Assembly (NCBI GenBank): GCA_918797485.1
Contig: CAKKNE010000006.1
Span: 992,001 to 1,056,000, forward strand
Reading direction: 5' to 3'
DNA length: 64,000 nt
Origin: Pelagomonas calceolata
Lineage: Eukaryota; Sar; Pelagophyceae; Pelagomonadales; Pelagomonadaceae
Below are positions 1 to 64,000 of this stretch, piece after piece. The position numbers and the translations under genes are program-made. Below the pieces are notes generated by a model, which was not told the DNA's origin, did no database searches, and saw nothing but the letters and a program-made list of their open reading frames with translations. How positions within the stretch are numbered: the first letter of the stretch is position 1; every line of letters begins with the position of its first letter.

Positions 1-1293
1 GCACGAGGCGGATCGAGAGTTGCTCCGCCGCCTCGTCGTTTGCATCGTCCACGAAGTCCCGCGCGGCCCGGCCCGCGAGCCGCGCGATCTCCGGCGCGCG
101 GTCCGCGAGCGCCGCCCGGGTCTCGTCGCGGCCCGCGGCGAGGTTCCCGAGGCCAAACGCGAGGCGCACGGCCGCTTGGGACCGGCGCGGGTCGTCCCGC
201 CGTGCGTCGAACGACGCCCGAAGCGCGTCCGCGAGCGCGTCGAGTCCGTCGCGATGCCCGTGCAGCGCGCGGCGCGTCCCCTCGTGCAGCGACAGCTTCG
301 CGAGCGCGCGCGCCGCGTGGAGCACGACGTCGGCGTCGCCCTCGAAGGGCACGAGGAGCGCAGCAAGCGCCCTGGACGCGCCGCCGGCCTCGAGCGGCTT
401 GAGCGCGCCCCGGTCGCCGCTCAGGTTCCGGAGCGCGCCGGCGGCCTGGGCCGCGAGGCGCGCCACGTGCCGCGTCGTCGCCCGCGCCGCGCAGGCGCGC
501 GCCAGGTCGCACGCCACGCCGGCGACGCCCGCCGCCGCGAGGCGGCGGAGCGAGGCCTCGTCGTTCGTCAGGTTCTTGAGCGCGCCGGCGCAGTACACCA
601 GCGCTTCGACGTACTCTTCAGATCCGCCCTGCAGCTCGGCCGCGCCGCGCGCCGCGTACCGCACGAGTCCGGGCACGACCTTCTCGTCGAAGAACAACGC
701 GTCGTGGGCGGGCGACCGCGACACGTCGAACGCGGCGCGGCACGCAACGAGCGTGGTTTCGGCGTCGCCGGGGAGGTCCCGCGACCCGTCCAGGAGCTTC
801 ATCGTCTCCCGCGACACCGCGAGGCGCGTCTGCGCGTCGTCGTGCGCGAGGGCGGCGGCGAGCGCCGCGAGCACGGCGCGCCGGCCAACCGAATCACGCG
901 AATTGAACGTGCCCGTCCCGAACCACGGCGCCAGGGCCCGTTGCAACACGTCACAGGCGGCGGAGCTGTCGAGCTCGACCACGTTCGCGAGGCATCGCGC
1001 TGCCGCGCGCAGCGCGCGGTCCTCGGCGGCCTGGCGCGGGTCCTCGTCGGGCGGCGCGGCGGGCGGCGCGGCGGGCGGCGCGGCGGCGTCGGCTGGCGGG
1101 TCCGCGGGCAGTCCTCGGACCGGCGCGGCGGCGCCGAGGCTCCGGTCGCGGCGCAGCGCGTGCGGCGTGAACGGCCGCGACGGATCCTTGAGGCTCGCAC
1201 GGGCCTCGGACAGCGCCGACGCGATGGTGCCGCCGCCCACGGCGGGCTTGCGCCGGATGCGCCTTGCTATGGGGGGCTCCAGGGTGATGTGCT
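1..1293 (-). CDS. ARM-repeat protein, ARMC2-like (partial, runs off left edge)
   Basis: The minus-strand frame is open from a stop at about 1291-1293 to base 2 and continues beyond the window, so only about 430 codons are seen. It reads as helical armadillo repeats, with repeat cores such as AAGALRNLSGD, YCAGALKNLTND and AARALAKLSLHEG, after a Pro/Ala linker of tandem PPAA units (1049-1084). The layout resembles ARMC2, a protein needed for flagellar axoneme assembly; the family call is from memory and is the weaker part. No in-frame ATG precedes the repeats. The first readable segment begins just after an AG at about 1291-1292, so an upstream exon behind an intron is likely, but I could not place it. 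Neighbouring TTLL at the right edge is also a cilium/tubulin gene. Confidence 0.7.
1049..1084. repeat. 12-bp tandem repeat, three copies, coding
   Basis: Three exact copies of GGGCGGCGCGGC lie in the ARM-repeat gene and encode a Pro/Ala linker. The unit is a multiple of three, so copy-number change would keep frame. Confidence 0.8.
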
Positions 1294-1610
1294 ACTCGCG
1301 TACCGGGCAAAGGGCAGCTCGCAGGTAGAGCTGTGGTGCGGGAACGAAATTCTAATGGCCGGATTCCCACGTCTACTGCTTCTCTCCTCCTCTCACCGTT
1401 GTCCGCTTTGCTAGGCATCCCTAGTGTCTCACAAGGTAGCTGCATCAGCTGGCTACCCAAACGGGGTTTATACGCAGTTCGTTTATCGGTGTTCGCCGAG
1501 TCATAGAGCTGCCTATAGATTACTATCGTGCGGGGTACGGGGTACGGGAAGGAGGCATGGCTGCCCATAGAGCAGAGCTATTGCAGCACAAAATGAAGTC
1601 GTAGGCATCT
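1294..1610. promoter_or_regulatory. Divergent upstream region with both shared promoter motifs
   Basis: No confident gene. It lies between the ARM-repeat gene (leftward) and the methyltransferase at 1611 (rightward). It contains a divergent copy of the CTAGTGTCTTACAGG element (1421-1440) and a GGCTGCCC box (1559-1566) 45 bases before the ATG at 1611. It probably also holds the unplaced first exon of the ARM-repeat gene. Confidence 0.45.
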
Positions 1611-2684
1611 ATGTTGCTTAGGACAGTGGTCGCGGCAGCCGTGCTGCTGCGCGGCGCGGGCGCATGCACGGCGACGCTGAGCATAGACATCGACGGCGTC
1701 TCGGTGAAGCTCGCGTTCGACAACACGTCCTCTGTGTTCGGCACGGCGCTCCGGCACGTCGCCGAGCTTGGAGACGCCCACGGCGGCGGCCTGATGGGTG
1801 GGAGTTGCGAGACCGGCGACGCGTTTTGCGCCGCCGGCGAGCTCGCGGACGGCGCGCACGCGCTCCTCGCGGAGCGGTGCGGCGACGGCGACGGCGGCGA
1901 CGCGCGTCCCGCGCCGCTGGACGTCCTACAAGTCGGCGCCCACGAAGGAGACAGCCCGGGCGACCCGCTGTACGCCTGGCTGCGGCACCGCGCCGCGCCG
2001 TGGGTCCGCGCCGTCCTCGTCGAGCCGATGCGGGCGAGCTTCGAAGCGCTGGTACGAAACTACGCCGGAGCGGTCGCTTCCATTTCGTACGTGCACGCCG
2101 CCGTCGCCGGGCGCGAGCGGAGGCCGCTGGTCTTCTACGAGCCGCGCCGCTGCGACGCGCCGTATCCTGATGCGAGTCACGACGTCCGCTGCGTCCACGG
2201 CTTCGAAACGTCGACGCTCATCGCTTCGACGAACTGGACATTCGTCTACCACGGCGCGCGATGGATCGTCGACCCGACGGGTTCGACGACCGCGGTGCCG
2301 CCCATCGCACGACGCGAGGTCGCTGGCCTCGATTGGCGCTCCATCTTGGAGGCACACGGCGCGTCCGCGGTCGGCGTCCTCGTCGTCGACGCCGAGGCCA
2401 TGGACTGCGACCTCGTCGCGAGCTTTCCCTTCGACGTCGCCGTTCCCGACGTGATCGTGTTCGAGCAAGGGCACTGCGCCCACGCCCAGCCCGACGAGCG
2501 CGCGGCACTCGATGATTACCTTACGGACGTCCTCGGCTACGCGCGGGCGCCGGGCTTCGTCGGGCACGTCGAGCACGACGCCTGCTACGTGCTGCGATCT
2601 ATGGCGCCGAATCCGCCCGACTCGGCCACGCTGGACCCCATCACCACCCCGCCCGACCGGCAGCGGGGTACGTTCGGGAGCTGA
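1611..2684 (+). CDS. Secreted FkbM-like methyltransferase with N-terminal Cys-pair module
   Basis: A 357-residue protein starting at ATG 1611, which opens directly into a signal peptide (residues 1-18). Residues about 19-80 form the small module found throughout this window: strand-VDG-type hairpin, helix, then Cys66 and Cys73. From about residue 105 comes a Rossmann class I methyltransferase (motif I LQVGAHEGDSPGDP, then VEPMRASFEAL), closest to FkbM-type sugar O-methyltransferases and to the first domain of the large protein at 35.4 kb, which shares the D-DPLY signature. Expected to methylate a glycan or glycoconjugate in the ER/Golgi lumen with S-adenosylmethionine. Substrate unknown. It converges on the next gene with 111 bases between stops. 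Confidence 0.8.
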   Translation: MLLRTVVAAAVLLRGAGACTATLSIDIDGVSVKLAFDNTSSVFGTALRHVAELGDAHGGGLMGGSCETGDAFCAAGELADGAHALLAERCGDGDGGDARPAPLDVLQVGAHEGDSPGDPLYAWLRHRAAPWVRAVLVEPMRASFEALVRNYAGAVASISYVHAAVAGRERRPLVFYEPRRCDAPYPDASHDVRCVHGFETSTLIASTNWTFVYHGARWIVDPTGSTTAVPPIARREVAGLDWRSILEAHGASAVGVLVVDAEAMDCDLVASFPFDVAVPDVIVFEQGHCAHAQPDERAALDDYLTDVLGYARAPGFVGHVEHDACYVLRSMAPNPPDSATLDPITTPPDRQRGTFGS

Positions 2685-2795
2685 CGACCGGCGAAGCCAT
2701 CGAGGCGGTCCTCGCCAGCGTCCCCGGCGGTGCCGAGGTTCTTTACTGCGGCTACCAGCCCCTCGTTCGCACTAGTATTGTTTACCGCATAGTTA

Positions 2796-5700
2796 TCATG
2801 TGCCAGTGGGGGCTTCATCTTCCGCGCACGCCGGCGCAGCGCCGAGGGCCGCCAGCCGGGCGTCGACGCTTGCGCGGAGTTCCCGGAGCGCGTCGACCTC
2901 CCCCGTGCCGCGCGCAGCGTCCGCAAGCGCGACCGCGCACGGCCTACCGGAGTCGTCGCCCGGGAGCGTCGACCAGCCGCGGGTGAGGCACGCCCGCGCC
3001 GCGAATTCCGCGACGTCGGCGCCGGCATCTAGCTCCGCGTAGAGCTCGTCGAGGCCGCGCCCACCGTTGACGTCGATGATGGTGCCGCCGGGCGCGCGCG
3101 GCGGCCGGGCGAGCGCGAGGCCGTCGCCCCACGACGGGAGGTTGACGACGTCGAAGCCGAGGCGGCGCAGCGTCGCAGGCGCCTTGGCGCAGCCCATGCG
3201 CCAGCCGCCCGTGTCGTGCAGGACCGCGACGCCCGACGGCGCGAGGCGGTGCGCCCAGCGCACCGCGTCGGCGACCGCGCCGGCGTGCGAGTGGTCCGCA
3301 TCGACCAGGAGTAGGTCGATAGGTCCGAAATCGAGAGCTTCGTCGTCGGTGCGAGCGACGACGACCTCAATGTCGGGGAACATGTGGCGAAACGCCGATC
3401 CCTCGACGAGGTAGTCTGGCCGGCCGTAGGGCCCGACGTTACCGTCGACGAGGATCGTGCGCGACGCGCGACCGATGCCCGCATCGCGTTGGCCCTGGCG
3501 CACCGCCGCCGGCGCGAAGCCACCGCCGGATCCGAGCACGACGGCCAGGCGCGCGCGCTGAGAATAAGCCAGCGCGTGGTATAAGAGGCCAGTGCCCAAA
3601 AATCCACCGGTCGCCGCGCCGTGCGTGTTCGAAAAGGCGAGCGCCGCGAGCGGCGCTGCCGCCGTCGCGTCGAAGAACGTTGGTGTATCGACGTCCCGTA
3701 GATAGACCTCGACCGTCGCCGCCGCCGCGGCGGGCGTGCCATCCCCAAATGTTACTGTCGCGCGCAGCTCGCACGCCTGCCCCCCGGCGCAGCGACGCGT
3801 GTCGAGCGCCGCATTTTGTGGATTCGTCAGCACGTCGACCGCGGCCGTCGCGTCGCCGAGGCCCGCGCTGCCCCGGTCGACCTGCGTCACCGCCGCGGCG
3901 CACGCGCTTCCGGGAACCTGTGCCTTGCCCAGAACTCCGCCACAGAGGGCTTCGAACGCGTCCAAGTGCAGCGTCGACGGGAACCGGACGCCGAGCCGAA
4001 GCTCCACCGAACCGTCGGCGAGGAGCGCCCCCCGCGCGGGCTCGTCGATCGAGACAGCGCCGAGGAAGCCCTCGCGGGCGGCGTACGCGCGGGCGGCTGC
4101 GGCGCGCGCGGCGAGACCGCCGTCGTCCCGTGCACGCAGCGCCGGCATGTGCTCCCGGACCCAGTCGTTCTCCCGGAGGTCGAGTACGAGCGTGACCCGG
4201 TCGCGCGTGCCCATGTTGACGAGCGTGTGGCGCCGCATCGTGTCGAAGTAGTGGAGCCGCCCCGGCTCCAGCTCGTGGACGGCGCCGAGCTCGGCGAAAT
4301 CCGCCACGAGCGTCTCCAACCTCAGACGCTCCGCGGCGTACGACGAGTTCCGCTCGGCCCACCACGAGTCGGCGCGGTCGTCGCCACACGCCCCGGGTGG
4401 GCCCGTCTGGCACTCGGGGTACGCGTGTTGGTTCAGCAGCGCGTTCGTCGCGGCGAAGTCCGCGCCGCGCGCAGCAATCACCGGAAGAAACGACGCCTCC
4501 GGCAGCAGCAGCAGGAGCCCCTCGGCCACTTCCGCGTCGACGGGGATCTGAACGCGCCGGATGTCCGGCGTCACGTGCAGGTCCTCGTCGTTGTGGAGGC
4601 CGTAGGCCGTCAGGGGCCGCCGCCGCAGCAGCCGGAACGCGACGACCTCGGTCCGCGCGGCGAACCACCCGTGCACCTTTGCAAGGTACGGGCACCGATC
4701 GAAGAGCCCCGCGTCCGCGTGCGGCCGGTTGATGAAGTGGTCCCGGAAGGCCGGCGGCAGCGCTGCGCGCGGCAGGAGCGGCCGCGCGTGGCCGAACTCG
4801 GACGCGGCCCAGTCCCAGCCCTCCAGCGCCACGCGCACGTCGCGCCGAAGCGCAGCGAGGTCGAAGACCCACGGCAGCCGCCAGAGCGGCGCGCCGCGTG
4901 GTTTGTGTCGTTGCGACAAATCCGCAACAGGTTCGGCGCCGAGCGGCGTGCGGACCCCCAGGTCCTCGACGAAAGGCGCCGCCGCGGCCTCCGTGGCGTC
5001 GCCGAGGACCGTGGGCAGCGCCGGCACTACGTCGGGGCTCCAGAGGTACTGGCCGCGCGGGCAGTGCAGGCCGCAGCCCGTCGGGAACGGCGCGAGGCAC
5101 CCGGTCCCCCGGTCGCAGCGCAGCGCGTCCAGCGCCGCGGTCGCGTTACCGTCGAGGCGCCAGTCGTCGGCGACGGCCGCGAGGTTTTCCGCGAGCCGCC
5201 CCCCGTCGGTCGACCGCGGGATGACGGCGATGCCGCGGTCCGCGGCCCAGCGGAGCAGCGCGGCGGCGGGCGAACGGCCCGCGGCGGCCGCAGCGGCGCG
5301 CACCGCCGCCGACTCGAGGAGGTCGCGCCGGCCCTCCTGCACGACGCTGCCGTACGCGACGACCGCGACGCCCGCCCGGCGGCCGAAGTCGACGACGCCG
5401 TCGCGCGGCAGGAGCGGGTGGAGCTCCAGCTGGTCGACGGCAGCGCGGACGCGCGCGTAGCGCCGCATCTCGCGGAGGTGGCGCGCGAGGTAGTTGGACA
5501 CCCCCACGTGGCGGCATAGGCCCGCGTCCCAGGCCTCCTCGAGCGCGCGCCACGCGCCGGCGCGCGCCGCGTAGGCCACGCTCACGTTGCCCTCGACGCC
5601 GAGGCCGCCGATTTCGGTCCAGACCACCAATCGATTGGGATGGTCGGCGGCGACGGACGGCGCCGGGAAGTGGAGGAGTAACAAATCGACGTGGCCGCCG

Positions 5701-6074
5701 AGCGCGGCCGCGATGCGCGACGCCGACGCGCGAGCGCTTTCGTAGTCGATTTGGTCCACTTTGACCTTGCTCGTGACGAAGAGCTCGTCGCGCGGGACAC
5801 CCGAGTCGCGGATGGCCAGTCGTACCGCCTCGTGGTTGCCGTAGACCTCTGCCGTGTCCAGGTGGCGGTAGCCCATTTGTAGCGCCCGCAGCACCGCGTC
5901 GTAGCACGCCTGGCCCTGGAGGTGGTAGGTCCCAAGGCCAATTTGCGGCATGCCGGCGAGCTTGGTCGCAGGCGCCGCCGGCGACGCGTCCAGCAGCCGG
6001 AGCAGTGGCACATCCGCGGCAGCCGGGACGACAATCAGAAATGTGGTGAGGAGGCCCATGGCTGCTGCCATCAT
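2796..6074 (-). CDS. Three-enzyme fusion: aldo-keto reductase, Asp/Asn-hydroxylase-like oxygenase, class I methyltransferase
   Basis: I start at ATG 6074, which gives a signal peptide (MMAAAMGLLTTFLIVVPAAA); the frame is open to 6140 but only through a GTG. Using the 1114-residue open-frame numbering (subtract 22 for this start): residues 60-345 are an aldo-keto reductase with the tetrad Asp95, Tyr100, Lys125, His157. Residues about 420-665 match the aspartyl/asparaginyl beta-hydroxylase cupin (2-oxoglutarate, Fe2+), with His516-x-Asp518, distal His638 and an Arg at 646/648. Residues about 700-825 form a Cys-containing beta-sandwich. Residues 835-1080 are a class I methyltransferase (LLLVDADHSHAGAV, VAVLHD). 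All catalytic signatures look intact. A lumenal enzyme that reduces, hydroxylates and methylates one scaffold is the simplest reading, but the substrate is unknown. Confidence 0.85.
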   Translation of the reverse strand: MMAAAMGLLTTFLIVVPAAADVPLLRLLDASPAAPATKLAGMPQIGLGTYHLQGQACYDAVLRALQMGYRHLDTAEVYGNHEAVRLAIRDSGVPRDELFVTSKVKVDQIDYESARASASRIAAALGGHVDLLLLHFPAPSVAADHPNRLVVWTEIGGLGVEGNVSVAYAARAGAWRALEEAWDAGLCRHVGVSNYLARHLREMRRYARVRAAVDQLELHPLLPRDGVVDFGRRAGVAVVAYGSVVQEGRRDLLESAAVRAAAAAAGRSPAAALLRWAADRGIAVIPRSTDGGRLAENLAAVADDWRLDGNATAALDALRCDRGTGCLAPFPTGCGLHCPRGQYLWSPDVVPALPTVLGDATEAAAAPFVEDLGVRTPLGAEPVADLSQRHKPRGAPLWRLPWVFDLAALRRDVRVALEGWDWAASEFGHARPLLPRAALPPAFRDHFINRPHADAGLFDRCPYLAKVHGWFAARTEVVAFRLLRRRPLTAYGLHNDEDLHVTPDIRRVQIPVDAEVAEGLLLLLPEASFLPVIAARGADFAATNALLNQHAYPECQTGPPGACGDDRADSWWAERNSSYAAERLRLETLVADFAELGAVHELEPGRLHYFDTMRRHTLVNMGTRDRVTLVLDLRENDWVREHMPALRARDDGGLAARAAAARAYAAREGFLGAVSIDEPARGALLADGSVELRLGVRFPSTLHLDAFEALCGGVLGKAQVPGSACAAAVTQVDRGSAGLGDATAAVDVLTNPQNAALDTRRCAGGQACELRATVTFGDGTPAAAAATVEVYLRDVDTPTFFDATAAAPLAALAFSNTHGAATGGFLGTGLLYHALAYSQRARLAVVLGSGGGFAPAAVRQGQRDAGIGRASRTILVDGNVGPYGRPDYLVEGSAFRHMFPDIEVVVARTDDEALDFGPIDLLLVDADHSHAGAVADAVRWAHRLAPSGVAVLHDTGGWRMGCAKAPATLRRLGFDVVNLPSWGDGLALARPPRAPGGTIIDVNGGRGLDELYAELDAGADVAEFAARACLTRGWSTLPGDDSGRPCAVALADAARGTGEVDALRELRASVDARLAALGAAPACAEDEAPTGT

Positions 6075-6140
6075 GCGCGGCAGGCTTGCCAGCACGGAAC
6101 TCGCACGATTTTTTGCGACGCCGCAGAGCCCGATCGGCAC

Positions 6141-6713
6141 AGGCGGCAGCCACGCACGGCGCCCAGGCCCAACCCCAGCCGCCCCTGCCCGAGGCCCCGG
6201 GGCCTCGAGGCGAGGTTTCGTTCGGGTTCGTTGAGCTATCTGCGTCGTCTGCGTTTGCGTCGTCGCGAGTGCGGCCGTTTAGAGCAGGCTTCGTATGAGT
6301 TCCGGTGCGCTGCCGGGCCCAGACCTCCTGCGCGTGATTCCTCGCGCGTCTTGAAGGGGGGCTAGAGGGGCTAGGGTAAGAGCTTGGAGGGGGGGGTTCG
6401 TGTTCGGGTTTATCGTTCGGCTGGAGGGGCTAGCTCAATAAGCGACTCTCTCTCTCGGCTCTGCTTGCAAGCGGCCGGCCTCTGTTCGGAGCGAAACCTC
6501 ACACCGCATGTGTCTGGGTTCTCGGGGGGCAGGGCGCCACGTGAAACAATGTTCACCCGGGCCTAGTCGCCAATCCCTACCTGAATCCTCGCACCGTGAC
6601 AGCACATAAATAAAGCCCATCGTCGCGGAAGGATGCCAGTGCACCGTATGGGCCGGGGAAACTTTTGAACAATGTATAATATGATAAACTGAACAGGTTA
6701 ATACACGACTCCG
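6141..6713. other. Intergenic region with a dispersed repeat
   Basis: No gene seen. It lies upstream of the fusion gene ending at 6074 and downstream-flanks the promoter-distal side of nothing rightward: the next gene's stop is at 6714. A GGCAGCC box lies near 6144. Bases 6314-6402 are one copy of a repeat found inverted at 58766-58859; the rest is unrecognised and partly CT-rich. Confidence 0.5.
6314..6402 (+). repeat. Dispersed repeat, copy 1 (about 90 bp)
   Basis: This stretch, containing AGACCTCCTGCGCGTGATTC and AGAGCTTGGAGGGGGGGGTT, recurs in reverse complement at 58766-58859 with a few substitutions and small indels. Both copies lie in non-coding DNA. No terminal repeats or target duplication could be made out, so its class is unknown. 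Confidence 0.8.
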
Positions 6714-9700
6714 CTAGAGACTACTGGAGCGCGGCACCACAATAACGCCTATTCCAAAGTACGAGCCGTCGACGTCGTCGTATTGCTCCACGAACTCGTG
6801 CGTCTCGAACTGGTCGCGGACCTCGCGCCAGAAGCGGCGGACGCCCGCGCACGACGGCTCGTCCGACGCGATATCGTGCAGGACGATGTAGCGCGTCGTT
6901 CGGTTCCGCACGAGGTCGAAGTCGCGCCGCACACCGTCGTAGGAGTGGTCGCCGTCGATGAAAGCGAGATCCCACGCGGGCGCCTTCGCCAGAAGCTCGG
7001 CGAACGGCGCCCCGGCCGAATCGAGCTTGCGGAAGCGCGCGGCCGCGTATTCCCGGAGCAGCGCGGGGTCCTGCCACTTGTCGATCGCGAGCGCGCGGAG
7101 GCCGTCGGCCCCCACACCGCCGCTCGCCTCCCCCAGACGGCCCAGCACCTCCACCGTAAACACGAACGTGCCGCCCCAGCGGCACCCGATCTCCAGGTAC
7201 GACGTCACGAGTGGCCCGGCGGCGAGGAAAGCGACGTACGCGCCAAACTGCCGGGGGTATTGGTAAATGCGGAGCCCGCCGGCGTTCCTCAGCATCTCCG
7301 CCGGCAGTTCCCGCGCGTTCTCGTCGTTGACGCCGCACGCCAGCACCAGCGCCTCGACGGCGGCCGCGTCGCGGAGTCGCGCGATCGGCGTCGCACGGAG
7401 GCGTCTCCGCGCCGCGTCCAGCGCCACCGCGGCCCCAATGTCGTAGCCGAACGCCGCGAGGCCCGGGGCGAGCGTGTCGACGTCTCCGAAGTCGCGGACG
7501 CACGTGCGGTCGACGGAAAAAGCCTGATCGAACGCGGCCCAGGCCGGGTTGTCGAAGGCGCGGAGTCTCGCGTGAAGCGCATCCATCAAGGCGCGGCGGT
7601 GCAGATCCTCGACCGAGAGCCACGCGACGGTGAGGTCGTCGCGCGCCTCCCAGTACTGAAGGTGCGCCAGCCACCGGTGCGCGTACCGAGCGAACGGGAC
7701 CGGCCCGGGCGCCGAGCAGTAGGACGCGACGGGATCGCGCGTCACCGCCACGACGAGTGTCCCGGCCCCGAGCCGCGGCGTCGTCGCCTCTACAAAGGGA
7801 TGATGCGTGACTTCGACGTCGACGGGGAAGAGCCCAGCCACCTGCTCGCCGAGGCATCCCGGCGGCGCTGCCACGACGATGGCCTTCGGCGGCGGCGGCG
7901 GCTCCGGAAGGCCGCACTCCTTCGCGATGCGCCGCCGCATGTCGTGCACGATCTCGTCCACGACGCACCGGGCGCCGTCGGCCGCGAGCTCGCAGCCCCG
8001 GCCGAGCTCCAGGCCCGCCCGCACGCGGAAGGCGTCCGCGACCGCACCCAACGCCTCGGCACTCCCATCCACGGGGAACGCGACCTCGTGCGCCACGCCG
8101 TTGACGGACGCGACGAACGTGAGCGAGGCGTTCGCGCCGCAGCGAGGCGCGAGCAGAGGCTCTTCTGAGACCCCGCCGTCGACGAGCTCGGCGACGCGGC
8201 GCTTATATTCATCCTTCGCGCGCGCCCACCAGGCGCGGACCTCGGCACTCAGCGTCCGCAGCGCCGCGACGTCGTCCCGCAGCGCCAGCACCCGACCGAC
8301 ACTCGCCGCGGACCACTCGCCGTCGACGACGGGAAACGGCGCGTCGAACCAGCGCTTGTAATACAGACTCGACACCACGGGAATGGCGCCGGCCTCCAGC
8401 GCTTCATAGGTCCGGTAGCACTCGACGTGGTTGTTTCCCGGGGGCGACGGGGCGAAGACGACGGACCGCAGCGCGCGCCGATATTTCTCCGGTGCGACGG
8501 CGCTCTCCAGTCCCCGCCGCCACGACGATTCGTTCGTGGGGACGTCCCATGCGGTGCCTCGCCGCCAATTTCCCACGGAAGTCGCGTCGAGGCCTGCCGT
8601 AATGTGCACGAGCGCGGCGTCCCCGCGCCGCTCGCCCTCCCGCAAAAAGCTCGCGAGCGCGTGCGCCCGCGCCGGCGACTGCGCGCGGCCCAGGAAGCCC
8701 CAGGCATACCGGCGCGTCGTGACGTCGTCGTCGACGGCCCCCTTCAGAAAGGCGGTCGGCCCCAGCGGCGCGACGAGCTGCGTCCGCCGCAGCCGAGGGA
8801 CCGCGTCTGGGTCCTGGTAGGCCCCGAAGCCGAGGCGGAGCACAAATGCGAGGCGATTTACGAGTTCGCCGTTCGCCTCGAGCCAGTCGCCGTGGTTCTC
8901 GTCGACCACGACCAGACCGACGCGCTTCCGGCCCGCGGCGCGCCAGAGCCGAGCGCTCTCGTTGACAAAGGCGTGCTGCACGTCCTGCTGGTGCGTGTTC
9001 ACCATGAGGATGACGTTCTGGGCACGGTCGAGCGCGCTGACTAGCGTCAACCGCGCGGTCGCCCGCGGTGCGCCCGGCTCGATCCCACCGCGGATCTCTG
9101 AAAACAACCGCTGTAACCAATCCGCCTCCCATCGATCGCTCCCCTGGTCCAGCGCGTAGAAGACCCAACGGTCCTCGTCGACGTCCTCTTCCTGTATCCG
9201 TCGCGGGACGAGCCGCCGCGCGTTTTCCAGGACATGATCCTCGGTCGCGCCCGGTAGCTCGATCGCGGAGAAGGCGCCGAACCTCGCGAGGCCGTGGCTG
9301 GCACGCATCGCGGCGCGCGACGCGACGTCCTGGCTGGCGTCGCAGAACGTTGTACCGAGCGCTTCTACGAACGCCGCGCGCGGCTCACACCGCGCTTCAA
9401 CAAAAGCGGACCAGGCCGCGGCGACGGCCGCAGCGCGCGGTGCGCCGGACCGCAGGAACGCGACGAGGCCGTCCCTGGCCGTGCCCACGGCGCAGCCTTC
9501 GAATGCTCTAAAAGGATCGTCGACGAGGAATACATTGATAGAAGCCACGACCACAACGTCGAAGCCCGACGCCGTCAGCGCGTGCGCGGCTGCCACGGAA
9601 CCCGTGGGTTCGACCCACACGTCGCTTCCACGCTCCCCTAAACCGCCCGGCGCCGCGACGAGCGCCACGACGCCAACCGCTTCGGCTGCCGCCGCCCAGG

Positions 9701-10100
9701 CGGCCGCGACCCGGGCCTCGCTCGGCCTCGCGTGAGCAATCGCAACGCGGCGCGGCCCGGCGCCGCAGCGCCGGGCCGTGCGCGCGGCGAGGCCGGCTAT
9801 TTTCGGCGCGAGGCGCACGCCGGCGGTCGCGTTCGCCTCGCAGCGCAGTGGCGCCGGCGGCGCCTCGTCTTCGACGGCCGCGCGCAACGCGTCCGCGACG
9901 ACTTTCCGCACGCACGGCGCGTCATTGGCACCGCAGCCGGCGCCTTCGAGCCGCGGTAGACTCAAGGAAGCGACGTACGCATCAATGTCCGTGGCGTCGT
10001 CGGCCTCCAGGGAAAGAGTAGCATCGTCTACATTGAGATTAAGCACCGCGGCGCCGGCGAGGGCAAGCAGCCCAAACCACAACGGTTGCGGCCGTCGCAT
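6714..10100 (-). CDS. Multidomain glycosyltransferase, sulfotransferase-like and methyltransferase fusion
   Basis: A 1128-residue protein from ATG 10100, signal peptide 1-18. Order: Cys-pair module 18-78 (Cys56, Cys63); a degenerate nucleotide-sugar-transferase-like segment 95-290 (GFDVVVVASINVFLVDDPFR); an exostosin/GT47-like domain about 310-640 whose core is SVVFAPSPPGNNHVECYRTY then LEAGAIPVVSS; a second Cys-pair module 655-728 (Cys703, Cys712); a sulfotransferase-like segment about 738-920 (IVVAAPPGCLG, VAVTRDPVASY; low certainty); and a class I methyltransferase about 930-1128 (YLEIGCRWGGT, LAFIDGDHSYDGV) of the CmcI/rhamnosyl O-methyltransferase type. The two modules bracket the glycosyltransferase. 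Expected lumenal. Acceptor unknown. Confidence 0.8.
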   Translation of the reverse strand: MRRPQPLWFGLLALAGAAVLNLNVDDATLSLEADDATDIDAYVASLSLPRLEGAGCGANDAPCVRKVVADALRAAVEDEAPPAPLRCEANATAGVRLAPKIAGLAARTARRCGAGPRRVAIAHARPSEARVAAAWAAAAEAVGVVALVAAPGGLGERGSDVWVEPTGSVAAAHALTASGFDVVVVASINVFLVDDPFRAFEGCAVGTARDGLVAFLRSGAPRAAAVAAAWSAFVEARCEPRAAFVEALGTTFCDASQDVASRAAMRASHGLARFGAFSAIELPGATEDHVLENARRLVPRRIQEEDVDEDRWVFYALDQGSDRWEADWLQRLFSEIRGGIEPGAPRATARLTLVSALDRAQNVILMVNTHQQDVQHAFVNESARLWRAAGRKRVGLVVVDENHGDWLEANGELVNRLAFVLRLGFGAYQDPDAVPRLRRTQLVAPLGPTAFLKGAVDDDVTTRRYAWGFLGRAQSPARAHALASFLREGERRGDAALVHITAGLDATSVGNWRRGTAWDVPTNESSWRRGLESAVAPEKYRRALRSVVFAPSPPGNNHVECYRTYEALEAGAIPVVSSLYYKRWFDAPFPVVDGEWSAASVGRVLALRDDVAALRTLSAEVRAWWARAKDEYKRRVAELVDGGVSEEPLLAPRCGANASLTFVASVNGVAHEVAFPVDGSAEALGAVADAFRVRAGLELGRGCELAADGARCVVDEIVHDMRRRIAKECGLPEPPPPPKAIVVAAPPGCLGEQVAGLFPVDVEVTHHPFVEATTPRLGAGTLVVAVTRDPVASYCSAPGPVPFARYAHRWLAHLQYWEARDDLTVAWLSVEDLHRRALMDALHARLRAFDNPAWAAFDQAFSVDRTCVRDFGDVDTLAPGLAAFGYDIGAAVALDAARRRLRATPIARLRDAAAVEALVLACGVNDENARELPAEMLRNAGGLRIYQYPRQFGAYVAFLAAGPLVTSYLEIGCRWGGTFVFTVEVLGRLGEASGGVGADGLRALAIDKWQDPALLREYAAARFRKLDSAGAPFAELLAKAPAWDLAFIDGDHSYDGVRRDFDLVRNRTTRYIVLHDIASDEPSCAGVRRFWREVRDQFETHEFVEQYDDVDGSYFGIGVIVVPRSSSL

Positions 10101-11082
10101 AGCTGCCCCCCGGGTCTACTCGTCAGCCATGCTCCTCATGCCAACTATGCCATCTCTCCAAACCCTGCCCTGGAGAGCGGGGGTACGGGGTCCCAGTGGC
10201 GTGAATTGAGGGCGCTCGTTCGCGGCCCCATCGAAATTTGAATGGAGGAAAATCGGCATACGGCCAGAGCACTCCCCAGACCCCATCATACCAGCTTTTC
10301 GGGGTGAGAAAGGGCGACGCCGGCGCGCAGTGCAGTGATGAAAGGGCTGCCTTCTCCCGACGGCTTCGGCTCCTTCCGCGGCGCGAGACGGTCAACCCGA
10401 GCGTGGGACCAAGCGTGGGGACCTACCGAACGACGTCGAACGGCCGGAGCGAACAATAAGGCCCGTTCGGCTGCGGCATCCGATGGCGCATTTCGGGGTG
10501 CGCCGATGGGCTGGCGCGATGTCATCGAATCGCCGCTGCGAGCCCGTTGACGTGCATGGGCCATCGCATACGGTCCTTGTAGATGCTCAGTGGCCACAGT
10601 TTTGGTTCAATCGGCCCGGAAGGCACCATTTAGGCTCCATGAAGTCGGCCTCGACGCCGCATTCGGCCCACTGGATGTCGGCGTTGTGGAGGTTTTGAGC
10701 GGTCCGAACGGTTCGGACCCACCCGTGGGTCAGCATAGAGGCCCCCAACGGCCCGACTACGCGCGGAGGCAATTTTTGTGAATTTTCTAGTATGTAATTT
10801 GTGCCTGACATCTGTCAAACCTCATGATTTTGTCTCAAACTTTGTGTGAATTAAGATTAGGCATAGATACGTCCCATGACCGGTTTTCCTCCATTAAATT
10901 TTCGACGCGGCGCCGCTAGAGCCGGAGCAAAAACCCGGGACCCCCCATCCTGGAGGCTGGGAGAACAGCGTGCCATTAATTCCCAGTATTAGCCTGCAAA
11001 AAATTGCGATCGCGTACGGGAGTAGCTGGCACGGAGAGCTTGTTGCGCGCTTTCGGCTGCCCCGCAGGGTAAGCTCATTTTC
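10101..11082. promoter_or_regulatory. Divergent intergenic region, 982 bp
   Basis: The longest gene-free stretch. GCTGCCCC boxes lie immediately before each flanking start (10102-10109 for the leftward gene, 11056-11063 for the rightward gene, 20 bases before its ATG). Base composition drops in 10780-10900. I see no tRNA, no transposon ends and no convincing ORF; anything else in it is unrecognised. Confidence 0.45.
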
Positions 11083-13083
11083 ATGCGCCTCCTAGTCGCG
11101 CTACTATGGTGCCGTCTCGCTGCGCCGCACGCAAACGTGACGACTGTGCATTTAAGCATACCTTTCGAGGACGGGGCGCGAACCCTTGTGTGGCGCCGCG
11201 CGGCCGAATCCGCAAAAGAAGCCTGTGCGCGCTTCGCAGCAGAGCAGGGGCTCAACGGAGACGTCCTCCCGGACCTCGAGGCGCTCGTCGCCTCCCAAAC
11301 GGCGCTGAGAAAGGTCTCACCGTCGCTGTTTGCGGCGCCGAGCTGGTGGCGCCCCGCGGAGGCCGCCGGCACAATCGCCTTCTTCGGCGGGCACGACGCG
11401 AGCGTGGCTGTTGCTGCGGCCGACGGGACCCTGCTGTGCGTGCTGGAGTTGGAGCGGCTCTTTAACGATCGCTACTACTCGTCGTTTGGTCCCGACGGGG
11501 CGACGCCTAGAGAGTCGTTCGACGAGGACTGGCGGCGCGCGCTTCTCGTTATTCGCGACCGGTCTGAGTGCGCTTATCCGAGGACCTTCGCGCGCGGCAT
11601 CGTCGTGGAGACCGGCGCGTCTCGCTACCGGCTCGAAAAGCTCGTGGAAGAGGTATTCGACGTAGAAACGTGGCTCGCGTGCGATCACCACGAGGCCCAC
11701 GCCAGGCTTGGTTTTTTCGCGTCGCCGTTCGCGTCCGCTTTGATCGTCTCGTACGACGGCGGCGGGAACGACGGTCATTTCAACGTATATGTGGGCCGGC
11801 GGAATCAGCTGGAGCGGGTCGGGCGCTTGGACTACTCGCTGGGCCAGACGTATTTAACGGTAGGGAGTCTGCTGCGCGAGGTCACGAATGATCAGACGTC
11901 GCCGACGCTCCGGGACTTCTGCGCATTTGCTAAAGGTGAAAAACCAACTTTCAGTTGGAACGCGCACCCGAAGCCCCTCGCCCTCGCCGGCAAGCTCATG
12001 GGCTACGCCGCGACCGGATCCGTCAGAGACGATCTCCGCGCGGCCGCGCGGGGGTTGTTGCTGGCGAAGCCAGCGGATCTCTGGCGGGACGAACATCGCA
12101 ACGGCGTGTCCCGAGCGCTCGCGGAGGCCGTCTGCGGCGAAGATATGCAGGGAGGGCGCGACTTCGCGGCGACAGCACAAAACGAGTACGAGGGCTTCGT
12201 CCTCGAGGTCGTCTCCACGTTATTGGAGCGCGCGGGCGGTCCCGGAGCGGTCGACGGCGTCGTGTTGGCCGGGGGTTGCGGTCTGAACGTGCGGGCGAAC
12301 CAGCGCGTCTTCGACGAGCTCGGTGCAGCGGTGTACGTCGCTCCGGCGCCGAACGACGCGGGCCTCGCCGCGGGCGCCGCCTGGAAGGTGACGCCGCCGC
12401 CGCGAAGGCCAGCGCGACCGCAGCACCTTGGTTTCGGGCTATGGGACGGCCCGGACCTCGCGGACGCCGCCGCGGCGCGCGGCGCGCGGAACCTGACGGA
12501 GCTCGGCGGCGTCGAGTACCTGGCGGCGCTGCTCAACGGCGCTCACACGAGTGGCGCGAAGCCGATCGTCGCCGTCGTCCGCGGGCGCCAGGAGTTCGGA
12601 CCAAGGGCACTCGGGAGGCGGAGCTTGTTGGCGGTGCCGGACTCGGTCGATGCGCGCAACCGTTTGAATCGACTCAAGCGCCGCCAGTGGTACCGGCCCG
12701 TCGCGCCGATGGTCGCCGAGGAGGCCATGGCCGACGCCTTCGGCCGAAGCGTGCCGTCGCCCTATATGACCATGGCGCCAGACGTTTCGCCACCGATCGC
12801 GCGCGCGTTCCCGGCGCTCGCTCACCTCGACGGCACAGCGCGCCACCAGTCCGTCGCCCGGAGGGACGACGCGTGGCTCCACGCGCTTCTGCGGGCCGTC
12901 GGCAAGCGGACCGGTCTGGCGGCGTTGATCAACACCTCCTTCAACACACGCGGCAAACCCATCTGCAATACGCTCAAGGAGGCGTTGACCATTCTCGACG
13001 AAGAGCCGGACCTCGACTACCTCCTCGTCGACGACTGGCTCTTCGCCAAGTCCGCCACTCCCAGGGGCGGCAGGGAACTCTAA
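11083..13083 (+). CDS. Secreted NodU/CmcH-family O-carbamoyltransferase (1 of 4)
   Basis: A 666-residue protein with signal peptide 1-17, then a divergent module (18-75, VHLSIPFEDGARTLVW, no Cys pair). The carbamoyltransferase fills the rest: GGHDAS with His104, the metal-binding DHHEAHA at 200-206, YDGGGNDG 223-230, GGCGLNVRANQ, and the C-terminal YrdC-like domain with EFGPRALGRRSLL and INTSFNTRGKPI. In this family (NodU, CmcH, TobZ, SxtI) carbamoyl phosphate and ATP give carbamoyl-adenylate, which is passed to a hydroxyl of a sugar or alkaloid. All signature residues look intact. The stop converges on the next gene with 13 bases between. Acceptor unknown; the signal peptide makes a glycan acceptor in the secretory pathway most likely. 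Confidence 0.93.
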   Translation: MRLLVALLWCRLAAPHANVTTVHLSIPFEDGARTLVWRRAAESAKEACARFAAEQGLNGDVLPDLEALVASQTALRKVSPSLFAAPSWWRPAEAAGTIAFFGGHDASVAVAAADGTLLCVLELERLFNDRYYSSFGPDGATPRESFDEDWRRALLVIRDRSECAYPRTFARGIVVETGASRYRLEKLVEEVFDVETWLACDHHEAHARLGFFASPFASALIVSYDGGGNDGHFNVYVGRRNQLERVGRLDYSLGQTYLTVGSLLREVTNDQTSPTLRDFCAFAKGEKPTFSWNAHPKPLALAGKLMGYAATGSVRDDLRAAARGLLLAKPADLWRDEHRNGVSRALAEAVCGEDMQGGRDFAATAQNEYEGFVLEVVSTLLERAGGPGAVDGVVLAGGCGLNVRANQRVFDELGAAVYVAPAPNDAGLAAGAAWKVTPPPRRPARPQHLGFGLWDGPDLADAAAARGARNLTELGGVEYLAALLNGAHTSGAKPIVAVVRGRQEFGPRALGRRSLLAVPDSVDARNRLNRLKRRQWYRPVAPMVAEEAMADAFGRSVPSPYMTMAPDVSPPIARAFPALAHLDGTARHQSVARRDDAWLHALLRAVGKRTGLAALINTSFNTRGKPICNTLKEALTILDEEPDLDYLLVDDWLFAKSATPRGGREL

Positions 13084-13096
13084 ACAACGAATAATT

Positions 13097-16000
13097 CTAC
13101 AAGGCCCGGGCACGAGCCGCGGACATGCACTCGGTGTATGTCTCACAGTTGTTGGCAGTGACGCTTGGCCTTCGGTCGGCGTCTCTCAACATCACGGCCT
13201 CGAGCCGACCGACGGCGCACGCGACGTCACACTCGGGGGCGGTCGCGACGCCGTGCACGGCCGCGAAGCGGCGCGCGGCGTCGAGGGCCGTCTCGTTCGC
13301 AAACCACCTCACCGCCTCGGGGCCCGGCGCCGCGCCCATCGGCGGTACGAGATTCACCACGATCTCACGAAACGGCGCCGTTGCGTTTGGCAACACTTGC
13401 GACGGCGTCTGCGTCGCGGCTGGCCTTGGTCGGCAGCGGAGCGGTCCTCGACCACCGAAAAAGTCCGCGACGTGGGTCCAGAGGCCGTCGAAGGAGAGGT
13501 GCGGAGCGGTAGCGAGTGCGGCCGCGCGCCGCGCGGCTAGGTCGTCTGGGGCGCGAGGAGCGTCCAGGAGTCGCCTCATCACGTCTCCGAGCGCGTCGAC
13601 GCGGACAACGTCGACAGGTAGCGCGTACGGGAGCCAGGGCTCGTCGTCGTACACGTAGATCGGTAGCGCGCCTGCGGCAAGGCACTCGTAGAGAAAGAAC
13701 GAGCTCCGGCCGTACCCTCGCGGTGCAACCACGTACGTCGCCTCGTTGAGGCGGGAGCGCCAGTCTTGACCAAAATACGTTACCGTGGCGGCGTCGAGCG
13801 TCGGATCTCCCGCGATGATGTCCGCAATGCGCCTTCTGACGGCGTGCGTCGCTCGGCCGCAGAGGAGGAACGTGTATTTGCGGGGCAGTAGCGCCGCCGT
13901 AAATTCGCCTCCATCATCAAATGGCCGCGTGATCCCGTCGGCAACGAGCGGCAGCGCGACGTCGCCCGCGCCGCCCGCGCTCAGGACCAGTAAGTTTTTC
14001 GAAGCCGCGAGGCCCACGTCGAGCACGCGCAAGCCCTCGTCGTGTTGGGACAGAGTGACGTACGCGACGTCCGGCCGCATCGCGGCCTTGAGAGCCTCTA
14101 CAGATGCCGCCATGGCAGCGTCCATCGCATCGTCCGTCCCTCGCAGAAAGACCGCGTCCGTCCACTGCGCGAACACGGGCACGCGACCGCCGAACGCCTC
14201 TTTCGGTTGATTGCGCCACCGATCGATCCACGCGTTCTCGAGCCACGGCCCGTTGAAATGACCGTACTCGTGCGGCGCCAGGTTCCGGAGCCCGGCGGTC
14301 GCGGTGTCAACCTCGGCGAAGCGCTCGGACCACGCGTCGTCCTGGCGCGCCCCGGTCCCGCACGGAGGCGGTGCCGGCGCGGGGTACCTGCGCCGCGTCG
14401 CACGGAGCGCTTCCGTGAGTGCGGCGGCGTCGAGGCCGCGGCGGCGGGCGAACGCAACCGCGATCGCGTCCAAATCATCATCCGGGTGGAAGAGCACCGT
14501 CTCCTCCTCAAAACTGGTCTCGAGGCGCGCGTGGCCGCCTAGATAAGCTGTTCCCATGGCCGTCCGGTGCCAGTTGCGCGACGCGCGCTGCGTGGCGAAG
14601 TGGATCACGACAGCGTAGCGGAACGCCGCGGGCGTCGCGGCCCCTGCCGGGAATGCTCCGGTCGCGTGGAGCAGCGCGCCGTCGAAGAAGAGGACGTCGC
14701 CCTCATTGACGGCGACGGCGATACGTGTCGCGTTTATGCCCGCCGCGCCCGCCGCGGCGGCCGTCTCCGTAAAATTCCGCACCTGTCCGGCCGTCACAAA
14801 GTCCCGGGCGGCCCAGCGGTGCGAGCCCGGCGCGACCACCGTGGCGCCGGTCCGTGCGTCGGTGTCCTGTAGGAAGACCATAGCCGCGAGGTGCGTGCCG
14901 TGTTCGCCGCGGTGCGACCGCGTCTCGCGCATCCGAAAGGCCGCCTCCTGGTTCGTGAAGTCGTAGTGCCACACGTTTTCGCGCGTGGACGGCGCCCCGA
15001 CGTAGACGGTGCAACCGTGGACCTGGTGGTCGGCGCCGAGGCGGGCTGCGGCGATGCCGCGTATTACCGGCAGGTCGACGAGCGGCCGCACGAGCGGCCC
15101 CACGGCGGCGTCGCCCAGCAACCCCCAGAGCCGGTAGCTCGCGTGGTCGTCATGCGCCGACTCATCAGTCGTCGCGCAGCTCGGACTACCAAACATCGTT
15201 TTGCAGACCTCCGCCTCTTCTAATCGCGCCACGAGGCGGGCGCGCAACAGCTGCAGGTCCGTTGCCGTGTCAGCGCCGGCGTCCGTACGTGAGACGACGG
15301 CAAAGCCATAATTTTTGAGATCCTCAAGCGTGGTTTGGATAGGATCGGCCCGGGTAACTTCTAAATACCAATAACCGTGTACGTCCGGCCCCTCGACCTT
15401 GTCAAAATTCACGTCGCGTGCGGCGCGGACCATCGACGAGAAATCTTCAAGTACTGACCCGCCCGCGTTCTCTTGGAAGATGACGCGGCCCCCGGGCGCG
15501 AGGAACCGCCCTATGTTTGCGTAGAAACGCGCGTGGAGGCGCCAGCCCGCGTCGACGGTCATGGCTCGCGTTCTGTCCGACGACGGCGTCCGCGCGCCGC
15601 CGACCATGGCCCACCACGCGTCCCAGGCGTCCGCCGAAACGAAATGGGGCGGGTTCGAAACAACGAGGTCCAACCGGCCCTCCTCGGACTGCGGCAGGCC
15701 CGCGAGGCCGTCGCTCACGTAGGCGACCGCGCGATCTCCAAGTTCGTTAACCCGGATCGTCTCGCGTGCAGCGGCGACAGAGAGCGGATTCACGTCGACG
15801 AGCACGAGATTTTTACACGCGGCGCGGCCCAGGAGAGCAAATCCGATGAAACCCGGCCCGGCGCAAAATTCGAGGCACCGCCGATGCGCTCCCAGAGCCG
15901 CGGCCTTGTCGACAAGCGCGGCGCCGAACGCCGTGTTCCCGCCGCCGTGGGCCATATCCGGGCGCGACAGGTATTGTACGGATATGCCGCCCGGTGCGTC

Positions 16001-16279
16001 CCACGCGGTCCAGGCCTGGGGCCGCGCCGCCTCCTCCACTAAACCCGCTGCCCACCCCAGGTCGCAATCCGGCGCGCAGGCGAGCGCCGGCGCCGGCGCC
16101 TCATTGATTGCGCACGCGCGGCCCTCGCCGCGACCATGCGCGACGTAGTGCGCGCGCAGGGCATGCTCGTCGTACCCGAACGCCGCGCGCACATCGGCGT
16201 AGCGCGTTGCGTAACTGGTCCAGTCGCAGTGCTTGTCCTCGGCGCGGACCGCGGCCCAGGCCACTAGCAGCAGCCGCAT
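13097..16279 (-). CDS. Fusion: class I methyltransferase, PhyH-like dioxygenase, exostosin-like glycosyltransferase
   Basis: ATG 16279 opens a signal peptide (MRLLLVAWAAVRA); the frame extends to 16297 only by a GTG. Mature protein of about 1047 residues (1060 with signal). Residues about 26-56 carry a YADxxAAFG...HYxxxGxxEGR unit known from bacterial surface proteins. Residues about 70-330 are a class I methyltransferase (CLEFCAGPGFIGFALLG, SNPPHF). Residues about 350-600 resemble phytanoyl-CoA dioxygenase, with the Fe site WHYD near 435 and distal His in LHATG near 536. Residues about 640-920 are exostosin-like (GYGRSSFFLYECLAAGALPIYVYDD in two parts). The C terminus (about 965-1030) is the Cys-pair module, here at the opposite end from its usual place. 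Paralogues lacking later parts lie at 24.8 and 32.1 kb. Confidence 0.87.
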   Translation of the reverse strand: MRLLLVAWAAVRAEDKHCDWTSYATRYADVRAAFGYDEHALRAHYVAHGRGEGRACAINEAPAPALACAPDCDLGWAAGLVEEAARPQAWTAWDAPGGISVQYLSRPDMAHGGGNTAFGAALVDKAAALGAHRRCLEFCAGPGFIGFALLGRAACKNLVLVDVNPLSVAAARETIRVNELGDRAVAYVSDGLAGLPQSEEGRLDLVVSNPPHFVSADAWDAWWAMVGGARTPSSDRTRAMTVDAGWRLHARFYANIGRFLAPGGRVIFQENAGGSVLEDFSSMVRAARDVNFDKVEGPDVHGYWYLEVTRADPIQTTLEDLKNYGFAVVSRTDAGADTATDLQLLRARLVARLEEAEVCKTMFGSPSCATTDESAHDDHASYRLWGLLGDAAVGPLVRPLVDLPVIRGIAAARLGADHQVHGCTVYVGAPSTRENVWHYDFTNQEAAFRMRETRSHRGEHGTHLAAMVFLQDTDARTGATVVAPGSHRWAARDFVTAGQVRNFTETAAAAGAAGINATRIAVAVNEGDVLFFDGALLHATGAFPAGAATPAAFRYAVVIHFATQRASRNWHRTAMGTAYLGGHARLETSFEEETVLFHPDDDLDAIAVAFARRRGLDAAALTEALRATRRRYPAPAPPPCGTGARQDDAWSERFAEVDTATAGLRNLAPHEYGHFNGPWLENAWIDRWRNQPKEAFGGRVPVFAQWTDAVFLRGTDDAMDAAMAASVEALKAAMRPDVAYVTLSQHDEGLRVLDVGLAASKNLLVLSAGGAGDVALPLVADGITRPFDDGGEFTAALLPRKYTFLLCGRATHAVRRRIADIIAGDPTLDAATVTYFGQDWRSRLNEATYVVAPRGYGRSSFFLYECLAAGALPIYVYDDEPWLPYALPVDVVRVDALGDVMRRLLDAPRAPDDLAARRAAALATAPHLSFDGLWTHVADFFGGRGPLRCRPRPAATQTPSQVLPNATAPFREIVVNLVPPMGAAPGPEAVRWFANETALDAARRFAAVHGVATAPECDVACAVGRLEAVMLRDADRRPSVTANNCETYTECMSAARARAL

Positions 16280-16467
16280 TCCCGAATCTACGAGCACATG
16301 GCTGGGAGGTAAAAACCAACCTATACCTGCGATCCTAAGAGGGGCGCGCAGCTAGCAGCCCATGCTTTCTTGGCCATCTCTATGCCATGCCGCATGGGCA
16401 GCTCCAGATCGATGCCGGGCAGGAAAGATGGAAGGGCAGCGTAGGAACGCGACGGAGGAGTAGCATA
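16280..16467. promoter_or_regulatory. Divergent promoter, 188 bp
   Basis: Shared by the fusion gene to the left and the glycosyltransferase to the right. A GGGCAGC box (16434-16440) lies 27 bases before the rightward ATG. The leftward gene has only a weak CAGCCC near 16356. Confidence 0.5.
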
Positions 16468-18096
16468 ATGCTAAAATGCTGGCTGGTCGCGACGCTCGCA
16501 CAAGCGGCCATCCTCGAGATTTCAATCGATGGCGACACCCTATATCTGGAGGCCGATGCGACGGACGTCGACGCAAAAGTCGCATCGATCGCGGACCGGC
16601 TGCCACAACTGGAAGGCTCCGGCTGCTCCGCCAACGACGGCGCCTGCGTGCGAAGCGTCGTCGCGGCCGCGCTGCGGAACGCCGTCGCGGCGGACCCGAT
16701 GCCCAGGCCCAAGCCGAGCCTGCGCGCCGTCGCCGACGAGTGGAGCACGTTACCAAAAGCGGTCGGACACGACAAAACTTCATCGCCAGCCGAGCCGGAG
16801 GCACCGCAGGACCTCTCCCTCGAATTCGTGAGCCCCGCCGAGCACGAGCTGGTGCCGTGCGGCTGGCTCTACCCGCGCATAAGCTTCCTCATGAGCAATC
16901 ACCGGCGGGCGACGCGCGCGTGGCAGTACTGCGCGGCGGTCGCCGACGCGGACGGAAGGCGGCTGACCCAGCGGTGCGCGCCCTTCGGCACGAACTCGCT
17001 CCACGGACATCTGATAGAAGAAGCGGGAAATTACACGTTAGAGGCCTGGATCTTCCACACGGAGCTGGGAGGGACGAACGTGTCGCGGCGGCCCTTCGCG
17101 TGTGCGTTCGTGGACCGCGTCGAGGAGACTCCATTACCAGAGGTGCCTCCGTTGGACTGCGACCGGATGTTTTCAAATGAGACGGGCCTCGGGCATTTGC
17201 GGCGGGCGGAGCGCGACGGCGGCACCCTAAGTTTCGCGACGAGCGACGGCGAACCTCGACCGAGGGATCTCGTGATCGGGCTGCGACTCGCGCCGCGGAC
17301 GCGGGAGCGGGCGATCACCAAAGGGATCGCGTCCAGCGACGAAAACTTCGAGCCGCCCGCCTTCCACGCCGTCCTCGCGCTAGCAGCAGCGCTTTCGACG
17401 CTGCCGGAGAGACAGCAAGCGAGGACGCGCGTCGTGCTGCTGCCGAACGGTTTTGCCAATAACGGGGTGAAGGGTATGATAGCGGCCACCGCGATCGAAT
17501 CCAATGCGCCCCGCGTCCGCGTTGACGTCGTACAAAATTGCCCGGAGGGGAACGCCGCCTCCTTTAAGCGAATGTCGGACGCACTCCTAGAATTGGACGT
17601 GGACGACGAGGCGATCTTGGTATCGCTCGAGGACGACATCGTCATGCAACCGAGCGCGCTCCAGGAGCTCCTCGAGCTTTTCGCGGCTTACAGACCGTGC
17701 CTCGCGACGCTGGTGGACCACCCGGTCCTCTACGCCGGCGACGGGCACCTCCTCGGCGTCGCCGACCCGCTGCGGTACGGACCAACCGGGATCATCGCCG
17801 GGCGACGGCGGCATTGGCGCACGATCCCGTCCACCACGACGACCTTCGCCGCGACAAAATCAGTGTACGCCCCTTTGTGGGCGGCGGACCTCCTCCCGGA
17901 CCCCGCGGCGGACTTCGCCAAGTCCTCCCATTTATCTCGGGCGACGTCGAGCGTTGTTGCGCCGCTCCCGGGATTATCATCGCCGGTCGAGCGCGCGGAC
18001 CGCTTCACCGAGCAGTTCTTGGCGCTCTACTTCGATTATCTCGGCTACGTCCGGGCGCTTCAAGCCGTCCACGACGATCGGCGGCGGCCATCCTGA
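16468..18096 (+). CDS. Secreted GT-A-type glycosyltransferase with Cys-pair and beta-sandwich modules
   Basis: I use ATG 16468, which opens a signal peptide (MLKCWLVATLAQA) and sits just after a GGGCAGC box; the frame also has an ATG at 16387. The protein is 542 residues. Residues 15-76 are the Cys-pair module (SIDG, Cys53, Cys60). Residues about 105-215 form a beta-sandwich with paired Cys. From about 260 is a glycosyltransferase A-fold with the metal-binding-type acidic motif SLEDDIVMQPSAL near 387-398, resembling GT2-like enzymes. Sugar donor and acceptor are not readable. It converges on the GT61-like gene with 104 bases between stops. Confidence 0.75.
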   Translation: MLKCWLVATLAQAAILEISIDGDTLYLEADATDVDAKVASIADRLPQLEGSGCSANDGACVRSVVAAALRNAVAADPMPRPKPSLRAVADEWSTLPKAVGHDKTSSPAEPEAPQDLSLEFVSPAEHELVPCGWLYPRISFLMSNHRRATRAWQYCAAVADADGRRLTQRCAPFGTNSLHGHLIEEAGNYTLEAWIFHTELGGTNVSRRPFACAFVDRVEETPLPEVPPLDCDRMFSNETGLGHLRRAERDGGTLSFATSDGEPRPRDLVIGLRLAPRTRERAITKGIASSDENFEPPAFHAVLALAAALSTLPERQQARTRVVLLPNGFANNGVKGMIAATAIESNAPRVRVDVVQNCPEGNAASFKRMSDALLELDVDDEAILVSLEDDIVMQPSALQELLELFAAYRPCLATLVDHPVLYAGDGHLLGVADPLRYGPTGIIAGRRRHWRTIPSTTTTFAATKSVYAPLWAADLLPDPAADFAKSSHLSRATSSVVAPLPGLSSPVERADRFTEQFLALYFDYLGYVRALQAVHDDRRRPS

Positions 18097-18200
18097 GCTC
18101 GTTCTGTTTTAAGTTATTTGTCTCCCGTGACTGATTAGTACTACTAGTGATAGGTGGAAATGCATATGCCAGTTCACAAGAACATGTCACTTAGGACAAG

Positions 18201-20576
18201 CTAGTAGGCTGCGCGGCGGAAGGTATCCATGACATCTTGAGCAGTATCAACGGAGGATACCATCTGTACGTCGCGGGCGCTCGCTGGGGCGTACTTCCAG
18301 GGGTGCCAGTCGCAGGTGCAGGCGACAGGGACCAAGCCGGCGGCGCGGGCCGCGTGACCCACGGCCACGGCGAGCTCGGACGCGTCGACGGCGATGCCCG
18401 GGTCGGGGCGCCGCGGGTTCTTGTGCAGGAATTCGACGCATGTCATCGCCGGCGCGCCGGCGTAATCATGCGGATACCAGCGCGCGGGACAGTCGCGAGC
18501 GACGGGGTTCGGCGGCGTCCGAGCGTGCACGGCGAAGTGCTGGAGCCGGGACACGGCAGCCAGGTCGCGGAACGTCGTCGAATACTCGCCGTATTGTTTC
18601 AGCTCGACGACGGCGGCGCCCTCCCGGAGCCAGAGCATGTTCGTGAGCCCGGCGCCGTGCGACGCGACGACCAGCGACGCCCGCTCGAAGAGGCGGACCT
18701 GGGCCGCGAACGACGTATTCGTGAGCGTCGCACGTTCGACGTGTGCCGCGGGCACGCCCGCCGCGGCGAGCGCGGCCGCGACGGCGGCCGCGTCGAGCCC
18801 GCGCCCGTCCTCGCGGTCGACGACGAGCGCCGTCCGGTTCGTGGCGCTGGGGTGGTCCACGAGCCGCGGAAGACCCACTGTGGCGTACGCCGCGTGCCTT
18901 AACCACCGCGCGTCCGCGGGGCCCCGCACGAGGTAGTCGGACTCGCCCGGGACCACGGCGCGCTCGAAGCACACGACGCCTTCCCGCGACGAGAGCCAAC
19001 CGTCGCCGCCGACGTCAACCATCAACTGGGTCCGCCTCCCGAACAGCGTCTCCGCCAGGCCGGCGAACCAGAGCCACGCACCCCGGAAGTCCGGCGCGCG
19101 CAGGCGGCGGCAGGCCGCGGGTTCGCTCCCGTGCGCCCGGGGCGCGCCGGTCGCGTCCGTGCCGTGGGTCCGCGCGATGCTTTCGCCCGCGCCGCAGTCC
19201 ATCCACGCGAGGCGCTCGAGTGAATCCGGGTCCGCGCCGCGCCGCTTGAGTGCGTAGGCCACGGGCAGCAGGTATTTGGCCTGGTGCCGTATGTTATTCG
19301 GTCCGTCGCCGAAGACGAGGGCCGTCCAGCCGGGGAGGTACGGCGCGGAAACAACAGAGGACGCGTTGACGTACGTCGCGGCGGCGAAGCCCCGGTGCGG
19401 CAGCGGCGCGGGGCGCGTCGCCCGCGGTATCTGACTCAGGCCGTCGTGGCGCAGAAACACGCGGTCGGGCGTCTGCGCGCGGGGGTCGCCGTCGGGCACC
19501 ACGAGCGCGAGGCGGTTCGTCGACGTGTCGAGGCAGACGTCCTCGTAGACGCAGTCGTCCGAGTCGTCGGGGTGCTGCGCGCAGTCAGCGCGTGTGACGC
19601 CTCCACCGACGCGCTTGGTCTCCGGCAATTCGGCTGGACGCGGCACGTCGAATTGAATCGACGTCGCGCCGAAGCAATGTATGTCGCCGCGATCGCAACT
19701 CGCCGCGCGGCTTGTCATCACAGGAACCTCCGGACCGGCGTAGCGGTACCACGCCCGGCACGTGTGCGCGCCGGGGTCCAAAGCGGAGGCGACGCGCATG
19801 CTGTCGGACGTGCCGAGCGGCGAACACGACGGGGCCCCCGCGTCCAGTGACACGCAGACCTCGACACAGCACGCCTCGAGCTCAAAGGGTAATAATTCCG
19901 CGTTGAGCGCTTCGTTGACCAGCGCGGCGACGGCCGGCGGCGCCTTCGCCAGAGGCGTTTGGTCGCTTCGTAGCTCGAACACGCGGCCTGTGATCTCCCG
20001 CACCTCCAGGTCCAGTAAGAATTCGTCTCCCATCAGCATGGCGCCGTCCTCGGGCGCCAATGCGACAGCGGTCGGGCGCGCGCTCCACGTGTAGGCCTCG
20101 GCGGCGAGCCAGAGGACCGCCCCGACCGGCGCGCCCGGGGCACCGGCGAGCCGCGTCAGCGCGGCCTCCGCGAGGTGGGCCTGCGCAAGGCGCTCCGAGA
20201 CGCTCTCGTCGCGGCACCACCAGCCGCAGCCCTCCCGCTCCAACAAGGCGGCGAGGTCCGCGCCCAGCCCCGCGCGCGAGCCGCCCATCAGCATGGTCTC
20301 GCCCGCGTCGCCAGGGCACGCGTCGACGACCAGCACGGCGATCTCGCGGCTCGCGAACGCGTCGAGCTCCGCCTCTACCAACTCCGCGACGCAGGCGGCG
20401 TCTGTGCAGGTCCCGTGAGTCTGAATGTCGAACTCGGCCACGAAGGCGCGTGCGGCCGCCGTGGCGTTGCCGGCTTCGTAGGCGATGGTGGCGTGGCTGC
20501 CATCGATGTCCACGTGATATTGCAAGGCCGGGGCAGCCTGCCGCCACAGGCACGCCAGCACGACCAGCCTGTGCAT
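18201..20576 (-). CDS. Secreted GT61-like glycosyltransferase with both accessory modules
   Basis: A 791-residue protein from ATG 20576 with signal peptide (1-17). Residues 17-78 are the Cys-pair module (HVDIDG, Cys57, Cys62). Residues about 165-320 are a Cys-rich beta-sandwich with CVEVCVSLDAG and PGAHTCRAWYRY. The C-terminal third matches the GT61 family (EOGT, plant xylosyl/arabinosyltransferases), with the hallmark ASHGAGLTNMLWL near 636-648 followed by VVELKQYGEYS. GT61 enzymes transfer xylose, arabinose or GlcNAc to lumenal acceptors. Donor here unknown. Starts 119 bases from the divergent methyltransferase at 20696. Confidence 0.85.
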   Translation of the reverse strand: MHRLVVLACLWRQAAPALQYHVDIDGSHATIAYEAGNATAAARAFVAEFDIQTHGTCTDAACVAELVEAELDAFASREIAVLVVDACPGDAGETMLMGGSRAGLGADLAALLEREGCGWWCRDESVSERLAQAHLAEAALTRLAGAPGAPVGAVLWLAAEAYTWSARPTAVALAPEDGAMLMGDEFLLDLEVREITGRVFELRSDQTPLAKAPPAVAALVNEALNAELLPFELEACCVEVCVSLDAGAPSCSPLGTSDSMRVASALDPGAHTCRAWYRYAGPEVPVMTSRAASCDRGDIHCFGATSIQFDVPRPAELPETKRVGGGVTRADCAQHPDDSDDCVYEDVCLDTSTNRLALVVPDGDPRAQTPDRVFLRHDGLSQIPRATRPAPLPHRGFAAATYVNASSVVSAPYLPGWTALVFGDGPNNIRHQAKYLLPVAYALKRRGADPDSLERLAWMDCGAGESIARTHGTDATGAPRAHGSEPAACRRLRAPDFRGAWLWFAGLAETLFGRRTQLMVDVGGDGWLSSREGVVCFERAVVPGESDYLVRGPADARWLRHAAYATVGLPRLVDHPSATNRTALVVDREDGRGLDAAAVAAALAAAGVPAAHVERATLTNTSFAAQVRLFERASLVVASHGAGLTNMLWLREGAAVVELKQYGEYSTTFRDLAAVSRLQHFAVHARTPPNPVARDCPARWYPHDYAGAPAMTCVEFLHKNPRRPDPGIAVDASELAVAVGHAARAAGLVPVACTCDWHPWKYAPASARDVQMVSSVDTAQDVMDTFRRAAY

Positions 20577-20695
20577 GTTAAGGACGCTCCATCTCAGCTG
20601 CGCGCCCGGAGCTTAGCTCCTCATCACACACACCCATTTGGCTTGCTTGTGCATCGACACTTGAGCACAGTGCTGCCCCGCGGGCAAAACAGAGC
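20577..20695. promoter_or_regulatory. Divergent promoter, 119 bp
   Basis: The shortest shared promoter here. One GCTGCCCC box (20672-20679) lies 16 bases before the rightward ATG and 95 bases from the leftward one, so it may serve both. Confidence 0.55.
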
Positions 20696-21778
20696 ATGCT
20701 GCGTCTCGCAGCGGCGTGCGCGGCGCTGGGTGGCGTCCTGGCGCTCGAAATTGCCGTGCCGGTCGATGGCAATGACTTCCTGGTCAGCCTGCGGGACGGG
20801 CTCCCGCCGTCCGAAATGGCCAGCGAGGCGCGCATCGGTGCACGTGCCGTCATCGACGCGCTCAGGGACGCGGGCGGCCTGGGCGGAGGCTGTCCGGCGG
20901 ACGACCGCGACTGTCTGGTGGAGGTTGTGGCGGGCTACATCGCGGCGCGCGAGGACGCGACGCGCGTGCGCTGGCCCTTCGAGGCGGCATACGGCGGGCC
21001 GGTGCCGCGCGCGACTTTTCAATTCGTGATCACCGCTCTCGCAGCGCACGGTGTCCGCGGCGGCCTCGTCGAAATCGGCGCCAAGGCCGGCAAGTCATTC
21101 CTGGCCCTTTTGGAGCCGTGGTGGAGGTCGGGCATGGGTGGCGGCGGCGTCGCTGTCGCGATCGACGTGTGGGGCGACCAGGACGCCAACCCCGACCGGA
21201 GTGGCTGGGGCGGAGCCCTCAGCGACCCGGCCGCGTGGGGCGCAGGCAACCGCGCGATGCTCGAGGAACACGTCGCGGCCGCGGCGCGCGCCGTGGGCGA
21301 CGACGCGCTACGGGACGCGGTCGTTCTGCTTGAGCACTCGTCCCTCGACCTCGCGCCGGCGGCGCTCCGCGCCGCCGCCGGGGGCGAGGTCGCTGTCTTT
21401 TCCGTCGACGGCTGCCACACGTTCGCGTGCGCTCGCTCCGACCTCGAGCTCGCGTGGGCCGTCCTCGCGCCGCGCGGCGTCGTCGTCGTCGACGACTACG
21501 TGGCCTCGGACGAGTGGCCCGGCGTCTCCTTCGCGGTCGGGGCCTTCCTCGCGGCGCACGCAGACGCGGTGCCCGTCGCGTACGGCGCGCGTCGCCTCTA
21601 CCTCGCGCGCGCGCCGGCGGCGCCCTTGCTCTTCCAAATCTTCAGGTCCTTCTGCGGGGCGACGGCTGCCCGCCGGCGTGTCGACGTCGACTCCGTCTGC
21701 ACGACGCGCGCGGGCACGGGGCCCGGCGGCGCTGACGTCCTCTTTGTCCGCGACGGCGCGGACCCCGGGTCTCTCTGA
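20696..21778 (+). CDS. Secreted class I methyltransferase with Cys-pair module
   Basis: A 360-residue protein from ATG 20696; signal peptide 1-16. Residues 17-85 are the Cys-pair module (VPVDGNDFLV, Cys66, Cys73, then LVEVVAGYI). From about 100 a class I methyltransferase of the Methyltransf_24 type: motif I LVEIGAKAGKSFLALL (124-139), AIDVWG, VFSVDGCHTF and VVVVDDY. Likely S-adenosylmethionine-dependent O-methylation of a lumenal sugar. Substrate unknown. Confidence 0.82.
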   Translation: MLRLAAACAALGGVLALEIAVPVDGNDFLVSLRDGLPPSEMASEARIGARAVIDALRDAGGLGGGCPADDRDCLVEVVAGYIAAREDATRVRWPFEAAYGGPVPRATFQFVITALAAHGVRGGLVEIGAKAGKSFLALLEPWWRSGMGGGGVAVAIDVWGDQDANPDRSGWGGALSDPAAWGAGNRAMLEEHVAAAARAVGDDALRDAVVLLEHSSLDLAPAALRAAAGGEVAVFSVDGCHTFACARSDLELAWAVLAPRGVVVVDDYVASDEWPGVSFAVGAFLAAHADAVPVAYGARRLYLARAPAAPLLFQIFRSFCGATAARRRVDVDSVCTTRAGTGPGGADVLFVRDGADPGSL

Positions 21779-21932
21779 TGCGGGCCTCGACGGGTCCGGG
21801 GACTAATCTCGCGGTTGTTGTTGACTTATAAATTTATTTATTTGCTTTGCTTAGAGCTAGCCACGTCCCGCCGCGGGGGCTGCGTGACCGAACGCCCTTA
21901 TTTATAAATTCAAGTTATTACTACTAGAAGTA
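21779..21932. other. AT-rich convergent 3' region
   Basis: Between two stops. Short AT-rich tracts (TTATAAATTTATTTATTT near 21825 and TTATTTATAAATTC near 21899) are roughly mirror images and stand out from about 70% GC surroundings. A bidirectional cleavage/polyadenylation region is likely. Confidence 0.4.
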
Positions 21933-24351
21933 TCACAAGTGGCCGCGGCCCGCGTCCACGCCGGATAGCTCGACGACGGCCGCGGCGAGGTCGTCGCGCT
22001 TCGCGAAGAGCCAGTCGTCGACGAGGACGTAGTCGAGGTCGTCGTCGGTGCGTAACAAGCCTAGCGCGTCGGCGATGGTGTTCAGGATGGGCCTGCCGCG
22101 CGCGTTGAAGGACGTGTTGATGAGCGCCTCGCACCGCGTCCGCGCGGCGACGGCGAGAAGGAGCGCGTGGAGCCACGCGTCGTCCGCGGCCGCGACGGTC
22201 TGGGGCCGCGAGGACCGGTCGTAGTGCGTCATCGCCGGGCAGCGCTCCGCGGCGGCAGCCCGGAGCGCTGGCGCGAATGACATGTAGGGCGAGCGCACGT
22301 CGCGGCGCTCGAAGATGCGGTCCGCGGCCTCGACCGCGACGACGGGCGCGACGGGCCGGAACCACTCGCGCTTCTTGAGGCCGTTGAGGCGCTCCTTCAT
22401 CCCGCGCGCGGGCACCGCGAGGAGCGAGCGGTGGCCGAGCGCCCGGGGGCCGTGTTCGGCGCGGCCCCGGACGACGCCGACCACGTTCTCCTCCGCGAGG
22501 AGGTCGGCGACGTCTTCGACGGACACGCGCGTCGCGTTGAGCCGCGCCGCGTACGCGCCGAGGAGCGCGCTGTCCCAGGGTAACGGTCCGGCGTGCTGGA
22601 GGCCCCCGGCCGTCGCGAGTGGCGGTGGCCGCAACAGCCACGCCGAGCCGATGGGTAGGCCGCAGTCGCCGGGCGCCGCCGGCACGTGCACCGGCACGTC
22701 GAGGCGCGCCGCGAGCCGCTCGTTCGCCAGCACGTTCAGCGCGGCGCCGCCGCTCAGCGCGACGCCGTCAAATCGGCCCGGGTGCCGCGCGAGCAGGCCC
22801 GAGACCATTTCCACGACGAGGTCCTCGAACGCGCGCTGCGCGGTCCGCGCGAGGGCCCGCTGCGCCGCTCGGTCCGCGCGCGCGCCGTTCGTCAGCGCGC
22901 GCAGCGGGAACGTGTAGCAGTGCGGGTGCCGCGGCGCGGCCGCGTCGTGCTTTCGCCCCAAGAAGTACGCCCGCAGCTCTGGGAGCCACTCGGCCCGCAC
23001 GGCGCCGAGGGCCGAGTAGCCCATCATCTTGCCGGCGAGCGCGAGCATGCGGCCCGCGGGCCAGTCGTCGAGGCACCGCGCGCAGGCGCCGGCGGCGCGC
23101 GCCGCGGCGGGCGCGCACTGGCCCCGCGCGACCTCCGGGAGCGCCGCCGCGACGCCCGCGTATCGGTTCGCGAAGTTGACCTCCGCGAAGTCGACGCCGA
23201 GCGCGTCGTCGCGGAGCGACAGCCGCGCGAGGGGGGGCTCCGCGGTCGCGTTTCCCGCAAAGGCGAGCGTGTGGCCGTCGTTGCCGCCGCCGTCAAAGGC
23301 CACGACGAGCGGGTGCCGAACGCCGAGCTGCCGCGCGGCGTCGAAGAGGGCCAGCGCCTGTGTGGAAATCAACCAGTGAGTCGGGTTCACTAAGTCATTT
23401 CTCGGCGATGACGCGGCCGACCTGGCTCAGTCGAGCGGCGAGGGACCGACATCGCTACGCCATCGAGCAGGCGTCGCGTCGATGGCGTGGAGGACGACGC
23501 GACGATTCAGCACGAACGCGCCGTAAAATTTTGATTTCCACACAGGCCAGCGCCGCGTGCGACGCGTGGTGGTCCACCTCGTGCCACGTCGCGCCGGGGT
23601 CGACCGCGTCGCGCGCGATGCGGAGCCCCGCGGCGCCCTGCGCGCTCAGGTCGCGGATCATGGGATTGTACACTGCGTCGCCAAAAGCAAAGTCCGGCGC
23701 TCGGCCCGTCGCGAGCCGCGCCGCGCGCCCGGCTTCCGTCCAAACGCGCGCGAGATACGTCCGCCGCGCGGCCTCGGCCTCGACGCCGGCGAGGCCCGTG
23801 TAACGCTCGACGACGGACCACCCGTCCTCGTACCTCCGGCCGCCCGGCAGCCGCTCGAGCTCGATGACGGCCTCGACCTCGCCGCCGGTAACGACCGCGA
23901 GCGCCGCGTCGTGGCCGTAGTGCATGGCGAGGATCGTGTCGGCGCGCGGCGGCGTCCCGACCGCGTACGGCGCGCGCGCCTCGGCGAGCGCGGCCTCGTC
24001 CCCGGCGCGCCTTAGCCAGACGCGGAACTCGCGCCCGCCCACGCCCAGCGCCTTGGTTTCCAGCCTCAAACCGGGAAGCTCGTCGAAGAACGCGTGGAAG
24101 CCGTAGCACGCGGCGTGGGCGGCGTCGCCGCCCGCGTCGCCGTCCGCACAGAGCTCAAAGTCGCCCGGCGCCGCGAGGACCGCATCGCTGAGGGGGCCCG
24201 GACCCGCGACGACGTGGGCCGACGGAAACACGACGCCCGTGTGATAGACGTGGCCGGCGACGGGCGACGTGATGGTGATGGTCAGATCCGCGGCGCCCGG
24301 CGCCACGCACGCGGCGACGACAGCCGCGCGCAGCAGGCTACGGCGCACCAT
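21933..24351 (-). CDS. Secreted NodU/CmcH-family O-carbamoyltransferase (2 of 4), split by an introner-like intron
   Basis: Two exons. Exon 1 runs from ATG 24351 (signal peptide MVRRSLLRAAVVAACVAPGAA) to about 23554; exon 2 from 23357 to the stop at 21933. Removing the 196-base insert restores frame and fuses VDHHASHAALA to LFDAARQLG. The N-terminal 110 residues are a beta-sandwich, not the Cys-pair module. The enzyme then shows YGHDAALAVV, VDHHASHA, FDGGGNDGH, GGAALNVLANE, EHGPRALGHRSLL and INTSFNARGRPI, all intact. The frame upstream of 24351 is open but lies in promoter sequence. As the splice joins the metal site to the nucleotide-binding part, failure to splice would lose activity. Acceptor unknown. 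Confidence 0.88.
23357..23544 (-). mobile_element. Introner-like DNA element acting as an intron (in carbamoyltransferase)
   Basis: A 188-bp element with perfect 16-bp terminal inverted repeats (CCTGTGTGGAAATCAA at 23357-23372, its reverse complement at 23531-23546) flanked by an 8-bp duplication GGCCAGCG (23349-23356 and 23545-23552). It carries an internal hairpin (CGCCATCGA / TCGATGGCG). The AG acceptor is supplied by the terminal repeat. The exact pre-insertion frame is restored if the donor lies in the duplicated target (a GC donor, intron 23553-23358); a GT donor at 23541 would instead add three codons. It shares its end and the following GTGAGTCGGG with the element at 56049. Confidence 0.85.
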
Positions 24352-24764
24352 CGCGCACGCGGGACGCTTTTCCGTGCGCGGATCCGCCGGGGCAGCATAC
24401 TCACAAATCTTCTTGGGGCGCATGGGCTGGGCCTTGAAGGCAAAGGGCTGCGGATCCCGGTGCGGCCGGTCGATAATTGATCCAAAAAAAAAACGTGTCG
24501 TCGTCGGCAGCAGAATTCCGGCGGCACGGCGCTGCAAAGCCCAATTCCCTAGCTGCTCGCAGGAGAGAGGCTCGAAAATCTCCGATACCTCCGAGTCTCC
24601 GCGGCGGAGACCGCTCTCATGTCGTTGCTCCGGCGCACCAGCGAAGCTCGCACGAGCTGATTTTGGGGTACCCACGTCGGTTGGTACGAAGTTGGGGCTG
24701 CCCAACTCCCGGCGCTCGCGGGCTGCCCAACTCCCGGCGCTCGCGGGCAGCCCGGCGGCCGCGA
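24352..24764. promoter_or_regulatory. Divergent promoter with duplicated GGGCTGCC unit
   Basis: Shared by the carbamoyltransferase (left) and the methyltransferase-dioxygenase (right). A GGGGCAGC box (24389-24396) is 37 bases before the leftward ATG; GGGCAGCC (24745-24752) is 12 bases before the rightward ATG. Long open frames cross it on both strands but their sequence is unlike protein. Confidence 0.55.
24695..24744. repeat. 25-bp tandem duplication in promoter
   Basis: Two exact copies (24695-24719, 24720-24744) of a 25-base unit beginning GGGCTGCCCAACTCC, followed by an inverted third box GGGCAGCC. The unit contains the promoter motif. Confidence 0.85.
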
Positions 24765-26666
24765 ATGCGGCGTTGCGTGGGCCTCGCGTGCGCCGCGGCC
24801 GTCGCGAGCGCGGGCGAGTACGCGTGTTGGCCGGACTGCGACGCGCGCGTGGCCGACGCGCCGCGCGAGGCGGCCGCGTACGATTCGTGGACGGCGCCGG
24901 GCGGCATCGAGGTGCTGTACGCGCCGGATCAGGACGGCGGCGGCACTTCCTTCGGCCGCGAGCTCGTCGACTACGCGCTCCGGGCGTTCGGGCCCTTCCA
25001 CGAGTCGCCGCGCCGCGCGCGGCGGTGCTTTGAGTTCTGCGCGGGCCCCGGCTTCGTGGGCTTCTCGCTGCTCGGGCGCGGCGTGTGCTCGAGCCTGGTG
25101 CTAGCGGACGTGCACCCGGCGAGCGTCGCGGCTGCGCGGGCTACCGTGGCCCGCAACCGCCTCGGGGCGCTCGTCGCGGTCTACGAGTCGGACGCGCTGG
25201 ACGACATCCCGGCGAACGAGTCAGGCACGTGGGATCTCGTCGTGTCGAACCCGCCGCATTTCCGGAGTGTCGCGGCGTGGAACGCCATGCTCCGGCGGCG
25301 CGCACCGGGCGCGGCAGAGGGCGCCAGCGACCCGCGGCACTTCCGGGGCGTCGATAGCAACTGGCGCCTGCACGAGCGCTTCTACGGGACCGTCGGCGCG
25401 TTCCTCCGGCGCGGCACGGGCCACGTGGTGTTCCAGGAGAACGCGGACGGGTCGACGCCCGGGGAATTTTGGGGCATGCTGCCGCCGCTGCGCGTCGAGC
25501 GCGTCGAGCCGCCGGACGCGACCGGCATGTGGTACCTCCACGCGACGAACGACGCCGCGGGCTGGACGCGGCGCCGGCCGCCGGCCGTGCCGCGCGGCGC
25601 CCGGGACGGCTGGTGGCGCGACGCGGCGCAGATCGCCCTCGAGCGTGCGATTCGCGACGTCGCGGACCAGGGCTACGCCGTCGTCGCGGACGCGGGCGCG
25701 GCGAACGCCACACACCTCGGCGCGCTGCGCGACGCGCTCGTCGCGCGGCTTGCCGACGCGGCACCCTGCGCCACGCCCTTCGGCAACCCGGAAGTGGGCT
25801 GCAACGTGTCCATGGAGTCCGGCGTCGGCGACGCGCACGTGTCGTACCGGCTCTGGGGCCTGCTGGAGGACGATGCGCTCGCGGCGCTCGTCGCGCCGCT
25901 CCTCCGGCTCCCGCTCGTCCGGGCCCTCGCGCAATCGCGCCTCGGTGCCGACTACCAGCTCCACGGCTGTACCGCCTATGTCGCCACGCCGAGCGCGCGG
26001 CCAAACGTGCTCCACTTCGACTTCGCGGACCAGGACCCGGCGTGGCGCCGAGCGGCCGCCGCGGGCAGCGACGGCGGCACGGGCGACCACCTTGCGGTCA
26101 TGCTCCAGCTGCAGGACACGACGGCGGAGAACGGCGCGACGCTCGTCGTGCCCGGTTCGCACCGCTGGGCCGCGCGGGACCCACCCTTCCTGCCACCGGG
26201 CCAGAACCGAGACGTCGCGGCGCTGCGTGCGCTCCCTGGCGCGCCGCCGATCGCGGAGCCCCTTCCCGTCGCCGTGCCCCGAGGCGGGCTCCTTCTCTTC
26301 GACGGCGCGACGCTCCACGCGACGGGGGCGTTCCCGGGCGCCGCTGCGGACATCGGCGACTACCGCTACGCTCTCGTCCTCCACCTCGCCGCCCAGCGTG
26401 CGACGAAGCACCGGCTCGCGACGCCCATCGGCCGCGCGTACCTCCGGGGCCACGCGCGCCTCGACCTCGAGGTCAGCGTCGACGGCGCGACGGACGTCAT
26501 CGCCTTCCACGAGGACGACGACCTGGAGGCCATCGCCGCCGCCTTCGTCGACTCCTACGACGGCGCCGCGAGCCTCCAACCCCGCGCCGCCGCCGTCGAC
26601 GCCGTGCTCGAGGCCATGACCAACAAGGTGGCCACGGCAGCGGGGCGGGGGGGGGGCAAGATCTGA
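24765..26666 (+). CDS. Secreted methyltransferase and PhyH-like dioxygenase fusion
   Basis: I use ATG 24765 (signal peptide MRRCVGLACAAAVASA), not the open frame back to 24477. The 633-residue protein is a shorter paralogue of the 13.1 kb gene: CxPDCD segment, class I methyltransferase with CFEFCAGPGFVGFSLLG near 87-103 and SNPPHF near 160, then a phytanoyl-CoA-dioxygenase-like domain with HFD near 416 and LHATG near 515 (2-oxoglutarate/Fe2+). It lacks the exostosin-like part and the C-terminal Cys-pair module. It probably methylates and hydroxylates the same kind of lumenal substrate. Confidence 0.87.
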   Translation: MRRCVGLACAAAVASAGEYACWPDCDARVADAPREAAAYDSWTAPGGIEVLYAPDQDGGGTSFGRELVDYALRAFGPFHESPRRARRCFEFCAGPGFVGFSLLGRGVCSSLVLADVHPASVAAARATVARNRLGALVAVYESDALDDIPANESGTWDLVVSNPPHFRSVAAWNAMLRRRAPGAAEGASDPRHFRGVDSNWRLHERFYGTVGAFLRRGTGHVVFQENADGSTPGEFWGMLPPLRVERVEPPDATGMWYLHATNDAAGWTRRRPPAVPRGARDGWWRDAAQIALERAIRDVADQGYAVVADAGAANATHLGALRDALVARLADAAPCATPFGNPEVGCNVSMESGVGDAHVSYRLWGLLEDDALAALVAPLLRLPLVRALAQSRLGADYQLHGCTAYVATPSARPNVLHFDFADQDPAWRRAAAAGSDGGTGDHLAVMLQLQDTTAENGATLVVPGSHRWAARDPPFLPPGQNRDVAALRALPGAPPIAEPLPVAVPRGGLLLFDGATLHATGAFPGAAADIGDYRYALVLHLAAQRATKHRLATPIGRAYLRGHARLDLEVSVDGATDVIAFHEDDDLEAIAAAFVDSYDGAASLQPRAAAVDAVLEAMTNKVATAAGRGGGKI

Positions 26667-26879
26667 AACGCCACGATGATGTCCAGCGCTCGCGAGCCTG
26701 AGCAGGCGGTCTTGTATGTGTTGCCACGGCAACGATAACTTGAACTTGAACTTGAAATATTATTCCACTACTACGTGGCCACTACGGTCTAAAGAGCTTG
26801 CTCCTTCTTTTAGGTCTTCCCTAATTAATTAATTAATATTAATGAATTTCTAAATTCAAAGTTTATTTAACCCGGACTG
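26667..26879. other. AT-rich convergent 3' region
   Basis: Gene-free. It ends in an AT-rich block (about 26820-26870, containing TTAATTAATTAATTAATATT) between two converging stops; probable shared polyadenylation region. Confidence 0.4.
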
Positions 26880-28394
26880 TTAGTCGTCGTCGGACGCGCC
26901 GGCCTCGAGCTCGTCGACGCGGCGCCGCCGCTCCGTGTCCGCGGCGGCCTTGATCCGCAGCCGGTTCGCCTCGCGGTCCCTCGTCTCTTGAGCCGCGTAG
27001 TAGTCGTCCTCGGCCCGCACCTCGGGCGCGACCAGCGCGGTCGCCACAACGCCGCGGAGACGCTCCGGAGGCAGGCACGCGGACGCGACGAGGCGCTCGT
27101 TGACGAAACCCGGGGGGAGCGCTTCTTCGCCTTTTTGACAGACGGCGGCGACCAGGTCGCGGAGAACGTCGGCGGACGCGCGACCCGACCGGTGCGGCGC
27201 GACGCAGGCGCTTTCGACGGATTTCGAGATGTCGTCGAGCGTCCGATTCGCGACGACGCGGACCAAAATGTCCGTGACCGCCGCGTCGTCGGCACCTCTG
27301 GCAGCGAGCGTCTGGAAGGCCCATGCTCGAATCTGCTCCGGCGACAGCGCGGTCGACGGCACGAAGGAGGGCGAAAAGTACGACGAGGGCAGCGCCGTAT
27401 GTCGGGCGAGGCGCGCCGCCGCCGCGTCCAAATCATCACCCAGGATATCGGCCGCCTCCCGCAACGTGCGCTGGCCGAGGGTCGCCGCCGCGACGACGAC
27501 GTCGACGGCGGCGACGTGCGGCGCGGACACGGCAGTCGGCGGTCGCTGAGGTTGTGTGACCGTCGAGCGCCGGACCTGCTCCTCGCGTGCGGCTTGCGCG
27601 GCCGTCCGGCGGCGCCGTTCGCGCTCCGCGGCCTCGCGCTCGTCGGCGGCCGCGCGATCGAGCGCGACGTCGCGCGCCAGGCACGCCTCGACGACCGCCG
27701 CGAACGCATTCGGCGACACGTCCGTTTCCGATGCTCCCGCTTCGCGGATCGCGGCGCGGAGGTCGTCCGCCAGCGCGGCCCGCGACTGGAAGGCGCCCGG
27801 CGCAATCGTGGACGCGACGGCGTCCACTTCGCCCAGCTCCGACGCGGCGGCCGCCGCCAGGCCCAGCACCTGCGCGTCGCTCGCGTCCGCCGCCGCGCAG
27901 ATCCCGAGCACGACGTGGGCGAGGGCGTCGCCCGGCAGCGCGTCCGTGGCTGTCGCGTCGGTGAAGCCGCCGCGCCCCGTCGCCCGAGCGCAGCGCTGCG
28001 CGACGGCGGCGCCATCCGGCGGCCGCCCGTCGGCCGCGAGCGGCGCCAGCGCCTCGCGCAGCGCCCCCAGCGACAGCTTGTCCAGCTCCGCGGCGGCGAT
28101 CAGTAGCGATACGGCCCGCGGCGACAGCGCGTCCGGGTCGCTCACGATCGACGACGAGCGGCGCGTTTGCGGAGGCGCCGGCGGCGTCGGCGCGTCCGCC
28201 GCGGCGTCGGGCGCGTCCGCCGCGGCGTCGGGCGCGGGCCAGCCCGGCCGCGGCGCGGCCGCGGCCGCCGGCGACGCGGCGCGGTAGCTCGGGCGCTGCG
28301 CCTCCTCGGGGCGGCAGCACCCCGAGAACTCGGCCAGGAGGCGCTCGAGGTACGTTTCGCCGCCGCCGTTGTTGGACCGCCGCCGCGCTGGCAT
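26880..28394 (-). CDS. Unknown Ala-rich, helical cytosolic protein
   Basis: A 504-residue frame from ATG 28394, no signal peptide or membrane segment. I do not recognise it. Residues 1-90 are low complexity with two ADAPDAA units; 95-250 and 300-470 are strongly helical and appear related to each other (for example LPGDALAHVVLGICAAADASD against TDILVRVVANRTLDD). Residues about 250-275 are highly charged (EREAAERERRRR type). The acidic tail is DDD. Codon use matches its neighbours and the reading is coherent, so it is very likely real. It does not belong to the secretory set around it. Confidence 0.75.
   Translation of the reverse strand: MPARRRSNNGGGETYLERLLAEFSGCCRPEEAQRPSYRAASPAAAAAPRPGWPAPDAAADAPDAAADAPTPPAPPQTRRSSSIVSDPDALSPRAVSLLIAAAELDKLSLGALREALAPLAADGRPPDGAAVAQRCARATGRGGFTDATATDALPGDALAHVVLGICAAADASDAQVLGLAAAAASELGEVDAVASTIAPGAFQSRAALADDLRAAIREAGASETDVSPNAFAAVVEACLARDVALDRAAADEREAAERERRRRTAAQAAREEQVRRSTVTQPQRPPTAVSAPHVAAVDVVVAAATLGQRTLREAADILGDDLDAAAARLARHTALPSSYFSPSFVPSTALSPEQIRAWAFQTLAARGADDAAVTDILVRVVANRTLDDISKSVESACVAPHRSGRASADVLRDLVAAVCQKGEEALPPGFVNERLVASACLPPERLRGVVATALVAPEVRAEDDYYAAQETRDREANRLRIKAAADTERRRRVDELEAGASDDD
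28192..28233. repeat. 21-bp tandem repeat, two copies, coding
   Basis: Two exact copies of a 21-base unit beginning GCGTCCGCCGCGGCGTC, encoding the DAPDAAA-type linker of the unknown protein. Confidence 0.8.
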
Positions 28395-28844
28395 TATTGG
28401 TGGTGTTGGCTAAGTTTTGCGTCGCCGCAGAAGTTTTTGTGTCGCCGTAGGGCAGCCTTTTCATGCGAAGGCAGCCAGGACCAGCTTGTAGCCTCACAAG
28501 CTCGGTATTCGAAGGGGCAGCCCAAAACCAACCCGACCCCTGCTGCCTACCAGTCGCCGGCGTGCCGGCGAGAGATCGGTATTAAGAAGATCTGGTTCTG
28601 ATCAAGTTTCTGATCCGTAAAGCTTTCCAAAATATACGGGTTTTTTTACTCGCGGGTTTCGCCGCTTTTGCGCTCGCGAGCGACTTAATTCAGGACGCGC
28701 AGACCTTGCGCAGTGGACGTTCGCACATTTGCACCACACATCTTCGCGACGCAGTCCGCTCTTCGCCCGCGGCTCTTTTGAGGCCGCGCCAAGCTGCTAA
28801 GGGCTGCCGAGAGGGGCCAGGCGCCGCGCGCCCGCCCGCGCGCC
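28395..28844. promoter_or_regulatory. Divergent promoter, 450 bp
   Basis: GGGCAGCC (28450-28457) is 55 bases before the leftward ATG and GGGCTGCC (28801-28808) is 36 bases before the snRNP ATG. Otherwise nothing recognised; 28590-28640 is AT-richer. Confidence 0.5.
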
Positions 28845-29495
28845 ATGGCGGCGATCGAGCCGAACCAGACGGTCTACATCAACAATCTCAACGAGAAGAT
28901 CAAGAAGGACGCCCTCAAGAAGTCGATCTACAGCGTCTTCAGCCAGTTCGGCAAGATCCTGGACGTCGTCTGCTGCCGCGGCCTCAAGCTGCGCGGCCAG
29001 GCCTGGGTCGTCTTCGCGGACGTGGGCGCGGCCACGAACGCGCTGCGCCAGATGCAGGGCTTTCCCTTTTACGACAAGCCGATGCGGATCGCGTTCGCGA
29101 AATCGAAGTCGGACATGATCGCGAAACGCGACGGCACGTTCAAGCCGCGCGAGAAGCGGAAGCGCGAGGACCCGAAGCCGGCCGCGCCCGCGGCCGCCAA
29201 GGCGCTCCCCGCGCCCGGCGACGCGCCGCCGCCGAAGGTCCCGAAGCCGTCGAACGCGCCGCCGTCCAACGTATTGTTCGCCTCGAATCTACCGGAGGAC
29301 TGCAGCGACATGATGCTGGGGATCCTGTTCCAGCAGTACGCCGGCTTCAAGGAGGTCCGGATGGTGCCGGGGAACAAGGGCATCGCCTTCGTGGAGTTCG
29401 CGGACGAGACGCAGGCGTCGCTCGCGCGCCAGGGCCTCGACGGGTTCAAGCTGACGCCGACGGATGCGCTATCGCTCGTCTTCGCGAAGCGGTAG
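28845..29495 (+). CDS. U1A/U2B''-type spliceosomal snRNP protein
   Basis: A 216-residue protein from ATG 28845 with two RRM domains. RRM1 (about 8-90) has the U1A/U2B'' signature [20 protein letters not shown] (RNP2) and RGQAWVVF (RNP1), then [12 protein letters not shown] basic, then Pro/Ala-rich linker (about 100-145) leads to RRM2 (about 146-216, [19 protein letters not shown]). Length and order match the family, which binds U1 stem-loop II or U2 stem-loop IV with U2A'. A housekeeping gene inside the glycan region; its presence confirms a eukaryotic nucleus. Confidence 0.95.
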
Positions 29496-29860
29496 GATAG
29501 TAAAGTAGGTCCTATTCTATCTGCTATGGTGCTAGGACTAGTAAGCGGAGCCCCTTCCTTGGGGGGACCGCGCGTCGCCGACTTATCGGCGGCAGGTCCT
29601 AATACCGTCCTATCAGGGTTTGTGCGGGTTTGGTGGGGCTTCCCTTACGTAAGCTTACCAGGTTAGGTCGCGTGCGGGTTGCGTAAGCGTCCAGCAGCAA
29701 GGTACCTTACCCTACATAAGTATAGTACCAGTACGGTACCTCTTGCCAGCATCAGGGCTGCCCTTTCGGCGTCGCAAGCTGCAGGCGCGAGGCAGCCGGC
29801 TCCGACCGTAGGCGCACGCCTCCGCATGCCTTCGCCGCGCGGCGACGCAGAAACACAGCG
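29496..29860. promoter_or_regulatory. Intergenic region before carbamoyltransferase 3
   Basis: Same-strand spacer. GGGCTGCC (29755-29762) and GAGGCAGCC (near 29790) lie 98 and about 65 bases before the ATG at 29861. GGTACC recurs several times around 29700-29740. No gene. Confidence 0.45.
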
Positions 29861-32098
29861 ATGCGGCTGCAAAACCTGGCTTTCGCATGCGCCATCACGG
29901 CCGCGGCTGCGCAAGACACCATACAGAAACACCTCGTGGCCAAAATAGAAGGGCTAGTAGATGGCGACGCCTTCTTGATGAAAACACGGCCCTTGACTCT
30001 GGCGCTCGAGCTTCTGGACGCGCCCGCGCCGGGGTCGTTAGCAGTCGAGGTCTATAGGACGACGGGAGAAATCGAAACCCGGTCCGTCGAGGGCCACGAG
30101 GCGTGCGCGCGCGTCGTGTGCGGCGACCAGGTCGAGCAGCGGTGCGTATCGATAGCGGAGGCGCAGTCGATCAAGGTATACACGTTGACGGGCGACAAAC
30201 CTGGGAAATGCGTGATCACGTGCTGGATCGGCTCTGCAGACGGATCAAATGACGCGTCGAGCCTGGAAGCGCGCGTCTTGGGCCGCGGGGACGAACTGGC
30301 GGCGAAGAACGTCTTGGGTCTGTGGCTCGGGCACGACGCGTCTGCGGCATTGGTGATCGATGGCCGGGTGGAGCGCGTAATAGAGTTCGAGCGCTTCTTC
30401 GAGGTGCGCTTCTTCGGGCTGCTGTGCGAGTCGGCGACGCGCGGCGAGGACTTGGAACGGGTCTTGCGGGAGGCGCTGCGCGAGTATGTTGTAGATCACG
30501 TGTCGTGGGTGCCCATGTGGCCCGTCGACGACGCGTGCAAGCGGGATTTGAGAAGCGCGGTATCCAGAGCGAACCACGACGTGGCCCCGACCTGGGTCGA
30601 GGTCGACCACCACGCGTCGCACGCGACGCTCGTGCTGCACGACGCGCCCTTTTCCAACCCCCTCATGTTGAGTTTCGACGGGGGCGGCAACGACGGCGTG
30701 GGGTTCGTCTACGAACGCGCCAACGACACCCTGCGGACGCTGGAGAAAATAGAGTACAACTTCGGGGCGAGCTACGCGAAACTGGGCGTCTTTCTCGAAG
30801 AGGTCAGCGGCGGCATCGACGCGTACCGACGGCGGTGCGCGAACCGGGACTACTCGACCATCCTGCGGTGCGCGCTGGGCCTGGCGGGCAAGGTCATGGG
30901 CTACGCCGGGCTCGGCCGGGTGCGGGACGAGTGGCTCGAGTACGCGCGGCACTTCATGAAGTATTCGGACGGATTGATTCGCATCGCGCCGATGGAACGA
31001 ATAGACGAGCCGTGGCTCGGGAGGGACGAGTGGGGCGAGCCGTGGGAGCGGGGCATTACGCGCGACGACGTCTGGAAGCACCTCCCCGTGGACGACGCGT
31101 CCAACGCCACGACGCTTGACCGAGACTGGGCCGCCACGGCCCAGCGCGCGTTCGAGCTGGAGGTGCGGGCGCTGCTCGAGCCCTACTTTCTGACTGGCGC
31201 CCCGTACGACGGCCTCGCGATGACGGGCGGCTGCGCGCTCAACGTCATCGCGAACTCGTACCTGGAGCGGGTCTTCGCCGTCAACGTGTACGCGCCGCCG
31301 CACCCGGGCGACGGCGGGTTAAGCGTGGGCGCCGCGTGGCAGTTGCGGCGGCCGGCTTCCAGGAAACCGCTCCAGCACGCTGGGCCGGCGCTCTTTGATC
31401 TGGACTCGCTGGAGGCGCACATCGACGCATTTTCGGAAAATCACACGGAGAACGTACGTGTCCGTCGCCTCGACGAGGACGCGTTGATCGAGGCGGTCGC
31501 GGACGCGCTGGCGGGCGGCGCGATCATCGGGGTCGCGCGGTCGCGGACGGAGTTCGGGCCGCGCGCGCTGGGGCGGCGGAGTCTCCTTGCCGTGCCCGTC
31601 GTCGGTGCGCGCCACGCGATGAACGTCGTCAAGTTTCGGGAGTGGTGGCGGCCCTGCGCGCCTGTGGTCGCCGTTGAGGACGCGCTCCGAGTCTTCACGA
31701 CGCTGCCGCGGTCCCCGTACATGAGCTTCGCGCCCAAGCTCACCGCGGCCGCGGCCGCGGCGCTCCCGGACATAGTCCACTTCGACGGCACCGCGCGGCC
31801 GCAGACCGTGGCCCCGACGGATGACGCCTGGCTGCACAAGCTGTTGCTCGCCGTGAAGGCGCGGACTGGCTGGGCCGTTCTCATCAACACGTCCTTCAAC
31901 GCGCGAGGGAAGCCAATCCTCAACACCGCGCGCGAGGCGTTGGCGCTCCTCCGCGACTCGCCGGCCATGAGCGCCGTCGTCTTCGACGACCGTGTCGTGG
32001 AGCTCCCGGACCGGCCTCAGGCGCTTGCGGGGGATCGGTCCTGCGCGGATGATGTCCCCGCAGCGTCGCCGAGCCTCCGCGGCACCACGAACAAGTAA
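29861..32098 (+). CDS. Secreted NodU/CmcH-family O-carbamoyltransferase (3 of 4)
   Basis: A 745-residue protein from ATG 29861; signal peptide 1-17. Residues about 25-130 are a Cys-containing beta-sandwich (ACARVVCGDQVEQRCVS, GKCVITCWI). The enzyme begins near 148: LGHDASAALV, VDHHASHATLV, FDGGGNDGVG, GGCALNVIANSY, EFGPRALGRRSLL, INTSFNARGKPI; intact. It ends in a short acidic tail without homology. It is the copy closest to number 2 in its N-terminal design. Stops of this gene and the next converge with 42 bases between. Confidence 0.93.
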   Translation: MRLQNLAFACAITAAAAQDTIQKHLVAKIEGLVDGDAFLMKTRPLTLALELLDAPAPGSLAVEVYRTTGEIETRSVEGHEACARVVCGDQVEQRCVSIAEAQSIKVYTLTGDKPGKCVITCWIGSADGSNDASSLEARVLGRGDELAAKNVLGLWLGHDASAALVIDGRVERVIEFERFFEVRFFGLLCESATRGEDLERVLREALREYVVDHVSWVPMWPVDDACKRDLRSAVSRANHDVAPTWVEVDHHASHATLVLHDAPFSNPLMLSFDGGGNDGVGFVYERANDTLRTLEKIEYNFGASYAKLGVFLEEVSGGIDAYRRRCANRDYSTILRCALGLAGKVMGYAGLGRVRDEWLEYARHFMKYSDGLIRIAPMERIDEPWLGRDEWGEPWERGITRDDVWKHLPVDDASNATTLDRDWAATAQRAFELEVRALLEPYFLTGAPYDGLAMTGGCALNVIANSYLERVFAVNVYAPPHPGDGGLSVGAAWQLRRPASRKPLQHAGPALFDLDSLEAHIDAFSENHTENVRVRRLDEDALIEAVADALAGGAIIGVARSRTEFGPRALGRRSLLAVPVVGARHAMNVVKFREWWRPCAPVVAVEDALRVFTTLPRSPYMSFAPKLTAAAAAALPDIVHFDGTARPQTVAPTDDAWLHKLLLAVKARTGWAVLINTSFNARGKPILNTAREALALLRDSPAMSAVVFDDRVVELPDRPQALAGDRSCADDVPAASPSLRGTTNK

Positions 32099-32140
32099 CT
32101 GTGGTTTTCTAGCACTCCGAGTCCACACACAAACACATCA

Positions 32141-33394
32141 TTATAATGAGTCGCGCCGCTGCGGGAAGCACCTCTTCGTCGAGGCCGTGGGCAGCGCGAC
32201 CGAGGGCGCGGCCGCGTGCTTGGCCACTGCGTCGCCGTCGAAGACGAGGCACCAACCGGCCCGCGCGGCGCCGCCGCGCCAGGCGACGCCGTCGGGCATG
32301 TCGGGCGGATAGTCGTGGTCGTGCGTCGTCAGGAAGCGGCCGCGGCACTCGCGGTCGTCCGAGGCGCGGGCGTCGTCGTCGACGACGGCGCGCTCGCGCG
32401 CGAGGGCGACGGCGGCGGCCAGCTGGGCCGTCTCATGCGCACGTGTCTCGCGACCGAGGGCCGACGCCAGGAATTGTTCGCCCGCGTCGCACGTCTGGGC
32501 GTCGCAGGTCCCGCCGACGTCGTAAAAGTAGGTCGCCGACGCATTTCCCACGGCGACTCGTACGGGCAGCGCCGCGGGCGCGCGCGGTCGCGCCGGTTTG
32601 TGAGAGGCGCATCGGGCCCACACGGCCGGCGTCGCCGGCGCCGTCGCCGCGAACGCGCGGCCCGGCGGGCCGAATGTCGCGTCGTCGCGCACCGACTCCA
32701 AATACATCATCTCGCGCGTCGCCGGCGCCACCGACGGTTCGGCGCGCATGAGCTTGAGCCCGCCCGCGCGGATCATGTCGTAGAAGGATGCGATCTCGGA
32801 GGTCTGGCCGTTCTCCTGGAAGATGATGCGGCCGTTACCACGCAGATGCGCCCTCACGCCAGCATAGAAAGCTCTGTGCAACGCCCAGCCGCGGTCGCCG
32901 GTCACCCCAAACTCCAATATTGTCGGGTCCCACTCCGCGCTTGCAAAGTGCGGCGGGTTCGCCACGACTAAATCCCATATCTCATGTGAGGGAATCGCCG
33001 CCAACCCGTCCGAGAGGTACGGTTGGACGCGGCCGGCGAGCCACGCATTGGACGGGTGCGCGAGCGTCTCGTTGATGGCCGCCACTGCCTCCGGGTTCCG
33101 GTCGCTCAGCGCCAGCGTATCACACACACCCGCGGCCACCAAGGCAAACCCGATGAAGGCCGGCCCGGCGCAGAACTCGAGGCAGCGTCCTATGTTAAAT
33201 CCTACTGCGTTATAAGCGTATCTCACCAGATCCATGCCAAAGGCGAGGCCGCCACCGTTGAGATCTTCCTCATAGGCCACGAGGACCGCGCCCGCTCGTC
33301 CTTGGACTTCCCACCAGAGCCACTTCTCATGAGCCTGGTAGTGCGCATGCGCACGCGCCCCGAGGACGACGAGAAGCCAGCGGCGCCACACCAT
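32141..33394 (-). CDS. Secreted class I methyltransferase, third NPPHF paralogue
   Basis: A 417-residue protein from ATG 33394 with signal peptide MVWRRWLLVVLGARAHA. The methyltransferase is the same subfamily as in the 13.1 and 24.8 kb genes (CLEFCAGPAFIGFALV near 69, ANPPHF near 140, IIFQENGQ), but there is no dioxygenase. After about 275 comes a tail with LPVRVAVGNASATYFYD and GTCDAQTC that could be a divergent Cys-pair module. The NPPY-type motif IV is typical of N- and O-methyltransferases; substrate unknown. Confidence 0.82.
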   Translation of the reverse strand: MVWRRWLLVVLGARAHAHYQAHEKWLWWEVQGRAGAVLVAYEEDLNGGGLAFGMDLVRYAYNAVGFNIGRCLEFCAGPAFIGFALVAAGVCDTLALSDRNPEAVAAINETLAHPSNAWLAGRVQPYLSDGLAAIPSHEIWDLVVANPPHFASAEWDPTILEFGVTGDRGWALHRAFYAGVRAHLRGNGRIIFQENGQTSEIASFYDMIRAGGLKLMRAEPSVAPATREMMYLESVRDDATFGPPGRAFAATAPATPAVWARCASHKPARPRAPAALPVRVAVGNASATYFYDVGGTCDAQTCDAGEQFLASALGRETRAHETAQLAAAVALARERAVVDDDARASDDRECRGRFLTTHDHDYPPDMPDGVAWRGGAARAGWCLVFDGDAVAKHAAAPSVALPTASTKRCFPQRRDSL

Positions 33395-33703
33395 CTATGG
33401 GCAGCCGAACGGATCTAGTGGACTCCGTTATCGCCCCAGGCCCCGTCCGCGGGCAGCTTTTGCTAGGGAAGCCTAGTGTCTTACAGGCCGCTAGCGCACG
33501 ACGCGCCCCAGCTCCCGCCCACTATTCCTAGCACCGTAACATATCCCGTCGGCGTTATATGTTAACCGTAACAATAGAAGCGCGGGATTTCCTAAGCGCG
33601 GGAGCCCTGGAATCCGCGCCCCGGATGATATCGTGCGCATGTCTAGATCGCCCATAGATATTGGAACCGGACGATCTCGTTCGCGGGCGACGTCCACATA
33701 CAG
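33395..33703. promoter_or_regulatory. Promoter region with both shared motifs
   Basis: GGGCAGCC (33399-33406) lies directly upstream of the leftward ATG at 33394. The long element CTAGTGTCTTACAGGCCG begins at 33473 and ends with CTAGC at 33495. No gene. Confidence 0.5.
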
Positions 33704-34891
33704 CTACTTATGCTGGATTTGATCTTCGACGCGCGAGACGAGGATGTCGCAGACGTTTACGTCGAGATCTATGACGCCGCAGACGCGGTGGACCATGGTC
33801 TCCCGGAAGGCCGCTCGCAGCGCGTGGATCCGCCAGTGGGTCGTCTGGCGCGTGTCCTGGTTGTAGACCTGGACGTCGAAGATGAAAGCATCCCCCACGA
33901 CGCGGACGCCCTCGCGGGCGTCGGCCGGGGCGATTTTGGTGAGGACGTAGTCCTCGTCGGGGCGGGTGTCGCCGAGCTCGTCGACGGCGACCGCCGCGAC
34001 CGGGGAGTCGTCCGCCGCCAGGATTCCGTGCAGATCGTGCACGGGCGGCCGGTCGCCGTACAGGTCGTTCACGTTCCCGAGGGACTGCAGAAATAAGCAC
34101 GCCTCGTGCAAATCGCCGGGGAGCGCGCGGAGGCGCCCATGGGGCACGAAGCCGCCCGTCGCGCCGGGGCCCTTGCTTGCGGCGACGAGCGCGCTCAGGC
34201 GGAAGCCCGCGCGCCGCAGGCTCCCGAGGATGGTCATGCACTTGCTTCCGGTCTGGCAGATACGCTCGTCGCCAGCCACGAAGGGGCACTCGACGTACGC
34301 GAACGACGTGCGATTGAGCGCGGAGGCGTTCGTCGACACCGCCGCCGCCTCGTAGCCCTCTAGGTCCACCTTTGCGTAGAGAATTTGACGGACGCCGGCG
34401 GCCACGGCGTCCAGCGAGTGCTCCGCCGGCACGGCTCCCGTAAATACGCGGTGCCGCGCCGCGTCGTCGAAACCGTTCGCGCGGAGTGCCAAACCGAGCA
34501 GCGCGACGAAGTCTGCGTCGATCTCCGCGGACCGCGTCGCGCAGCCGTGCGCGGCCGCGAGAAGCGTGAAGTAGCCGACGTGGCTGCCCAAGTCGGCGAC
34601 GACGCCGTCCGCCGCGCAGTGCCGCTCGAAGATTCGCCGCGCGATCACGGACTCGGCACCGCCCCAGCGGCCGTGGTGCCACAGGCTGGCCGCAACGATG
34701 CCGAAGTTCCGGCGGTCCATGGCCTCGACGCCCAGCGGCGCGGCAACCCAGAAGCTCACGTTGCCCGTCTCGCGATTCATGCCGACGCGCCGTAGGCCCA
34801 CTCGACGGCCGACCTCGCCCGGCACCGCGAGGTAGGCGCACGCCAGCGGGAGCAGCGTGGCCGCGCAAAAGCAGCCCATCTTTGCAGCCAT
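33704..34891 (-). CDS. Secreted FkbM-family methyltransferase
   Basis: I use ATG 34891 (395 residues); the listed frame continues upstream only through a TTG. Signal peptide within MAAKMGCFCAATLLPLACAYL. FkbM motifs: VVADLGSHVGYFTLLAA near 97-113 and KVDLEGYEAAAV near 173-184. Unlike neighbours it has no Cys-pair module; the C-terminal 130 residues (with VCGVIDLDVNVCDILV) are unassigned. Family members O-methylate sugar hydroxyls. Confidence 0.85.
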   Translation of the reverse strand: MAAKMGCFCAATLLPLACAYLAVPGEVGRRVGLRRVGMNRETGNVSFWVAAPLGVEAMDRRNFGIVAASLWHHGRWGGAESVIARRIFERHCAADGVVADLGSHVGYFTLLAAAHGCATRSAEIDADFVALLGLALRANGFDDAARHRVFTGAVPAEHSLDAVAAGVRQILYAKVDLEGYEAAAVSTNASALNRTSFAYVECPFVAGDERICQTGSKCMTILGSLRRAGFRLSALVAASKGPGATGGFVPHGRLRALPGDLHEACLFLQSLGNVNDLYGDRPPVHDLHGILAADDSPVAAVAVDELGDTRPDEDYVLTKIAPADAREGVRVVGDAFIFDVQVYNQDTRQTTHWRIHALRAAFRETMVHRVCGVIDLDVNVCDILVSRVEDQIQHK

Positions 34892-35369
34892 TGTTGACAA
34901 CGTGCGCAGCTGTTATAAATGCCCAAAATTTGCGAGGCAGCAGTGATGGTGATATTAAAAGACGTACGCTTTTCTTGGTGCATAGAAGTTTCGATGGGCA
35001 GCGCGCGGGCGGCTGAATCCACTGCAAAACCCGGGACCTCCGCTCTCAGCTGCAGTCCGCCCCGTGAGTGTTTGTTGGGCCCATATATTTAATGGATCTA
35101 ACAATTGGGCGCATTGGATAATTGGCACATTGACCCCGCATAAACCCCGGCCAAGTTCGTCGACAGCTTCCGCCGGTGATGCTGCCCATTGCTGCTTGTC
35201 GCAGCTGGGCTGCCAGGGCATGGTAGAGCCAGCGGAGCGGACTTCTAACAGCAAAGCTCGCCGAGCAACGGCGATGCGCGCGGGCGAAAATTCTACCGCG
35301 ATCGGCGGAGAATCGACCTGCGGTCGCAGTCGGCGCGGTGGGCTCGCCGCGCCCGTGGGACCGCGGACG
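34892..35369. promoter_or_regulatory. Divergent upstream region
   Basis: GCTGCCC (35181-35187) and GGGCTGCC (35207-35214) precede the rightward gene. In-frame ATGs at 35220 and 35274 lie between these boxes and my chosen start at 35370, so the true start of that gene could be earlier. A GGGCAGC at about 34994 is the only box near the leftward gene. Confidence 0.4.
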
Positions 35370-38300
35370 ATGCGTCGCCTGCTGCGAGTCGTCACCGCCG
35401 CGTGCGCGCTGGTCGCGGACGGCTCGGCCGTCATCGCGGCGCGGCGCGAGGCGTGCCCGCCCCTCGAGGGCGCGCACCGCGTGATCGACATGGTGTCGCC
35501 CGCGGAGCCGACGGGCGACTGCCGCGGGAGCGAGGACGTGTGTCCGTCGGCGTTCCTGCCGCTCAAGCGGATCTGGGAGGAGCTTAATCGGACGTTTCCC
35601 ATGTCGCACGCCGTCGTCAACGCGGGCGCGGGCGACGGCGTCTCGGACGACCCGCTGTACGGCCTCCTCGCAGCGTACCCCGACGCTATCCAGGGCATCG
35701 CGGTGGAGCCCGTCGACGCCACCTTCGCGGCGCTCAGCGAGACCGCGCGGGCCCTGCCGCTCCTCGAGGCGCGGCACGAGGCGGTCGCGCCGTCGACCGC
35801 GTCGCGCGCGCTCGCGTACGACGCGTCGCGGGGCTCGCTGGACGTGCTGAAGCTGGACATCGACGGGTGCGAGTGCCACGTGCTCGAGGAGCTCGCGCGG
35901 GACCCGGGCTGGCCCAACCCCAAGGTCGTCCACGTCGAGGTGACCCACGCGGTGCCGCCGCCGCTCTCGTACCGAGACATGTGCGCGCGCGACGCGCCCG
36001 GCCGGAGCGTCGTCCCCTACGCGGACAACCTCGACGTCTACGGCTGCTCGATGCAGGCGGCGCGCGACGTCCTCAAGCCCTGGGGCTACCGCCTCCTCCA
36101 GTACGACTTCCCCGACGCGGTCTTTCTTCACGAGGACTACGTGGCCGCGTTCCCGTGCGTGCCGTGGCTCCGGACCGACGACTTCCGCGCCGCCTACGAC
36201 AACGGCGCCGCCTACGCGCGCGAGACCTACGCACGCTTCGGCAGGCACCAGACGAACCGCAGCTTCGTGGCGTCCCTCCCGGCCCTCGCCGCTACCGCGA
36301 CGCTCCGGCCCCGCGAGGCCCTCGCGGCGCTCGTGGCGCAGGCGCGGCCCGCGTGGCGCAAGCGCCCGCTCTGGGTCGAACTCGCCGTCGCCGGCACCGA
36401 CGTACGCGCGACGATCCGCTGCGACCTGCCGCACAAGGGCCTCTGGCTCGGCTTCGTCCCCGCGACCGACGAGGAGGACGCCTGCCTCACCGCCGGCTTC
36501 GACGAGACCTGGACCGGTGAGGAGCCGGCCGCCACCGAGGAGTCGGCGCCCAAGCCCGAGGTGGCCGCGGCGCCCGCCGCGCCCGCGGCCGACGAGCCGG
36601 AGCCAGCCGCGGCCGACGACGCGGCAGCAGCCTCGTGCCCAGCGGAGCCGAGGGACGCGCAGCTGGCGGCGGCCCTCTGCCCCGGGCGGAAAGCGCCGCG
36701 CGTGGCGTACTGCATCTACGGCGCGGCGCGGACGCTCGCGAAGCCGCAGGTGCACCTCTCGCTCGCAAGAAACCTGGTCGAGGCGTTCGGCGGCGAGGCG
36801 ACGGTGCTCTGGTCGCTCGCCCTCGAGGACGACGGGAGCCGCGACCGGCTGGCGGGCGCGCGGCGGGCGCTCCGGCCCGCCGTCGAGCGCTACGATCCCC
36901 GCAACGAGACAGCGGCGGCAACGTTCGAGGCGCTCAGCCACGGCCCATTCGAGAGCGCGCGCGCGGCGCAGGGCGGGTGCTACGCCACGCCGCACGCGGC
37001 GCGCGACGCGCGGCTCTACGCGCGGCTCGCCCGGTGCCACGACGACGTGGAAGCGATCGAAATGAATAGAGGAGTCGACTTCGACTGGGTCGTCTACGCG
37101 CGGCCGGACCTCGCCTTCTACGCGTCGGTCCGCCCGTGGTGTCTCTGGGACGACCGGGCCGTGCACGCGCCGCCGGGCCCGAACCAGGGGCTCAAGGACG
37201 GCCCGCAGTCCGTGTCCGACGTCGTCGACTTCCCGTTCTTTGCGCCGCGCCAGTTCCTCCGGCGGGCGTTCCGGGAGCCGGCCGCGGCCTGGGCCCGGCT
37301 GCGCCCCGGCGACGCGTGCTGCTTCACGGACAAGCCGGAGATGTTCGTGCCGTGCCACCTCGCGCAAGAGCGGGTCCCGCTCGCGCGGACGGAGGTGCCA
37401 TGCGTCGTCGTCCGCGCGGACCGTTGGAAGCCGACGCAATGCGTCAACTGGGGCGGCATCCTCGCAGGGACCGACGCGGCGACGCACCCGGCGGGCTGCG
37501 ACGCGTGCGACGCGCCGTTCGACGCGCGGTGGCGGTGCGCGGACGTCATCCACGGGCCGAAGCGCGTCGCCATCCTGTTCGCGGGTGCGCCGCGCGTGCT
37601 GTCGGCGACGTTCGACGACGCGGGATTCAACTTTAGGCTCGACGAGTGGCTTCGGCTCGACGGGCCCGACGACCGCCTCCCCGTCGACGCCATAAAGTCC
37701 GCCATGCGGAACGAAGGCATATACGAGTGGGCAGCGCCGGCGCCGCCGCCGGCGCACAACGCAGCGTTCGCGGCGCACGCGAGTCTGGTGGATCTCTTCC
37801 GCGAGAACGTGTACCTCGCGCTCCAGCGCCAGGGCGTCGAATTCGACGCGTTCTGGTGGCTCCACGCGCGGACGGCGGCCGACGTCGGGCCCCTCGAACG
37901 GCTCGCTTGCCCGCTCCTCCGGCCGCCGGCCGCCGCGGGCGCGTCCTACGAATGCGTCGTCCGGGTGCGAGACGCCGGCGACCCGCTGCTGCGCGTCGAC
38001 GCGGCGCGGGCGTGGCCGGCGGTGTGGTCGACCTTCTTGGACCCGTCGGAGACGCGCATCCGGAATTTTCTCGCCATGCTCCACGACCTGGTGCGCGTGG
38101 ACGAGATGCGGGAAGCGAGGGAGCGGGCGACGGGCGCGGCGTACTCGCACGTCCTCAGGTTGCGACCGGACCTCGCCGTGTGGCAGCCCCTGCCCGCCAC
38201 GCTCTTCGATGAGAGTCCGAATCTGTACGTCGTGGCGCGCGCGACGTACGTCGGGGGCAACGAGGACAACTTCATGGCGGCGCGCGCGGACGTCGCCCGG

Positions 38301-39521
38301 GCCGCGATGCGCCGGGCCGAGGTCCTGCAGGACCCCGACGCCTGGAGCGGCTGGAACATGACGCGGGGTGCGCCCGTCCCGCGGCCGCCAAATTGGCCCC
38401 GCGCGTTCTACAGCCCAAACTACGACATGATGCCGAACACGTGGTGGCCCGAGGACTTCGTCGCGCACGCGATCAAGCGCGCGGGCGGGACCGTCGCCGA
38501 GCACGCGGGCGCGAAGGCGCGCGTGATCCACTCGTCGACGCGCCACGCCCCCCTCGGCGCGGCGGCGGGCCCGGACGTGGCGGTGCTGCTGGTCGGCGCG
38601 GATTACGACGTGGCCGACGAGGCCGTCGCGCGCGCCCACTTCGTGCTGATGCGCGACGAGGTCGCGGACAGGCTCCGGGCCGAGACGTTTGCCGTCGGCG
38701 ACGAGTGCGGCGGGGGGATCGTCGCGTACGCGCGGGAGTACCTCGAGGCTGTCGCGGCGGGCGTCGTCGGCGCGGGCGCCGACGGGTGTCGCGGCTTCCC
38801 GCCGCCCCCGTGGGCGGGGCCCGCGTTTCCCGGCATGCAGCAGTGGTTCCGCGTCCAGTGCGCCTGGGAGCTCATGGAGGCGCGGGAGGCGGCACGCGCC
38901 GAGACCTACAGCGTCGTCGTGCGCCTGCGGCCCGACGCCACGCCGTACCCCTGGGACGCGGCGCTCGTGCGCGCGGCGGCCGCGGCGCGGCGCGACGTCG
39001 TCTTCGCGGCGACGGACCATGCGTTCTGGGGCAGCAGGCCGGCCGTGGCCGTCGCTGCGCGCCTCTGGCCGGCCATCGGCGGGCTCTTCGCGGCGTCGGC
39101 CACGCCGAACGTGGCCTTCTCCGTGCGCGCGTTCCGCGACTCGCTGGCGTCGCTGCCGGCGGAGGCCCGCTCGCACGACACGTGGACCTTTTACTCGAAG
39201 GTCGGCGTGCTCGCTGCGCCGGGCGGCGCGCGGCCCTCCGTCGACGAAGCGCGGACCGCCCTGGCGGCACTCCACCAACAAGGTGTAAGTTACGTGACGC
39301 CCGGCGACGTCGATCTCGACTTCGGGCGCCTGGCCAACGACCGGTGGGACACGTGGCCGCGCTACTTCGCGGCCGAGAGCGACTTCATCGCGTGGCTGCT
39401 GTACAACAACATCACCGCGTGCGATCTCGGCGTGGGGACTCACATGCTGTTCCGGGGCGTCGCCCACGCCCGCGCCCCCGGCGTCTGTCGCGTCGAGGCG
39501 GATGCGGCGGGGAGCGCTTAG
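35370..39521 (+). CDS. FkbM-like methyltransferase fused to three RPDL glycosyltransferase-like repeats
   Basis: ATG 35370 opens a signal peptide or anchor (MRRLLRVVTAACALVADGSA), giving 1383 residues; ATG 35220 would add a 50-residue cytosolic tail. Residues about 60-240 are an FkbM-like methyltransferase (VVNAGAGDGVSDDPLYG, LDVLKLDIDGCE). A Pro/Glu/Ala linker follows (about 385-430). Then three tandem domains start near 443, 730 and 1068, each opening with a V-A-Y/I-L/C strand plus G-A and each containing an Arg-Pro-Asp box: YARPDLAFY near 575, LRLRPDLAVW near 930, VRLRPDATPYPW near 1187. The same domain is single in the gene at 57.7 kb. The fold is probably GT-A-like, but I know of no proven activity. 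A 1473-codon antisense frame here is a shadow. Confidence 0.78.
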   Translation: MRRLLRVVTAACALVADGSAVIAARREACPPLEGAHRVIDMVSPAEPTGDCRGSEDVCPSAFLPLKRIWEELNRTFPMSHAVVNAGAGDGVSDDPLYGLLAAYPDAIQGIAVEPVDATFAALSETARALPLLEARHEAVAPSTASRALAYDASRGSLDVLKLDIDGCECHVLEELARDPGWPNPKVVHVEVTHAVPPPLSYRDMCARDAPGRSVVPYADNLDVYGCSMQAARDVLKPWGYRLLQYDFPDAVFLHEDYVAAFPCVPWLRTDDFRAAYDNGAAYARETYARFGRHQTNRSFVASLPALAATATLRPREALAALVAQARPAWRKRPLWVELAVAGTDVRATIRCDLPHKGLWLGFVPATDEEDACLTAGFDETWTGEEPAATEESAPKPEVAAAPAAPAADEPEPAAADDAAAASCPAEPRDAQLAAALCPGRKAPRVAYCIYGAARTLAKPQVHLSLARNLVEAFGGEATVLWSLALEDDGSRDRLAGARRALRPAVERYDPRNETAAATFEALSHGPFESARAAQGGCYATPHAARDARLYARLARCHDDVEAIEMNRGVDFDWVVYARPDLAFYASVRPWCLWDDRAVHAPPGPNQGLKDGPQSVSDVVDFPFFAPRQFLRRAFREPAAAWARLRPGDACCFTDKPEMFVPCHLAQERVPLARTEVPCVVVRADRWKPTQCVNWGGILAGTDAATHPAGCDACDAPFDARWRCADVIHGPKRVAILFAGAPRVLSATFDDAGFNFRLDEWLRLDGPDDRLPVDAIKSAMRNEGIYEWAAPAPPPAHNAAFAAHASLVDLFRENVYLALQRQGVEFDAFWWLHARTAADVGPLERLACPLLRPPAAAGASYECVVRVRDAGDPLLRVDAARAWPAVWSTFLDPSETRIRNFLAMLHDLVRVDEMREARERATGAAYSHVLRLRPDLAVWQPLPATLFDESPNLYVVARATYVGGNEDNFMAARADVARAAMRRAEVLQDPDAWSGWNMTRGAPVPRPPNWPRAFYSPNYDMMPNTWWPEDFVAHAIKRAGGTVAEHAGAKARVIHSSTRHAPLGAAAGPDVAVLLVGADYDVADEAVARAHFVLMRDEVADRLRAETFAVGDECGGGIVAYAREYLEAVAAGVVGAGADGCRGFPPPPWAGPAFPGMQQWFRVQCAWELMEAREAARAETYSVVVRLRPDATPYPWDAALVRAAAAARRDVVFAATDHAFWGSRPAVAVAARLWPAIGGLFAASATPNVAFSVRAFRDSLASLPAEARSHDTWTFYSKVGVLAAPGGARPSVDEARTALAALHQQGVSYVTPGDVDLDFGRLANDRWDTWPRYFAAESDFIAWLLYNNITACDLGVGTHMLFRGVAHARAPGVCRVEADAAGSA

Positions 39522-39588
39522 TACTAATGTGTCTTTTGTGTCACGACACCAGTTGTTTTAACAGGACATAAAAAAAGCCGGCAGCAGC

Positions 39589-40401
39589 TCACGCTACCAC
39601 GTACTCGCCGATCCAGAGCTCATTCCACCAGTGCATGTGGTCGACGGCGCCGAGTAACGCGGGGTCGACCGGCGGGTTCGGGTCGTCCGTCGCGAAGGCC
39701 GACGCGGCGAGCGACGGCGAGCACGACTCTCGGAGCGTACCCGCTTCGCGGATCATGCCGCGCGCCGTCGCGTTGGAGATTGCGGCGCGCACGGGAGCCA
39801 TGTTCGCGTTGTCGACGAGCAGGGGCGCGCCGCGTGCCGCGAGCGGCGCGAGGTTGCCGAGGTCGGCGGCGGGCACGTCACCGTCGTGGCCACCGTCTAT
39901 GAAGACGACATCGCAGGCCTTCGCGTGGTCGACGAGGGGAAGGGTGGCGCGCGAATCGCCCAGCGTCAGCCGGAGCCGGCCCGGGTATTTTTTGGAGAGG
40001 TACGCGAAGGCCGCCGCCGCCGATGGGTGCGCGCCGAGGTCGAACGCGTCCACGGCGGTCCGGGGATCCGCCGCGAGCCAGTTGAGCGCCGAGTGGCCGG
40101 CGTTGAAGCCGACCTCGCAGACGCGCACGAGTTGCGACGTCTCGGCCGCGGCGCGCGCGACGGCCCGCATGTGCGCGACCGCGCGCGGGCACATGGCCGA
40201 GTGCCCTTCCGCCGGCGGCGCGCCCACCGACCGCAGGTGCGCGTCCAGGGCGACGACCTCGTCGTAGTACGCGCGCTGCGCGGCGTACGCGCGCGGTCCG
40301 GCGCACGTCGCCTCGTGCACGTTCCACGCGCACGTCTCGACGACGTCCGCGGCGCGTGCCGCGCCGCAGGCAAGCGCCAGCCACGTCGTCGCGCCACGCA
40401 T
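39589..40401 (-). CDS. Secreted class I methyltransferase
   Basis: A 270-residue protein from ATG 40401; signal peptide 1-17. Methyltransf_24 type: VRVCEVGFNAGHSALNWL (about 92-109), FDLG, VVFIDGGHDGDVPAAD, LLVDN. It closely resembles the methyltransferase part of carbamoyltransferase 4 (VRRVCEIGFNRGHSAALWL), as if the same unit exists free and fused. No accessory module. Confidence 0.87.
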   Translation of the reverse strand: MRGATTWLALACGAARAADVVETCAWNVHEATCAGPRAYAAQRAYYDEVVALDAHLRSVGAPPAEGHSAMCPRAVAHMRAVARAAAETSQLVRVCEVGFNAGHSALNWLAADPRTAVDAFDLGAHPSAAAAFAYLSKKYPGRLRLTLGDSRATLPLVDHAKACDVVFIDGGHDGDVPAADLGNLAPLAARGAPLLVDNANMAPVRAAISNATARGMIREAGTLRESCSPSLAASAFATDDPNPPVDPALLGAVDHMHWWNELWIGEYVVA

Positions 40402-40667
40402 CGATCGGCAGTAGATCCTGCGGGGCAGCCTCTCTCAGCCCCACTTGTTGCTAGTGTCGTCTTACAGGCGCCATCCCAGCCCAACCGTGCGAAACCGAGT
40501 GGTTTTAAGTGGATCGCGCCCCTTGCTAGTGTCTTACAGGCCGCTAGCTCTTTGCGCACACCGGCCGCTAGCTTTGAGGCGAAACCCGGAGCCCTGCGCC
40601 CGGATTCGACCGAACAGATCGAGATCGAGCGTTAACGAGCGTTGAGGGCAGCCTCCATGGCGACAAG
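40402..40667. promoter_or_regulatory. Divergent promoter with two copies of the long element
   Basis: GGGGCAGCC (40422-40430) is 20 bases before the leftward ATG and GGGCAGCC (40646-40653) is 14 bases before the rightward ATG. Two copies of the long element lie between them: 40451-40470 (with GTCGTC) and 40526-40548. Confidence 0.6.
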
Positions 40668-40671
40668 ATGA
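40657..40671 (+). other. Minimal upstream ORF overlapping the main start
   Basis: ATG at 40657 opens a four-codon frame (Met-Ala-Thr-Arg) whose TGA (40669-40671) overlaps the main ATG at 40668. It lies 3 bases after the promoter box. It would only matter if the transcript starts upstream of it. Confidence 0.45.
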
Positions 40672-43600
40672 TGGCATGGTGGGCAGCATGGTGGGCAGCC
40701 CTGACGGCGGCCGCACTTGCCCGGGCGGCAGCCCTGACGCCGACGGAAACGGCACTCTGGACCTGGGCCGAATCACAGGGTGCAAACGTCTCGCGCATCG
40801 TTCCGACGACGGGCGTGTACGGGCGCGGCCTCGCGGCCGTCGACGGCAGCCAGGGAGAGCTCCTCTCGCTGCCCCGCCACCTGATCATGGGCTGCGACGC
40901 GGTCGCACGCGTCGCCTTGGAGCTGCCCGGCGTCGTCGCGTTCACGGGCTGCGAAGACGGCGTGGGCCGGACGTCCATGCGCTTCGCCGGCGGCTTTGAA
41001 GCCTGGGACGGCAACACCCTGGTCGTGTTCGTCGCGCACCACAGGTTACTGGGCGCCGCGAGCCCGTGGGCGCCCTACCTGGACTCGCTCCCCGCCAGCT
41101 TCGACACGCTGCCTCCTTACCTGCTGGCCGTCGCGGCGGTCGGCGGCTCGGCGGAGGAGGCCGTCCGGGCGATGGACGCGGCCGACGCGTTCGAAGGGGG
41201 CGCGCTCCGGGACGTCGTACAAAAAGAAGCGTCGAAGTGGCTCTACTTCTCCCGCCTCGTGGCCGCGGCGTTCGCGGACCACGCCGGCGTCGAGGCGACG
41301 CGGGCCCTGCGGACGGTCCTGTGGGCCAAGGCCGTCGTCGCCACGCGCGCCGTCCACCTCTCCTCGCTCGGACGGTGCCTGGTGCCGTTCTGGGACCTCA
41401 TCAACCACGGCGCGTACGCGGCCAAGCGCGAGGTCGTGGACGACGAGCGCGTCGCGTACGTCCGGGACGCGCCGTCCGACGGCGGCGAGCTCGTCCACGA
41501 CTACCAGTTGAGTTCCTCCACCGGGGGCGCGTGCGCCTGGGACTGGCTCATCACCTTCGGCTTCGTGCCGCGCGACGCGCAAAAAGTCGTCGTGTGCGCG
41601 CGCGTGCGCGTCCGCGGCGAGGTGTTCGAGCTCCCGGCGGACGCCGCGGCCCTCGCGCGCCTCGACGGCGAGGACGCGCGGCGCGCGCTCGAGGGCGCCC
41701 TCCTCGCGCTCCCGCCGGAGGACGCGCTCCGTGACGACACGGGAGACGCGGCCTACGTCAAGCTCCTCGAGCGCCGCGCGCTCCTCGACGCGCTGCGGGG
41801 CGGCGCGCCGAAGGAGGTTTTACGGCACGCGGTCGTCGTCGACGGCCGCGCGGAGACGATCAACTACGCGCCGTGCGGCAACATAACCAAAGCGGCGCGC
41901 GCGTTCGTCGACGAGCATCTCACGGATCTCACCGACGAGGCGCGTCGCGACCACGTCAACCGGCTCCGACCGATGCTGGCGAGCAAGATCGACGATCATG
42001 CGTGCGCGTCGAAGCGTGCAGACGATGGCGAGGTCTGGCTGCACGAGGAAACTCGCGTGATCAGCGCGATGGGCTACTCGACGCCCGTGAGCGGCCACGA
42101 CCTCGTCACGTTCACGCACCTCGTAAATCTGGAGGCGCGCGCCGCGGCCGCCGCGGCGCGCACGTCGGGCGTCGGCGGGCTGGGCTGCGTGCCGGGCGAC
42201 GTGGGGTGTTTGAAGGACATCTTTGTAAGGCGGGGCCGGGAACTCGCCGAGGCGCAGCGGCAGAAAATGGCCGGCGAGGGGACGTTTGTCGGAGAGAAGT
42301 TCGGCTGCGCGTTGAATGGAGAGGGACCGGCGCCCGCCGTAGACGCGGCCTTCGCGCGCCTCGTTGCAAAGTGGACGCGCGTCGCCGTCACGGTCGCCGC
42401 GCGCGACGTCCTCGACTTCGCCGCGTCGTGGGGCCGCGGGTTATTGGATGCGGGCGCGCCGCAGTTCGTGGTCGCGGTCTATGACGAGGACGCGGCGGCG
42501 ACGCTCACCAAAGCGGTGGGCGCGGACCGGGTCGCGCGCGTGGCCGCGGGCACGACGCTCGCGGCGCTCGCGCGGGCGGCGCACGACCTAGGAAAGGACG
42601 TGCTCGCGACGGTGCCCGAGGTCGGTTTCCGCGGCGACCCGTGGCCGGCGCTCGCGCGGCGGCCGTGCGGCGCGCAGCTCCTCCCGTCGGGCTTCGAGGA
42701 TAGCACCGCCGAAAGGCACCTCGCGGACGAGGTGCGGCGGTGGTCGTCGAGCCACCGGCACAACCCCTTCTTGACCTGCGCGGCCCAAAAGCGGGCGCAC
42801 TGGCGCCACGTCGTCGGCGTGGCATATCTACGAGCAAACGATCCCGCCGCCGCGGCGATCGCCGACGCGTGGGCGCGGTATGCATCAAAATGCGCGTTCC
42901 ACGCGGCGCTCGAGGCCGCGCTGGCCGAGGCGGCGCTGGCGGGCTTTGATTTTTGTGGTTTGCGTTTGGAGGACGGCTTCGCGACACCATTTCACTTCTG
43001 GATGCTGGATGCAAAGGAAAAACATTTCCAGTGGTTCGTGGGCGACTGGACCTCGCCCGCGTCCGACAACGTGACCCTGGTCTACCCGGCGCGCCTGGAC
43101 GCCGCTTGGTTCGAGGACGGGCACCTGATCCCGCCGCTCATCGACGCGACGTGTTTGGCTTCGAAAAGGGAAGTGCTGCGCACCGCGGGGGCCTGGTTCG
43201 GGCGTGGTACGGAGGAGCCGCCACCTCGCTTCCTTCCCGGCGGGAGAGAACCGCCTCGTAATGAAGTGACGTTCGCGCTCTACGAGACGGACGCTGGCGA
43301 GAGGTGCCGCACGGCGTACTTCGACAAGATCTGGAGTGAATTGAAGAGGCACCCGCAGCGCGCGACGAACGCGGAAGACGTAACCTTCGTGCTGGCGGAC
43401 CTCGACACGATGATGTGGTCCTGGCCGAACCCAAATCTAGGCTTGGTGGGCCCCACGAGCTGGATTGCGGGCGACCGACCGACGTGCTACCCCTGGCCCT
43501 TCACGGGACAGCTCGTGATGGCCCCGTCGCTCTCGTCGGAAGACGTGGCCAACGCGCTCAAGGACCCGCGCCAGCGGCCGCCTCACATATTCGGGGCGCG

Positions 43601-44495
43601 GACGCCCGCGGACCGACCGAAGCACGCCGCCGACGCGCTGCTGGCGCCCGCGTCCGGCCTGGGGACGCCCGACGCGCCCCTGGTCGTTTTTAACTTCGCC
43701 GCGCCGATCTGCGTCATGGTGCCCGCCGCGCCGGAGTCGCTGCACTGCGTGCACGTGGACGAGGTACGGCGCCCCGGCGTCGTGCAGGCCTTCGTGGGGG
43801 CCGCGACGACGCATTTCGTGCCCGGTACCGACATCGCCTGGCCCGCGCCGCTCCATCCGCGCTTCGACGAGAAGGCCGCCCGGGCGGCGCCGGACACGGG
43901 TGCCTGCGACCGCGCCGCGCGGCCGGTCTTCGCGTCGATCCTCGGGACGGCGTCGCACGCGGTCCGCGCGACCCTGGCGGCCGCGCTCTCTACTCAAAAC
44001 GACGCGCTCGCGTCGGCGCGTGACCCGACCAAGGACATGGCGGACGGCCGCACCGGCGGCGAGCGGGACGACTACCTCAAGTCTCGACTCGACGCGCTCC
44101 GGTGCGAGCGGACGTCGCCGGACGCGGCCGTCGCGGTGATGGCGTGCTCGCGCTTCGTGCTCGCGCCGCGGGGCCACATGCTGCACTCGTCGCGGCTGCT
44201 CGAGGCGCTGTCGATTGGCGCCGTGCCCGTCGTGGTCTCCGACGGGTGGGTCCTCCCGTTCGAACATGATTTGGTCGACTGGGCAGCTGTTGCCATTCGC
44301 GTGGCGGAGGCCGACGCGGGGCGCGTCGCCGACATCTTACGAACCGTCTCGGACGAGCGGTGGTGCGCGATGCAGCGCGCGGGCCGGCGCGCGTACGCGG
44401 ATATTCTCTCAAAGCCGGTCGACGCGCTCGTCCGCGTGTTCGAAGCACGGAACAGCATCGCGAGGGGCGGTGCCAATAATGTCATAATGAGTTAA
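40668..44495 (+). CDS. SET domain fused to two glycosyltransferase domains
   Basis: A 1275-residue protein from ATG 40668; signal peptide within MMAWWAAWWAALTAAALARA. Residues about 30-300 are a SET lysine methyltransferase of the SETD3/RuBisCO-LSMT class (VYGRGLAAV, FWDLINHGAY near 240, GELVHDYQLSSS near 272, WLITFGFVP), followed by a helical LSMT-like C-terminal part. Residues about 560-800 look like a nucleotide-sugar transferase of the GT77 type (low certainty). Residues about 880-1265 are exostosin-like (VTFVLADLDTMMW, FVLAPRGHMLHSSRLLEALS near 1160, GAVPVVVSDGW). SET enzymes normally act in cytosol, plastid or nucleus, so a signal peptide on one is odd. Stop converges on the next gene with 7 bases between. 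Confidence 0.82.
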   Translation: MMAWWAAWWAALTAAALARAAALTPTETALWTWAESQGANVSRIVPTTGVYGRGLAAVDGSQGELLSLPRHLIMGCDAVARVALELPGVVAFTGCEDGVGRTSMRFAGGFEAWDGNTLVVFVAHHRLLGAASPWAPYLDSLPASFDTLPPYLLAVAAVGGSAEEAVRAMDAADAFEGGALRDVVQKEASKWLYFSRLVAAAFADHAGVEATRALRTVLWAKAVVATRAVHLSSLGRCLVPFWDLINHGAYAAKREVVDDERVAYVRDAPSDGGELVHDYQLSSSTGGACAWDWLITFGFVPRDAQKVVVCARVRVRGEVFELPADAAALARLDGEDARRALEGALLALPPEDALRDDTGDAAYVKLLERRALLDALRGGAPKEVLRHAVVVDGRAETINYAPCGNITKAARAFVDEHLTDLTDEARRDHVNRLRPMLASKIDDHACASKRADDGEVWLHEETRVISAMGYSTPVSGHDLVTFTHLVNLEARAAAAAARTSGVGGLGCVPGDVGCLKDIFVRRGRELAEAQRQKMAGEGTFVGEKFGCALNGEGPAPAVDAAFARLVAKWTRVAVTVAARDVLDFAASWGRGLLDAGAPQFVVAVYDEDAAATLTKAVGADRVARVAAGTTLAALARAAHDLGKDVLATVPEVGFRGDPWPALARRPCGAQLLPSGFEDSTAERHLADEVRRWSSSHRHNPFLTCAAQKRAHWRHVVGVAYLRANDPAAAAIADAWARYASKCAFHAALEAALAEAALAGFDFCGLRLEDGFATPFHFWMLDAKEKHFQWFVGDWTSPASDNVTLVYPARLDAAWFEDGHLIPPLIDATCLASKREVLRTAGAWFGRGTEEPPPRFLPGGREPPRNEVTFALYETDAGERCRTAYFDKIWSELKRHPQRATNAEDVTFVLADLDTMMWSWPNPNLGLVGPTSWIAGDRPTCYPWPFTGQLVMAPSLSSEDVANALKDPRQRPPHIFGARTPADRPKHAADALLAPASGLGTPDAPLVVFNFAAPICVMVPAAPESLHCVHVDEVRRPGVVQAFVGAATTHFVPGTDIAWPAPLHPRFDEKAARAAPDTGACDRAARPVFASILGTASHAVRATLAAALSTQNDALASARDPTKDMADGRTGGERDDYLKSRLDALRCERTSPDAAVAVMACSRFVLAPRGHMLHSSRLLEALSIGAVPVVVSDGWVLPFEHDLVDWAAVAIRVAEADAGRVADILRTVSDERWCAMQRAGRRAYADILSKPVDALVRVFEARNSIARGGANNVIMS

Positions 44496-44502
44496 TCTTA
44501 GC

Positions 44503-47391
44503 TCAAAGGTCGTCGCGCGGATCGCTGCAGGCCCCCGGGCACGCCGCGCATTTCTCGAAGAGCGCGTCCTCGACGACCACGTAGCCGAGTTCCGGCTCCT
44601 CGCACAGGAGACTCAGCGCCTCGGCGGCCGTGTTAAGGATCGGCTCGCCTCGCCGATTGAAAGATGTGTTGCAGACGACCGGTTCACCAGTCAGTTCGGC
44701 GAGCGCCTCTAGGACGGCGTAGACCCAGGGCTCGTCGACCCGCTCGAGACTCTGCAGCCGCGCGGTGCCGTCGACGTGGCATACCGCGGGCAGCTGCGCG
44801 CACGCCTCTGGGGTGAAGCGCGGAGCGACCGACATGTGCGGCGAGCGCCAGTGCTCGCCGGCCTCAAAAAGAGCGGGCGCCGCAGCGGCAGCGACGATGG
44901 GAGCGACAGGCCGCCACGCCTCGCGGTACTTCAGGCGGTTGAGCCGCGCTTTCGCACGCGGGGACGTCGCGTCTGCGAAGAGGCTCCGGTGGCCCAGGGC
45001 CCGCGGGCCGTGCTCGCTGCGGCCGCGCGCAATTCCCACGATTGCGCCCGCGGCGACGAGCTGCGCCACCTTATTTGCCAACGCGTGGTCGTCAGTAAAA
45101 GTCTCGGCGCGACGATCCGCCGCGAGACTGGGTAGGTCATCCAGGTCAAAGAGGCCCGGTCCAGCGAACATGAGATCGCGGGGCGCGTCCAGGGGCGGCG
45201 GCTGCGCTGAGTAGAGCGCCCCGACGCCAATGCCACAATCTGAAGGCGCCGCCGGGATCGTGACGGGCAAGGCGAGCGCGCGGTGCAGCGCCGTGTTGCA
45301 TCCGACGTTCAGCGCGCAGCCGCCGGCGACGGCGAGCGCGTCCGGCCGGCGTCCGGCGAGCTCCAACGCGCCGCGGATCTCGTCGGCGACGATCTCCTCG
45401 AACGCGCGCTGAGCCGACGCCGCGATGTCGGCGTAGTCCACGTCCAGGCTTCGCAAGGAGATCTTCAGGGCGTCGCGGATGTTCTGCGTCAATAACGAGA
45501 CGTCGTGTTCGGTCGGAGTCCCGAGCGACGCGTACCCGTTCATTTTTCCTGGGCCGGCGAGGTGCTCCCGGTCGCGTTGCGAAGCTGTCCTATTTCGGCA
45601 GTACGCGTCTACCCCGGGATCGTCGCGGCGGTTCCGCGGGGCGCACTTCGCAACTTCTGGAATCTGCTCCGCGACCAGCGCGTACCCGCTGCCCAGGTTG
45701 AGCCGCTCCCACCGTCGACTACTCGCGTCGAGGCGCCGGAGGGGCCTCGCAAGATCTCCGGTGGGCTCGAACACCGCAAAGAAGCCGTCGTTGCCGCCGC
45801 CGTCGTACGAAAGCACCAGCGGCCAGACGTAGCCCCGACTCAACGCGTCGTAGTACGCCAGGCTCGCGTGGCTCGCGTGGTGGTCCGCCGCGTACCAATC
45901 CCTCGCGATGGAGGCTAACGCGGAGGGGAAGACGGCGGTCGGCACGGCGACGTAGACGCCCACGTCGAAGACGTCGACGCCCGCCAGGCGTCGCGCGTCG
46001 CGCAGCGCGCGCGCCCACGCGCCGTCGGCGTCGTCGACGAATCCGGGGTGGAAGTAGCGCCGGCGCTCGCGCCGCTCGAGTTCGACGACGCCCAGGACGC
46101 GGCCGGCCCGCGCGACCGCGAGGTGCGCGTCGTGGCCGGAGAAGACGCTCACCATCGTTTGATTTTCTGGTACGGGCTTCCTTAGGGCATCGAGGTGCTG
46201 TGTCGTTTCGGGTAAGTCCGGCGTATCCAATGCAGGCCAGTACCAGAGCGCTTCCGACGCCTCCGCGGCGCCGCCGCTCGCTCGCATCCCGTCACCAACT
46301 GGCGCGTCCCACCGCGTCTGGTAGCTCGCGACGCGCGGATCGTCGAAATCGACGGCGCCGGGCACCGGGAACGCCGCGTATTGATACATGGCAGCTCCTC
46401 TGTTCGATTCGCCCCCGTCTTCCTCGAAGGTCTCGCGAACTTCGGAAACTCGCCGGACGGCGCCGCTCGCCTCGTGGCGCCGCAACGCCGCCGCCGGCCC
46501 GGGCCACTCGAAGTCGTCCAGAAACGCAACGTGATAATCCGGGTTCGCCAGCGCGGCCAAATTCGACATGTCGTCGAAGGCGCCCTCGATGGTGTGGTCG
46601 CCGTCGACCACTAAGACTTCGCACTTGATCGACGGGTGCGCCCGAGCGAAACTCGGTACCGTCGCGCGCGAGTTGCCCCTGACGACGCGCAATCGGTGTG
46701 ACGCGTTTTTCACGTGTACGGCCGCGGCGGGCGACCTGAACCATTTCTCCGCCAGTTCCGCTCCCTCGTACTGCCAGAGGTCGAACGCGAGCACCTCGAC
46801 CTCCGGATTCGCCCGCAGCCACAACGCCGCCGAGTGGCCGCGGTTAAACCCGATCTCGCAGACCCGGCGCACGCACGGGGACGCCGCGGCCTTGATATAG
46901 GCCTGGCGCTCTTTTTGGAGTTGATACGAGCCGCCCTCTTGACTCGTGTTCCAGGGCACCGCGGCGTCCAGCGCCTTCGTGAGCTCGTCGTAGGGCCGCA
47001 GATCGACCGCATCATAACCGCTCAACGGGTCCGCGCTACGGCAGGCGGCATACTCTTCAGCCGTCGGCTGCGGTTGTAGACCAGGGAACCAGGGCGCCGC
47101 CAGCGCCTCCGCCACTCCCACGATCGCGCGCGTCTTGGCCGCCTCGTCGCTTTCAAGGCAGTGGCGGCGGCGCGCCGCCAGCTGCGTGACCAATTCCTCG
47201 ACCACGCACTCCTCCGTGGCGCACCCCTCGCCCATGATTTCCGCATCGCCGAGGTGGGTGCGGACGAACGTCACGACGTCTTCGTATGACGTGTCCGCGG
47301 CGAGCACGTGGTCGACGTGGTCGACGACCAGCGTGAGGAAGCAATTTCTTTCCGCACGCGCCGCCCCCAGCAGCAATGCCGCCAAGAACAT
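44503..47391 (-). CDS. Secreted methyltransferase-carbamoyltransferase fusion (carbamoyltransferase 4 of 4)
   Basis: ATG 47391 opens a signal peptide (MFLAALLLGAARA), giving 962 residues. Residues 14-75 are the Cys-pair module (LVVDHVDHVL, Cys57, Cys62). Residues about 165-330 are a class I methyltransferase (VRRVCEIGFNRGHSA, CEVLVVDGDHTIEGAF). Residues about 410-962 are the NodU/CmcH enzyme: FSGHDAHLAV near 418, ADHHASHASL near 502, YDGGGNDGFF, GGCALNVGCN, EHGPRALGHRSLF near 792, CNTSFNRRGEPI near 907; intact. A single polypeptide that can both methylate and carbamoylate matches the pattern of decorated sugars such as novobiocin noviose, where both marks sit on one ring. Its ATG is one base after the stop of the upstream small ORF. 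Confidence 0.9.
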   Translation of the reverse strand: MFLAALLLGAARAERNCFLTLVVDHVDHVLAADTSYEDVVTFVRTHLGDAEIMGEGCATEECVVEELVTQLAARRRHCLESDEAAKTRAIVGVAEALAAPWFPGLQPQPTAEEYAACRSADPLSGYDAVDLRPYDELTKALDAAVPWNTSQEGGSYQLQKERQAYIKAAASPCVRRVCEIGFNRGHSAALWLRANPEVEVLAFDLWQYEGAELAEKWFRSPAAAVHVKNASHRLRVVRGNSRATVPSFARAHPSIKCEVLVVDGDHTIEGAFDDMSNLAALANPDYHVAFLDDFEWPGPAAALRRHEASGAVRRVSEVRETFEEDGGESNRGAAMYQYAAFPVPGAVDFDDPRVASYQTRWDAPVGDGMRASGGAAEASEALWYWPALDTPDLPETTQHLDALRKPVPENQTMVSVFSGHDAHLAVARAGRVLGVVELERRERRRYFHPGFVDDADGAWARALRDARRLAGVDVFDVGVYVAVPTAVFPSALASIARDWYAADHHASHASLAYYDALSRGYVWPLVLSYDGGGNDGFFAVFEPTGDLARPLRRLDASSRRWERLNLGSGYALVAEQIPEVAKCAPRNRRDDPGVDAYCRNRTASQRDREHLAGPGKMNGYASLGTPTEHDVSLLTQNIRDALKISLRSLDVDYADIAASAQRAFEEIVADEIRGALELAGRRPDALAVAGGCALNVGCNTALHRALALPVTIPAAPSDCGIGVGALYSAQPPPLDAPRDLMFAGPGLFDLDDLPSLAADRRAETFTDDHALANKVAQLVAAGAIVGIARGRSEHGPRALGHRSLFADATSPRAKARLNRLKYREAWRPVAPIVAAAAAPALFEAGEHWRSPHMSVAPRFTPEACAQLPAVCHVDGTARLQSLERVDEPWVYAVLEALAELTGEPVVCNTSFNRRGEPILNTAAEALSLLCEEPELGYVVVEDALFEKCAACPGACSDPRDDL

Positions 47392-47392
47392 C

Positions 47393-47707
47393 CTAGGACG
47401 CCGCGACACGCTCGCGGAGCTCCTGCGCGAGCGCCGCGACCATGCAGTCGCGGTACTTGTCCGCACAGAAGCTGTCGGGCGCGTCCGTCGTGCGCGTCTC
47501 GACGATGCAGTCGGAGGCGTCCTTGGCGCAGGCGCCGTTGGCCGCCTTCGGGTTCTCCTCGAGCCAGGCGCGCGCGACCGCTTCGTAGTCGTCGCCGCGC
47601 GAGAAGTGCAGCGGCCGGTAGCGGCCCGCGACGTGGATCTCGAGGCTGAGCTGTTCCGCGGCTGCCCAGCCGGCGACAACTGCGGCCAGGAACCCATGGC
47701 GCGTCAT
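47393..47707 (-). CDS. Small secreted protein: free-standing Cys-pair module
   Basis: A 104-residue protein from ATG 47707 with signal peptide MTRHGFLAAVVAGWAAA and then only the module: LSLEIHVAGRYRPLHF, helix, Cys60, Cys67, and an extra pair Cys81, Cys88, then MVAALAQELRERV. The stop TAG (47395-47393) is followed by one G and the ATG of carbamoyltransferase 4. The only promoter box on this strand (47721-47728) is 13 bases before this ATG, so one transcript probably carries both frames. A frameshift or sequencing error joining them is possible, but the second frame has its own clean signal peptide and complete module. Confidence 0.7.
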   Translation of the reverse strand: MTRHGFLAAVVAGWAAAEQLSLEIHVAGRYRPLHFSRGDDYEAVARAWLEENPKAANGACAKDASDCIVETRTTDAPDSFCADKYRDCMVAALAQELRERVAAS

Positions 47708-47979
47708 CTCATTGTCCTGGGGGCAGCCCTTTGGCCCGCGCAGACGGCAAAAAGCGAAACTGGAGCAGCGACCCGGGGTGTAAAGCTGCCAACTACCCAC
47801 GATCTCAGATTCCGCGCGAATGAAAACCCGAGCTGAAAAAACAAAACGGGTTTCGATGCGCTTCGGCCCGCGGGCCCGACAAGCGGCCTGTAAGACAGTA
47901 GCGGCTGCCCCGCGTGTGATTGCTGCCGATGCGTGCCAAGGGACAGCACTAAATAGCGGGGGGCAGCAATACCACACAA
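47708..47979. promoter_or_regulatory. Divergent promoter, 272 bp
   Basis: GGGCAGCC (47721-47728) serves the leftward pair; GGGGCAGC (47960-47967) lies 12 bases before the rightward ATG. A minus-strand copy of the long element (GCGGCCTGTAAGACAGTAG) spans about 47883-47901. Confidence 0.55.
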
Positions 47980-50166
47980 ATGCGGCGGCTCATACTCCTG
48001 CTTTTACTTCGGACGCCCGCCGCCGAGCCGCAGACATGCCCCGAAATCGAGATGGAGCAGCCCCAGGCCTGTCCGCAATCGGTGGAGATGACCAAGCCCG
48101 TCCGCGTCTTGGTCGCGGTGCGGTCGACGCGGCGCGAGCGGCGCGACGCCATCCGCGACACGTGGTGTCAAGCGGCCGCCCGCGTCGCCGCGTGGAGCAA
48201 TGTATCAATAGCGGTCCGTTTCTGGGTCGGCGGGGGCAGCTTGGTGGAGGACGCCAGATATGGTGCGGAGTCGGAGCTCTTCGGAGACGTGGCGCACACG
48301 ACACATATCGCTGCGGACGACGATGTGGCGCTCGCTCAAGCGGCGCTCCGCTCGTTCGACCTGCACGCGGCGGCGCCGACGCACTGGGCGACCGTCGACG
48401 ACGCCACGTATGTTTACGTCGACCGCCTCGCGGCGAGCCTGGCGTCGGCAGATGAGAAGACGTGTCGGCGGGCGGGCGGCAGCGCTTTACTGGGACGCGC
48501 CGCGGCGGTGGCGGCTCTGAGCGCGGAACCGTGGCTTGGCGCGTGTGACGACGCCTCACACCTCTTCCACGCGGCCCGCGGGCGCCGCACCCCCGAGAAC
48601 GCGCGCCGCGTCTCCACGGACACCGTGGCGGTGGCCGGCTTCGAGCCCGGCGAGTTCGCCCTTCTGGAGCAGGGTGAGGACGTCGACGCCGCGCTCACGT
48701 ATCATGATGATGGTCGAGTCCACGAGTGGGTCGTGGAAGAGAACGTAAGGGTCGAGGTCCCGGCGACGTGCGCGGCGCGCAATATAATAAGGGACCGCGT
48801 CTGCGCCGCCTGCGCCGAGATCGGTGAGAAATGTGGCGCCGTCCTCGACGGCGTCGGGCGCCTGGCCCGGCGGCTACACGGCGTGGCGAACTGCACGATG
48901 GGAGGCGCGCCCTGCCGCGCGGCGCGTCCCACAAGACCGATCATGACGTTGGGTTTCGGCGACGCGTCGACCGTCGACCTGTGGAAGCGCTGCGCTTTTG
49001 AGGACGAGGACGGCGACGGCGCCTGCGACGCGCAGCGAGCGCAAGCGGCGCTCCGGCGGCGCGCGCTGCGGCGCACGCACGACGAGCTCATGAACGGCTC
49101 GGAAGCAAGCGGGGGCGCCTGCGCCGAGGTGCGATATGACTTGCGGGACGCTCTGGTCGAGGCGGCGCGCGGGGCCCTGCGCGGCGTCGAAGAAGTCGCG
49201 CTGTGGGACTTTCCGGCGCACGGCAACCGGGGCGACTCGGCGATCTGGAGCGGCGAGGTCGCGCTGCTTCGCCGACTGAACGTGAGCGTGCGGACGGACC
49301 TCGTATGTTCGTCCTTCGTGCCGGTCGCGGCGGCGCCGGCCTGCGACGGGTGGTTGGAGGACGAAGGTCAAAGGCTCCGGCGCGCGTTCCCGCCGTCCTC
49401 AAAACGGGCGCTCGTGCTGCACGGCGGCGGCAACGTCGGGCCCGAGTACCCCCCGTACGAAGAGTTCCGCAAAAATGTTGTAGAGACGTTCGGCCGGGAC
49501 TACCGCATCGTGCTCATGCCGCAGACGGTGACGTACGCGGACGAGATGGCGTCTTCATTGAACTTCTGGCGCGCGGCGGCGAACGCGACGCTGCTCGGCC
49601 GGGACGCGCTTTCAGCCAAGTTGCTCCACGTCCACGCGTGCGGCGGGGGCGTTTTTTGTCGAGCGGCGCTGGCGCCCGACGCCGCCTTCGCGCTGACGTC
49701 CGTCGCGCCGTCTCCATCAGAGAGGGAGGTCCTCTGGCTCGCGCGGGGCGACGCGGAACGGGCCCAAACCGTCGACCGGGCCGCGATGGCGGCGGCGGCG
49801 GCGGATGTGAGTATAAGGTGGGACGACCTCCAGCCGGGCGAGGGGCCGGGCGACGTCGAGGCCTTCTGCTCCGACGAGGGCCACTGCGTCCTCGACGACC
49901 TCCGGGGCGAGCCCCACCTCCTCGCCGCGCACCGCGTGGGCGAGGCCTTTGCGTCCCTTGGGCACTCGGCGGCGGTCGTCACGGACCGACTCCACGGCGT
50001 CATCCTTGCGCTGCTCGCGGGCCGGTCCGTCGCGGCCCTAGATGTGCGCAACCGGAAAGTGTCGCGCTTCGTCGACACGTGGCTCCGCGACGCGCCGCGC
50101 TCGTGCGCGGCCGTGTACGCCTCGCCGGCGGAGGCGCTCGGGGCCGCGCTCGCGCTTGTGGGTTAA
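47980..50166 (+). CDS. GT31-like galactosyltransferase fused to polysaccharide pyruvyltransferase
   Basis: A 728-residue protein from ATG 47980; signal peptide MRRLILLLLLRTPAA. Residues about 41-260 resemble beta-1,3-galactosyltransferases of GT31 (VRVLVAVRSTRRERRDAIRDTW, WATVDDATYVYVD with the Asp pair at 140-141). Residues about 400-728 match the PS_pyruv_trans family: LWDFPAHGNRGDSAIW near 405, VLHGGGNVGPEYPPY near 478, VTDRLHGVILALLAG near 665. This family moves pyruvate from phosphoenolpyruvate onto a sugar as a ketal (CsaB, ExoV, and fission-yeast Pvg1 on galactose). Galactose addition and its pyruvylation in one chain is a sensible order. Pyruvate gives the polymer negative charge. Confidence 0.87.
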   Translation: MRRLILLLLLRTPAAEPQTCPEIEMEQPQACPQSVEMTKPVRVLVAVRSTRRERRDAIRDTWCQAAARVAAWSNVSIAVRFWVGGGSLVEDARYGAESELFGDVAHTTHIAADDDVALAQAALRSFDLHAAAPTHWATVDDATYVYVDRLAASLASADEKTCRRAGGSALLGRAAAVAALSAEPWLGACDDASHLFHAARGRRTPENARRVSTDTVAVAGFEPGEFALLEQGEDVDAALTYHDDGRVHEWVVEENVRVEVPATCAARNIIRDRVCAACAEIGEKCGAVLDGVGRLARRLHGVANCTMGGAPCRAARPTRPIMTLGFGDASTVDLWKRCAFEDEDGDGACDAQRAQAALRRRALRRTHDELMNGSEASGGACAEVRYDLRDALVEAARGALRGVEEVALWDFPAHGNRGDSAIWSGEVALLRRLNVSVRTDLVCSSFVPVAAAPACDGWLEDEGQRLRRAFPPSSKRALVLHGGGNVGPEYPPYEEFRKNVVETFGRDYRIVLMPQTVTYADEMASSLNFWRAAANATLLGRDALSAKLLHVHACGGGVFCRAALAPDAAFALTSVAPSPSEREVLWLARGDAERAQTVDRAAMAAAAADVSIRWDDLQPGEGPGDVEAFCSDEGHCVLDDLRGEPHLLAAHRVGEAFASLGHSAAVVTDRLHGVILALLAGRSVAALDVRNRKVSRFVDTWLRDAPRSCAAVYASPAEALGAALALVG

Positions 50167-50442
50167 TGTGGTAGTTCTTGAGTACACCGTATCCGATGAA
50201 TTGTAGACTGGGAGGCCCGCCTTTGTGTATGAATATCATGGTCTTCTTGGAATTGCCAAGCTTTTTCACATGCGCTTGGAGAAGGCAATCCGGGTAGGAC
50301 TCGTGGGCGGACCCCCAGGCAGGGGGAGGAACCCGCGCGTCACTGACGGGCGCTGTTGCTAGATTTGCTAGCGTCTTACAGCCGCTAGCTGTCCCGTCTC
50401 GACGATGTGGGGCAGCCCAGCTCGTGCAGCCCTGGCCCAGCA
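50167..50442. promoter_or_regulatory. Intergenic region with both shared motifs
   Basis: Same-strand spacer. Long element at 50368-50389, then GGGGCAGCC at 50409-50417, 25 bases before the ATG at 50443: the clearest example of the two motifs in fixed order. Confidence 0.55.
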
Positions 50443-51312
50443 ATGCTACGAGCCCTGCTCTGGCTCCCGGCCCTGTCCCATGCTGCCGGCTGGGGCGTCG
50501 ACCTCCCGCGGAACGCGAGCCAAGTGCTGCTGAACCTTGGCTGTAACCTGGCGCCTGTGCTGCCGGACGACGCCAACGACGACGCGGTGGTGCTGTGCTT
50601 CGAGCCGATCCCGTCCGTGGTCAGACGCATCCCCGCGCACCCGCGGCTGAGGACGATCCCGGCGGCGGTCTCCTCCTTCGACGGCGTGGCGACGATGCAC
50701 ACCTACGCCAAGAACGCGCAGTCCTCGAGCCTCGGCGCGCGTGCGAAGGAGATGGACTGGAACGACGACCCCGCGCGCGGCGACGGCGACCAGTTCGTCG
50801 TGCCCGTGCTGTCGCTCCGGAGCATCTACGCCAGCCTCGGGCCTGATATACATGTCCCGTACATCAAGACGGACATGCAGGGCGCCGACTACGCCGCGAT
50901 CTCGTCGCTGCCCGTGGACGTTTTACGCAGGACGCCCTTCCTCCTGACGGAGGTGTGGCTCGAGAACGTGCAGTCCTACGTCGGGTTTCGGAACGACTTC
51001 TGCCGGGACTGGCTGCCCTTCATGACGGCCGCGGGCTACTCGCTCCAATTCATGCGTTTGATATATAGAGAGCACGACAACGATTTAGATCAAACGCAGC
51101 GGGACGCCTGGTCGGCGCCCTGGGCAGCGGACCCGCACGCGAGGTGCGCGGAGGACCTGGCCCTCTATCCGACGCCGACGACGGGCTGCCACGAGGCCGA
51201 CGCGCACTGGATCCGCAACGACACGTTAGCGGACATCGCCGCGTTCCGCGGGCCGAAGCGGCCGCCCGTGAAGGAGTGGACGGACTGGCCCATGTCCTGG
51301 CATAATAGTTAG
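50443..51312 (+). CDS. Secreted FkbM-like methyltransferase, short form
   Basis: ATG 50443 (289 residues) opens a signal peptide MLRALLWLPALSHA; the frame is open to 50407. FkbM-type features: VLLNLGCNLAPVLP, CFEPIPSV, IKTDMQGADYAAI (the K-D-x-Q-G-x-E/D-like box). No accessory module. Its stop TAG ends at 51312 and the next gene's stop, on the other strand, begins at 51313. Confidence 0.82.
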   Translation: MLRALLWLPALSHAAGWGVDLPRNASQVLLNLGCNLAPVLPDDANDDAVVLCFEPIPSVVRRIPAHPRLRTIPAAVSSFDGVATMHTYAKNAQSSSLGARAKEMDWNDDPARGDGDQFVVPVLSLRSIYASLGPDIHVPYIKTDMQGADYAAISSLPVDVLRRTPFLLTEVWLENVQSYVGFRNDFCRDWLPFMTAAGYSLQFMRLIYREHDNDLDQTQRDAWSAPWAADPHARCAEDLALYPTPTTGCHEADAHWIRNDTLADIAAFRGPKRPPVKEWTDWPMSWHNS

Positions 51313-52518
51313 TTAGCTTAGTACATACCGCCCCCCGCGCTTCCGGAACCGCTGCGACGTAGCCGTCGCGGCGAGCATGCCCGCGAAGCGCGCGTCGAAC
51401 AGGACCTTCGCCTCGTCGTAGAGGCGCTGGTCGACGGCGTTGAGCTCCCGGAGGCGCGCGAGCGCCGCCGCGTCCGGCGCGCGCCGCCGGCCGAGCTTCG
51501 GGTGCGGCGCGTCCGCGAAGCTCCGGAAGTTGCGAAGCGGCCCGGGGAACGTCTCCTTGAGCAGCAGCATGGACTCATCGAAGCGGTCGAGGACGCCCAC
51601 GAAGACGCACGCCCGCAAATTTTGGGAGGCGGCGTCGTAGAGGCGCGCGTCGCCGGCTGCCGTGCCCTCGCCCTCGGCGAGTTCGCCGGTCGTCGCCAGG
51701 CCCGCCAGGAACCGCGCCTGCCGGTTCGAGGCGCCCACGCGGCACGCTGTACACATCAACCAATCTGACAAAGACGCCCTGGTCCGGTCCGTGAAGTCGT
51801 AGTCCCACGCCTTCCCGAAGACGTGCGGCCCGAACTGGGCCACGAGGCCGTTCGTGATGTGGTCGTGCTCGCTGAGCGCGCGTTTGACGGGGTCCCGCAG
51901 GAAGGCCAGGTAGTGGACCCTCCCGTTCCTGTTGACGCTCTCGAAGGCCCGCTGATAATCATGGAGGTTCGCGTGGGCCCGCACGAAGAGGTGGCACTTG
52001 CGCTCCTTCGACGCTTTTATGAACGCGTCCCTGAGGACGTTCTCGCACCGGTGGCCGCAGAAGGGCCCCCGCACGCACCGCCGCGGGCCCCAGGCGCCTC
52101 CATCAAAAACGTCCAACAGCGTCGTCCAGAGCGTCTGCGAGCCCGTCTTCTGGGCCCGCAGGTAGACGACCCAGTCGTCTTTTGTGATTTCTACCGGGCG
52201 CCAGGCGTCGTTTCGTCCAGGCGCCGGCGCGGGGCGTTGCGGTGCGCGGTCGACGCGGCGCGGCGGCGGCGGAGCGCGCTGTGGCTCGCGGCTCGCGTCG
52301 GCGCGCCGCGGCGGCGGCGCGGCCGGCCGTCGGAGCTGCTCCTGCAACCGCGCGATGGTCCGGTTCTGTCGATCCACGACGCGCGCCAACTCGTGGGCGT
52401 CGATGCGCGGCGGCGCGTCGCGTCCGAGCAGCAGGGGTGCCAGGAGCGTGAGCAGTGCGCACAGGCCCAGCGCCAGGGCGACGCGCGGCAGCCCCGCATT
52501 GGTGCTGCGGCGCCCCAT
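51313..52518 (-). CDS. Golgi-type carbohydrate sulfotransferase
   Basis: A 401-residue type II membrane protein from ATG 52518: short basic tail, one membrane segment (about 13-33), a Pro/Arg stem (about 65-105), then a Sulfotransfer_2-like domain as in heparan sulfate 2-O/6-O-sulfotransferases. The 5'-phosphosulfate loop is YLRAQKTGSQTLW near 119-131 and the 3'-phosphate site FLRDPVKRALSEHDH near 206-220, both intact. It uses PAPS. The only enzyme of the set with a clear anchor instead of a cleaved signal. Adds sulfate, consistent with anionic pelagophyte surface polysaccharide (inference). Confidence 0.87.
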   Translation of the reverse strand: MGRRSTNAGLPRVALALGLCALLTLLAPLLLGRDAPPRIDAHELARVVDRQNRTIARLQEQLRRPAAPPPRRADASREPQRAPPPPRRVDRAPQRPAPAPGRNDAWRPVEITKDDWVVYLRAQKTGSQTLWTTLLDVFDGGAWGPRRCVRGPFCGHRCENVLRDAFIKASKERKCHLFVRAHANLHDYQRAFESVNRNGRVHYLAFLRDPVKRALSEHDHITNGLVAQFGPHVFGKAWDYDFTDRTRASLSDWLMCTACRVGASNRQARFLAGLATTGELAEGEGTAAGDARLYDAASQNLRACVFVGVLDRFDESMLLLKETFPGPLRNFRSFADAPHPKLGRRRAPDAAALARLRELNAVDQRLYDEAKVLFDARFAGMLAATATSQRFRKRGGRYVLS

Positions 52519-52795
52519 GAATCACGGAGCCATCGTCTGTCGCCGCAGGGCAGCGCGGGGCAGCCGTAAACGCTGTCGACGTAGAAACCCGCGAGCTCTG
52601 GAGGCTCGGGGCTCAATCGCTAGTGATTTATGCAGCCGTACGCGGGGTGGCAGCCGATCTAGCGGCTGTAAGTCACTAGCAGGAGCGCCTCGGCGCGTAA
52701 CGCAAGGCAGGAACCAACGCCGAACGAGCATTGGCAGCCCAAGCGGTGGCAAGCAATCCGCTCGCAAACTCACGCGTCGAGGCTGCCCCGAGTTC
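52519..52795. promoter_or_regulatory. Divergent promoter, 277 bp
   Basis: Leftward: GGGCAGCG (52548-52555) and GGGGCAGCC (52557-52565). Rightward: GGCAGCCC (52733-52740) and GGCTGCCC (52781-52788), the latter 7 bases before the ATG. The long element occurs in both orientations (52616-52637 degenerate; 52658-52680). Confidence 0.6.
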
Positions 52796-55607
52796 ATGGA
52801 GGCCCTCTCGCCCCCCCGCCGGCCGCGGCCGACGACGCCGGACAGCCGCGGCCGCGACCGGAAGGAGTCGAAGTTCGCCGGCGAGGCCATCACGAACGTC
52901 CTGGCGCAGCACCAGCAGCAGGAGGCCGCGCGGCGGGACGACGAGCGCCGGCAGAAGCTCAAGCAGCGGGAGCACGCGCGCGCCGCGGCGCGGAACCCCT
53001 ACGATCGACTCCTCGAAAACCAGCAGGCCGAGTGGATGCGGAAGAAGGACCGGCGCAGCGCCGTCATATCGTTGCTGCGGAGCGTCGGCGAGCAGCTCCG
53101 CAAGACGAAGAACCCGCCGCTGTCCCGGGACGCCGAGGCCCTCGGCGAGACCTGGGCCGCCCAGCCCAAGTTCGCCGGCGCGACGCGGTCCGACTACGAC
53201 GGCGGGGCGCGGCTGAGCTGGCGCGGCGTCGACCTGGCGCGGACGCTCTTCGACGCCTTCGACGCCGACGCCGACGGGCGGTGGACCTACTCCGACTTCA
53301 AGAGGTATCTCGAGGCCGTGGGCCGCCCGGGTGAGTTCGAGCCCGTCGTCCTCGACTCCGCGGAGGCGTTCCGGTGCTACTGCGACGACCTCTTCGGCAC
53401 GGACGAGCGCGGCCTGCTGGCCTTCGAGCACTTCCTCGCCTACCGCGAAGACGTCGAAGCCGCGGCGCCGGTCGAGGCCGACGTCCTGGCCTGCGGCCTG
53501 TCGGCGGCGCCGGCGGCCCTGGACGAGTGGGCGCGCGTCCGCGACGCGTGGGACGCGCTCGAGGGCCACTACGAGGACGCGGATCGGCCGCCGCACACGC
53601 TACCCGCATCATGTTTCCGCGAGCTCTGCTACGACTGCCGCCTGACGCTGACGGAGGAGGAATGCGACATGTGCTGGCGCGTGCACGTCCGTAAGAACGG
53701 CCTGATGGTCGAGCTGCGCGAGGAGTACAAACACAAGCACCGCTTCGGCTTCCACCAGCCATCTTCCGTAACGAGCGATGCGGCGTTCGTCTACAAGGAC
53801 GCCTTCGTGGCGTGGTGGTTCGCCGGCCGCGCGCACGAGAAGCGGGCCTACTTTAGGGAAAAGGCGACGGGGTCGCTGCTCGGGCTGCGGTCCTTTCTGA
53901 GAGGCGCCTTCACTATGGGAAGACGGGGCTACGAGCGCGTCAAGCGGGCCGTGGACCGGGGTTTGTTGGATAAGGTTAAGCTGGCCATGGTCAAGGAACG
54001 CCTCGCGACGCTGGACTTTAGTTTTGAAGTGGGCGACGAGGGCAAAGATTTACAGGACGAGGAGGGGAAGATCGGCGTCGAGATCGACGTCGAGCACGGC
54101 GACGACGCCACGTCCACGAAAGCGAAACTGCAGGTGCCGTCGCAGTGCGCGGCCTCCGTCTCGATCGACCTGCCCGCGCGCGAGGACGCGGACCCCGACG
54201 AGGTGCGCCGGTTGCGGAAGGACCTGAAACTCTTTCTGGACAAGTACGTGGTGCCGCATGTCCAGGAGCTCACGCCGGGCTTCCAGCAGGTGCGGGTCGT
54301 CAAGGTGCTGCCCTACGTGCCGCCCGAGGACGACGCCGCCGCCTCGAAGAAGAAGTTCAACACGCCGGAGCCCGTCGACGAGGACGAAGAGGACGAGCCC
54401 GAGACCATCCGCGTGCAGTTCCTGTGGAAGTCCGAGGCGAACGTGGATTATTTCCTGCGGCGGCGCGTGGGGTTGGGGCTGGGCCTGGCTTCCCTCTTGC
54501 CGGAGTTCGCCTGCTCGCTGCGGTGCGCCACGCCCCTCGAGGACCTGCTGGAGAACACGCGCGTCGTGGTCGGCGCGCCGGACTTCTCGCTGCGATTGGC
54601 GGTGCACGCCATCTACGCGCGGTCCGTGCTCCACCGCGTCGGGGAGGAGGTCCTGCACGCGCGCGACGAGGACGCCGCCCTCAAGAAGGCGGATCGCGAT
54701 GGTCGGCAACTGGCGCACGCGCGGGCGCTGCGGCGGTCGGTTGAGTCGCACGGCGCTTTGCTGAAAGAGGGCGAGCGGCCCATCGCGGGCATCACGGGCT
54801 ACGAGGCGCCGGCTGTCAACGTATCGAAGGCCCGTGAGGCGTTCGATACTGCCGAAGCAAAAGTGACGCGGGGCCTGCTGTGGGGTTTCGTCCGGTGGTG
54901 CCGATGCCGTGTTCTTTTGATATTCCACGCCATCGACGCGACGATGATCTCATACGCGCAGGCTCGGCAGCACGAAGGCGCAAAAGCTCGACCTGTCATT
55001 TAGGGACCTGCGCGAGTGCATCCTGGGGAGCCCCGCGGTGCTCGCGCGCGTGCCGGCGACGTGGCTGCCCGCTCTTAGAGCGCTTCTGGAAAGCCGAGGC
55101 GGCGTCGCCAAGTGGTGGCACCGCGTCCAATCGACGATGGAGGAGGAGCTCGGCGATTTGTGGGGCGAGGTCGAAGGCGTCGAGGGCGCGATCCAGGCGC
55201 GCGCCGACGCGATCGTCCAGGCCGAGCTCGACGCGTGGAACGCGCTGGACGCGGAGGAGCGGCGGCGGCGCACGTTTGAAAGGGAGAAGCAGGCCCTGGA
55301 GGCCAAGATCCTCAAAGCCGAGGTCGACGCGGCGAACCGCAAGCTGGGCATCGAGCCGGACGACCCGAAGAAGAAGAAGAAGGACGGCGACGAGTCCGAG
55401 GAGGAGGAGGCGCCCGAGGACGAGGGCGAGGTCGACTTCGTCCGGAGGCTCCGAAAGCGCCACGCGAAGACGCAGCGGCGGGTCCTGGAGATGTACCGCC
55501 GGGCGACGTCGCTGGTCTACGGCGTCTCGCAAATTACGTTGCACTCGAACGCGACCAAGGTCGAGGTGGCCCTCGAGGGGCTGGATTTGTTTGCGGAGCT
55601 GCCTTGA
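52796..55607 (+). CDS. EF-hand and coiled-coil protein, function unknown (one intron)
   Basis: Two exons: 52796-54894 and 54962-55607, about 914 residues, no signal peptide. The second exon is in a different frame and reads STKAQKLDLSFRDLRECILG into the long C-terminal frame. A 67-base intron (54895-54961, GT...CGCAG; donor three bases later, 54898, also keeps frame) joins them. Residues about 30-75 are charged coiled coil. An EF-hand loop DADADGRWTYSDF lies near 158, with a weaker second at about 200. Residues about 480-560 are acidic and Lys/Glu-rich; the C-terminal part has EEERRRRTFEREK coiled coil and a KKKKKDGDESEEEE stretch. A cytosolic Ca2+-responsive or ciliary scaffold is possible; I do not recognise the family. 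Confidence 0.75.
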
Positions 55608-55698
55608 GCTCCTCCCTGGCGCACCTCTTCGCGGCTAGACGTGCGTAATGTGATGTATCGTATCTTTAGGCTCTACTGAGAGAGTAGTTTGACGCCGC

Positions 55699-56346
55699 TC
55701 AGGCCCGCGCACGCTTTCGCGCGGGCCGGCCCGCCGCGACGGCGAAGCGCTCCTCGGGCGCGTCGGGCCGCGGCGCCGCCGCGCACTCGACGGTGACCTC
55801 GAGGGCGCCGTTTTTCATCAGTTGCAGCGGACCGCCCAGCGAAATGGACGTCGACGGTGGCGCGCCCTCGGATTCCCGCAGCGCGGCCACGAAGCGGCGC
55901 CGCGAGTCCTGGTCCAGGAGGTTTGGGAACGAGGTTCCGGTCAATCGCGTCGCGTCGGCATGTGCGCGCTTCGCCGCCGCGGGATTGGCGTAAGCGATGA
56001 CGCCAGACCCGTCGGTCGCGAAGACGGCGTCGGGATGGCAGGCGAGGACCTGTGCGGAAATCAAACAGTGAGTCGGGTGCAGAGCGGTAGTAGACCACAA
56101 CGTCACGCCATCGTCGTGACGATGGCGTGGAGGTCATGATTCAGTAGTGGTGGAGACGCGTCACGACATATTGATTTATGCACTGGTGAGGACGCTCCTT
56201 GCGTGCAGGTACTCGGCGTTTTTGGCTTTGAGGTCCTCGACGAAGGCCTTTTTTCGCTGCCTCGACAGTTGTGCGGAGCGTCTATTCGCTTCCCGCTTGA
56301 GACGCTTCTTGCGCTCCTGTTCGTCCTCTTCAGAATTCTCGTCCAT
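55699..56346 (-). CDS. bZIP-PAS transcription factor, split by an introner-like intron
   Basis: Exon 1 from ATG 56346 to 56194; exon 2 from 56048 to the stop at 55699; about 166 residues. Exon 1 encodes an acidic start then a bZIP basic region (RLKREANRRSAQLSRQRKKA) and the first heptads of a zipper. Exon 2 gives a PAS domain (LACHPDAVFATDGSGVIAYAN, GTSFPNLLDQDSRRRFVAAL) and a basic tail KRARA. bZIP plus a C-terminal PAS is typical of stramenopiles, where aureochromes carry a LOV version. The Cys of LOV photochemistry (NCRFLQ) is not seen, so this is not an aureochrome. It probably binds DNA as a dimer and senses a ligand. Confidence 0.8.
56049..56185 (-). mobile_element. Introner-like DNA element acting as an intron (in bZIP-PAS gene)
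   Basis: A 137-bp element whose left end (CTGTGCGGAAATCAAACAGT) and GTGAGTCGGG match the element at 23357. Its right end TTGATTTATGCACTGG is a diverged inverted copy. It is flanked by GCGAGGAC (56041-56048) and GTGAGGAC (56186-56193), a 7/8 duplication. In gene sense the duplicated target gives the GT donor (GTCCTCAC) and the terminal repeat gives the AG acceptor, so intron 56193-56049 removes exactly the insert plus one duplicate and restores VL|ACHPD. Confidence 0.85.
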
Positions 56347-56854
56347 GTTCGCGAAGGTCACTGGGAAGGTCACTGGAGTCTTTCTTGGCGGTATTCGGCG
56401 CCCGCTAGCGCCGCAACCCTGCCAGACTCAACCCCGCTCCTCGCAGCTGTTCTCGCTGCCACGGCGCTAAAAGCACTAACAAAGGTGGGGTTGCTCGAAC
56501 GCCGTTGCGTAGCGTCTACCACAAGGCTCTGGCTTGTTTCTCGTCCCCGCGCGCCGCGGCTTCTGCCTTCTGCGGCTCGGCGGTGATCGAGCTGCTGAAA
56601 TGCGGTGGCCGCGACGGCCACTAAAAAACGCAAAACGCCCATGGATCTCTCTCCCGCACGAGTCTTAACACGCGAATAAGCCTCCCTGCTGGGCGTTTGA
56701 TCTGGGGCATCTGTACACGCAGGATGCGGAGCCGAGCAAAAGACTTGTAGACCGAGCTAAAAAAGCTTGTAGAGACCTCAGTGCACGCGTAAAACTCAAG
56801 CTCTCACACCGCTGAAGACTTACCCACTTGCAATCAACCAGTGCCGTCGCAAAA
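56347..56854. promoter_or_regulatory. Divergent upstream region, 508 bp
   Basis: Between the bZIP-PAS gene and the acetyltransferase. No clear GGGCAGCC box next to either start, unlike most other promoters here. GGTCACTGGGAAGGTCACTGG near 56355-56376 is a short direct repeat upstream of the bZIP start. No gene seen. Confidence 0.35.
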
Positions 56855-57649
56855 ATGCGAAGAGCAAGGCTGCTCTGGCTGCTCACAGCCCTCCCCACTG
56901 CATTGCCGGCTGCGGCTCTCACCCCCGGCACCACCGCGTGGCTGCTCACAGCCTTGCCCACAGCCTTGCCCGCTGCGGCTCTCACCCCCGGTACCACCGC
57001 GACACCACCACCGAAAGCCACGAATTGGTGGGATGCGTTCTTCACACCTCAGCCACAACCACTCCTCGTACGAGAAAAAGACGGCATGCGCCTGAGGCGG
57101 GGCACGCGCGAGGACGCGCCGCGCATCCGCCAGCTCTGGGCCGCGAACGTGGCGCCCAATTCGCTGGGCGAGGCCTGGTCGCCGGGCGGCATCGAGACGG
57201 CCTTCGTGTACCGCAAGACGCGCGACGGCCGTGCCGCCGCGACGTCCGTCGTTGCCTATGACGAGGACCGGCGACTCGCGGGTTTCGCGGCCGCCACGGC
57301 CGCGGACGAGCCCTTCAACAACCTGGGGCCACTGGTGGAGTGGAAGACGTTTTTCGATCTCGAGGACGGCCGGAACCGGTGCCTGCTGGGGCCGATCTGC
57401 GTCGAGGCGTCGGTGCGGGGCTCGGGCCTCTTCCGCGACCTCTACGACGCGCTCCTCGTGCGGTCGGGGGACCTGGACGACGTCGCCGAGGGCGTCGTCC
57501 TGATCCACGCCGAGAACCACGCGTCGCTCACGGCGCACCGGCGGCTCGACGGCTGCACGACGCTCGGCGAGTTCGCGTCGGCGGACGGCCGGCCCTTCGT
57601 CGTCCTCGCGCTGGACCTCGCGGCCGCGCGCGCGGGGCTAAGTACTTAG
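56855..57649 (+). CDS. GNAT acetyltransferase with duplicated leader
   Basis: ATG 56855 (264 residues); the frame upstream starts only at a TTG. The N terminus is a hydrophobic leader of which 21 residues (WLLTALPTALPAAALTPGTTA) occur twice in tandem. From about 75 a GNAT fold: MRLRRGTREDAPRIRQLW, RLAGFAAATA, then the acetyl-CoA region LLGPICVEASVRGSGLFRDLY and HAENHASLTAHRRL. Acceptor unknown. The leader may route it to the ER or plastid; which one cannot be told. Its stop converges on the next gene with 8 bases between. Confidence 0.8.
   Translation: MRRARLLWLLTALPTALPAAALTPGTTAWLLTALPTALPAAALTPGTTATPPPKATNWWDAFFTPQPQPLLVREKDGMRLRRGTREDAPRIRQLWAANVAPNSLGEAWSPGGIETAFVYRKTRDGRAAATSVVAYDEDRRLAGFAAATAADEPFNNLGPLVEWKTFFDLEDGRNRCLLGPICVEASVRGSGLFRDLYDALLVRSGDLDDVAEGVVLIHAENHASLTAHRRLDGCTTLGEFASADGRPFVVLALDLAAARAGLST
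56876..57001 (+). repeat. 63-bp tandem duplication of the leader
   Basis: Two copies (56876-56938 and 56939-57001), differing at a few third-type positions, encode the doubled hydrophobic leader. Length is a multiple of three. Recent duplication. Confidence 0.85.
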
Positions 57650-57657
57650 CAAACACA

Positions 57658-58692
57658 TTACTGAATCCCCACGCGGTCCGCACGCGGAACACCGTGCCGG
57701 AGCGTGCCGGCCCGCCGCTTCGCGTCGTCGCGGGCCTTCTGCTTCGCCGCCCACGCGGCGAGCGGCGCCGGCTCCGGCGACAGGCGCCGGCAGTCCCCCC
57801 GGCAGACGTCCCGGCGCGCGGGCGAGCAGTACTCGAGGCACAGGTCGTTCGAGGCCACGGCGCCGTCGGCGCGGACGCGCTGCGCCCGCAGCGCCAGGTC
57901 GCCGACGCGGAGCCCGTGCGCCCTGACGACGAACTGCAGGAACGACTCCGCGCGGAGGAACGTGCGCGCGGCGTAGGCCGGCGCGAGCTCGATGCGCGCC
58001 GCGACGACCGCGGCGGCGTCGCGGCTACAGACGAGCACGCGGTCGTTCAGGCCGGACCAGCGGTGCCAGTAGGGGTCGAGGATTGTTTTCGACGGGACCG
58101 CGAGCACCTGGCCCGCGTCGATGGCGTCGAGGAACTTGAGGTCCGGCCGCGCGTAGACGACGGCTTCGTACGATACGCCGGAGCGCCGCCAGAGCGCCGC
58201 GACGCGCCGCAGGCTCTCGAGCTGCCGCATCAAATTGCGGAAGTTCGGCCCCGCGTAGCGCCTGTCCAGCGCCGCGTAGGAGGACGCATTGAGGGCGAAC
58301 GCCGCGTCGAACGCCGCTTGTTTCTCCGTCATACCGCGCGCGCCGAAGGGCCTCAATAACTTTACCATTTCCGCGGCGCCGTCGCCCACCGCCACTTCCA
58401 TGCGCTCGCCGCCCCGCGCCGCCGTGTCCACGAAGGCTGTCTCCGTTTCCCAGACGTGATAGTAAACGTCGACGGCCGCGCACGCGTCGTGTAGTGGTTT
58501 CCAAATTTTGTCCGCTATACCATGCACGGTATGTCGCAGCGCGCGGTTTAAACCGTAGAAGCACAGCGCGACGCGCGGCCGGGGCGAGGGGCAGCCGTCC
58601 CGCGGTGCCGGCGGCTCGTGCTGCTGCTTCGTGAGCCAGAGCAGCGGCGCGGCGACGAGCAGCAGGAGGAACAGCACGACGGCGCTACGCAT
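57658..58692 (-). CDS. RPDL-family glycosyltransferase-like protein, single domain
   Basis: A 344-residue type II membrane or secreted protein from ATG 58692 with a strong hydrophobic segment (4-21). The domain starts VALCFYGLNRALRHT near 41, has VDVYYHVWET, then YEAVVYARPDLKFLDAID near 174-190 and paired Cys (CLEYCSPARRDVCRGDC) at the end. It is the single-unit version of the domain tripled in the 35.4 kb gene. Proteins with this Y-G-L-R-x-L and R-P-D-L pattern are common in algae and resemble GT-A enzymes; no activity is proven. Confidence 0.75.
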   Translation of the reverse strand: MRSAVVLFLLLLVAAPLLWLTKQQHEPPAPRDGCPSPRPRVALCFYGLNRALRHTVHGIADKIWKPLHDACAAVDVYYHVWETETAFVDTAARGGERMEVAVGDGAAEMVKLLRPFGARGMTEKQAAFDAAFALNASSYAALDRRYAGPNFRNLMRQLESLRRVAALWRRSGVSYEAVVYARPDLKFLDAIDAGQVLAVPSKTILDPYWHRWSGLNDRVLVCSRDAAAVVAARIELAPAYAARTFLRAESFLQFVVRAHGLRVGDLALRAQRVRADGAVASNDLCLEYCSPARRDVCRGDCRRLSPEPAPLAAWAAKQKARDDAKRRAGTLRHGVPRADRVGIQ

Positions 58693-58952
58693 GGCGACTA
58701 CGCATGATCATCTATGGTGCCGCATCGACGGCGTCGAGACTCGAGGCTGCCCCATGGCAAACTCGACGAACCCCCCCCTCCAAGCTCTTACCCCTAGCCC
58801 CTCTAGCCTCAGCCCCTTCGAGACGCGCGAGGAATCACGCGCAGGAGGTCTGGACCCGGCGAACCCGAACGTCCGTGCGAATTCGGATACGTGAAGAGAA
58901 AGAATTATACGTACAATTCCCGCGCGACGCGACGCGCGGCGCGATTTACATT
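58693..58952. promoter_or_regulatory. Upstream region with promoter box and dispersed repeat
   Basis: GGCTGCCCC (58745-58753) lies 52 bases before the leftward ATG 58692. Copy 2 of the dispersed repeat follows. The far end is the 3' side of the aldo-keto reductase. Confidence 0.45.
58766..58859 (-). repeat. Dispersed repeat, copy 2
   Basis: Inverted, slightly diverged copy of 6314-6402. It lies beside a promoter, whereas copy 1 lies in a longer spacer. Confidence 0.8.
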
Positions 58953-60056
58953 TCACCGTACCTTGACGCGGCTCCGGAGCCGCGCCGGCAGCAGCGCCGG
59001 GTCGCCCGACTCGAGCCACGCCAGGTCCGAGGGCGACAGGGGCAGCGACAGGGCCCGCGCGTCGTCCGCCAGCCGCGCGACGGAGGTCGTGGCGACGCAG
59101 ACGCGGGACGCGTAGGGCTGGTGCCGCGCCCAGGCGAGCGCGACGTGCTCGGCGGCGAGGCCGTGCACCTGGCCGAGGCGCCGCGCCCGGTCGCGCCGCG
59201 CGAAGTTCTCGGGCGTGAGGTAGGCGGACCGCAGCCGCGCGTCGCGCCAAGACTCGTAGTCGTCCGCGGGCTCGTCCGGCGGCAGCGGCGCCGACGGGGC
59301 GAACATGTCGTCCCGCGACCAGCGGCCCGCCAGGAAGCCCTTGGCGAGGCACTCCCAGCCGACCACCACAACGTCGTCGCGGTGGTCGGCGTACCACCTC
59401 CGATCCGTTTTGCCCATGCACGTCGTGCCCGGCCAGGGCGCGTGCCGCGGCGTCGCCAGGCTCTCCTGCACGGACGCGCACCGGGGCGGCGCCTGGCCGG
59501 TCTCGACGGCGTACCGCCGCGCCGCCGCGAAGCGCCGCGTGCTCCAGTTGCTGCAGCCCCACGTCTTGACGCCCCGGGCCGCGCACAATTGGGAGACATT
59601 GTCCACGATCTCGCTGATGTCCTTCGCGGGGTCGTCCCTATGCAGCAAGTAGACGTCGACGCGCCCGAGGCGCCGCAGGCTCTCGTCGAGCTCGCGCTCG
59701 AGGTCGCGCCGGTCGAGCCGCGGCGCCCAGCCCGACGACGGCGGGCCGCAGCCGCCCTTCGAGATGACGACCGCGTTCCGTCTCGCGTCCGCCGGCGTCG
59801 CCGCGTCCCGCAGCCAGGCCCCGAGGATCCGCTCGGATTCGCCCCCGCCGTAGACCGCGGCCGTGTCGAAGGCCGCGATGCCCAGGTCCCACGCTTTCGT
59901 CAGGAGTTGGAACGGCTGGGGCGCCTCGTGCAGCCGCAGCGTGCCGAAGACCAGCGGCGAGGGGACCAGTTGGTTCGTCGGCGGCGACGGCGGCGCGAGC
60001 GACGCGGCCAGCCGCACGGTTAGCAATGCCGCGAGGCGTCGGCGCATGCCGCCCAT
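58953..60056 (-). CDS. Aldo-keto reductase
   Basis: A 367-residue single-domain enzyme from ATG 60056 (ATG 60047 is also possible). The NADPH-dependent reductase tetrad is present: Asp64, Tyr69 (FDTAAVYGGGESE), Lys100 (VISKGG) and His139 (YLLHRDD). The GCSNWS and ARHQP segments are typical. The first 26 residues (MRRRLAALLTVRLAASLAPP) look like a targeting peptide; plastid or ER cannot be decided. It is not closely similar to the reductase domain of the 2.8 kb fusion, being nearer to the auxin-induced/YakC type. Confidence 0.87.
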   Translation of the reverse strand: MGGMRRRLAALLTVRLAASLAPPSPPTNQLVPSPLVFGTLRLHEAPQPFQLLTKAWDLGIAAFDTAAVYGGGESERILGAWLRDAATPADARRNAVVISKGGCGPPSSGWAPRLDRRDLERELDESLRRLGRVDVYLLHRDDPAKDISEIVDNVSQLCAARGVKTWGCSNWSTRRFAAARRYAVETGQAPPRCASVQESLATPRHAPWPGTTCMGKTDRRWYADHRDDVVVVGWECLAKGFLAGRWSRDDMFAPSAPLPPDEPADDYESWRDARLRSAYLTPENFARRDRARRLGQVHGLAAEHVALAWARHQPYASRVCVATTSVARLADDARALSLPLSPSDLAWLESGDPALLPARLRSRVKVR

Positions 60057-60545
60057 AGGCGATTCCTGTCTCGGGCGTCGCCCAGGGATCTCGCCGCGGC
60101 GTAGCGCGAGCGGCGCGCCGGGGCTGGAGGCAGCGAGTGGATTTCACCTGAAGTCAAACCCCGCCGGCGGCGAGCGGTGGCGCGCGAGCCCGGCTACGGG
60201 TGCTGTGCGCGGTGTGCGGCCCCGGGGCAGCCCCTTCCGGGTGGTAACGCTCGGGGAAAGCGCGCGACGTCGACGGGTTGGCGTCAAATTTGGCCCCCCG
60301 AAACATTCGGCCCGACGCACGAATCACCCAAGCCACTATGGCGTCCTGAGGACTCCTCGCCGCGGGCGGTGAAATCGAAATCCCATGAACCCGTACGAAG
60401 CTCGAAGAGCTCCTGCGCGGCCGACTCTTGCCTCTCGGGCTGGGCAGAGATTCCGCGGCAGCTGCCCTTGCTGGCAAGAAGTGCTCACACGACAGTTCGT
60501 TCCACCTCCGCCGCATCGAGGACACGCTGGTCGAAGCGTCGATCG
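60057..60545. promoter_or_regulatory. Divergent upstream region, 489 bp
   Basis: GGGGCAGCCCC near 60225 and GGCAGCTGCCC near 60456 lie on the way to ATG 60546. An open frame crosses it from 60177 but does not look like protein. Nothing else recognised. Confidence 0.4.
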
Positions 60546-61829
60546 ATGGTGGGGCGGTGGCTCCTCGTTGCCGCGGGTGCGGCGGCGGCGACGGAGTGCC
60601 CCACGTTGATTCATGAAGACGCCGGCGTGCGCCTCGCGGGCTACGTCGTGTCGCGGCGCCGCGACGTGGACGTGCGCGACGCCGTCCGGCGGACGTGGTG
60701 CGCGACGGCCCGCCGCGTCGCGTCGGACGACGTGTCTGTTGTCGTGCGCTTCTTCGTGGGTTTAGATACGGTGGAAGGCGGGGACGACGCCCATATGATG
60801 GATGTGACCGTCGTGGACGTGCCGGACGGGCCGTCCGCCGTGCCGCACCTGCGGCTCTACGCCCTCCTGCGGTACGACGCATGGGCGCGCCGCGCGACGC
60901 ACTTCCTCGCGCTCGACGACGACGCGTACCCGTTCCTCGACCGTCTTACGCAAAGCCTCGTCGAGAAACGGGCGATGCACGCGCCGGCGGGCCGCGGCGT
61001 CGGCCCCGCTATCAGTATCGCGCTCGAGGATACCTTTGTGTGGGGATACTTCATGGAGCACCCGAAGTTCGGCCCCTGGCCCTTCGCGGCGGGTTTTGGG
61101 AAGGTCCTGACCGCGGATCTAGCACACGCTCTGGCCGCGATGAACGCGACCGTGCCGCTCGAGCTCGGGCCGCCTTGTAAAAGCGTGCGCGACGACGGCA
61201 CGAACATCACGTGCGAGCGCGCCTGCGACGACGCGGACCCCCGCGTCCAGGGCGTGTGCCTGAAGCGCGTCTGGATCTACGAAGACAATTTGCTCGGGAT
61301 GTTGCTGACGCCGTTCCGCTACCAGCTCGTGCACGACAAGCGCTTCCACGTCGTGCCCGGGCCGCCCTCGGAACGATACGACGGCGCGCCGGGCATCCCG
61401 CCGTCTCAGACATCTTTACTCGTGGACCGGCACGACTTCAAGCACGCGATGGGCGTGGTGGATTTTTTGGAGGCGATGCACGCCGCGGCGCTGACCGGGA
61501 ACTACGACCGCTTCCTCCTCTCGCCGGAAGGCGTCTGCGGGTTGGAGCGCCTCGTGTGCTTCAACAATTCCAGGGATGAGGTGGAGCGCGTCGCCTACGA
61601 GTTCACGATCGACGATCGGACGCTCGCGGTCGTTTTTGACGACTGTAAACAGGCGGAGGGCTTCGGCGACGTCTGCGTCGTCAACGGGTCGGACCCCGAG
61701 GGCCGCGTCTCGCTCCACGAATCGAACAAGAATATAATGCACCAATTCGCGCTCGACGACTGCCGCACGATCGCGGCCGACGTCGCGGCCGTCGGGCGCG
61801 CGGCGCTGCCGGGGAGCTGTGGGGGGTAA
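60546..61829 (+). CDS. Secreted GT31-like galactosyltransferase
   Basis: I use ATG 60546 (427 residues; signal peptide MVGRWLLVAAGAAAA) and not the open frame back to 60177. GT31 features: VRLAGYVVSRRRDVDVRDAV then RRTWC, and the metal-binding ALDDDAYPFLDRL near 121-133. It resembles the N-terminal half of the GT31-pyruvyltransferase gene. A C-terminal segment (YEFTIDDRTLAVVFDDCKQA, later CVV) has the VDG-hairpin and Cys pattern of the module in weak form. Donor and acceptor unknown. Confidence 0.8.
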   Translation: MVGRWLLVAAGAAAATECPTLIHEDAGVRLAGYVVSRRRDVDVRDAVRRTWCATARRVASDDVSVVVRFFVGLDTVEGGDDAHMMDVTVVDVPDGPSAVPHLRLYALLRYDAWARRATHFLALDDDAYPFLDRLTQSLVEKRAMHAPAGRGVGPAISIALEDTFVWGYFMEHPKFGPWPFAAGFGKVLTADLAHALAAMNATVPLELGPPCKSVRDDGTNITCERACDDADPRVQGVCLKRVWIYEDNLLGMLLTPFRYQLVHDKRFHVVPGPPSERYDGAPGIPPSQTSLLVDRHDFKHAMGVVDFLEAMHAAALTGNYDRFLLSPEGVCGLERLVCFNNSRDEVERVAYEFTIDDRTLAVVFDDCKQAEGFGDVCVVNGSDPEGRVSLHESNKNIMHQFALDDCRTIAADVAAVGRAALPGSCGG

Positions 61830-61868
61830 CTTGTCTTTGTTGTTATCATATGATAGAGATCACACACA

Positions 61869-64000
61869 TTAACCACTACGGCAGACGGCCCGCTTCACGC
61901 GGCGCACGGCGTCGTGGCGAGCCGACGGCGCGAGGCGCCGGTACGCGCCCGGCGCCGCGGGGGCGTCTCCAATAACTCGCGGCGGCCCCGCCGGTAAGAG
62001 CGCGCCGAGGTCGCGCGCGAGGGGCGCCTGCTGTGTCGCCGCGAGGCGCCGGTCGAAAATGTCCGCGACCGCGCCGCGATCGTACGGCTTCGGGTCGACC
62101 AGTCGGACGGTGTCCCTTATCAAACTCTCCTTGACGCGCTTGTCCAGGGGCGTGTCGCGCGCCATGGACGGCGACGCGTTAACTTCCAAAAGCCAGGGCC
62201 GCGCGTCCTCGTCGAGCAGCACGTCGTAGCCAAACAGTTCGAAGGCGCAGGCCTGGTGCGGGATCCGGTCCTCGGCGCAGACCAGCGACTTGAGAATGAG
62301 CCCATCGATATCCTCCCTGATTTTAACGACGTCGCGGTCCTTCGCGAGTTGCTTCCACAGATATTGTAAGGTACATTTCGTGCCGGCCGCCTCGTCCTCC
62401 GCCGCGCCGACGAGGGGTCCATACAATTCATGCGTCGTCGCGTTGTGGCGCTGGATCGAGGCGTTCGTCAGGTGCACGAACTTGTCCGAGACGTCATCGC
62501 TACTGAAGGGCCGCGTCGCGACCCGCGCAAACCCCTCGTCATACAACCACGCCTCGAGCGGGTTGAACGATGTGACCAAAACATACAGTCGCAGATCGAA
62601 CTTGTGGCCCCCGAGGCACATGGGCTTTGGAATGTACGACTGCGCCACGACCAACTGATCATAGGTGATATCTTCCAGCGAATCCACGACCGTGATCCCG
62701 CGCCCCCGCGACGACGACGCGGGCTTCAGGATCCACAGGTTCCGTTCACCCATCTTCCTCCGGAACGCCTGCACGAGCTTCGCGTAGTCCTGGGGCAGCA
62801 GGAACGTCTCCGGGGTGATATCAAAATACCCGTCGTACTTGCCTCTCTCACACAACCCCTGGAAGCGCTGGATGGCTCGAGCCAACAGGTCCTTGCGCGT
62901 CAGGTGCCGCGCGTGCGGGTAGTGGTTCACGCGCTGCCACGACAGAAGCCGGTCGTAGTCGACGCGCGGCCGCGACCACGTCCACAACAAGTTCCACGTC
63001 GTCTTCAATCCTAGGTCTGCGGGGAGCTCGACCCAATTATGCATATCTGAGAGTACAGTGGTCACGATGTCGAACACCTCCGGCCGCGAGCTGTTGACTC
63101 GGAAATGGAGAGTAGACGGGCTCCCTTGATAAACTTCGCTCGACCCGTCTCTATCTGACATGAAGACCTCGCCGTAGTCGTCCATGACCTCCCTATAATT
63201 CGTATATAACTTCCACTGGCGGTTCATGTGGAGCCGGACGTCCGTCGGGTTCGGCCTCGTTCGCGTCTGGCCCCGGAGGACGGCCCACTTGGAGAAGAGC
63301 GAGGCGAGGTCCGGGTGGGCCCTGAGGCACAATTCGCCTTTCGCTTCGAGGTCGCCGGCCGGCGGCGGCGGCGGGCGCGGTGGCTCGTCTTTTAGTGTTG
63401 GTGGCTCCAGTTCCGGTGGCTCCTCGCGCGCCGGCGGCGTCGGCTCATCTCGCGCCGGCAACGGCGCTTCCACCGGCGACCTCGCCTTCCCGCCCCGCAG
63501 GCGCCCCACGAAGCCGTCGGCGTCCGCGACGGTGTCGGCCGCGACCGCCGCGGCGACCGCCGCGGCGTCCGCCGCGGAGAGGGAGATGGCGGCGCGTCGT
63601 TGCGTAGGGCGCGGCGGCTCCTCGCGGGGCGTCGGCACGAGCATGTCGGCGTCCGAGTCCGACTCCGACCGCGGCCCGGGCGCGGCCGTCGCCGTGCGCC
63701 CGGCCGACGGCGGCCGCGGCGACGACGACGCGGTCGATGCGTCGTCGCGGGAATCCTGCGGCACCGGCGCCGCGGCCGCACCGCCGGAGCTCGCGTCGTC
63801 GTCGGACGACGAGGCGGCGTCGGCGCCGGCGCGCGGCTCGGCGGCCGGCGGGCGGCTCGCGTCGCGACCGGCCCCCGCGTCGGCCTCCGCAGCTTGCGTC
63901 GCGCACTCGACGACCGGCTCGGCCGGCGCGCCATCCGACGTCGGCACGCGCTTGCGCGTGTCCGCCGCGCCGCGCGGCGCGGGCCCCTCGGCCGCCAGCG
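61869..64000 (-). CDS. Tubulin-tyrosine-ligase-like enzyme (TTLL; partial, runs off right edge)
   Basis: Open from the stop at 61869 to the window edge with no ATG start, so the N terminus lies beyond 64000. At least 700 codons are seen. The first 270 are low complexity (Ala/Ser/Asp/Pro) with a basic TRKRVP stretch at the edge. The TTL domain then shows LWILKPASSSRGRGI, HKFDLRLYVLVTSFNP, VHLTNASIQRH and FELFGYDVLLDED then WLLEVNASPSM: the ATP-grasp ligase of TTLL glutamylases and ligases, which add Glu or Tyr to tubulin tails. Order and motifs are intact. It is cytosolic and outside the glycan set. Confidence 0.92.
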   Translation of the reverse strand, partial: LAAEGPAPRGAADTRKRVPTSDGAPAEPVVECATQAAEADAGAGRDASRPPAAEPRAGADAASSSDDDASSGGAAAAPVPQDSRDDASTASSSPRPPSAGRTATAAPGPRSESDSDADMLVPTPREEPPRPTQRRAAISLSAADAAAVAAAVAADTVADADGFVGRLRGGKARSPVEAPLPARDEPTPPAREEPPELEPPTLKDEPPRPPPPPAGDLEAKGELCLRAHPDLASLFSKWAVLRGQTRTRPNPTDVRLHMNRQWKLYTNYREVMDDYGEVFMSDRDGSSEVYQGSPSTLHFRVNSSRPEVFDIVTTVLSDMHNWVELPADLGLKTTWNLLWTWSRPRVDYDRLLSWQRVNHYPHARHLTRKDLLARAIQRFQGLCERGKYDGYFDITPETFLLPQDYAKLVQAFRRKMGERNLWILKPASSSRGRGITVVDSLEDITYDQLVVAQSYIPKPMCLGGHKFDLRLYVLVTSFNPLEAWLYDEGFARVATRPFSSDDVSDKFVHLTNASIQRHNATTHELYGPLVGAAEDEAAGTKCTLQYLWKQLAKDRDVVKIREDIDGLILKSLVCAEDRIPHQACAFELFGYDVLLDEDARPWLLEVNASPSMARDTPLDKRVKESLIRDTVRLVDPKPYDRGAVADIFDRRLAATQQAPLARDLGALLPAGPPRVIGDAPAAPGAYRRLAPSARHDAVRRVKRAVCRSG

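Follow-up and report, generated by a model that had tools for sequence, protein, structure and literature searches.

A recurring secreted domain in Pelagomonas calceolata with the predicted fold of intracellular docking domains

Module copies in the window

The window, the whole stretch of 64 kb analysed here, contains numerous copies of what is, judged by sequence similarity, one homologous domain of ~60 residues carried by many genes of Pelagomonas calceolata. The module runs from a beta-hairpin and a helix through a C-x(3-9)-C loop into a long helix, and its commonest place is right after a putative secretion signal (signal peptides were read from the sequence as a hydrophobic N-terminus). 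Its cysteines occur as pairs, sometimes two per copy, so that the module is probably held by one, sometimes two, predicted disulfides. Divergence is high, the copies being 7–62% identical to the 16468 copy. The coordinates, the hydrophobic N-termini and the Cys positions of seven numbered copies given in an earlier note on this DNA all matched our reading. The stretches considered are the following, each with its score and the number of shuffles that scored as well; scores out of 300 shuffles are held-out scores, those out of 1000 were taken against the enlarged profile described below, which left out the copies concerned (40668a, 40668b, 13097a, 13097b and 11083).

1671..1880, + strand: copy in gene 1611-2684, behind an N-terminal hydrophobic stretch (24.3 bits, 0/300)
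9864..10049, - strand: copy 6714a, N-terminal in gene 6714-10100 (34.8 bits, 0/300)
7914..8126, - strand: copy 6714b, internal in gene 6714-10100 (28.9 bits, 0/300)
11134..11307, + strand: Cys-less stretch in gene 11083-13083, membership unsupported (4.7 bits, 29/1000)
13187..13372, - strand: probable copy 13097b, C-terminal, Cys pair present (14.4 bits, 0/1000)
14381..14533, - strand: probable copy 13097a, Cys-less, past the PhyH domain (13.5 bits, 0/1000)
16507..16698, + strand: N-terminal copy in gene 16468-18096 (47.2 bits, 0/300)
20349..20528, - strand: N-terminal copy in gene 18201-20576, Glyco_transf_61 (25.5 bits, 0/300)
20741..20956, + strand: N-terminal copy in gene 20696-21778, Methyltransf_24 (24.5 bits, 0/300)
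26457..26636, + strand: Cys-less copy at the C-terminus of gene 24477-26666 (24.9 bits, 0/300)
41820..41990, + strand: copy 40668a, internal (17.3 bits, 0/1000; marginal in the first test)
42072..42260, + strand: probable copy 40668b, internal, Cys pair present (11.4 bits, 2/1000)
47164..47343, - strand: N-terminal copy in gene 44503-47391, Methyltransf_24 plus carbamoyltransferase (29.4 bits, 0/300)
47402..47653, - strand: module of the stand-alone gene 47393-47707 (44.3 bits, 0/300)

Individual copies vary around the common plan. The 1611 copy adds to its Cys66/73 pair one Cys ahead of strand 1 and another past helix 2; the stand-alone protein 47393 consists of a hydrophobic N-terminus followed by a module with an insert of ~20 residues and a second Cys pair; and 40668a is without a Cys pair and has a single stray Cys elsewhere. 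Copy 6714b is flanked by an RXYLT1_C/exostosin-like part and a part ending in Methyltransf_24.

Statistical support for a common origin

In a first test, leave-one-out profiles built from the window copies were compared with 287 decoys from the same proteins and with 500 shuffles of each copy. Seven of ten core copies beat all decoys and all shuffles; 18201 (3/287 decoys and 3/500 shuffles as good) and 40668b (3/287 and 8/500) were marginal, and 13097b failed, with 227 of the 287 decoys scoring as well. For a second test the family was enlarged with copies from the genome and each member was held out in turn. All 22 held-out members reached 24–54 bits, and none of the 300 shuffles of each was as good, so that mutual similarity lies clearly above background. 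Among the six-frame tiles (n = 4167) a single one, in a shadow frame lying opposite to gene 29861, reached 14.5 bits, surely by chance, and because of this tile we regard 13097b, 13097a and 40668b as probable copies only; 40668b is the weakest copy accepted. The membership of 13097a is strengthened by its 40% identity to the 24477 copy and by the same place behind a PhyH domain. Of the 12 top-scoring decoy tiles, ten lie over copies that were accepted or are plausible additions to the list.

The earlier note had listed ten copies. Eight of these are firm and the C-terminal copy of 13097 is probable, but the N-terminus of 11083 is not a member (in the first test 24/287 decoys and 48/500 shuffles were as good). 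The list had missed the firm copy of 24477 as well as 40668a, 13097a and 40668b. An insert in 32141 and the C-terminus of 2796 were rejected, neither scoring above shuffles against the enlarged profile. The module has no name so far, as no family of Pfam or, for 11 window sequences, of NCBIfam and PHROGs matched it over a curated cut-off; together with the held-out profiles, this supports the recurring, unnamed unit that had been described.

Partner enzymes and spread

In the genome, the module is fused to varied enzymes of unrelated folds at scattered sites, and Pfam assigns many of its recognizable partners to the glycosyl-, methyl- or carbamoyltransferases. That the fused enzymes share nothing else, as had been claimed, is overstated: Methyltransf_24 is present in 6714, 20696 and 44503, and MTS together with PhyH in both 13097 and 24477. 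There is no fixed link between the module and Methyltransf_24, since none of four distant Methyltransf_24 genes carried it in the 0.9–1.0 kb upstream that were examined (27 genome hits in all). Elsewhere, the module stands at the C-terminus of a GT31-type protein (C5:1029918), within a frame that weakly resembles GT2 (C2:119912) and on a likely membrane protein (C5:3954103); in the piece examined of a further candidate (C2:859542) no module was found (3.3 bits). A genome search with one copy, the 1611 N-terminus, matched only 1611 itself. Single sequences are thus too insensitive, and the genome copy count is a lower bound.

Outside this genome, a 433-residue chimera of window copies matched four proteins: three were near-identical to the products of window genes 24477 and 16468, and a metagenomic one (P0004) was near-identical to 47393 over the first ~60 residues. 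With the C4:1178011 module as query, 11 proteins were obtained that likewise have the PF03407 domain, and 10 of them were aligned; the module is present in near relatives of one module-bearing enzyme. A consensus query found no further copy among 2078 candidates at E <= 10, and viral contigs held no module copy. The 11 window copies searched had no match in NCBIfam and, in PHROGs, matches of one member each (best E 0.041). Sequence matches in the PDB (best E 0.0086, to proteinase A over 24 positions; 0.043 and 3.4 in other searches) are taken as chance. In the part of the literature available outside subscription journals, we found no paper on such a domain.

Predicted fold and nearest known domains

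Two copies were modelled, those of 16468 (pLDDT 78.9) and 24477 (pLDDT 91.5, pTM 0.78), and the two models agree in one predicted fold. Structural likenesses were taken from a VIA-align re-comparison of Foldseek's list, with 50 matches listed. As predicted, the fold appears to belong to a small group of domains that dock proteins inside the cell: the p97-binding domain of VCPIP1, the SNF5 repeat, the PFU of PLAA and the CCT of WNK/OSR1. We treat matches with middling Z scores as background: ribosomal at 5.1, Ufm1 and a ubiquitin fragment at 3.3.

By sequence, PFU appears nearest of the three domains tested (PFU, CCT and SNF5). PFU (PF09070) was matched by 2 of 28 modules scanned, its best score of 13.3 bits (E 0.095) not reaching the curated cut-off of 26.2 bits, and the link was lost with window copies alone; the genome contains one PFU match over the cut-off (C3:2763963). 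The PFU of PLAA/Doa1 (PDB 2k89), a protein built as WD40 - PFU - PUL, may resemble the module in a beta-beta-alpha-alpha fold; WD40 and PUL were not found in the module proteins scanned with Pfam. This PFU binds ubiquitin in the cytosol, whereas the module would be lumenal, with predicted disulfides; in such a setting ubiquitin binding is unlikely. Membership in CCT is unsupported by sequence, all hhalign scores (8.7–12.0) lying under the shuffle maxima. OSR1, SPAK and WNK are intracellular kinases with a CCT without disulfide, and this CCT binds RFXV/I peptides. SNF5 RPT1/RPT2 scored 13.5–14.0 over only 16–17 columns (Probab 1–2%), and shuffles did as well in 1 and 4 of 200 cases and, in a second set, in 0, 0 and 1 of 60. 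SNF5/SMARCB1/SFH1 acts in nuclear chromatin remodelling. For the VCPID of VCPIP1, a cytosolic deubiquitinase, the likeness is one of predicted fold.

Discussion

On balance we lean towards a homologous secreted ββαα domain of intracellular-docking fold that serves protein or peptide docking of lumenal glycan enzymes. An intracellular docking-type domain would have been moved into the secretory lumen and pinned there by one or two disulfides; as a protein- or peptide-docking unit it would tether soluble enzymes of the lumen to one another or to a partner in the membrane, for which C5:3954103 is a candidate, and the enzymes so held may act jointly on one glycan. The fold predicted to be shared with protein-docking domains makes the lumenal docking tag of the earlier note plausible.

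A more far-reaching version is tentative and, we think, rather unlikely as a whole: a lumenal docking code, in which PFU/CCT-like domains, otherwise cytosolic or nuclear, stand behind signal peptides and organize a soluble assembly line that makes a single surface glycan. Copies of the disulfide-pinned domain would have come to lie before, within and after unrelated glycan enzymes. These enzymes, to a large extent encoded in a single chromosome stretch of ~105 kb, would assemble with one another and with a membrane protein that has this domain too.

A possible, if unlikely, alternative to an assembly module is a sorting or retention signal that a single receptor would read as an ER/Golgi or surface address. 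Soluble-looking proteins without a KDEL-like end, of which there was none among the protein ends seen, need some retention, and the module is common to varied enzymes; yet no receptor was found, the copies are strongly divergent, and the reading overlaps with docking. The module could also be a pro-domain-like cap that helps secreted enzymes to fold or stay stable from within its own chain, with no partner outside it, as its paired cysteines, its many copies directly after the signal stretch and its place at the head of an enzyme unit in 6714 and 44503 would allow. We consider this unlikely in view of the C-terminal copies (24477, C5:1029918, probably 13097), the copy inside C2:119912, the lone copy in 47393, the unrelated partner folds and the module-free distant Methyltransf_24 genes.

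A carbohydrate-binding-module-like tag that keeps the enzymes on a polysaccharide shared by all of them, a proposal of the earlier note, appears quite improbable. The nature of the nameable partners and the stand-alone copy speak for it, but Pfam found no carbohydrate-binding module in the window and genome module sequences scanned, and no lectin or carbohydrate-binding module title is among the 50 structural matches listed. Only two columns of the 22-member alignment are mostly aromatic (12/22 and 13/22), at the end of strand 2 and within helix 1, where we infer that they form the core, so that there is no conserved aromatic platform. For the module, bringing enzymes together within the secretory pathway is a likelier role than sugar binding. 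Chance or compositional similarity (alanine-rich helices in a GC-rich genome), to which the marginal copies of the first test and the shadow-frame tile might point, can hardly account for 22 members at >=24 bits with no shuffle as good, for best decoy tiles that mostly cover copies, and for one fold in two models.

To our knowledge, how soluble lumenal glycan enzymes stay together and in place is not well understood. If the docking proposal is true, the question could be approached directly in an abundant ocean alga through a portable docking domain of the lumen, a 60-residue unit to delete or swap, and the fold of ubiquitin, p97 and kinase docking would extend into the secretory pathway. As a marker, the module can help to find enzymes with a possible role in building the cell surface of pelagophytes.

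Recurrence of the module within the window

The units of about 60 residues (beta-hairpin, helix, C-x(3-9)-C loop, long helix) that an earlier note had placed in several genes of the window are present there in the translations of the named genes (identified here by their starts in the window; a and b denote copies within one gene), and we spotted additional copies by eye in the translations of 40668-44495, 24477-26666 and 13097-16297. The mutual profile similarity claimed for the copies was examined by leaving out each of ten core window copies and ranking it against 287 same-protein decoy tiles and 500 of its own shuffles. It held for seven (1611, 6714a, 6714b, 16468, 20696, 44503 and 47393), which scored above every decoy and shuffle, but not for 13097b, which failed, and 18201 and 40668b were marginal. 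Of the five copies outside the core, 24477 scored above everything, two (40668a and 13097a) came out borderline, and 32141 and 11083 failed. In a set enlarged by copies from elsewhere in the genome, all 22 held-out sequences reached 24-54 bits and 0/300 shuffles of each equalled its own score; this set includes orthologs that support each other (C4:1178011 and the database protein P0015), and 6714a is 62% identical to 16468. Against the 22-sequence profile, 13097b, 13097a and 40668a each exceeded 1000 of 1000 shuffles and 40668b exceeded 998, while 11083, once proposed as a copy devoid of cysteines, exceeded 971/1000 and is not retained. Two guesses of our own, 32141 and the C-terminus of 2796, stayed at background level against this profile. 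In a decoy scan of 4167 tiles, with the profile's own copies excluded, ten of the 12 best tiles cover accepted or plausible further copies (among them 40668a, 13097a, 13097b, C6:938238 twice, C6:947959, C6:973823 and C6:959178); the other two are chance-like, at 14.5 bits (strand opposite the 29861 gene) and 10.9 bits. Because a chance-like tile reached 14.5 bits, we grade 13097b (14.4 bits), 13097a (13.5 bits) and 40668b (11.4 bits) as probable.

Genomic setting and further copies

The genome of P. calceolata RCC100 measures 32.4 Mb and is assembled in six nuclear contigs in addition to those of the plastid and the mitochondrion, with a mean GC content of 63% and 0.45 introns per gene (excerpt of PMC9481584); the window, at C6:992001-1056000, has a GC content of 0.66-0.73 in 4 kb bins. 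It appears to belong to a glycan-type gene cluster, here in a eukaryote, since Carbam_trans_C (carbamoyltransferase C-terminal) and Methyltransf_24 matches gather there: four of the five Carbam_trans_C matches of the whole genome lie inside it, and 7 of the 27 Methyltransf_24 matches fall in C6:976-1040 kb, five of them inside the window. The cluster spans 11083-51312 of the window (C6:1003-1043 kb) plus the upstream flank and also has pyruvyl transferase, FkbM and GT61 genes (Pfam). Unlike the two gathered families, FkbM, GT61 and PhyH matches are dispersed over the genome, with counts that are lower bounds; the FkbM search missed window gene 50407, which Pfam identifies as FkbM. On the minus strand, aldo-keto reductase and Methyltransf_24 share a single frame (2796-6140) with an Asp/Arg-hydroxylase match that is weak and lies below cut-off.

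When 264 kb around the window were scanned with a profile, strong upstream copies emerged at C6:987653, 977442, 986392 and 935127; the 100 kb downstream contained no convincing copy (best 13.8 bits with one profile, at most 9.9 with the final one). Whole-genome protein queries added C4:514610, C6:2903541, C4:1178011, C1:5875443, C2:119912, C5:1029918, C5:3954103 and C4:5009608; as these searches are insensitive, the copy count is a lower bound. Candidate C2:859542 showed no module on inspection. A protein at C6:938238-939962 (minus) has a transferase-like middle between two plausible modules of 21.3 and 12.3 bits, and cysteines flank the second one. At C2:119912 the module lies within a weakly GT2-like frame, with an in-frame stop directly after it, perhaps an intron.

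Fused partners and placement

The module is covered by no Pfam model at the curated cut-off, and NCBIfam and PHROGs gave nothing convincing. Among its partners above the Pfam cut-off are Methyltransf_24, RXYLT1_C, exostosin (40668), GT61, MTS plus PhyH, carbamoyltransferase, PF03407, FkbM and a GT31-type galactosyltransferase; a GT2 match is weak (E 0.12), and partners without a Pfam name include 1611, 16468, C1:5875443 and C6:2903541. Of the eight copies added by whole-genome queries, four are joined to a glycosyl- or methyltransferase that Pfam names above cut-off (Methyltransf_24, PF03407, galactosyltransferase, FkbM). The module does not come with every Methyltransf_24 gene: none of four distant ones examined (of 27 genome matches) carries it.

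It stands N-terminally after a short hydrophobic stretch, internally, C-terminally or alone. In 6714 the second copy opens the second half of the protein, and the gene may represent a fusion of two signal-module-enzyme genes. At 47391-47707 of the window, the stand-alone gene (47393) stops a single base ahead of the ATG of the following gene, which lies on the same strand. The metagenomic protein P0004 shares its first module half with this gene and continues into a different product without a Pfam name, whose start resembles a further module (13.2 bits, 0/1000 shuffles), as if a 5' unit had been swapped between genes. In C5:3954103 the module is followed by a stretch of strong hydrophobicity (mean 2.02, starting at residue 147), a coiled-coil-like part and 'LLAAIR' repeats, whose resemblance to the WH2 motif is not significant (E 0.31).

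Paired cysteines

In the 21 genome copies of the profile, the inner cysteine pair is complete in 19, absent in two (24477 and C4:1178011) and never single (the trimmed copy L046, from C2:119912, was checked by eye). Of four window copies outside the profile, 13097b and 40668b have the pair and 13097a and 40668a lack it (one stray Cys in 40668a). A second pair, just before strand 1 and just after helix 2, occurs in 1611, 6714b, 44503, 987653, 977442 and 935127. Counted automatically, these outer cysteines fall as 7/2/2/10 (both/N-only/C-only/none; Fisher p = 0.009), and as 6/0/2/13 once signal-stretch cysteines and the inner Cys of L046 are dropped by eye. Judged from sequence, cysteines appear to be gained or lost in pairs, as would be expected of disulfides, which fits a secretory lumen.

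Relation to known folds

A likeness to PFU was suspected from the sequence pattern, ahead of structure models. The single genome PFU match above the Pfam cut-off (C3:2763963) scores 5.0 bits against the module profile (2/1000 shuffles equal). In profile-profile comparison with two PFU sequences, the whole family reached 17.8 (shuffle maximum 14.0, n=200), the 19 Cys-bearing copies 16.9 (14.3, n=150) and the set left after removing the C4:1178011 group 16.2 (13.9); seven GDD-type copies, hand-picked for that motif, gave 30.1 (probability 84%), and the profile's nine window copies alone gave no signal (33/150 shuffles equal). The only Pfam match of the C4:1178011 module is PFU (E 0.095), the sole family matched by more than one module (2 of 28 scanned, five of the 28 belonging to the C4:1178011 ortholog group), and individual modules gave lower E-values to unrelated families (Secretin_N, 0.038). 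CCT had no profile link to the module, and SNF5 resembled it over a short stretch only. We therefore describe the module as PFU-like without assigning it to PFU, since it falls below the curated cut-off and the proteins scanned show no WD40-PUL context.

Conservation and proposed function

The C4:1178011 enzyme retains the module in ten aligned relatives (of 11 found), and in the most divergent, P0015 (54% identity overall), the stretch VDGEPRPLGFLRGDD is the same as in P0005. Identity is 35/59 over the whole module versus 122/185 in the enzyme part; over its full length the module is therefore no more conserved than the enzyme.

The top groups among the 50 listed structures aligned to the predicted fold are, going by their entry titles, protein-docking domains: VCPID on p97/VCP, SNF5 RPT on BAF155 and PFU on ubiquitin. 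CCT domains are described as binding short RFXV/I peptides (excerpts of PMC4512625 and PMC12266122). A conserved aromatic platform is absent from the family alignment, and a lumenal protein- or peptide-docking module is the most economical reading. The fold is already known; as far as the libraries and literature searched show, its secreted, probably disulfide-pinned branch across unrelated glycan enzymes is undescribed.

Among 20 module proteins scanned, we accepted a transmembrane stretch in C5:3954103 alone; five others have hydrophobic windows starting 1.63-1.77, taken as domain cores. No KDEL/HDEL end was seen among the C-termini of the 20 (C1:5875443 is incomplete). The enzymes thus look soluble and carry no such end, so something must keep them in place or together. 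The module may be what does so in the lumen, and C5:3954103, with its likely transmembrane stretch and coiled-coil-like tail, would be a possible membrane partner.
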